DNA of 23,454 bases, from positions 1 to 23,454 of IMG/VR virus record IMGVR_UViG_3300021403_000052, one strand, 5' to 3'. Under the pieces are notes generated by a model that had not been told where the DNA came from, searched no databases, and saw only the letters and a program-made list of their open reading frames with translations. This stretch comes from a virus. Below, piece after piece: positions 1 to 23,454 of this stretch. How positions within the stretch are numbered: the stretch's first letter is position 1; the number at the start of each line of letters is the position of its first letter. Position numbers and translations under genes: made by a program.

Positions 1-1517
1 AGAGTGACTTGATTTGAAAATGCAAGGCCTTGGTTTATTTGCGCCCAATTTGCCGCTGTCAATGTAAATACCCCGTTGGCGGCAAGTGTGCCAATGCTTG
101 TAGGAAGCGTAGGTATCGAGCTTGATAAATTTCCGTAAAACAAATAAACCCGTGCAACCACATTTGATGTCGAAGCAAAGGCATATAGATTTACAGATAG
201 TCTGCTTAATGCTGTCAACAAAGCTTGTTTTGAAGAAAGATATTGAAGCATATAAACTGCTTCACTTGGGTTGGTCGTAGCAAACTGGAAGCCCCCTATA
301 GTTGATTGTGCAACATTTACTGTTCCTACAACACTGCAGCATATTGTTTGATCCCATACATATTTCGGAGAATTAGTAAACGAGGTTATTGGGCTAAGAT
401 CGCTATTATGAATTTGCTTTGGATTCATCGCAAAATCCCACCCCACCAAAAGACTAGAAATAGGCTTAAAGTTCAACTTTGGCTGGAAGTAATGAAACAG
501 ATGATCAATTTCCCGCTCAGGCGTTTCCTGGATATATCCAACAATGGTATTGTTGATTGCTGCGGCTAGCTGCACGCATGAAATATTTACTGATACACCA
601 TTGGGTATGACGATGCTTACATTCACAAAGCCATTGCCTACACCTGGATTTGTTATAGATATAGGCGTTGCATTGGCGATTACGGAATAGTCTGCGGATA
701 CTGCGGTTCCCGAGGCTAGCGTTTGTGGTGCGCCTGTAATAGACGGCGTATAGGTCATGGACAATGTCACATTTGCACCATTGCTTTGAGCAATGAAAGT
801 CGCTGAAACTGGAGTGCTTGCAAGTATCCTTGGGGCTAGTATCTTTTGTGTTAGCTGGATGGGAAGGGAGAATCCTGTGGTGCTTATGCCTAACGCGTAT
901 GCCGGATTTCCGATGTTGTTCGTGGCTCCTGATATTGGGATTTGCCAGACATTTACGGTTCCTGTTCCTGTTGTGATTACTGACCAATCAGGTGCAATCT
1001 CCGTTGTGACTGTGCCACTTGCGATGTTGAATGTCTGTGGATTTGTAGATGTGGCAGTTGTTGGGAAGTCTACGTCTACGAATTGACCGTTGGAGATGAT
1101 GTTGTCAGACGTGCTTGTGTTTCCACCACCTCCGCCTTCTGCGGATACTCCTGGCCAGTTTGGAATATCAAATTGAAACACACCTGTACTACTATAGACC
1201 GTAATGTAATAATTATCAGCAGTTGTAGATGGTGGTTGATCATTTGGGGTGCCAGCAAAAGGCCAAAGATAAATAGGGATGTTGCCGCCACTGGAATCTA
1301 TATAGGTACCAATGCCTGAAAGCTGTAATACAGAGCCTATGTTTACATAGGAATAACTACCAGGACCTGTGCCTACCAGTTCATAAACATCTTTTGGGGT
1401 TGTTCTTGCATTATCATGAAAAAAACTTACAAAGCCGCCAGCCAGGGGAACATTTAGGGTCTTGTCCCATAGCTGCTGCTGCAAAGGTGGCATAATAACG
1501 GCTTGGTTCAATACCAT
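1..1517 (-). CDS. Tail fibre/spike-like structural protein (3' end beyond window)
   Basis: An uninterrupted minus-strand frame runs from an ATG at 1517 to the left edge (505 complete codons, no stop), so the C-terminus is missing. The N-terminal 120 residues hold a 'PLAGGFVSFF' stretch (about 24-33) and a 'YYITVYSS' stretch (103-110), a pattern I associate with head-binding or neck domains of podovirus fibre-like proteins. A pure glycine run (128-132) then acts as a hinge. Beyond it lies a Ser/Thr/Asn/Gly-rich beta-type region with few charges, typical of carbohydrate-binding virion modules. Being last in the late gene order matches P22 tailspike gene 9. The SD AAGGA sits in a hairpin loop 11 nt upstream of the ATG; an in-frame ATG at 1529 leaves no room for an SD. 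Receptor binding is inferred from position and composition, not from a catalytic motif. Confidence 0.75.
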   Translation of the reverse strand, partial: MVLNQAVIMPPLQQQLWDKTLNVPLAGGFVSFFHDNARTTPKDVYELVGTGPGSYSYVNIGSVLQLSGIGTYIDSSGGNIPIYLWPFAGTPNDQPPSTTADNYYITVYSSTGVFQFDIPNWPGVSAEGGGGGNTSTSDNIISNGQFVDVDFPTTATSTNPQTFNIASGTVTTEIAPDWSVITTGTGTVNVWQIPISGATNNIGNPAYALGISTTGFSLPIQLTQKILAPRILASTPVSATFIAQSNGANVTLSMTYTPSITGAPQTLASGTAVSADYSVIANATPISITNPGVGNGFVNVSIVIPNGVSVNISCVQLAAAINNTIVGYIQETPEREIDHLFHYFQPKLNFKPISSLLVGWDFAMNPKQIHNSDLSPITSFTNSPKYVWDQTICCSVVGTVNVAQSTIGGFQFATTNPSEAVYMLQYLSSKQALLTALSRLSVNLYAFASTSNVVARVYLFYGNLSSSIPTLPTSIGTLAANGVFTLTAANWAQINQGLAFSNQVT

Positions 1518-1521
1518 ATCG

Positions 1522-1539
1522 AATATCATCCTTGATATT
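1522..1539 (-). promoter_or_regulatory. SD-in-loop hairpin before tail fibre gene
   Basis: On the minus strand AATATC-AAGGAT-GATATT forms a perfect 6-bp stem with a hexaloop that holds the SD AAGGA. The closing pair is C-G and the loop reads ANGGAN, which is the form bound by CsrA/RsmE-type regulators. It is one of several such hairpins before late genes. Function is inferred. Confidence 0.55.
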
Positions 1540-1557
1540 TAGTGTTTCAATTATACA

Positions 1558-2124
1558 TTAGCTTTCCGACAAACTCCATTCTTCGATGGGAAGTATCAAA
1601 TCATCTTCTGGCAATAGTTTTAGTCTCTTAAGTGCTTTTTTGTCTTGTATGTAATTGTTGTATTGGAGTTGGGTTTCTAGGGGAAAAGAACAAGACCCTT
1701 CTTTATGTTTTAAAGAAAGAGATGTTTTCTTATATAGCCCTCCCCTACTAGTGTTCAATTTCTGATAGGGGACGCCTACTAGTGTCGAACTTTTATACTG
1801 TTCTCTTTTTATTCTATTTCCTACTAGTGTCAAAATTCTGGACAATATTCTTCCGCGCTTAAATTTTCTATTTGATGTAAGACCTATACGCTCAATCAGC
1901 CTATATTTTTCAAGTTTATTCAATGCATCAAAAACTGTGGTTCTATGAAAACCAGTTATTTCTGATAACTTCATAGCTGAATAGGGAAAGGGCTTGTCAT
2001 TTCTAATAAGAAAACCTAGAAGCTTATAAAATACTGATCTTTCTACTCCTGAAAGTTTTAGACGTTTATATGCGATTTCAAAGACAAGACCATTTAAAGA
2101 CTTGGTTGTTTTGTAGGTGCTCAT
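1558..2124 (-). CDS. Winged-helix DNA-binding protein, lambda-O-like replication initiator or regulator
   Basis: The 188-aa product has an N-terminal winged helix (about 20-90): a helix around 'GVERSVFYKLL', a helix-turn-helix around 'MKLSEITGFHRTTVFDALNKLEKYRLIERI', then a basic stretch (RKFKRGR). The rest (about 95-188) is low-complexity and basic, ending in an acidic tail. This layout matches phage and plasmid initiators whose N-terminal HTH binds iterons lying inside their own gene, as lambda O does. Three copies of ACACTAGTAGG lie in codons of the middle region. The gene sits between the gp16-like ejection gene and the tail gene, where P22 carries its immI regulatory region, so a regulator is the main alternative. 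It is transcribed separately from the late operon, since a strong terminator lies upstream. No clear SD precedes the ATG at 2124. Confidence 0.6.
   Translation of the reverse strand: MSTYKTTKSLNGLVFEIAYKRLKLSGVERSVFYKLLGFLIRNDKPFPYSAMKLSEITGFHRTTVFDALNKLEKYRLIERIGLTSNRKFKRGRILSRILTLVGNRIKREQYKSSTLVGVPYQKLNTSRGGLYKKTSLSLKHKEGSCSFPLETQLQYNNYIQDKKALKRLKLLPEDDLILPIEEWSLSES
1744..1830 (-). repeat. Three iteron-like direct repeats inside the HTH gene
   Basis: CCTACTAGTGT on the plus strand (ACACTAGTAGG on the minus strand) occurs exactly at 1744-1754, 1775-1785 and 1820-1830, with start-to-start distances of 31 and 45 bp. Two copies are read as 'TLVG' and the third in another frame as 'NTSRG', so the conservation is at DNA rather than protein level. 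The repeats contain ACTAGT, and the DNA between and beside them is AT-rich. They are candidate initiator or repressor binding sites, possibly the replication origin. Confidence 0.6.
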
Positions 2125-2160
2125 TTGATATACTTTTCCCGTTCTTGATGGAACAACCTG

Positions 2161-2196
2161 AAAGCCGAGCGGGCGCTAACCCATATGTTCGGCTTT
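2161..2196. other. 8-bp inverted repeat in leader of HTH gene
   Basis: AAAGCCGA (2161-2168) and TCGGCTTT (2189-2196) are perfect complements with a 20-nt loop. On the plus strand a U-rich run follows, so it could end rightward transcripts. On the minus strand it lies in the untranslated leader of the HTH gene, where no T-run follows. Role unknown. Confidence 0.4.
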
Positions 2197-2237
2197 ATTT
2201 TTATTTATGGATTGTACGTTGATGCTAAATTAAAGGC

Positions 2238-2264
2238 AAAAAAAATCCCGAAGGTTCGGGATTT
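2238..2264 (-). terminator. Intrinsic terminator ending the late operon
   Basis: On the minus strand a 9-bp stem (AAATCCCGA / TCGGGATTT) with a 4-nt loop is followed directly by eight T residues. It lies just downstream of the 20-aa ORF and the 574-aa ejection gene, and upstream of the HTH gene. It should separate late virion transcription from the HTH/tail unit, unless an antiterminator acts here. Confidence 0.85.
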
Positions 2265-2281
2265 ATAAACAACAACAAATA

Positions 2282-2344
2282 CTATTTAGACAAATGCAAA
2301 TACACCCAATAGGCACCAAATATTGCAGACAAAATTAATAACAT
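2282..2344 (-). CDS. 20-aa hydrophobic micro-protein
   Basis: This short ORF has an ATG preceded by a good SD (TTGGAGTTAACATG). It encodes 20 residues, nearly all hydrophobic and enough for one membrane span, ending His-Leu-Ser-Lys. It lies between the gp16-like ejection gene and the operon terminator, so it would be the last late cistron. It could be a small membrane or lysis-accessory peptide. The SD and composition support translation, but the length makes the call tentative. Confidence 0.4.
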   Translation of the reverse strand: MLLILSAIFGAYWVYLHLSK

Positions 2345-2393
2345 GTTAACTCCAATTAGTTTGTCATAAGAATATTATATTTATAGCCATATA

Positions 2394-4118
2394 TCAATCA
2401 TTATGTGCAGTAAATATCTTCCCAATTAAATATTTTAATCCCTGTGCTCCAAGAGTACCAGCAGCAGCGCCACCAACAAGCTTTGTTCTTGTTGACAATT
2501 GTTCTTCATAATTTTTTCGTTCCCGTCCTATTTTTGTTGTTTTCTTATTCATTCTACCAATTGCATTTTTATATCTATTTGCCATATAAACAATATGTTC
2601 TAATTTTTGTTTCTCTTCAGCTTTTAATAAGCCGGATGTAACCTTATCATGCAAAAGAGAATTTATTTTTGCAATTTTTTTATCAAAATCCTGACCTGTT
2701 AAAGGATTTTTCTTTCCTTCAGTCACATGTCCAAGTAAGGCTTTTTTGAAATCTTGAGATCCAAACAAATATTTTCTTACAGCTTCATTTTCAGGTTGTA
2801 GCAACTCTCTGTAGAAACTGTCAGATATTTTTCCTAGCTTTGTATCTGATCTCCAAGCCTTAGCAAAGGTTGGATTATATTTTATAGGAGCGCCAACCGT
2901 TTCATATACCTTGTTTATTTTAGCAAACTTCTTTGCTTCTTCAGGTGTCATTGTTCCTTCAACCCTAGAAGTTGCGTCTTGAGAAACTTTTTGTAACTTT
3001 CTTCCTGTGTCTAAAAGGCTTTCTTTCTCACCTTGAGTTAGGTTTTGGCTTTTGGCTTTCTTAAATGCTAATCCTGAAGCATCGCGTGTTTCTCGCATGA
3101 ACCTAATATAATCTTGAAGTTTTGAATTCTTGGCTGGCACTTCTATTTCATATGGGTTTCCAGCCTCATCCAATATATTTGAGAATTTTATCTTAGGACT
3201 GATCCCTTCAGCCTCTTTAATGGTGCTTCTCGGAACACCTGCTATATCAGACATTTGATTATGAAGTTCATGTAATTCATAAGGATTTTTTATTGGTTTT
3301 TGACCTATTTTCCCTTGTCCGTATTCCCCATATGATTTTTCAAAATATGAATTCAATTTCTTCTTGCTGCCGCCAAAAGCTTCAGACAACGCTTTTGCAG
3401 TGTCCACGAAATGCTCTTGAGGCAAAATACCTCCTGCTTTTTCAGTGGCTTTTTGTTCAAATTGCTCGCCTTTGCCTGTAATACGGCTAAGAGACTCCAA
3501 TAGTTTAGTTTCATATTCCTTGAGGTTCTTAAGAGATTCTGATGGCCTGGTCATCCAGTTATAGGCATCTTTGACACCCCTCATAGCCATGGGAATGGCA
3601 CTTCCTGCTGCACCTAATGTTGTGCCTAGCAAAGAGTTATCAGGGTCTGCCTCAAGCCCCCCAATGATGCCACCAGGAACAACCGTTTGTGCTGCTCGCA
3701 TTGAAGGAGAAGCGCCTTTTGCTACAAATGCTTCCGATCCGGCAACTGGAATTGCAAATGGAGATATGAAGTTTCCAACATCCTTGCCAAATTGTCCTGC
3801 GGTGCTTTCAGGGGCATATCTATTAAAATCAGCTCTAGGTACTTTGTAATCGCTTTTTTTCCCTGTCCATGCTTCATATCCCTTGATAAATGGATAGTGC
3901 AAGCCTTGAGCTACATTTGCCCCTATATCGCTTAGACCATGTGCTATTCCAGGAAAAAGACCCATTTCGTAATCGGCAACGTTTTTAAAAAAACCCTGTT
4001 GTTTTTCAGGTGCTGGCATCCCTTCAAGCTGACTAAGCAAGTTTGGATCAGTTACTTCTGAATTTAACTTATTTAGTAGTTCTGGATCGGTAACTTCCTT
4101 TTTTACTTTTCGTACCAT
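2394..4118 (-). CDS. Large ejection/internal virion protein (P22 gp16-like by position)
   Basis: The 574-aa product has the expected size (P22 gp16 is about 609 aa) and is the last of three ejection-type genes. An acidic N-terminus contains a short tandem repeat, 'EVTDPELLNKL' then 'EVTDPNLLSQL' (about 8-31). Gly/Ala-rich semi-hydrophobic stretches follow (about 45-185: 'GIAHGLSDIGANVAQGL', 'GGIIGGLEADPDNSLLGTTLGAAGSA'), then a long charged, Lys-rich helical region (190-545) and a C-terminal hydrophobic 'GGAAAGTLGAQGLKYLIGKIF'. Such soluble proteins with membrane-active segments are delivered into the host envelope during DNA entry. The start at 4118 has SD AAGGA and overlaps the gp20-like gene by 16 nt. 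I see no lytic transglycosylase motif. Assignment rests on synteny and composition. Confidence 0.6.
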   Translation of the reverse strand: MVRKVKKEVTDPELLNKLNSEVTDPNLLSQLEGMPAPEKQQGFFKNVADYEMGLFPGIAHGLSDIGANVAQGLHYPFIKGYEAWTGKKSDYKVPRADFNRYAPESTAGQFGKDVGNFISPFAIPVAGSEAFVAKGASPSMRAAQTVVPGGIIGGLEADPDNSLLGTTLGAAGSAIPMAMRGVKDAYNWMTRPSESLKNLKEYETKLLESLSRITGKGEQFEQKATEKAGGILPQEHFVDTAKALSEAFGGSKKKLNSYFEKSYGEYGQGKIGQKPIKNPYELHELHNQMSDIAGVPRSTIKEAEGISPKIKFSNILDEAGNPYEIEVPAKNSKLQDYIRFMRETRDASGLAFKKAKSQNLTQGEKESLLDTGRKLQKVSQDATSRVEGTMTPEEAKKFAKINKVYETVGAPIKYNPTFAKAWRSDTKLGKISDSFYRELLQPENEAVRKYLFGSQDFKKALLGHVTEGKKNPLTGQDFDKKIAKINSLLHDKVTSGLLKAEEKQKLEHIVYMANRYKNAIGRMNKKTTKIGRERKNYEEQLSTRTKLVGGAAAGTLGAQGLKYLIGKIFTAHND

Positions 4119-5482
4119 TTTCCATTTTCCTTAACATAAGTTTTTCCATTTATAATTTTTTCATCTTCGATCTCTTCAGATTCATTGCCATGATGCATAT
4201 TCTGTTCATGCTCAAATTGCTTATCAGGATCAAAGTAATAATCTTGCGTCGCAGGAATGCTTTTTAATGCTTTCTTTTCAGCTTTGTTTAGTTCTTGTTG
4301 CCATCTCATGCCTGCTTTTAAGTTAGCACTCGCAGGAACGAGGCCTTCTTTGATCCATTTTTTAATTCTTGCAGAAACATCATCGGCCTTTAAAGATTCC
4401 GCATATCTATTGTAGGTCTGGTTGGTTCTTCCTGCTTGGAACCTAGAGGCCTCTGAAACAGTTGTATTTGTTAATGCTTTATCTGCTACCAAAAGATCAT
4501 CAATCATTTTTGCTGACTTTTTATCCGTATTATATTTTCTTGCAGCCTCTTCCATCTTAAAAGTAGCTCCTGGCCCTGAAAATGGTGCGGCTCCTTTAAA
4601 AGCCAAAGGATATAATGAATTAAATAACGAAATATTCTTAGCAGATTCTTTTTGCTTTTCGGTAGTCTGTTTTTTAAATCCTATTGTTTGACCTGTATTT
4701 GGATCTTTAATTTCTGTGTCGCCTGGTTTTAACCCATTTAGTTGACGGTGTCTAATATCTGATAAATCTTCTTGTCTTTGGGACTTGGCTTTTTCTATGG
4801 CTTCAGCTTGTTTAACTACTGTACTATTTTCACCGTATTGTTGTTTTAATCTAAGCATACTTTCCGCATCACGAGCGCTTCCTGTTAGTGCTGCTTCCTT
4901 GTTCGTAGGAGGTGTCAGTCCGGCTTGCTTATAAAACATGGCCTTCATAAAATCATCTTTATTTATTCCAAAAGGCAATTGTTGACCAGTAGGTTGTGGT
5001 GATGGTTCTGGTTGAGGAGCAAACATTCCTTGTCCACCAGGTGTAAATTCTTCTTTAGGATTGCTCCTTAAAAGTTGTTCTGCAAATGAAGTTGGTGCTT
5101 CTGTCTTTGGTTCTGCAACAGTAGAACCAACATTATTTCTTTTGTCACTAAAATAATCATTCATCATATCTTGATAAAATTTAGCTTGTTTTGCCTTGGA
5201 TAATTGCGCATCATATTGAGCCTGTAACATCTGCCTTCTTAATGGCAATAGAGAAAGCTCTCCTTGCTTTCCTTGTAATGTAGCCGCCTCTTGTTGCATA
5301 GCATATTTTGCCTTCGCCTCATTTATCTTATTAGCAAGCTCTTTCCCAAACTCAGTATTTTGATGTGTGCGTGGCATATATCCCAACTCCATCCCTTGCT
5401 TAATGGCAGACATATAATCAGGAACAGAAGACTTTAGTGGATTATCACCCACAATATTAGGCAAATTAAATTGAATTGCCAT
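4103..5482 (-). CDS. Ejection/internal virion protein (P22 gp20-like by position)
   Basis: The 459-aa product compares with about 471 aa for P22 gp20 and occupies the same place between gp7-like and gp16-like genes. It begins 'MAIQFNLPNIVGDNPLKSS'. An Ala/Gln/Lys-rich probable coiled coil follows (about 45-110), then a Pro/Gln-rich linker (about 150-170, 'PQPEPSPQPTGQQ'), a mixed helical region, and an acidic, His-containing C-terminus with an 'NGKTYVKENGKWYEK' tail. It starts at 5482 after a GGGAGG SD, sharing that base with the end of the upstream gene. Function as a pilot protein is inferred from context. Confidence 0.55.
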   Translation of the reverse strand: MAIQFNLPNIVGDNPLKSSVPDYMSAIKQGMELGYMPRTHQNTEFGKELANKINEAKAKYAMQQEAATLQGKQGELSLLPLRRQMLQAQYDAQLSKAKQAKFYQDMMNDYFSDKRNNVGSTVAEPKTEAPTSFAEQLLRSNPKEEFTPGGQGMFAPQPEPSPQPTGQQLPFGINKDDFMKAMFYKQAGLTPPTNKEAALTGSARDAESMLRLKQQYGENSTVVKQAEAIEKAKSQRQEDLSDIRHRQLNGLKPGDTEIKDPNTGQTIGFKKQTTEKQKESAKNISLFNSLYPLAFKGAAPFSGPGATFKMEEAARKYNTDKKSAKMIDDLLVADKALTNTTVSEASRFQAGRTNQTYNRYAESLKADDVSARIKKWIKEGLVPASANLKAGMRWQQELNKAEKKALKSIPATQDYYFDPDKQFEHEQNMHHGNESEEIEDEKIINGKTYVKENGKWYEK

Positions 5483-6174
5483 TAGTGACCTCCCATGTTT
5501 CCAAGGAGTTTCAAGATGTCTTGATGATTAGAATAGTCGCCATATCCAGACAAGGCCGAACTTGCGCCTCCAAAGATGTTTTTCCAGGAGTTGGCGCTGT
5601 TTTCATTTTCTTGGTTCTTGGCACCATACGCCATGTTTGCTTTTTGGCCTGTAATGTTTGCAAGCATATTTGCATAATCTGTATTTGCACCATATCCTTG
5701 GTTTTCTATGCCTTGCTCCCCGCTTAACCCTGCTCCATATAGACCCATGACGTGGTTTAAATAGTCCTCAAAGTCTTTGCTATGGAGATCCATGGCCTTA
5801 TCAGCCGAGTACTGTTGGTGCTGCATAGATCCTGCCATGCCACCTGCGGCTTGTGCGTTTGTAATCTCGCGCATGGCTTCCTCTAGGCGAGATTTATACC
5901 CTGGAGACTCCTTATATCCTGCTGCAAACTTGTCATACATGGCATTGGGATCGCCAATCAATTTATCATATTCACTTTTTGTTTTAGTAAGCGCATCATT
6001 GCCAGCATTCATATAAGGCTGATAATAAGGATTCATCTGGCTTGGGATATTGTTAAGATAAGGATTGGCCGCATTCATAGGCGCATTTGCGCGTTTCTTG
6101 TTTCCAAATAGACCAAACAAGCCTCCTGCGGCTGACATAAGCCCTGGGGCCATGGACAATAGTGCTGGTAACAT
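5482..6174 (-). CDS. DNA-transfer/ejection protein (P22 gp7-like)
   Basis: I place the start at the ATG at 6174, which has a strong SD (AAGGAGCGTGAAATG), rather than at an upstream in-frame ATG at 6228. The product is then 230 aa, essentially the length of P22 gp7 (229). The N-terminus is hydrophobic and Gly-rich (residues 1-25, 'LLSMAPGLMSAAGGLFGLFG') and ends in a basic patch, as in phage ejection proteins that insert in membranes. The middle is rich in Asn, Tyr, Gln, Ala and Met, with a helical 'SRLEEAMREITNAQAAGG' segment. It is the first of three ejection-type genes in P22 order. Confidence 0.65.
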   Translation of the reverse strand: MLPALLSMAPGLMSAAGGLFGLFGNKKRANAPMNAANPYLNNIPSQMNPYYQPYMNAGNDALTKTKSEYDKLIGDPNAMYDKFAAGYKESPGYKSRLEEAMREITNAQAAGGMAGSMQHQQYSADKAMDLHSKDFEDYLNHVMGLYGAGLSGEQGIENQGYGANTDYANMLANITGQKANMAYGAKNQENENSANSWKNIFGGASSALSGYGDYSNHQDILKLLGNMGGH

Positions 6175-6184
6175 TTCACGCTCC

Positions 6185-6490
6185 TTATGAATGTAGCACG
6201 TTCTTAAATGTTGGCACTCCGGCCACATATATACAGACCATCAACTGGTCTGTGTCTGTATTATAAATCAATGTTCCCCTCTGGCAGGTAAACTCACCTT
6301 GAGGGTTTGTGCCATTTTGTATAATCAATATATTAGCAGAATTCTGGGCTGGAGGCACCAAGCCCTCATCACTCGTGACCGACTGCAATGACTGCACTAA
6401 GTTCTGTCTAAACTGGTATTCAGGGGCTGTAGGATTTCCTTGTTCGTCTGTCATCGGGCTAACAGGCAAATCAGGGATGTTGGTTGGCAT
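6185..6490 (-). CDS. Small virion-associated protein of unknown role
   Basis: This 101-aa protein lies between the gp10-like and gp7-like genes, where P22 encodes the tail needle gp26 and gp14, but it is much shorter than either. The N-terminal half is polar, with 'APEYQFRQNLVQSLQSV'. The C-terminal half has a beta-like 'CQRGTLIYNTDTDQLMVC' motif that resembles adhesin or fibre-tip repeats (GTL-YN-TD-L-V). The start at 6490 has SD AAGGA seven nt upstream. A small tail-tip or minor structural protein is a reasonable guess; no specific function is claimed. Confidence 0.5.
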   Translation of the reverse strand: MPTNIPDLPVSPMTDEQGNPTAPEYQFRQNLVQSLQSVTSDEGLVPPAQNSANILIIQNGTNPQGEFTCQRGTLIYNTDTDQLMVCIYVAGVPTFKNVLHS

Positions 6491-6499
6491 AAAATTTCC

Positions 6500-8122
6500 T
6501 TATAAATAGGCCAAGACTTCACCAGGGCCTACAACATAACGGCTAAATCCTTCAAATTGTAGTCGGGCTGTAAAGTCGTTCGCGCGTCCCAACCTCTGGA
6601 ATATAAACCTTGATTTGCGTCTTCCGGTCAAGTTCATATTGAGCGATACACTGTTCCCATAGGTTTCTCCACCATCACGCGATATGGCCAAAAATACTTC
6701 CATGTTACGTGTTACAGTACCACTCATACTATTAAATGAATTTTCAGTGACCATCTCATTTAGGCCATCTTCTGTAAGCATCCGTACTTCAGTAATTTCT
6801 GTAATCATGTATTCGGGGAATGTCGTATTGTCAAAATTGGGCTGTCCTTGTTCTATGGTAAAGCCAAGGCTTCTGAAGATAAGTGGACGCTGTGAAGGGA
6901 GCCTTATTGGTGAGCAAATTCTAACGCGCGGTATTACGCCAAACATATTTTGATATTGGTAAGTGGTAAATTGCGTACCAAAGGCATAAAGATTGCCATC
7001 ATTAAAGCTTACAAAATAATAAGTATTGTTAAAGAATACTATCTTTCTTGCTGGATGATAATTTTCGTTCTCATCTGTAATCGTGAAAAACTTATTATTA
7101 GTAAGGTCTAATGCAAGAGTAAGTTTGTCTGTCTTAAAAGTAAGCTGATAAAAAAGATGGCCATCGAGTTTGACCAAAAAACCACTACAGTCTTCTGGGG
7201 CCTTAAGCGTTGAAAAGAGATAATCTATGCCGTCGGTTGAGACTTCAGTTATATCAGCGCCTGTTGTATACATGATGACGGGACCCGCTTCCTCGCTTAT
7301 CCCGACCCATACAATATAGTTGCCTTGATATGCGATAGAACTTGGGTTGATACACCCATAGTCTATGCTAATGGAGTTGTTGCGTGTCCATGGGAACAAT
7401 GCGCCACCTGTAAACGTCCATTGCTCGGCGACTGTGTTCCCCATCACAAAGGTCATGTTTCCACGTCCTGGCATTGGTACTACGGCTTGAACAGTATCTG
7501 GTTTTGTTGTTAGTTGTCCAATGTATGGTGGCAATGTTGGCCATATAAGGCCATTGCTTGGAAGTGACAACCTCCATTCTGGAGTTCCTAATGATGCTAC
7601 AATAAAATAGGTGTTTTGAAATGACAAGAAACCTGGTTTAAAATCTAAGGGTATTAATGTTTGTGTTGGCGTCAATTGTGTGGCACTTTGCGCTATGCTA
7701 AATATTGCAGTTTTCTGGTCATAAATATAAATATGTAGGCCATCAGAGAAAGCCACTTGTCCGGCCGTGTTCTCGGCAATAAAGACCTCTCCTGTTGTAG
7801 TAGTTAGGTTTCCAACAAATTGAGGAACAAGTGCTTCATTAAAGTAGACGACTTCTGCACCAACAACCGCATAAAGCCTGTTAAATACTGTGGAGGTATG
7901 GTCGCCCCTGCCTTCACCGGATGATGCTATTTGCTGGATGAACATGAACCCTGCATAGTCAACCAAAAAGCCATCACTAATCATCATATTGAATGTTTGT
8001 GATTGGTTTATTTTGGGATATCTGCCATAGGTGTTGCTTCCCACTATGTCGATTGGGATCTCAAACAATCCTTGTGAGTTCATAGGCGCTAGAGGACTAG
8101 CGCGTGTCCCTTCGTCTGCCAT
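6500..8122 (-). CDS. Packaged-DNA stabilisation protein, P22 gp10-like tail hub
   Basis: The 540-aa protein resembles the P22 gp10 family of tail accessory factors, which form the hub under the portal-gp4 channel and hold packaged DNA (P22 gp10 is about 472 aa). Recognisable features are an N-terminal 'FEIPIDIVGSNTYGRYPKINQSQTFNM' stretch (about 20-46), repeated propeller-like beta segments ('RLYAVVGAEVVYFN', 'DGLHIYIYDQ', 'NTYFIVAS'), and a C-terminal beta domain with 'RKSRFIFQRLGRANDFTARLQFEG'. The order gp4-like, gp10-like, gp7-like matches P22. Its SD lies in the loop of a 6-bp hairpin that abuts the ATG. Two small membrane-protein genes separate it from the gp4-like gene, unlike P22. Confidence 0.8.
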   Translation of the reverse strand: MADEGTRASPLAPMNSQGLFEIPIDIVGSNTYGRYPKINQSQTFNMMISDGFLVDYAGFMFIQQIASSGEGRGDHTSTVFNRLYAVVGAEVVYFNEALVPQFVGNLTTTTGEVFIAENTAGQVAFSDGLHIYIYDQKTAIFSIAQSATQLTPTQTLIPLDFKPGFLSFQNTYFIVASLGTPEWRLSLPSNGLIWPTLPPYIGQLTTKPDTVQAVVPMPGRGNMTFVMGNTVAEQWTFTGGALFPWTRNNSISIDYGCINPSSIAYQGNYIVWVGISEEAGPVIMYTTGADITEVSTDGIDYLFSTLKAPEDCSGFLVKLDGHLFYQLTFKTDKLTLALDLTNNKFFTITDENENYHPARKIVFFNNTYYFVSFNDGNLYAFGTQFTTYQYQNMFGVIPRVRICSPIRLPSQRPLIFRSLGFTIEQGQPNFDNTTFPEYMITEITEVRMLTEDGLNEMVTENSFNSMSGTVTRNMEVFLAISRDGGETYGNSVSLNMNLTGRRKSRFIFQRLGRANDFTARLQFEGFSRYVVGPGEVLAYL

Positions 8123-8140
8123 TTAACCGTCCTTGGTTAA
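8123..8140 (-). promoter_or_regulatory. SD-in-loop hairpin before gp10-like gene
   Basis: On the minus strand TTAACC-AAGGAC-GGTTAA is a perfect 6-bp stem with a hexaloop holding the SD. It abuts the ATG at 8122. The core CAAGGACG fits the CANGGANG form of CsrA/RsmE sites. Role inferred. Confidence 0.6.
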
Positions 8141-8153
8141 TTCAACTACTTAA

Positions 8154-8342
8154 TTAAACAATCCACCTAAACCCATGCGCCATAAGCCCCAATAGGCTAA
8201 AAAAACCTGTTCCCATCAAGCCTAACATCCATTTCTGAGTAGACTCAATGCGCTCAAGTGTTTTTTCAATCTCTATGTCTTTCTGCTTAATCAATTCTAT
8301 GTCCAGTTGTTCTCTGGTATATAACTCACTACTACCGTTCAT
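8154..8342 (-). CDS. Small single-span membrane protein, XhlA/holin-like
   Basis: This 62-aa protein has a charged helical N-terminal half with Glu/Lys/Ile heptads ('IELIKQKDIEIEKTLERIEST', about 15-35), then a tryptophan and one membrane span (about 40-55, 'LGLMGTGFFSLLGLMAHGF'). That layout is typical of XhlA-type and other small phage holin-associated proteins. It starts 2 nt after the upstream membrane-protein stop codon, so the two are probably co-translated. No endolysin lies beside it, so a lysis role is only a guess. Confidence 0.5.
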   Translation of the reverse strand: MNGSSELYTREQLDIELIKQKDIEIEKTLERIESTQKWMLGLMGTGFFSLLGLMAHGFRWIV

Positions 8343-8343
8343 T

Positions 8344-8742
8344 TTATTGCCTTTTTCCTGCTTCTAAAATTGGCATTCCGGCTTCTGTTGGAATGTATAT
8401 TACCTTGTCATTGGTATGTTGCAATGAATCAATCCACAAGTATCTTAAATACCCTTCATTGCCCTTGAGGCTTTCACCAATTATTTTGTTGGCCAGAGCC
8501 ACACCTTTTGCGCGTTCTACTTCTGCGGCAGCGAGCATAATAGCAGCATCTTTTTTGGCTTCTGCTTCCCGTACTACAATTTTCCGGTTCCACTCGGCAC
8601 GCTTTAATTCAGCTTCGCCTTTTAGTGCAGATGACCATAAATTGTACTTTGCATAACATCCGCCAATACAAAAACAAAACAATACTATTGCTATTACAAG
8701 CGCCAAAAACCCAATTATCATGTGTTTTAAATCATCGTCCAT
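8344..8742 (-). CDS. Membrane-anchored coiled-coil protein resembling the C-terminal part of SPFH/prohibitin
   Basis: The 132-aa product has one N-terminal membrane span (about 8-30, ending in a Cys-rich 'FCFCIGGC'). An Ala/Glu/Lys coiled coil follows (about 42-85, 'REAEAKKDAAIMLAAAEVERAKG'), then 'ANKIIGESLKGNEGYLRYLWIDSL' and 'VIYIPTEAGMPILEAGK'. The second half closely resembles the stalk and C-terminus of band-7/prohibitin proteins, but the globular SPFH domain is absent. Phage proteins of this kind are known, with unclear function. SD AAGGG precedes the ATG. It sits with the 62-aa membrane protein inside the tail-hub genes, suggesting an envelope role late in infection. Confidence 0.65.
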   Translation of the reverse strand: MDDDLKHMIIGFLALVIAIVLFCFCIGGCYAKYNLWSSALKGEAELKRAEWNRKIVVREAEAKKDAAIMLAAAEVERAKGVALANKIIGESLKGNEGYLRYLWIDSLQHTNDKVIYIPTEAGMPILEAGKRQ

Positions 8743-8790
8743 TTAAGACCCTTATATGTTGTTGAATTTCAACGAATCATATCATAACTT

Positions 8791-9495
8791 CTAAAAAGGC
8801 CACCATCCCTGGGACAAGTTCACAAACTGCCAATCGAAGGTCGCGTTGGTTGTAAAGAAAGACCTCTTTGTGATTGACACGTCTGCGGGACTTACAGACT
8901 TCAATTTTTTAACAATCTGCTTGAGCTTTTCAGCGCATGTATCTGGGAATGTCTGGCCGTACTCACAGCATATGTACTGTGCGAGAGCAAACCGTAAATA
9001 TTCTATGTAAAACAAATCATAAGTTAGCGATATGTCCTGAAACTCTGTAACATCAGACAGCGCAAACTTGCCCCAAATGTTTACTAGATAGTTTTGGTTA
9101 GGAACAAAGTATAAAAACAAGTTCGCCCCACCTAAGCATCGTTCATATCGATAACTAAATGGCAATGCCTGAAGATTGTCGACACGAGGTGTGCTGAAAT
9201 ATTCTTTTCGTGTTAACGAGTTCATTGAGAACCGTACGTCCCCAATATTAAAAGTCGTTGTGTCGGCTTCTGCCAAATTAGGAATAAAATACTCTTCTTG
9301 TCCCTGGACTGTCGTAATCTGAAAATTCTGGTAATAGGGTATGAGTTGTAAGTCTGAGAACTTTACATCCAAGAGCGCATTTAAGAGATACAGACCATCA
9401 TCCATCTGTGAGCCTGAAATGGTCTGTAAATCACGTGCGAGCACTTGCGAAAGGAAATATGCCCTAGTTATAAGTTGCCCTGCTAAATAGGCCAT
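8791..9495 (-). CDS. Tail connector/accessory protein (P22 gp4-like by position)
   Basis: The start is set at the ATG at 9495, behind a strong SD (GGGGAGGAAATATG), giving 234 aa; an upstream in-frame start at 9537 has no such site. The protein opens 'MAYLAGQLITRAYFLSQVLAR', has helices with 'DDGLYLLNALLDVKFSDLQLIPYY', then a beta-rich middle ('GQEEYFIPNLAEADTTTFNIG') and a C-terminus ending in aromatic 'QGWWPF'. I associate this with a common podovirus tail accessory family found beside gp10-like genes. P22 gp4 is shorter (166 aa) and has muramidase activity; I see no clear hydrolase motif here. Its position between coat and gp10-like supports a portal-to-tail adapter. Confidence 0.65.
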   Translation of the reverse strand: MAYLAGQLITRAYFLSQVLARDLQTISGSQMDDGLYLLNALLDVKFSDLQLIPYYQNFQITTVQGQEEYFIPNLAEADTTTFNIGDVRFSMNSLTRKEYFSTPRVDNLQALPFSYRYERCLGGANLFLYFVPNQNYLVNIWGKFALSDVTEFQDISLTYDLFYIEYLRFALAQYICCEYGQTFPDTCAEKLKQIVKKLKSVSPADVSITKRSFFTTNATFDWQFVNLSQGWWPF

Positions 9496-9511
9496 ATTTC
9501 CTCCCCTCAGC

Positions 9512-10303
9512 TTACACGAACCAGGTATAACCAGCAACGCTAATTGCTACAGCGTCACTACCGCTTGATACTTTGTAGTTGATTACAGGGGATGAAACAG
9601 TTGAAATCACTACAGATTGTGCAAGCAAATTGCTAAGCGTGGTTGTGTGCGCGGTGCCTGTGACAACAGGTGCTGTAATGATTACCTGATCGCCTATGCC
9701 ATTTCCTGACTGCATCCTCAATGTATCTGCGGCTGCATTTCCTGAGTAGTTTGTGAAAATGGAAACAGGTGTATTATTAACATTAGGCACAAGTGTAATC
9801 AGGTTTACGTTGGCATAAGTTGTAGATGCACCAGCGGTCACCGCAGTTGCCTGGAAGGCATCATAGGTAAATGATCGTAAAGTGGAGTTTCCTGCTGTCC
9901 AATAACCTTTGAGGAAATGCACACTTGCATCACTTGGTGCATAACCAATAAGCAAGAATGCACTATAGCCAAATGGCATTAGAGGCGCTGTAAGGGATGT
10001 TGAAATCACGGCACCTGTTGGATTAAATGTGACAGGATCCCACACAAGATAAACCGCATACATTGTACTAGCAGCAAATGTTCCCTGGTCAAGGCCATTC
10101 AAACCATTAACGGCTGCATTGATTACAATAGTGCTGCTTGTGCTAAGCTGAAAAGTACCAGTTGAATCCAAGCAGCTACCAGGAGCAATGTCCAACAATG
10201 TGTTAGGGGTCGTAGCATCATTGCTAATACCAAAGCCATTGATGTAATAGGGTTGGTATTGGCCATATTGTACGTAGGTTTGTGTATCGTAAGTTTCTGA
10301 CAT
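9512..10303 (-). CDS. Virion structural protein, probable head/tail fibre or decoration protein
   Basis: I choose the ATG at 10303 (SD AAGGA, six nt spacing), giving 263 aa, over an in-frame start at 10360 without an SD. The sequence is dominated by Ala, Thr, Ser, Val and Asn and is poor in Lys and Arg, as in beta-rich virion surface proteins. It contains 'YINGFGISNDATTPNTLLDI' (about 20-39), 'INAAVNGLNGLDQGTFAA' and 'LMPFGYSAFLLIGY', a pattern I recognise from phage fibre-like structural proteins. It lies just after coat and an inserted HNH gene, so a capsid decoration or head-fibre role is plausible. A weak 4-bp hairpin (10307-10318) surrounds its SD. Confidence 0.55.
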   Translation of the reverse strand: MSETYDTQTYVQYGQYQPYYINGFGISNDATTPNTLLDIAPGSCLDSTGTFQLSTSSTIVINAAVNGLNGLDQGTFAASTMYAVYLVWDPVTFNPTGAVISTSLTAPLMPFGYSAFLLIGYAPSDASVHFLKGYWTAGNSTLRSFTYDAFQATAVTAGASTTYANVNLITLVPNVNNTPVSIFTNYSGNAAADTLRMQSGNGIGDQVIITAPVVTGTAHTTTLSNLLAQSVVISTVSSPVINYKVSSGSDAVAISVAGYTWFV

Positions 10304-10369
10304 TGTAATATCCTTATTCAAATTGTCCTTATGGCTTACCACATATCCGCTATATGGCAAGTCGTTCAG

Positions 10370-10915
10370 TCATTTTCCTTCGTTTTGGTGGTGCTCCATA
10401 TGATGTTTTCTACATAACCACCTAACTTGTAGGGGCTTATAATAATCATCATGATGTGCCTCTATCTTCTTTTCCGTACCACAAACTTCACATGGCTCCT
10501 TTATCAATATTCCCTCAGATATGTTTTTCCATGTCAGTTTACGAACAGCATCTTTATATTTTTGTTCGGGAGTTTTAATTCTGGCTTTTCGCATGGCATA
10601 TTTACATGACCAGCAATAGCTTTCATTTTTAAACTTCTCTCCCTTTTCCATTTTGCATTTACTGCAATAGATGCTTCTTCCCATGCCTTTCGGATTTTCT
10701 GGCCTCCTTCCTAATTCAAGGCTCTTAGCCTGCCATCTTGCACGCTTACATTCATTACAATAACTATCTTTAATATTCTCTTTCTTATTGCCACAATTTG
10801 CGCAATCAGGCTTTGCTCTTTTTTTCCACATTTCGCGATTACATGCTAAGCAATAACCACTCTTGGGATTTTCCTTAACCTTCTTACATGTGTAGCAATA
10901 AATGCTTCTATTCAC
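10370..10915 (-). CDS. HNH endonuclease with three zinc-binding modules
   Basis: With the GTG start at 10915 (SD AAGGGG, five nt spacing) the product is 181 aa. An earlier GTG at 10942 lies inside an inverted repeat and lacks an SD. Three CxxC-x11/13-CxxC zinc modules come first (Cys 7/10/22/25, 38/41/53/56, 84/87/101/104). A basic linker and an HNH domain follow, with 'CEVCG', the catalytic-type 'IEAHHDDY' and a terminal 'CRKHHMEHH'. The enzyme should nick or cut DNA. Its free-standing position between coat and the next structural gene, with its own promoter-like inverted repeat, fits a homing endonuclease, although a packaging-associated HNH is possible. The triple zinc array probably gives DNA specificity. 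Confidence 0.85.
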
Positions 10916-10924
10916 TTGTGCCCC

Positions 10925-10958
10925 TTGTATTATATTAAACACTCATTATATAATACAA
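10925..10958 (-). promoter_or_regulatory. Inverted repeat with embedded promoter before HNH gene
   Basis: TTGTATTATAT (10925-10935 on the plus strand) and its exact complement (10948-10958) form an 11-bp inverted repeat with a 12-nt spacer. On the minus strand the same DNA reads TTGTAT-N18-TATAAT, a plausible sigma70 promoter, just before the HNH SD. It could give the HNH gene its own transcript, or act as an operator or RNA hairpin. Confidence 0.5.
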
Positions 10959-10982
10959 GTGGCTTTTAAGCCAGTATTAGAC

Positions 10983-12317
10983 TCATAAGGGAAAAATCAT
11001 TCTCATCGAATCTTCCGCTATAAGACTGCTACCCCATGTACAGTCCCTAACATACGATCTGTTGTCCTTACCAAATTGAACACCCCAATAATGTCTAAGG
11101 GACGCACCAGACTCTTTGTCTTTAAAGTAGACTGTTTCGAAAGGTGATTGGTTAGGCAAACGAGGCATTGCCAAGTAGAAACTGTTACCAGCGTCCATCC
11201 ATCCTGCTTGGTGAGAAGGAACCGGAGTTATAGTCATTCCCGCTTGGATAACGTTGTTGATGTTTTGGTTTTGATTTTGCGCGGATACTAAACCAATGCT
11301 GTTATTGATAGTCTGAATATTTATAACAATAGTTCCTGCAACTGAGTTTGCATTAGCTATCGCCCTAAATTGCACAGGCAGACGGGTTGGTTGATGACCA
11401 ATAAATGTCAAGAACCTCATATTAGGTTTGCCAGAAACGCCATCATTAAACTGGAACAAATCGCCAGCCAGTACAGCATTGGCGGCCGTTGAACCTGTCG
11501 GTTCAGTGACGGTTATTTGGGTTACGTTAACACCTGTAGGGTCGTTGGTTGAAACTACTGTCAGTACGTTGTTCGGTGCAGCAGCATTAGCTACAAAACC
11601 TGATATATGAATAGGCAGAAGGTTTGAAACACCCCACTTAACATCAAGACCGGCGTAAGAACCAAGCTCCCAAGCCTTAGAGATTTCGTTGTTTCGGTCT
11701 GGTGCGAATTGGTTCAATCCTGTTCCAACTATTGCAGGAACTAAGTCAATTGGTATAACTCCGCGCTTCATGTGCGTAGATGCGCCAAATGCGGTAAAAT
11801 TTGCCCAGGATTGCGCTAATTGCTGATAGGAATTTATGGGCGTGACTCCATCCCCATAGAACCTGAATGGTCCACTGTTGATTTGCGCTGTTCCAAATTC
11901 AGGACTATTCGGGTTATTTCCTACAACACCTGAAATGATGTTTTTCAGGATGTCTGACTCAATCCCGGCGCCAATTTCCTTGGCCGCTGCAATCCCAAAC
12001 CTGTCCATGTATTGCTCAACATTGAAAATAAACTGCTCATCTGTATAAGCAGCAGACACGTTTTTCGCTTGTGAGCAAATTAGGGATTGCAGTCGTTGCA
12101 CTGAAGGTTGTTCAGTGATGACTAGGCCATCGTATGATATATACCGTGGGGTACAATCGAATGTGATAACATCGCCCAAGTTACCAGGGCGTTCGTTGAA
12201 TTCTTCTAGTGATTTGTTGGCATTGGAGATTCCCCAATACTCGTTATCAAGCCAGGCTAGCTCTGATTTAATATAGAGCTGTACGTTTTGTAAAATATTG
12301 ACTGGTGTATTAGCCAT
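10983..12317 (-). CDS. Major capsid (coat) protein, P22 gp5-like
   Basis: The 444-aa protein is close to P22 coat (430 aa) and sits directly after scaffold as in P22. N-terminal features are 'MANTPVNILQNVQLYIKSELAWLDNEYWG' type helices. A central Asn/Thr/Val-rich insertion region (about 240-290) and a C-terminal 'GQFGKDNRSYVRDC...SMRMIFPL'-type ending follow, consistent with an HK97-fold shell protein carrying an inserted domain. SD AGAGGA lies upstream of the ATG at 12317. Coat monomers assemble on the scaffold product into procapsids around the portal. Confidence comes from synteny, length and overall family resemblance. Confidence 0.8.
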   Translation of the reverse strand: MANTPVNILQNVQLYIKSELAWLDNEYWGISNANKSLEEFNERPGNLGDVITFDCTPRYISYDGLVITEQPSVQRLQSLICSQAKNVSAAYTDEQFIFNVEQYMDRFGIAAAKEIGAGIESDILKNIISGVVGNNPNSPEFGTAQINSGPFRFYGDGVTPINSYQQLAQSWANFTAFGASTHMKRGVIPIDLVPAIVGTGLNQFAPDRNNEISKAWELGSYAGLDVKWGVSNLLPIHISGFVANAAAPNNVLTVVSTNDPTGVNVTQITVTEPTGSTAANAVLAGDLFQFNDGVSGKPNMRFLTFIGHQPTRLPVQFRAIANANSVAGTIVINIQTINNSIGLVSAQNQNQNINNVIQAGMTITPVPSHQAGWMDAGNSFYLAMPRLPNQSPFETVYFKDKESGASLRHYWGVQFGKDNRSYVRDCTWGSSLIAEDSMRMIFPL

Positions 12318-12372
12318 TGCAATTCCTCTCCATGTGAATTTACTTCACAAAGAGTGAACCGCATGGCTATGC

Positions 12373-13107
12373 CTATTTGAATTTCTTGACTAATAAACGC
12401 CTCAAGTCTTCCTGTGACATGTCATGCTGGCTCATCTCCTTGTTGCCAGATGTTGTCGAGGACTTAATTTGTGACATCGGATCTCGAGCACGAACCTCTT
12501 CATCTTTCGCTGTTTGGTTCGTCTTTATGGAATCACTTAAACTTTTCAATGCTTTCTGTGCTTGATATGGCTGGTTGTGCGCCATGTTTAACAACGACTC
12601 CATCTTGGAGGGGTTGTCTAGCACTTCTTTCATTATGTCCCCTGTGTTCTCCATTTGGTTTGCCATAGCAATAAAGGAGTGCATCCTAGGATCATTATAG
12701 TTTAAATTGTTAAGTTCCTGCTCTAAGCCAGGGTGTTGTTGTTCAGCAGCCTGCATCTTTTGAACAAATGTATTTACCATTTGGTCTTGTTGCAGCTTCT
12801 GTACATGCTGTTGTAAGGCAAGAGGTGCGCGCTCAGAAATCATGCGCTCAATATCAGCCTGGGACATTTGCGCCATCCCACCTAGTTGCTGTGGTGCTGG
12901 TGCTTGTTGTTCAGGCGCTTGTGGCGCTTGTTGCTGTAGTTCCATTAAAGCCTCTCTCTTCCCTCGTTCATATGCTTTTGCCTTTTCGCGATCCACGACC
13001 TTTTTTACAACGTCACTTGGAAACGATTTTTTCGGCTGTTCACCTTCAGGCTTAGCATCTGCAACAGGCTCTACATCCTGGATTACATCCTCTAAATCTT
13101 CTGTCAT
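12373..13107 (-). CDS. Capsid scaffolding protein (P22 gp8-like)
   Basis: The 244-aa protein lies directly before coat. It is highly charged and Gln-rich with no hydrophobic core: an acidic N-terminus ('MTEDLEDVIQDVEPVADA'), a Lys/Arg helix (about 28-52), a Pro/Gln/Ala linker (about 58-75) and helical Gln/Met-rich segments. A basic C-terminal helix ends 'RRLLVKKFK'. P22 scaffold (303 aa) binds coat through just such a basic C-terminal helix-turn-helix. The start at 13107 has SD GAGGA inside a small hairpin. A sigma70 promoter about 110 bp upstream should serve this gene and coat. Confidence 0.75.
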   Translation of the reverse strand: MTEDLEDVIQDVEPVADAKPEGEQPKKSFPSDVVKKVVDREKAKAYERGKREALMELQQQAPQAPEQQAPAPQQLGGMAQMSQADIERMISERAPLALQQHVQKLQQDQMVNTFVQKMQAAEQQHPGLEQELNNLNYNDPRMHSFIAMANQMENTGDIMKEVLDNPSKMESLLNMAHNQPYQAQKALKSLSDSIKTNQTAKDEEVRARDPMSQIKSSTTSGNKEMSQHDMSQEDLRRLLVKKFK

Positions 13108-13120
13108 AAATCCTCTTTAT
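13106..13120 (-). promoter_or_regulatory. SD-in-loop hairpin before scaffold gene
   Basis: On the minus strand ATAAA-GAGGA-TTTAT is a 5-bp A/U stem with the SD GAGGA as its loop. The stem includes the first two bases of the start codon, so folding would directly block initiation. The stem alone is weak. Confidence 0.45.
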
Positions 13121-13133
13121 CGACTTTTATAAG

Positions 13134-13165
13134 CGGTGTCACCGTGAAATCATCGTTACGTAACG
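13134..13165. promoter_or_regulatory. Palindromes in scaffold leader (possible operator)
   Basis: CGTTACGTAACG (13154-13165) is a perfect 12-bp palindrome. CGGTG-T-CACCG (13134-13144) is a second perfect inverted repeat. Both lie between the promoter at 13215-13243 and the scaffold ATG, so they may be protein-binding sites on DNA or structures in the leader RNA. Confidence 0.4.
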
Positions 13166-13214
13166 TGTAAAGAATCGGCCAGGTTCGCGTGTGGCGACGT
13201 GAGTTACTAACTTT

Positions 13215-13243
13215 ATTATACGCAATACTTTGTTTTACTACAA
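13215..13243 (-). promoter_or_regulatory. Sigma70 promoter for scaffold and coat
   Basis: On the minus strand TTGTAG (13243-13238), a 17-bp spacer and a perfect TATAAT (13220-13215) form a strong promoter within the late cluster. It lies in the only sizeable non-coding gap there (13108-13379), about 110 bp upstream of the scaffold start. It would raise scaffold and coat expression above that of upstream genes. The remainder of the gap holds no convincing gene. Confidence 0.75.
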
Positions 13244-13379
13244 GTTGATGATGATTGGCAGGAATTGCACCTACTATACCCAACGTATTTACTAATGTCC
13301 CTACCCAGGATTAAGTATGGCCTTATGCAAAGCCTTTTTGTTTGGATCCGCTTCACTGTCAGCAGCGCAATCATCATAA

Positions 13380-13466
13380 TTACTTCATACAATCTTTTTT
13401 CACCATCTTTTTAACAAGCTTCTTGTCTTCTTTCACATCAGGATGTTTCTTGGATTCTTTCTTCAT
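13380..13466 (-). CDS. 28-aa lysine-rich phage mini-protein
   Basis: This ORF of 28 residues has 12 lysines, starts 'MKKESKKHPDVKEDKKLVKK' and ends 'CMK'. A GGGAG SD lies ten nt upstream of the ATG. It overlaps the end of the previous gene by 29 nt. The 'HPD-ED--L-KKMVK' pattern is familiar from tiny basic proteins in other phages, which supports its being real. Function unknown. Confidence 0.55.
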   Translation of the reverse strand: MKKESKKHPDVKEDKKLVKKMVKKDCMK

Positions 13467-13626
13467 GATAATAACGCTCCCATTCAGTAGTAGCATAATA
13501 TAACTCTCTTGATATCTCTAAGGCCATTATGCGATAACTTTGCCAATTGGCTTTGGATTCAAGCTTTCCCAGGTCTTGTATGACTTCTCTTACTCTGTTT
13601 TTAAACCATTCATGTCTAGGCAGCAT
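13438..13626 (-). CDS. Small charged protein of unknown function
   Basis: I prefer the ATG at 13626, giving 62 aa. It overlaps the previous stop as TAATG and has an AAGGG SD; an in-frame ATG at 13644 would add six residues. The protein is helical and charged ('MLPRHEWFKNRVREVIQDLGKLES'), with aromatic residues in 'ELYYATTEWERYYHEER'. No recognised domain. It belongs to the chain of tiny late genes between portal and scaffold. Confidence 0.55.
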   Translation of the reverse strand: MLPRHEWFKNRVREVIQDLGKLESKANWQSYRIMALEISRELYYATTEWERYYHEERIQETS

Positions 13627-13769
13627 TACTTTTTCCCTTTGCATGAGTTCATCTCTTTCATTTTGCCATGGTGCTTTTTAGCTTCTTTCAAGTGGTGCTC
13701 TGCCTCTTTTACTTTTGCCATTGCCTCTTTTTTATGATGCATGTGCATTTTTTTATGGTCTTCTTTCAT
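13626..13769 (-). CDS. 47-aa His/Lys/Met-rich mini-protein
   Basis: The 47-residue product is extraordinarily rich in Lys, His, Met and Glu ('MKEDHKKMHMHHKKEAMAKV' at the N-terminus, 'KKHHGKMKEMNSCKGKK' at the end). It probably forms a single helix. The SD AAGGA is presented in the loop of a 6-bp hairpin just before the ATG. Clustered His and Met suggest possible metal or nucleic-acid binding, but this is only composition. Confidence 0.6.
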   Translation of the reverse strand: MKEDHKKMHMHHKKEAMAKVKEAEHHLKEAKKHHGKMKEMNSCKGKK

Positions 13770-13770
13770 T

Positions 13771-13788
13771 GTTATTTTCCTTAATAAC
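13771..13788 (-). promoter_or_regulatory. SD-in-loop hairpin before 47-aa His/Lys-rich gene
   Basis: On the minus strand GTTATT-AAGGAA-AATAAC is a perfect 6-bp stem with an AAGGAA hexaloop (ANGGAN). It is one base upstream of the ATG at 13769 and overlaps the stop codon of the 64-aa gene. Confidence 0.55.
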
Positions 13789-13975
13789 CTAATGGATCAA
13801 ATCCACCTTTGTTTCTTCGGACAATGTCCTTCCCTTTTTTCTCATAAAGTAGCTTTCCTTCTTTATCTCTCATCTTTAGTCTTTCTTCATGAAGTTCTTT
13901 ATAGGGATCGTTTGCCATTTCCTTTATTTTCTCTTTTGCATTAGAGAGTTTTTTTTCTATGGCTTCCAGGATCAT
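13781..13975 (-). CDS. Small basic helical protein
   Basis: The 64-aa product is mostly a charged helix ('MILEAIEKKLSNAKEKIKEM', then 'ELHEERLKMRDKEGKLLYEKK') with a basic 'RRNKGGFDPLGY' tail. The start overlaps the upstream stop as ATGA, so translation is likely coupled. No family recognised. Confidence 0.6.
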   Translation of the reverse strand: MILEAIEKKLSNAKEKIKEMANDPYKELHEERLKMRDKEGKLLYEKKGKDIVRRNKGGFDPLGY

Positions 13976-14115
13976 TTCATGCCCCTTTGTTCTTTGTACT
14001 GATTCTTGTATTTCTTGTCTTTAAGGTCTTTTTCAGCACGTTTTTCCGTACGTCCCTCATTGTTTTCGTTCTTTGTACTACGCTTGCACTTATCAGACAT
14101 TTTTTGGTAGGTCAT
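13972..14115 (-). CDS. 47-aa highly basic mini-protein
   Basis: I place the start at the ATG at 14115, which has a clear SD (AAGGAG, seven nt spacing). The longer in-frame ORF up to 14223 would overlap the neighbour and has no SD. The 47 residues are nearly all charged or polar (Lys, Arg, Glu, Asn), without a hydrophobic core, so the product is probably disordered or nucleic-acid bound. It ends with an ATGA overlap into the 64-aa gene. Confidence 0.55.
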   Translation of the reverse strand: MTYQKMSDKCKRSTKNENNEGRTEKRAEKDLKDKKYKNQYKEQRGMK

Positions 14116-14131
14116 TTTGCCGCTCCTTGGT

Positions 14132-14347
14132 TTATTGATTGCGATCCTTTCGCATCTTTGCTTTGTACTTAACATCTTCGGTTTGCTTAGTCTTTCCTCG
14201 TTTGCGCTCTTCAATGGCCTCACGTTTTCCTACGGTGAGCGGGTCAACCACTGGCATCTCTTTTCTTTTTATTGGCTTGCCGGAAGTGCCCCCTTCCTTC
14301 ATTGGCTTTTTGGCCTTTGGCTTTGGTTTCATTGACTCGTAGGCCAT
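14132..14347 (-). CDS. 71-aa Lys/Pro-rich basic protein
   Basis: The product begins 'MAYESMKPKPKAKKPMKEGG', continues with Lys/Arg-rich disorder-prone sequence and ends 'KAKMRKDRNQ'. The ATG at 14347 has a GGAG SD seven nt upstream. The first 104 nt overlap, in another frame, the 3' end of the 111-aa gene. The extreme basicity suggests DNA or RNA binding. No family recognised. Confidence 0.55.
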   Translation of the reverse strand: MAYESMKPKPKAKKPMKEGGTSGKPIKRKEMPVVDPLTVGKREAIEERKRGKTKQTEDVKYKAKMRKDRNQ

Positions 14348-14579
14348 TCCCTTTCTCCGTTAGATTGACAAGATACTTATTAATTTCTACTAAAAAATTG
14401 TGCATTATATCGTGCTGTTCTTCAAGCAATTTTATTCGGCCAGAAAGCTTTTGGTTTTCCAAGAAGGACTTGTTTGCATGGTGCTTTGCTTCACAGAGTT
14501 GGTTTGTTATAAACCAATAATCTTTATGCATTTGCCTTTGGTAGCGTTGCGCAAGATATGCTTTAATTCTTTTTATCAT
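14244..14579 (-). CDS. Coiled-coil small protein with basic tail
   Basis: The 111-aa product has a helical N-terminal part (about 1-75; 'SFLENQKLSGRIKLLEEQHD' looks coiled-coil) and a Lys/Arg/Gly-rich disordered tail (about 76-111). The start ATG overlaps the previous stop as ATGA. The tail region is also read in another frame by the 71-aa gene. The helical part has no known relatives that I can name. Confidence 0.55.
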   Translation of the reverse strand: MIKRIKAYLAQRYQRQMHKDYWFITNQLCEAKHHANKSFLENQKLSGRIKLLEEQHDIMHNFLVEINKYLVNLTEKGNGLRVNETKAKGQKANEGRGHFRQANKKKRDASG

Positions 14580-14719
14580 TTCTTTTTCTTCTTTCCGCGT
14601 CTTGCTTCCGAGTATGCAATTGCCACAGCCTGCTTTTGTGGCTTTCCAGCTGAAATTTCTGCCTTAATGTTGTTTTTAAACCCTGGGCTTCCAGGTTTTG
14701 CGCCTTTTGTTAGTGGCAT
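14576..14719 (-). CDS. 47-aa basic phage mini-protein with 'GKPQKQAVAIA' motif
   Basis: This 47-residue ORF reads 'MPLTKGAKPGSPGFKNNIKA', then 'EISAGKPQKQAVAIAYSEAR' and a poly-Lys end. The 'GKPQKQAVAIA' pattern is one I recognise from tiny proteins common in phage genomes, so the gene is very likely real despite its length. An AAGGAAG SD lies within the end of the upstream gene. Function unknown; the basic tail suggests nucleic-acid contact. Confidence 0.7.
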   Translation of the reverse strand: MPLTKGAKPGSPGFKNNIKAEISAGKPQKQAVAIAYSEARRGKKKKK

Positions 14720-14720
14720 T

Positions 14721-14903
14721 TTATTTCTTCCTTATTTTTCCAAGGGTTTCGGCAAGATTTGCACGTTTGCGCTCAAGGGGGTTCTTGCTGTGCGCGGCCT
14801 TAGCAAGCTTCTTGGCGGGTATTTTCTCTCCAATAGGCACATGTAACTCTTTATGTAAGGCGCCTTTTTTTATGTGCATCTTCTGTATGAATTTCTCGGC
14901 CAT
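14721..14903 (-). CDS. 60-aa basic phage mini-protein ('KKGALHKEL...AKAAHSKNP')
   Basis: The 60-aa protein has 'MHIKKGALHKELHVPIGEK' followed by 'IPAKKLAKAAHSKNPLERKR' and a basic C-terminus. This pattern recurs in small proteins of many tailed phages, usually near head genes. The ATG at 14903 has a GGAG SD seven nt upstream; the internal Met at residue 9 lacks one. It overlaps the upstream gene by 53 nt in another frame. Function unknown. Confidence 0.65.
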   Translation of the reverse strand: MAEKFIQKMHIKKGALHKELHVPIGEKIPAKKLAKAAHSKNPLERKRANLAETLGKIRKK

Positions 14904-15060
14904 CTTCGTTCTCCATCACATTGTGTTTAACGCTATCAATTTCAGCTATAAGCATATGCCGCAATCGCTTAATTGTAAGCTTTGGTTCATCTTCAATAAG
15001 TTTTGCAATAGCATTAAGTGTGCCTATGTACATAGCGTACTCGGCCTTGGTCAAGTCCAT
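14851..15060 (-). CDS. Small helical protein of unknown function
   Basis: The start at 15060 (SD AAGGAAGGG) gives 69 aa and overlaps the upstream stop as TGATG; a start at 15102 has no SD. The protein is helical ('MDLTKAEYAMYIGTLNAIAK', then 'PKLTIKRLRHMLIAEIDSVK') with a charged tail. No family recognised. Confidence 0.6.
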   Translation of the reverse strand: MDLTKAEYAMYIGTLNAIAKLIEDEPKLTIKRLRHMLIAEIDSVKHNVMENEDGREIHTEDAHKKRRLT

Positions 15061-15263
15061 CAAACCCTTCCTTGCAATATATTTTGAATAAGATTCATGC
15101 AATTAGGATGCAATTTATCAAGCTTCTTTTTAAATTCATATAGATATGCAATTGCTTGTTGCATATCTTCCTCTTCTGATCGGTTCCATCTTGATTCTGT
15201 AGGATATGCCAGTCTTTCCTGTGCGCATTGTGCAGCAGCTTCTGTATTTAAATTATGTAGCAT
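15060..15263 (-). CDS. Small helical protein of unknown function
   Basis: I choose the ATG at 15263 (SD AGGGAG, within a 5-bp hairpin), giving 67 aa; the in-frame ATG at 15314 lies inside the upstream gene without an SD. The sequence has 'EAAAQCAQERLAYPTESRWN' and 'QQAIAYLYEFKKKLDKLHPN', suggesting a helical hairpin. No known domain. Confidence 0.6.
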   Translation of the reverse strand: MLHNLNTEAAAQCAQERLAYPTESRWNRSEEEDMQQAIAYLYEFKKKLDKLHPNCMNLIQNILQGRV

Positions 15264-15264
15264 T

Positions 15265-15477
15265 TTAAAACTCCCTAGTTTGTTTCCCATAACGTGTTTC
15301 AAGATTACGCTCATAGAGGCGTTTCATCAACTTATTGCGATCGTTATTACTAATGCCATCAGTATGGCGAAACATAGCATCATGTATAGTATGTCGGTCA
15401 TGTCCCATTGCCTCCAATCGTTCAACGCCGCCGCGTTGGTCCAAGTCATTCGCTGTTATCTTGTACTTGCTCGGCAT
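15265..15477 (-). CDS. Small polar protein of unknown function
   Basis: The 70-aa protein begins 'MPSKYKITANDLDQRGGVER' and contains 'MGHDRHTIHDAMFRHTDGIS' and a basic end. The ATG at 15477 has a GGAGG SD nine nt upstream. The sequence pattern (ADL-RGG-ERL-AMGH) could be a small helix-turn-helix-like fold, but no domain is certain. It overlaps the 66-aa membrane gene by 32 nt. Confidence 0.6.
   Translation of the reverse strand: MPSKYKITANDLDQRGGVERLEAMGHDRHTIHDAMFRHTDGISNNDRNKLMKRLYERNLETRYGKQTREF
15268..15281 (-). promoter_or_regulatory. SD-in-loop hairpin before 67-aa gene
   Basis: On the minus strand AAACT-AGGG-AGTTT is a perfect 5-bp stem whose loop carries most of the SD AGGGAG. It lies five nt upstream of the ATG at 15263. 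Confidence 0.4.
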
Positions 15478-15646
15478 AGCGTGAATCCTCCATGGTAAAT
15501 AGTTGTTTTTGTAATGCTTGATAGTTTGTTTTTAGTGATTTAATGCTTAAATGCATGTTAAACATACATAAACAAGCGGCTAACAATGCGTATGTCATTA
15601 ATACTAAGATTACATCTTTATATTTATTCTTTTTTTCCAGGTTCAT
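15446..15646 (-). CDS. Small single-span membrane protein
   Basis: The 66-aa product has a basic N-terminus ('MNLEKKNKYKD'), one membrane span (about 12-33, 'VILVLMTYALLAACLCMFNM') and a short polar coiled segment ending in an acidic tail. By the positive-inside rule the N-terminus would be cytoplasmic. The layout is like a small inner-membrane spanin or holin accessory, but no partner is visible. SD AAGGAAG precedes the ATG, and the gene overlaps the end of the portal gene by 23 nt. Confidence 0.6.
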   Translation of the reverse strand: MNLEKKNKYKDVILVLMTYALLAACLCMFNMHLSIKSLKTNYQALQKQLFTMEDSRYAEQVQDNSE

Positions 15647-17807
15647 TTTTTACTTCCTTTATCTTGTGGTGTAATTCCACAGTCTTTCTAATAGACTCAT
15701 GATGATCCATCTTCTGCTTGTGCTCGATATCAGCCATTTTGGCTGCTGCATCCAGGCTATGCGCTACAATCTCAGCTTGTGCCTTTTCACGTTGTACGGC
15801 GGCTGTAACCTCGGATTGCTCGGCCTCATGCTGGACAAGGATGGCCTCGTTCTGGACTTTTTCCTGTTCTAGTGCAAGCTCTGCCATCTTGATTTGCTGG
15901 TCAAAGTGCTGTTGGTCGCCCTTCATTTCAAGTTCATGGGCTTCCAGTTCAACCTTATGAACATCTGTTTGAGCTTTGATCATCCTAGGGTCGTTTTGCA
16001 TCATCTGTTGCTGCATTTGCATCATCTGGGCTTGTTGTTGTTTCTGTTGCTCCATCCATTGGGCAGCGGCCTCTTTAAGCCTATCTGCACCATATATTGT
16101 TAGGTTGTCCAGGAGTATAGGCAAGCCAAAGTCACTACTAAAGAACTCTGCCAATTTTGGATTGGCTTGGGTCAATCCTATGATAGACTCCAATGCGCGG
16201 TTCTTTTCAACCTGGAAGTTCACGCCTGCATCAATCTGAACCTTTATGGCACCCTGTTCGTAGTTGATTGCAGGTTTTCCAGGGGCGTTGATGTCTTGAT
16301 AAATCCTGTCCCCTGCTTTGTTTACTACTGGTATGGTTCTTCGCCCTAGCAAATACTTTGGCATAAGGTCAACATGTATTCTCGCCATCTGTTCAAGGCC
16401 AGCCAGATACCCAATTGTATATGGCATGCCAGCCGCGTTGTCTGCATTCGAGGCCTCTATTATAGCCTTGCCTGATATATAATCGTGTGCATTTTCGGGG
16501 TTTGATGCACCACTACCTAAGATGGCTTGTATAAACTGTATTGACTGATTAAAAGTACCCATGACCTCTGGAGGAAGCGCTGGATATTGCACTTCGCGAA
16601 TAGGTGTAGGTATGGGCTTATCGGGATTGTTTTCGCTATATGCGCGTACGACAATCGTGCTACAGGTCTGAGGGTTGGTCAGGTTGTTTATATAGTCTTG
16701 CTGCTGGGGAATGGCCTCTTCCATGACGATAAACTTGGAGCTAGACAGGTTGTCTGTTGAGTTGGTTATAGCAATACCCATGAAGTTCATCATGTCTTGC
16801 GCACCTTTGGCATGATAATAATAGGGCTTTGTGAACTGGTATGAGGTATTGGTATGTCCTTTGCACAGAATGTCACTGTTTCCGTCAAAGAACACGTGAG
16901 GAAGATAACAGTAGTCGGTGTCGCTTTCTTCTAATATTTGGTCACGGATAAACTTAGTATTGTGCAGAACATCGATAACGGTCATGCGACTTGCTACAAT
17001 CTCAGGAATTTGCTCAATGATGTTGTTATCATCCCAGTATTTCTGTAACTTCTCATAGTTCTTTGCGGTCATGACCTTACCATCAGCGAGCTTGACTATT
17101 TTGACACGCTTTTTCACTTTTTCGTACATATCGCATACAAGGATTACGATATTGTCGTACATATCTTTATATGACCATTGATAAGACTCTATGAAGGTCG
17201 CATCTGCTTTCTCGGACAAGCTCACCTTCGGGAATTGTTGCTTCAAGTCTTCGGCAATCACGGGATACATCTCAAAACTGTAACTTCCGTCGCCTTTATG
17301 GGGAGCTCGAGCCAATGGGTCAAAGCCTACCATCGTCGCATCAAAGCACTTCTCCCAGAATATATCCTGATTTAGGCTCATTGGAGATTGAAAGTCTGTA
17401 TATACCTTGGCCGCTGAGAATCCCCCGCCTAGCATGTCTTTATAGACCTCGTTGCCAAAGCTGTTCTTGTTAGCATCATGGATTTTATGACGAATATTGC
17501 CCTCAACGGTCTGTATGACCTCATCAGGGATTGGAACGCCTTCGCTAGGTGTGACCATAATAGATGGCTCATGCATTGCGAATTCACCAAGCTTTCGGGA
17601 TACGCTAGCCGCGCCTAGGTTAAATTCTAACTGCGGGCGATTTAAGGAGGTCAACATACCTTTTTGCTGTTCGTTCAGGGTTTCTCGGAATGTATAGTGT
17701 TTGAAGTCACGGAAGCGTTGACAGTTATCTTTGAAATATATGTAGGATGATTCTACGCGTTTGCATAATAAGTGTAGTTTTTCGCCTTCACTGGCTTTCA
17801 TGGTCAT
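15624..17807 (-). CDS. Portal protein, P22 gp1-like
   Basis: The 727-aa protein matches the P22 portal in length (725 aa) and lies after the large terminase gene as expected. The body contains 'LNRPQLEFNLGAASVSRKLGEF' type sequence, Trp/Tyr-rich beta regions and 'GSGASNPENAHDYISGKAI'. A Gln/Met-rich stretch (about 590-612) is followed by a long Ala/Glu/Lys/Gln coiled coil (about 615-720), equivalent to the C-terminal barrel extending into the P22 capsid. It forms the dodecameric DNA channel and docks the terminase. The ATG at 17807 has its SD AGGAC in a 7-bp hairpin loop. Confidence 0.85.
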   Translation of the reverse strand: MTMKASEGEKLHLLCKRVESSYIYFKDNCQRFRDFKHYTFRETLNEQQKGMLTSLNRPQLEFNLGAASVSRKLGEFAMHEPSIMVTPSEGVPIPDEVIQTVEGNIRHKIHDANKNSFGNEVYKDMLGGGFSAAKVYTDFQSPMSLNQDIFWEKCFDATMVGFDPLARAPHKGDGSYSFEMYPVIAEDLKQQFPKVSLSEKADATFIESYQWSYKDMYDNIVILVCDMYEKVKKRVKIVKLADGKVMTAKNYEKLQKYWDDNNIIEQIPEIVASRMTVIDVLHNTKFIRDQILEESDTDYCYLPHVFFDGNSDILCKGHTNTSYQFTKPYYYHAKGAQDMMNFMGIAITNSTDNLSSSKFIVMEEAIPQQQDYINNLTNPQTCSTIVVRAYSENNPDKPIPTPIREVQYPALPPEVMGTFNQSIQFIQAILGSGASNPENAHDYISGKAIIEASNADNAAGMPYTIGYLAGLEQMARIHVDLMPKYLLGRRTIPVVNKAGDRIYQDINAPGKPAINYEQGAIKVQIDAGVNFQVEKNRALESIIGLTQANPKLAEFFSSDFGLPILLDNLTIYGADRLKEAAAQWMEQQKQQQAQMMQMQQQMMQNDPRMIKAQTDVHKVELEAHELEMKGDQQHFDQQIKMAELALEQEKVQNEAILVQHEAEQSEVTAAVQREKAQAEIVAHSLDAAAKMADIEHKQKMDHHESIRKTVELHHKIKEVKNEPGKKE

Positions 17808-17808
17808 G

Positions 17809-17827
17809 GCTTAAAGTCCTTTTAAGC
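17809..17827 (-). promoter_or_regulatory. SD-in-loop hairpin before portal gene
   Basis: On the minus strand GCTTAAA-AGGAC-TTTAAGC is a perfect 7-bp stem with the SD in the 5-nt loop, one base upstream of the ATG at 17807. With one less pair the loop is AAGGACT, again holding ANGGA. Confidence 0.6.
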
Positions 17828-17831
17828 GTTT

Positions 17832-18074
17832 CTAATATCTTTTTATTAAATCCAATATAGGTTTTAAGTATTCTTTGACTCTTTCTTCTGTAGCTGCCTG
17901 TCCTAGTGGAAAATATGCAGACGATCCATCCTTATATTTTATGCTTAACATCCATCCACCGAGCAAGTAGGGGCAATTCTTTTTGTTTGCTTTATAGTAA
18001 TAGCAATCTTCAAGGTCTGCATGATTAAGTAAAGCATCTATATCAAAGTCATCTGTTATTGTCTGTCCAAACAT
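17832..18074 (-). CDS. 80-aa protein of unknown function between terminase and portal
   Basis: The start is taken at 18074, with SD AAGGA, because the longer frame to 18146 overlaps the large terminase. The 80-aa product has acidic 'TDDFDIDALLNHADLEDC', then 'YYYKANKKNCPYLLGGWMLS' and a Lys-rich helical end. No known domain. Its position suggests a packaging accessory role, which is only inference. Confidence 0.55.
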   Translation of the reverse strand: MFGQTITDDFDIDALLNHADLEDCYYYKANKKNCPYLLGGWMLSIKYKDGSSAYFPLGQAATEERVKEYLKPILDLIKRY

Positions 18075-18088
18075 TAAAATCCTTTTAA
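18074..18088 (-). promoter_or_regulatory. SD-in-loop hairpin before 80-aa gene
   Basis: On the minus strand TTAAAA-GGA-TTTTAA is a perfect inverted repeat centred on the SD GGA, and it includes the A of the ATG. The upstream CGCTTAAAAGGA context is shared with the portal leader. Confidence 0.45.
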
Positions 18089-18093
18089 GCGGT

Positions 18094-19647
18094 CTAGCTG
18101 TATAGTTTAGCGCGAGCCTCATTATACTCACGGCTCTTTTTTCCAATTATACCAGCTATGTCATTTTTTGTATCATTGTTTAGTGCGTGTTCTGGCATGG
18201 CGAACGTTAGGGCTAGCGCGTCGGCTTCGTCTGGGGATCTTATACCGCGCTTCTTCATATCAGCTTTCTTTTCCATGACTAAGCGACTATTGGAGTCCAC
18301 AGTGTACCGTATCCCGCAAAGATCTGCATGTAAACTGTCCTCGTCTGGTATTTGGCATGGCTGGTCATCCATCCATTTTTTGAGTTCTCCCCAAAGTTCC
18401 GCTCGTTTATTGTAGTAGCGACGGCTATCCAATGGCGTGGATCCACTGTTGACAGATACCAAGATTCCCCCGTGTCCAAGTTCCTTGAGCCTGTCGACCA
18501 CCCCAGCTCCAAGGCCGCCCACGTCGACGAAAACCTTGAAGGGTTGCTCGGTAAGTATGATATTGTGTACGATCCCAACAATCTCCATTGTGTCTTTCTT
18601 GCTGTAACTCTCTTTGCCATAAGCAACCCTACCTTTGCGCCTTATGATGCATGACCTATCATCCCCAAAGCGTGCTGGGTCAACGCCTAGCAGTAGTCTC
18701 CCATACTTTTCTGCGACTGTCTTTCGACAACGCATTACAAGGTCTGACTGTATGTACGAGTCCTCGCCGGTAAGTTGGAAGGCTTCAGTACTATTAAATG
18801 GGTATTCTTGTTTGAAGCCTTTCTCACCATCCGTGCCATTCACTGACAACTCTGCAATCTTGTTGCGACGCCAATATAGTTGGTCGTCGGTGAGAAGATA
18901 TTGGCTTGCAAGCTCATCTTCTTCGGCTGTTCTGGAGTAGTCGGATGGTATCGCTATCTTATATTCATCCTGCCAGTACCACGGCACAAATATTGCTATA
19001 TATTCGGATTGTCCGGCCTCGGCCTTCTGCCATACCTGGTGAAAGTAATTACCTACACCATTAGCGGTTGACTCTAATATCACCTCAGTACCTGGCGCAT
19101 TAGGAACTGCTTGCAGTATTCCCTTTGCGTGTTCCTCGGCATTATTCCAAAAGCCTACCTCGCTCCCATGCAATAGCTGAATAGTTGCAGAGCGCCCTAC
19201 AGATTTGTTCTCAGCGGTACCTAGCTTGTAACCGGAGTCTAGCCTACCGAATATAAGTTCTTTGCTATTCGAGGTGGTAACCTCAGGCTTTACGAGTGGT
19301 GGCGTATTATCATAGAAACGTTGTGCCATTTTGTAGAGATTTTGGGTTGCATCTAATGCGTGAGTGAGGATGAATGCTTGTGCGCCAAATCTATGCGTGA
19401 CTTGATGGTAAAACCTGCCACCTACATATGTAGAACAGCCCTGTTGGCGCCCTTTCAATATTATGGCACGTACCTTACCTGTAAGTGCCTTTTGTTCTTC
19501 TAGTCTTGCGTGTATGTGCTTTTGGGCTTTGTTGATTTGAAATGGCTCAATCCTGCCTTCTTTAGTGCGGATTTTGAGGCATTTTGAGGAGTAGTGTAAG
19601 AAGTCGTTTTTCAGGGAAAGTCGTATTCTGCGCTCTTGTTCATCCAT
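18094..19647 (-). CDS. Terminase large subunit (P22 gp2-like)
   Basis: The 517-aa packaging motor has an N-terminal ATPase and a C-terminal RNase H-like nuclease. A Walker A-like 'GRQQGCST' lies at 66-73. A Walker B region is 'TIQLLHGSEVGFW' with the catalytic Glu at 163. Nuclease acidic residues are in 'GVDPARFGDD' (Asp 323), 'FVDVGGLGAG' (Asp 375) and 'SPDEADALAL' (Asp 473/476). P22 gp2 is about 499 aa. It starts in an 8-nt overlap with the small subunit gene and has only a weak SD, so it is likely translationally coupled. The family and neighbours suggest headful packaging, but pac sites are not visible here. Confidence 0.95.
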   Translation of the reverse strand: MDEQERRIRLSLKNDFLHYSSKCLKIRTKEGRIEPFQINKAQKHIHARLEEQKALTGKVRAIILKGRQQGCSTYVGGRFYHQVTHRFGAQAFILTHALDATQNLYKMAQRFYDNTPPLVKPEVTTSNSKELIFGRLDSGYKLGTAENKSVGRSATIQLLHGSEVGFWNNAEEHAKGILQAVPNAPGTEVILESTANGVGNYFHQVWQKAEAGQSEYIAIFVPWYWQDEYKIAIPSDYSRTAEEDELASQYLLTDDQLYWRRNKIAELSVNGTDGEKGFKQEYPFNSTEAFQLTGEDSYIQSDLVMRCRKTVAEKYGRLLLGVDPARFGDDRSCIIRRKGRVAYGKESYSKKDTMEIVGIVHNIILTEQPFKVFVDVGGLGAGVVDRLKELGHGGILVSVNSGSTPLDSRRYYNKRAELWGELKKWMDDQPCQIPDEDSLHADLCGIRYTVDSNSRLVMEKKADMKKRGIRSPDEADALALTFAMPEHALNNDTKNDIAGIIGKKSREYNEARAKLYS

Positions 19648-20002
19648 TATCGCAGTCTAAGGCCTTAAGACCGTCTTCGTGGGTGACAGTGACATTGTTT
19701 TGTACCTCTTTTTTGTCCGCCCAGCCAAAACGGTTTTTCATGTTCATGTACCAAAGCGTGGAATTAAATGTATCAGAATGAAGCTGAGTGCGCCCATTTT
19801 TTACCCACCAGCCATGAGAATACTCTCTGCCCTTTTTTACGGCCTCCCGAAATTCTTCGTGTTCATCCATCCATCTGTAGACAGTTGTATAGCCGCAATC
19901 AAGCTCTAATCCTAGCTCTTCGATGGAAGCGCCTTCTTTCAAAAGCTCAATAGCTATATCGCAATATTCTGGTTTGTAATCGCTAGGTCGGCCAACAGCC
20001 AT
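19640..20002 (-). CDS. Terminase small subunit
   Basis: The 120-aa protein has an N-terminal helix-turn-helix (about 12-50, 'CDIAIELLKEGASIEELGLE', then 'CGYTTVYRWMDEHEEFREAV'), a 'GRPSDYKPEYCD' lead-in, and a C-terminal 'MNMKNRFGWADKKEVQNN' ending. This is characteristic of small subunits that recognise phage DNA and hand it to the large subunit. P22 gp3 is a different, longer protein (162 aa). It overlaps the zinc mini-protein as TAATG and the large terminase by 8 nt. Confidence 0.85.
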   Translation of the reverse strand: MAVGRPSDYKPEYCDIAIELLKEGASIEELGLELDCGYTTVYRWMDEHEEFREAVKKGREYSHGWWVKNGRTQLHSDTFNSTLWYMNMKNRFGWADKKEVQNNVTVTHEDGLKALDCDNG

Positions 20003-20145
20003 TATTTTCTCTTATCTTTTTGTTCTACAGATTCAGCAACCTTAACATGCCCAACACCCTTGCATCCAGGACACTCTTTAACCAACCCGCCAAGGCCAAT
20101 TATAGTCCGCCTACCCACACATGTTTCGCATCTTGTTGTCGTCAT
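20002..20145 (-). CDS. 47-aa DnaJ-type zinc-finger mini-protein
   Basis: This ORF encodes a pair of CxxC motifs, 'CETCVGRRTIIGLGGLVKEC' then 'CPGCKGVGHV', which resembles half of a DnaJ cysteine-rich repeat (CxxCxG). It ends in a basic tail. The ATG at 20145 has an AGGGG SD, and its stop overlaps the small terminase start. It is the first cistron of the late operon. It could bind DNA or act as a small chaperone-like cofactor. Function unknown. Confidence 0.65.
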   Translation of the reverse strand: MTTTRCETCVGRRTIIGLGGLVKECPGCKGVGHVKVAESVEQKDKRK

Positions 20146-20170
20146 GTAAAGCCCCTGTTTATATTGCATC

Positions 20171-20194
20171 ATTATATAGCATATTTACAAATAT
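20171..20194 (-). promoter_or_regulatory. Probable late promoter -10 with upstream inverted repeat
   Basis: On the minus strand a perfect TATAAT (20176-20171) sits about 25 bp before the first late ATG. No good -35 lies at normal spacing; instead ATATTT-GT-AAATAT (20181-20194) is a perfect inverted repeat where the -35 spacer should be. This suggests an activator-dependent late promoter. Inferred from sequence only. Confidence 0.45.
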
Positions 20195-20225
20195 GGGAAT
20201 AACTAAAATAAATAGTAAATAAATA

Positions 20226-20254
20226 TTGACACTGTTAAGATTGCTTGATAATAT
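20226..20254 (+). promoter_or_regulatory. Strong sigma70 promoter for plus-strand genes
   Basis: A perfect TTGACA (20226-20231), a 17-bp spacer and TAATAT (20249-20254) face the plus-strand operon. This is the best promoter in the window and should fire with host RNA polymerase alone, consistent with early genes downstream. Confidence 0.8.
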
Positions 20255-20264
20255 GTATGCATAC
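20255..20264. promoter_or_regulatory. Palindrome at start point of early promoter
   Basis: GTATGCATAC is a perfect 10-bp palindrome that touches the -10 box and would cover the transcription start. It is in a classic repressor-operator position. The binding protein is unknown; the HTH protein at 1558-2124 does not share its repeat sequence. Confidence 0.45.
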
Positions 20265-20286
20265 CAACAACAAATAGGAAAATAAA

Positions 20287-20478
20287 ATGAAGATAAAAAA
20301 AACAGACATAGAAAATATCATAACCTGCATAGAAATACATACAAAAGAATATCTAGATAGACGCGAGATCTTAAGGGAAAAAATAAGGGAGTGGGAAGGA
20401 GAGCATGGGGAGATAAACAAGAAATATAAGGAAAGGTTAGATGATATTAGAAACGATATTTTATGTGATGCGATTTAA
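20287..20478 (+). CDS. Small charged coiled-coil protein (early)
   Basis: The 63-aa product is almost entirely charged helix ('DIENIITCIEIHTKEYLDRR', then 'REKIREWEGEHGEINKKYKE'), probably a coiled coil. It is the first gene after the strong plus-strand promoter, about 25 bp from the expected start point, with an AGGAAAA SD. No family recognised; an early host-modifying or regulatory role is a guess. Confidence 0.6.
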   Translation: MKIKKTDIENIITCIEIHTKEYLDRREILREKIREWEGEHGEINKKYKERLDDIRNDILCDAI

Positions 20479-20492
20479 GAGGATAAACAAAA

Positions 20493-20666
20493 ATGAAAAC
20501 AACCGAAGCAATAGAACACATACAAGAAATAATTTCTAATAATGGTTTAGATATAGACGACCTAGCAGCTTTAGTAATATGGGCATACGATAAAGGATGG
20601 GCAGAAGGACGTGAGGACTATATAGAAGAACAACAAGAGAGGAGATCAAGATGCGGCCAGAAATAA
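20493..20666 (+). CDS. 57-aa acidic protein (early)
   Basis: This ORF has SD AGAGGA upstream of its ATG and encodes 57 residues with 'IEHIQEIISNNGLDIDDLAA' and 'VIWAYDKGWAEGREDYIEEQ', a predicted acidic helical protein. It overlaps the next gene by 16 nt. No known family. Confidence 0.6.
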   Translation: MKTTEAIEHIQEIISNNGLDIDDLAALVIWAYDKGWAEGREDYIEEQQERRSRCGQK

Positions 20667-20872
20667 ACGACTACAAAATCCTATATCAAGCTTCAAAATA
20701 TTATGTATTAAATCCGTATGATCTTTACGCCATGCCATGCCTAAAAATATCTGGTAAGGGATGGGAAACTAGGAAAGATGCCGAGATAGCAATAGAAGAT
20801 CATTATGAACGTGACTTAAAAACCTACGAACGCCTCAAAGACCTAGGTCGTAGCTTCCCGGACAATGACTAA
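20651..20872 (+). CDS. 73-aa protein of unknown function (early)
   Basis: The protein starts 'MRPEINDYKILYQASKYYVL' and contains 'KGWETRKDAEIAIEDHYERD', a mixed alpha/beta pattern that is probably a small globular domain. SD GGAG lies six nt upstream. It is in the plus-strand operon. Function unknown. Confidence 0.6.
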   Translation: MRPEINDYKILYQASKYYVLNPYDLYAMPCLKISGKGWETRKDAEIAIEDHYERDLKTYERLKDLGRSFPDND

Positions 20873-20888
20873 TAACTAAGGAGCTAAA

Positions 20889-21068
20889 ATGACAGGCAGA
20901 GAACAAAACCTAAGGATAATCAGAATAGAGAGCATAACAAACGCACTGTACATGGCAGAATCAGCAGAAGAAATATGGGAAGCGCTGCAACCTATATGCT
21001 TGCAGAATATTAAAGTACTGCATGATATGTGTATGGAATTACTAATTGATAAAGAAGAAGATAATTGA
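20889..21068 (+). CDS. 59-aa helical protein (early)
   Basis: This ORF with SD AAGGAG encodes 59 residues, helical throughout ('REQNLRIIRIESITNALYMA', then 'LQNIKVLHDMCMELLIDKEE'), ending acidic. A GC-rich hairpin follows within 10 bp of its stop. No family recognised. Confidence 0.6.
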   Translation: MTGREQNLRIIRIESITNALYMAESAEEIWEALQPICLQNIKVLHDMCMELLIDKEEDN

Positions 21069-21076
21069 GTCTAAGA

Positions 21077-21103
21077 CCCCGGGAAGCTAACAGAAACCCG
21101 GGG
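21077..21103 (+). terminator. GC-rich hairpin, possible weak terminator or attenuator
   Basis: CCCCGGG (21077-21083) and CCCGGGG (21097-21103) form a 7-bp all-GC stem with a 13-nt loop. Only a short 'aattt' follows, so it is a partial terminator or mRNA-stability element. It splits the early operon after four genes. Confidence 0.45.
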
Positions 21104-21134
21104 AATTTGTAACAACCAACAACGGGATATTATC

Positions 21135-21365
21135 ATGAAACACAAACATGTCAACTACATAGGAAGTATAGCAATGACACTAACGGACTTGTGCGACACA
21201 AAATTTGTATTTAAATGCCAAGAAGAAAACAAAATGTACTTTGATTATTGCTTGACGGCGAAAGTACATGATTATTACTATTACCAGTCAATAAATGATA
21301 ATGACATCCAAAACTTGCGAATGAATTGCAAGAAGATACTGGAAGCCACGGAGGGTTTAAAATGA
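21135..21365 (+). CDS. 76-aa protein of unknown function (early)
   Basis: The protein begins 'MKHKHVNYIGSIAMTLTDLC' and has a Tyr-rich centre ('KVHDYYYYQSINDND') and a Lys-rich helical end. Scattered Cys residues do not form a clear zinc motif. Its SD is weak (GGGATATTATC ATG). The stop overlaps the next start as ATGA. Confidence 0.55.
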   Translation: MKHKHVNYIGSIAMTLTDLCDTKFVFKCQEENKMYFDYCLTAKVHDYYYYQSINDNDIQNLRMNCKKILEATEGLK

Positions 21366-21490
21366 GAGACATTGATAGCTATATGGGTGATGAGCCTGAA
21401 ATAGACGCGGAACTACGAGAAAGACAAGAATCATATTACGAGGAACATGCGGATGACTTTAAATACACTGAGGAATGGCTAAATGGATAA
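21362..21490 (+). CDS. 42-aa very acidic mini-protein (early)
   Basis: This 42-residue ORF has a GGAGG SD and an ATGA overlap with the previous stop. It is very rich in Asp and Glu ('MGDEPEIDAELRERQESYYE', then 'EHADDFKYTEEWLNG'). Acidic phage early mini-proteins often mimic DNA or bind host enzymes, but nothing here proves that. It overlaps the next gene by 8 nt. Confidence 0.55.
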   Translation: MRDIDSYMGDEPEIDAELRERQESYYEEHADDFKYTEEWLNG

Positions 21491-21752
21491 GTCTATATTC
21501 ACAGATAAACAAATAGAAAACCTAACAAAAAACTTAACCCGAATTAGGGGGGCATTAGCCAATATTGAAACAGGAATTCATAGTGAAGATTATATTAATC
21601 AATTTCGTTCTGGAGATATTCTTATTGCCTTGACCAAGGCATTCGAAATAATAATAGAATTACAAACCGATAGTGTTACCAATACAATAAACATGTTGAA
21701 AACAGTATATAATATGGATGTCTCAATTATTAATGATGTAGAAATCCATTAA
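21483..21752 (+). CDS. 89-aa helical protein of unknown function (early)
   Basis: The 89-aa product is helical ('DKQIENLTKNLTRIRGALAN', then 'ILIALTKAFEIIIELQTDSV') with an isoleucine-rich core. It starts inside the preceding gene with a GAGG SD and is the last plus-strand gene. Its last 30 nt overlap the 3' end of the opposite-strand gene, so the two operons converge here. Confidence 0.6.
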   Translation: MDKSIFTDKQIENLTKNLTRIRGALANIETGIHSEDYINQFRSGDILIALTKAFEIIIELQTDSVTNTINMLKTVYNMDVSIINDVEIH

Positions 21753-21965
21753 AAACTTATTAGCCCGAAAGCGCCCCTGGTTTTGTCCTAGGGGCAATCC
21801 TAAATCCCATTCCTCACAATACCTTCGACATGCCTCGCGCTGTTGCCATTCAGGTAGGTCTCGTATTGTGCGCTCAATAAACCTAATATCGTCCTTTAAT
21901 AGCTTGTAGCCCTTCTTTGCCGCATAGGTTTTAAAATCCCTGTAAAACCATCCTTTGATAGGCAT
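21723..21965 (-). CDS. 80-aa phage protein ('GWFYRDFKTYAAKKGY...')
   Basis: I start at the ATG at 21965 (SD AGGA, eight nt spacing). The longer frame to 22067 simply translates the tRNA gene and is rejected. The product has 'MPIKGWFYRDFKTYAAKKGY' and 'RTIRDLPEWQQREACRRYCE', a helical, basic pattern I have seen in small phage proteins of replication or recombination regions. It is the last gene of the right-hand minus-strand block. Confidence 0.6.
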   Translation of the reverse strand: MPIKGWFYRDFKTYAAKKGYKLLKDDIRFIERTIRDLPEWQQREACRRYCEEWDLGLPLGQNQGRFRANKFLMDFYIINN

Positions 21966-21988
21966 GACATGCATCCTGCATAAAAACA

Positions 21989-22057
21989 TCCCCCAGCTTG
22001 GAATCGAACCAAGATCGGTCGCGAACAGGCGACACTCTACCATTGAGCTACTGGGAA
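21989..22057 (-). tRNA. Short tRNA-like gene, anticodon probably GTT (Asn) with 6-nt loop
   Basis: A cloverleaf is visible on the minus strand. The acceptor TTCCCAG/CTGGGGG has two terminal G-T pairs. The D arm is GCTC-AATGGTA-GAGT. The anticodon stem is GTCGC/GCGAC. The T arm CTTGG-TTCGATT-CCAAG is perfect. CCA is not encoded, and the discriminator is A. The anticodon loop is CTGTTC, six nt instead of seven, base 26 appears absent and the variable loop has four nt, so total length is only 69. With U33 in place the anticodon reads GTT, but identity is uncertain. It may be degenerate or deliberately altered. Confidence 0.7.
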
Positions 22058-22170
22058 AAACATACACCCACTAACAACAAAACAACATGCATCAATATAA
22101 TCAAATGGTATATTTTTAATACAACGAACTAGCAGTATAATACCAAGTGCACAGCCCACTAGGTGGTTTG

Positions 22171-22443
22171 TCATAATTCGACCAAACCCACATAACATTC
22201 TTGACCGCAATGCTTACATAACCCTAAATTCCCAGCATATGCCCTGTTAATCAAGACCCCGTCCCATTCGTGTTTACATTGTTGTTCTGGTATGTCACAA
22301 AAATAACCATAGCTTATCGGGGGGGTAGGCTTGCCCATTTTCTTAAGACCACGCAGCCGTGAACGCTCCTGGCTTGTCATTTTGCGCCCGCACTTACCAG
22401 TGCATTTTGGGCTAGCGCAGTATATTTTGTCTTGGAACGTCAT
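22171..22443 (-). CDS. 90-aa zinc-binding protein
   Basis: The ATG at 22443 overlaps the previous stop as ATGA with GGTGG upstream, giving 90 aa; a start at 22497 lies inside the neighbour. The protein has an N-terminal Cys cluster ('YCASPKCTGKCGRK'), a basic helix ('TSQERSRLRGLKK') and a C-terminal zinc ribbon ('CKHEW', then 'CKHCG') that echoes the CDHEW/CEKCG signature of its neighbours. It appears to be a diverged member of the same tandem family, fused to a second metal site. Confidence 0.6.
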   Translation of the reverse strand: MTFQDKIYCASPKCTGKCGRKMTSQERSRLRGLKKMGKPTPPISYGYFCDIPEQQCKHEWDGVLINRAYAGNLGLCKHCGQECYVGLVEL

Positions 22444-22649
22444 TTTCCACCCGTTGGGGTCTGGTCGCACTTCTCGCAATAGGTACCATTTACCCATTCG
22501 TGATCACAATAGTTTTCTATCATTGACTTTATTTTATTAAATATGTCCATTTCTTTGTTATTTTCAAATGTTTCAACATTTTTTATTTCACAACTATCTA
22601 CGCCCCAGCATAATAGAAACTTAAGCTCTTCTTTCGTGAAATCATTCAT
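22440..22649 (-). CDS. MNDF-family zinc-ribbon mini-protein, copy 1
   Basis: The 69-aa protein starts 'MNDFTKEELKFLLCWGVDSC', has a helix with 'KIKSMIENYCDHEW' and ends with 'YCEKCDQ'. The paired CDH...CxxC ligands suggest one zinc ribbon. Copies at 22642, 23076 and 23339 share the same start and ligands. The start overlaps the previous stop (GATGAATGA). Confidence 0.7.
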   Translation of the reverse strand: MNDFTKEELKFLLCWGVDSCEIKNVETFENNKEMDIFNKIKSMIENYCDHEWVNGTYCEKCDQTPTGGK

Positions 22650-22827
22650 CTAAAACTTTCCCGCATTTCTCGCATTCAAGCGTAAAATAAGAAATTGGAA
22701 CTAACTTGTCATGATCGCAATATTTCAGAATCAAAGAACCTATTTTTTTTAATAGTTCTTTTGTCTTGTCGAAATTAGCCAAATAGCAGTACATTAACTC
22801 TAGCTCTTCTTTAGTAAAGTCATTCAT
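22642..22827 (-). CDS. MNDF-family zinc-ribbon mini-protein, copy 2
   Basis: I start at 22827 (the shared 'MNDFTKEELELMYCYLANFD'), giving 61 aa, rather than at 22863 inside the neighbour. The C-terminal half has 'LILKYCDHDKL' and 'CEKCGKVLDE'. The same GATGAATGA stop-start junction occurs at both ends of the gene. Confidence 0.7.
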   Translation of the reverse strand: MNDFTKEELELMYCYLANFDKTKELLKKIGSLILKYCDHDKLVPISYFTLECEKCGKVLDE

Positions 22828-23020
22828 CCCCAGCCTCGCAAAAATCCAATAAAGCATGAGCAAATATCAATGCCTGGCGTTTATTCAAAAACAATGAGGC
22901 TTTCCAGTGAGTCAGATCTCTTTTTTCATCACCTTGAATCGCAACCAAAATATCACCGTTGCTATCATAATTAATCGATATTTCGGTTTCGTTTGTGTCT
23001 TTAAAATTTAATGTTTTCAT
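22820..23020 (-). CDS. 66-aa protein unrelated to its zinc-ribbon neighbours
   Basis: The ATG at 23020 gives 66 aa. The sequence is beta then alpha: 'LNFKDTNETEISINYDSNGD', then 'HWKASLFLNKRQALIFAHAL' and an acidic end. It carries no Cys ligand pair and interrupts the MNDF tandem array. No family recognised. Confidence 0.6.
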   Translation of the reverse strand: MKTLNFKDTNETEISINYDSNGDILVAIQGDEKRDLTHWKASLFLNKRQALIFAHALLDFCEAGDE

Positions 23021-23022
23021 AA

Positions 23023-23079
23023 TCAACGCCCACCATTCTTGATTTCATATTCTAGATCTTCTTTCTTGAAGTCATTCAT
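23023..23079 (-). pseudogene. 18-aa remnant of an MNDF-family gene
   Basis: The frame reads 'MNDFKKEDLEYEIKNGGR' and stops. It has the family start and the same junction with the preceding gene (overlap with a stop), but the zinc-binding half is missing. It is most likely a truncated duplicate, although a leader peptide for the 66-aa gene is possible. Confidence 0.5.
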
Positions 23080-23342
23080 TTATCGACCTCCAATAAATCC
23101 ACGATTTCACTAAAATCATAATATTTAAATTTCCCCCATAATTTAAGCCCGCACTTTTCGCATTCACATTTTGCGTTAGGGCAATAGCAATCAGGAAGAA
23201 ATTCATGATCGCAATAGTTCTCTATCAATTCTTTTATTTTGCTTAGTAATTCTATACAGTCACTATTTTGTCTAAATATATTAACGTTCTGCAAAGCTAA
23301 ATGTTTTAGCATGATTAATTCTTCTTTAGTGAAATCATTCAT
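23076..23342 (-). CDS. MNDF-family zinc-ribbon mini-protein, copy 3
   Basis: The 88-aa copy starts 'MNDFTKEELIMLKHLALQNV', has 'KIKELIENYCDHEF' and a cysteine-rich 'CYCPNAKCECEKCG' (five Cys), and carries an extra aromatic/acidic tail ('FKYYDFSEIVDLLEVDK'). The additional Cys residues may add a second metal ligand set. The start overlaps the previous copy's stop. Confidence 0.7.
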   Translation of the reverse strand: MNDFTKEELIMLKHLALQNVNIFRQNSDCIELLSKIKELIENYCDHEFLPDCYCPNAKCECEKCGLKLWGKFKYYDFSEIVDLLEVDK

Positions 23343-23454
23343 AACTTAAGCCCGCATTTAGTGCAACTACATTGCGAATCAGGACAGCCACAGCAGGGAT
23401 TTTCCCAGTCATGATCACAATAGTTTTCTATCATAGATTGTATTTTGTTGATCA
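23339..23454 (-). CDS. MNDF-family zinc-ribbon mini-protein, copy 4 (5' end beyond window)
   Basis: The frame is open to the right edge and ends 'SMIENYCDHDWENPCCGCPD', then 'CSCTKCGLKL'. It matches the C-terminal half of copies 1-3, so the tandem array continues outside the window. N-terminal sequence is missing. Confidence 0.65.
   Translation of the reverse strand, partial: INKIQSMIENYCDHDWENPCCGCPDSQCSCTKCGLKL

Follow-up and report, generated by a model that had tools for sequence, protein, structure and literature searches.

Several late genes in this phage DNA have their Shine-Dalgarno (SD) sequence placed in the loop of an inverted repeat, and this raises the question of whether the repeats are maintained as RNA structures and, if so, what might recognize them. 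The window, the complete stretch of 23,454 nucleotides that was analyzed, forms part of a genome of 38.4 kb from a small-tailed phage family linked to Legionella relatives. Its portal gene (15624-17807, minus strand; PHROG 156, E = 2e-51) and head-closure gene (P22 gp10-like, Hc3; 6500-8122, minus strand; PHROG 578, E = 9e-32) are of P22 type, as is the terminase (PHROG 2), and we therefore class the phage as a P22-like podovirus. A search for named phage relatives by means of the capsid protein found none.

Hairpins in the late leaders

There are five late leaders in the window, all on the minus strand, that contain a perfect hairpin of 6-7 bp centred on the GGA of the SD, with further hairpins of this kind in the remainder of the genome and in related phages. 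The tail-fibre gene (1-1517, minus strand, extending past the window edge) is preceded by AATATCA(AGGA)TGATATT at 1522-1539, in the ANGGAN register; its loop can be read as AAGGAT closed by a C-G pair. Since the SD is overlapped by the ATG at 1529, this gene probably starts at the ATG at 1517, which lies 11 nt downstream of the GGA. In the leader of the gp10-like gene TTAACC(AAGGAC)GGTTAA lies at 8123-8140, with a core that is exactly CANGGANG, and the portal leader has GCTTAAA(AGGAC)TTTAAGC at 17809-17827. The hairpin of a 47-aa gene, GTTATT(AAGGAA)AATAAC at 13771-13788, includes the TAA stop codon of the upstream gene; the position formerly given for it, 13626, is the 3' end of the gene. The fifth, TTAAAA(GGA)TTTTAA at 18074-18088 upstream of an 80-aa gene, is in register 0, one base tighter than the hexaloop, and the minimum-energy fold of this leader is an alternative structure and not the GGA hairpin.

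The original prediction had counted at least seven strong hairpins, and these five stand. The scaffold leader, ATAAA(GAGGA)TTTAT at 13106-13120 on the minus strand, is not counted, as its sequence is identical in nearly all close relatives and thus without variation, it sits within the upstream frame '..FTVTPLIKVDKEDL*' so that it overlaps coding sequence, and the base at -2 is G, not A. The hairpin of the gene at 15060 was also rejected, its stem being 3 bp only. A weak hairpin ascribed to the 263-aa gene is present on the minus strand as the 4-bp AATA(AGGA)TATT at 10307-10318, and orthologues of this gene in G009, G021, G025, G013, G023 and G024 have longer hairpins of 5-7 bp.

Excess over chance and compensatory change

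The GGA-centred hairpins occur far above chance, are restricted to the late strand and are maintained by compensatory change. Among 28 late leaders of the window, with the tail fibre not counted, 4 have a hairpin of at least 6 bp where 0.14 is expected, and 5 have one of at least 5 bp (0.52 expected), so that the real leaders are far richer than shuffled ones. The early plus-strand genes of the window have no hairpin of at least 5 bp, as had been claimed. We also used an arm-swap null that preserves positional composition, counting hairpins of at least 6 bp. There were 16 in the window clade against 2.7 expected, and 21 against 6.2 in the other relatives lacking csrA, whereas a sample of a Legionellaceae host chromosome gave none against 1.0 expected. 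At the 5-bp level, centred hairpins were absent from four control phages and occurred once each in two others; these phages and the host chromosome have similar GC content. In the 12 hairpin-rich genomes hairpins were found at 21% of late SDs; the figures for early SDs and for AAGGA sequences inside genes were 1.9% and 2.4%, respectively. The stems are weak, with a median of -1.1 kcal/mol. Because they are short, MFE z-scores over whole leaders are also weak, and the case is one that rests on comparative evidence rather than on these scores.

Comparison of orthologous leaders reveals that the arm sequences have been replaced completely with retention of pairing, and compensatory changes are frequent, which bears out the expectation that had been set for relatives. 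For 98 orthologue pairs with a hairpin in both members, a leader's own arms pair over 5.95 bp, and swapped arms over 2.23 bp. In relatives the tail-fibre leader has ACGGT(AAGGAC)ACCGT, ACAGT(AAGGAC)ACTGT or ATTATC(AGGGAC)GATAAT, and the gp10-like leader TTAACCA(AGGA)TGGTTAA, TAGAAA(AGGA)TTTCTA or ACTAAC(AAGGAC)GTTAGT. The portal hairpin is retained with compensatory changes in L005, L006, L018, L016 and L015, and is missing in L013/G004. No orthologue of the 47-aa gene was found outside the same phage, so its hairpin provides no covariation data. Selection on structure, proposed originally from stems that vary yet still pair, is strongly supported by the arm-swap null, the covariation and the contrast between late and early genes.

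Might these be DNA-level palindromes that serve as promoters or operators, or inverted repeats that arose by chance in leaders of high AT content? Palindromes are frequent in AT-rich DNA, and in the leaders the left arms are A-rich and the right arms T-rich. Against this, pairing is retained though the stems are unrelated both between genes and between orthologues, the composition-keeping arm-swap and in-gene controls stay near background, and every hairpin keeps strictly to the register of the SD. AT-richness as the source was rejected on the basis of the shuffles, arm swaps and in-gene GGA nulls, together with the host chromosome sample and the control phages. The explanation is thus largely refuted by the arm-swap, register, in-gene and orthologue-arm results, and we consider it very improbable.

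Loop register and the distribution of csrA

The loops of these hairpins contain GGA, as do those of CsrA/RsmE-type sites, and one of their registers corresponds to the ANGGAN hexaloop to which RsmE/CsrA binds. When all 628 leaders from csrA-minus phages were counted without selection, 42 hairpins were in the ANGGAN hexaloop register compared with 5.3 expected, and 24 were in register 0 (4.9 expected). The remaining seven registers were at background, so the hairpins are confined to two registers. Most therefore conform to the ANGGAN hexaloop, while about one third are in register 0, which differs from the hexaloop observed by NMR. In the hexaloop register A is found at -2 in 49 of 52 hairpins with stems of at least 4 bp outside the hexaloop, taken over all phage groups, against about 50-60% elsewhere. 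ANGGA and SD sequences are intrinsically confounded (PMC4066749), and A at -2 additionally lengthens the SD. At AGGA[A/C/T] sites of the enriched genomes A(-2) is present in 35/35 with a hairpin and 75/151 without (P = 9e-10), and in these genomes it occurs in 92% of hairpins of at least 5 bp compared with 70% of chance hairpins.

At +1 the usual base is U, which matches the consensus RUACARGGAUGU obtained for CsrA by SELEX, where the hairpins also have weak stems (PMC7652899). The loop-closing C-G pair of that consensus (AC...GU) is rare among the hexaloop hairpins (5 of 40), although the gp10 and tail-fibre hairpins of the window do have it. Leaders of CsrA targets usually, though not obligatorily, have a second GGA site, and many have two or more. 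Here a second ANGGA site per leader was not in excess (0.56 vs 0.63).

Neither Pfam nor a sensitive HMM built from phage CsrAs detected csrA in the window phage or in four close relatives. In eight other relatives a CsrA recognizable at the Pfam level is encoded, opposite in strand to the late genes, with L4 and R44 retained in most, and the Legionellaceae genomes that contain family members encode csrA. Most csrA+ relatives have few hairpins; hexaloop hairpins are nevertheless found in csrA+ G015 and G019, and taken together the csrA+ phages have 6 against 1.6 (P = 0.007). An opposition between possession of csrA and of hairpins was considered and dropped, as it is not significant on the tree and is contradicted by this mild enrichment in the strict hexaloop register. 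An Rfam search for CsrB/RsmY/Z-like sponge RNAs returned only tRNAs.

Candidate readers of the hairpins and known systems

The most serious alternative requires no protein at all. The stem would keep a minimal AAGGA SD looped out and unpaired within a long polycistronic late mRNA, and would adjust initiation with no regulator involved. The hairpins are centred on the SD, their loops are mostly AAGGA, which is a good SD, the weak stems could be melted by the ribosome, and the trait is seen in phages with and without csrA. Yet many stems close right on AGGA or GGA, and loops of 3-4 bases would give poor SD exposure. Furthermore, hexaloop-register cases with C, G or T at -1 keep A at -2 (5/5), and such hairpins are lacking in the host chromosome, in control phages of similar GC and at the early genes of the same phages. 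We regard this explanation as unlikely. Still less probable is a different RNA-binding regulator, encoded by phage or host and comparable to T4 RegA or RNA-phage coat protein, that reads the GGA-loop hairpins. A trans-acting factor is suggested by the way in which hairpins are present or absent in concert at unlinked leaders (G004 vs G001, G002 and G009); G004 is nested in the window clade and lacks hairpins at many orthologous leaders together, the pattern that loss of a trans-acting partner would produce. But no phage-encoded protein family convincingly follows the trait across 21 genomes (the best is present in 6/9 vs 2/12), and the loop preference already fits CsrA.

We therefore return to CsrA/RsmE, which the original prediction had invoked. 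This reading is supported by the hexaloop and tighter registers, the near-invariant A(-2), and the presence of csrA in eight relatives and in the Legionellaceae genomes that contain members; we keep it as a proposal because the window phage lacks csrA, the closing C-G pair is rare and a second GGA is not in excess. We put at about 0.6 the probability that the late genes carry dispersed translational operators of this type, so that late-gene translation in the family may be under CsrA-type control. Each operator would be a short, weak hairpin presenting the SD core in an ANGGA context in its loop. By binding the loop, a CsrA-family dimer would mask the SD, so that virion genes would be translated less as long as CsrA is active and would be released once its activity drops or it is titrated. 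The window phage, lacking csrA, would depend on the CsrA of its host, while some relatives would supply their own. It is a more tentative idea, which we would not hold with confidence, that all late (virion) translation is wired to the growth-phase switch of host CsrA by way of dozens of SD hairpins, each evolving independently, with the regulator imported by some members. A fall in CsrA activity, such as might accompany the transmissive phase of Legionellaceae, would then be needed before virions are produced, and phage late-gene timing would be tied to a regulator of the host life cycle. The family provides a clear example of structure conserved despite complete turnover of stem sequence, and its natural contrast of members with and without csrA, and with and without hairpins, makes the role of Csr for the phage directly testable.

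The window phage shares with P22-like phages (Lederbergvirus) the order of P22-type portal, head-closure and terminase genes, but sequence identity is very low and P22 has no GGA-centred SD hairpins of at least 5 bp. The RNA-phage coat-protein operator hairpin and the T4 RegA and gp43 operators control ribosome-binding sites of one or a few genes through phage-encoded regulators. The hairpins described here are likewise placed at the ribosome-binding site as candidate elements of phage translational control, but no such phage-encoded regulator was found across the 21 genomes compared. There is also close similarity to the CsrA/RsmA/RsmE sites that overlap the SD of glgC, hcnA and other genes, with which the phage sites share the GGA loop, the ANGGA sequence, weak stems and the common U after GGA. 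They differ in that each leader has a single candidate site, the closing pair is A-U or U-A in place of C-G, some are in register 0, and the sites recur at up to one third of late genes. CsrA is encoded by 30 of 2517 phages, such as Pseudomonas F116, and such genes have been listed with no targets or function known for them (PMC7366521). Further Pfam CsrAs are encoded by relatives of the window phage, and here, unlike in that catalogue, candidate targets, the phage's own late genes, are found within the same family, mostly in members lacking csrA.

Hairpins before the late genes of the window phage

The window is part of a P22-like podovirus, with PHROG family matches for portal, head closure, terminase and capsid. 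Positions 1-7122 correspond to the end, and 7123-23454 to the beginning, of the IMG/VR contig L001 (IMGVR_UViG_3300050821_006434; 38,444 bases), which is the window phage opened at a different point; the genome is therefore circular or circularly permuted. The minus strand carries the late genes; the plus strand has six genes of the other module at 20287-21752.

Of the hairpins originally predicted to hold the Shine-Dalgarno (SD) GGA in the loop, perfect examples are indeed found before the tail-fibre, gp10-like, 47-aa, portal and 80-aa genes, and the weak version before the 263-aa gene exists in a 4-bp form. Two others did not hold. That at 15060 has only 3 bp, and the scaffold hairpin is invariant among nearly all close relatives and falls within the reading frame of an upstream ORF, so that it reflects coding constraint. 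For the tail fibre, 1517 is the better start, because the ATG at 1529 overlaps the SD. In the part of this genome beyond the window, more hairpins precede tail genes (AACCA(AGGAG)TGGTT, ATCAC(GGA)GTGAT and TGGTA(AGGA)TACCA) and one lies in the leader of a replication-region gene (TAAAAC(CTAAGGA)GTTTTA).

Several other features were seen. Immediately before scaffold, at 13104-13283 (minus strand), a short frame ends '..FTVTPLIKVDKEDL' and its DNA TCACGGTGACACCG..AGTC is kept in nearly all relatives, suggesting that a conserved small gene or element may overlap the scaffold start. A strong inverted repeat, AAATCCCGA(AGGT)TCGGGATTT, at 2243-2264 between the 188-aa and 574-aa genes is likely a terminator. 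A protein that is probably of HNH type, and in which CxxC motifs recur, is inserted between late genes at 10370-10942 (minus); similar HNH genes occur at other places in relatives. A tRNA-like gene at 21988-22058 (minus) has an odd, two-base anticodon call, the relatives' tRNAs being tRNA-Asn in genome G009 and tRNA-Gln in G019. A run of paralogous small genes with Cys/His pairs, starting MNDFTKEEL, occupies 22440-23342 (minus).

Excess over chance and conserved pairing

The excess withstood shuffling of the window leaders with SD and start codon fixed: late leaders have four stems of at least 6 bp against 0.14 expected, and early leaders none. Portal and capsid searches gave ~80 related contigs, of which longer stretches of ~25 were analysed, together with two chromosomal members from Legionellaceae. 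In our strictest null, leaders were lined up on their GGA and their right arms swapped, which preserves position-specific composition. Hairpins of at least 6 bp then numbered 16 in the window clade (2.7 expected, at most 9 in 200), 21 against 6.2 in other relatives lacking csrA, 5 against 1.2 in the Legionellaceae members and 1 against 2.1 in csrA-bearing relatives. In 400 kb of one Legionellaceae chromosome there were none (1.0 expected), and the control phages P22, TP901-1, HTVC019P, AP22 and BA3 were at background. In 12 genomes chosen for hairpin richness, where rates are thus descriptive, 62 of 295 late SDs carry a GGA-centred hairpin of at least 5 bp, as do 2 of 108 early SDs and 11 of 453 sense-strand AAGGA sites inside genes. 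Arm exchange, the register test on all csrA-minus leaders and the A(-2) test over all phage groups are free of this selection. Genes were called by a simple script and orthologues are non-independent, so exact P values are only rough.

The stems change while pairing is kept. In 98 reciprocal-best orthologue pairs with hairpins in both and different leaders, several sharing genes, own arms pair over a mean of 5.95 bp (at least 5 by selection) and exchanged arms over 2.23 bp. Examples are tail fibre (ACGGT(AAGGAC)ACCGT vs ACAGT(AAGGAC)ACTGT), portal (GCTTAAAA(GGA)TTTTAAGC vs GTTTAAAA(GGA)TTTTAAAC) and gp10 (TTAACCA(AGGA)TGGTTAA vs TAGAAA(AGGA)TTTCTA). Such covariation bears out the earlier argument for selection on structure. 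Genome G004 (L099/L100) is a close relative that the capsid tree places within the window clade, yet most of its orthologous leaders have no SD hairpin. This points to one common cause, e.g. a lost trans-acting partner.

Candidate binding partners

A csrA gene is present in eight relatives, and in each it lies on the strand that does not carry the late genes. All four copies checked against Pfam scored above cut-off. L4 and R44, critical in CsrA (PMC7652899), are retained in most; the weakest copy is the divergent one of G031. Of 143 Legionellaceae genomes, 3 (the seed included) yielded the capsid family, and samples of 368 Gammaproteobacteria and 398 Pseudomonadota gave no further genome with it; csrA is present in the Legionellaceae genomes holding it. 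Distant members lie on Legionellaceae chromosomes, at L151 (G164:C1, a 3.3-Mb contig) and L152/L153 (G162:C26, the capsid match in two pieces).

CsrA would bind the hairpin loop and block 30S binding. High free CsrA would then reduce late translation, and the block would be lifted by abundant late mRNA or by antagonist RNAs of the host. CsrA is also known to activate or to stabilise mRNA, and such a role at late leaders may be equally compatible with the data. A hairpin displaying the SD unaided by protein is less likely, because the stems close tightly on AGGA or GGA, are absent in host and control phages, and are restricted to late genes. A binding protein other than CsrA may recognise them. 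Against CsrA count the lack of csrA in the window phage, the mostly A-U closing pairs and the lack of excess of a second ANGGA site in the leaders; many CsrA targets have several sites. AAGGA is also a good SD in itself. Single A(N)GGA sites at the SD are hard to distinguish from SD sequence (PMC4066749).

Likeness to the CsrA site

csrA is already known in phages (30/2517, targets not given; PMC7366521), and searches of the open literature gave no description of CsrA-type operators on the late genes of a phage. Only two registers are enriched across all 628 csrA-minus leaders: the one framing ANGGAN (42 vs 5.3) and the next, tighter by a base (24 vs 4.9). Counting only stems outside the hexaloop, A stands at -2 in 49 of 52 hairpins over all phage groups, against 49-66% in all SDs; within the enriched genomes, AGGA[A/C/T] sites have it in 35 of 35 cases with a hairpin and 75 of 151 without. 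Position -1 is variable, as is +1, where U is preferred. The CsrA SELEX consensus is RUACARGGAUGU, mostly with no more than four contiguous pairs, and the RsmE hexaloop seen by NMR is ANGGAN (PMC7652899). In register, A at -2, variable -1 and +1 bases and U at +1, the phage hairpins match this pattern.
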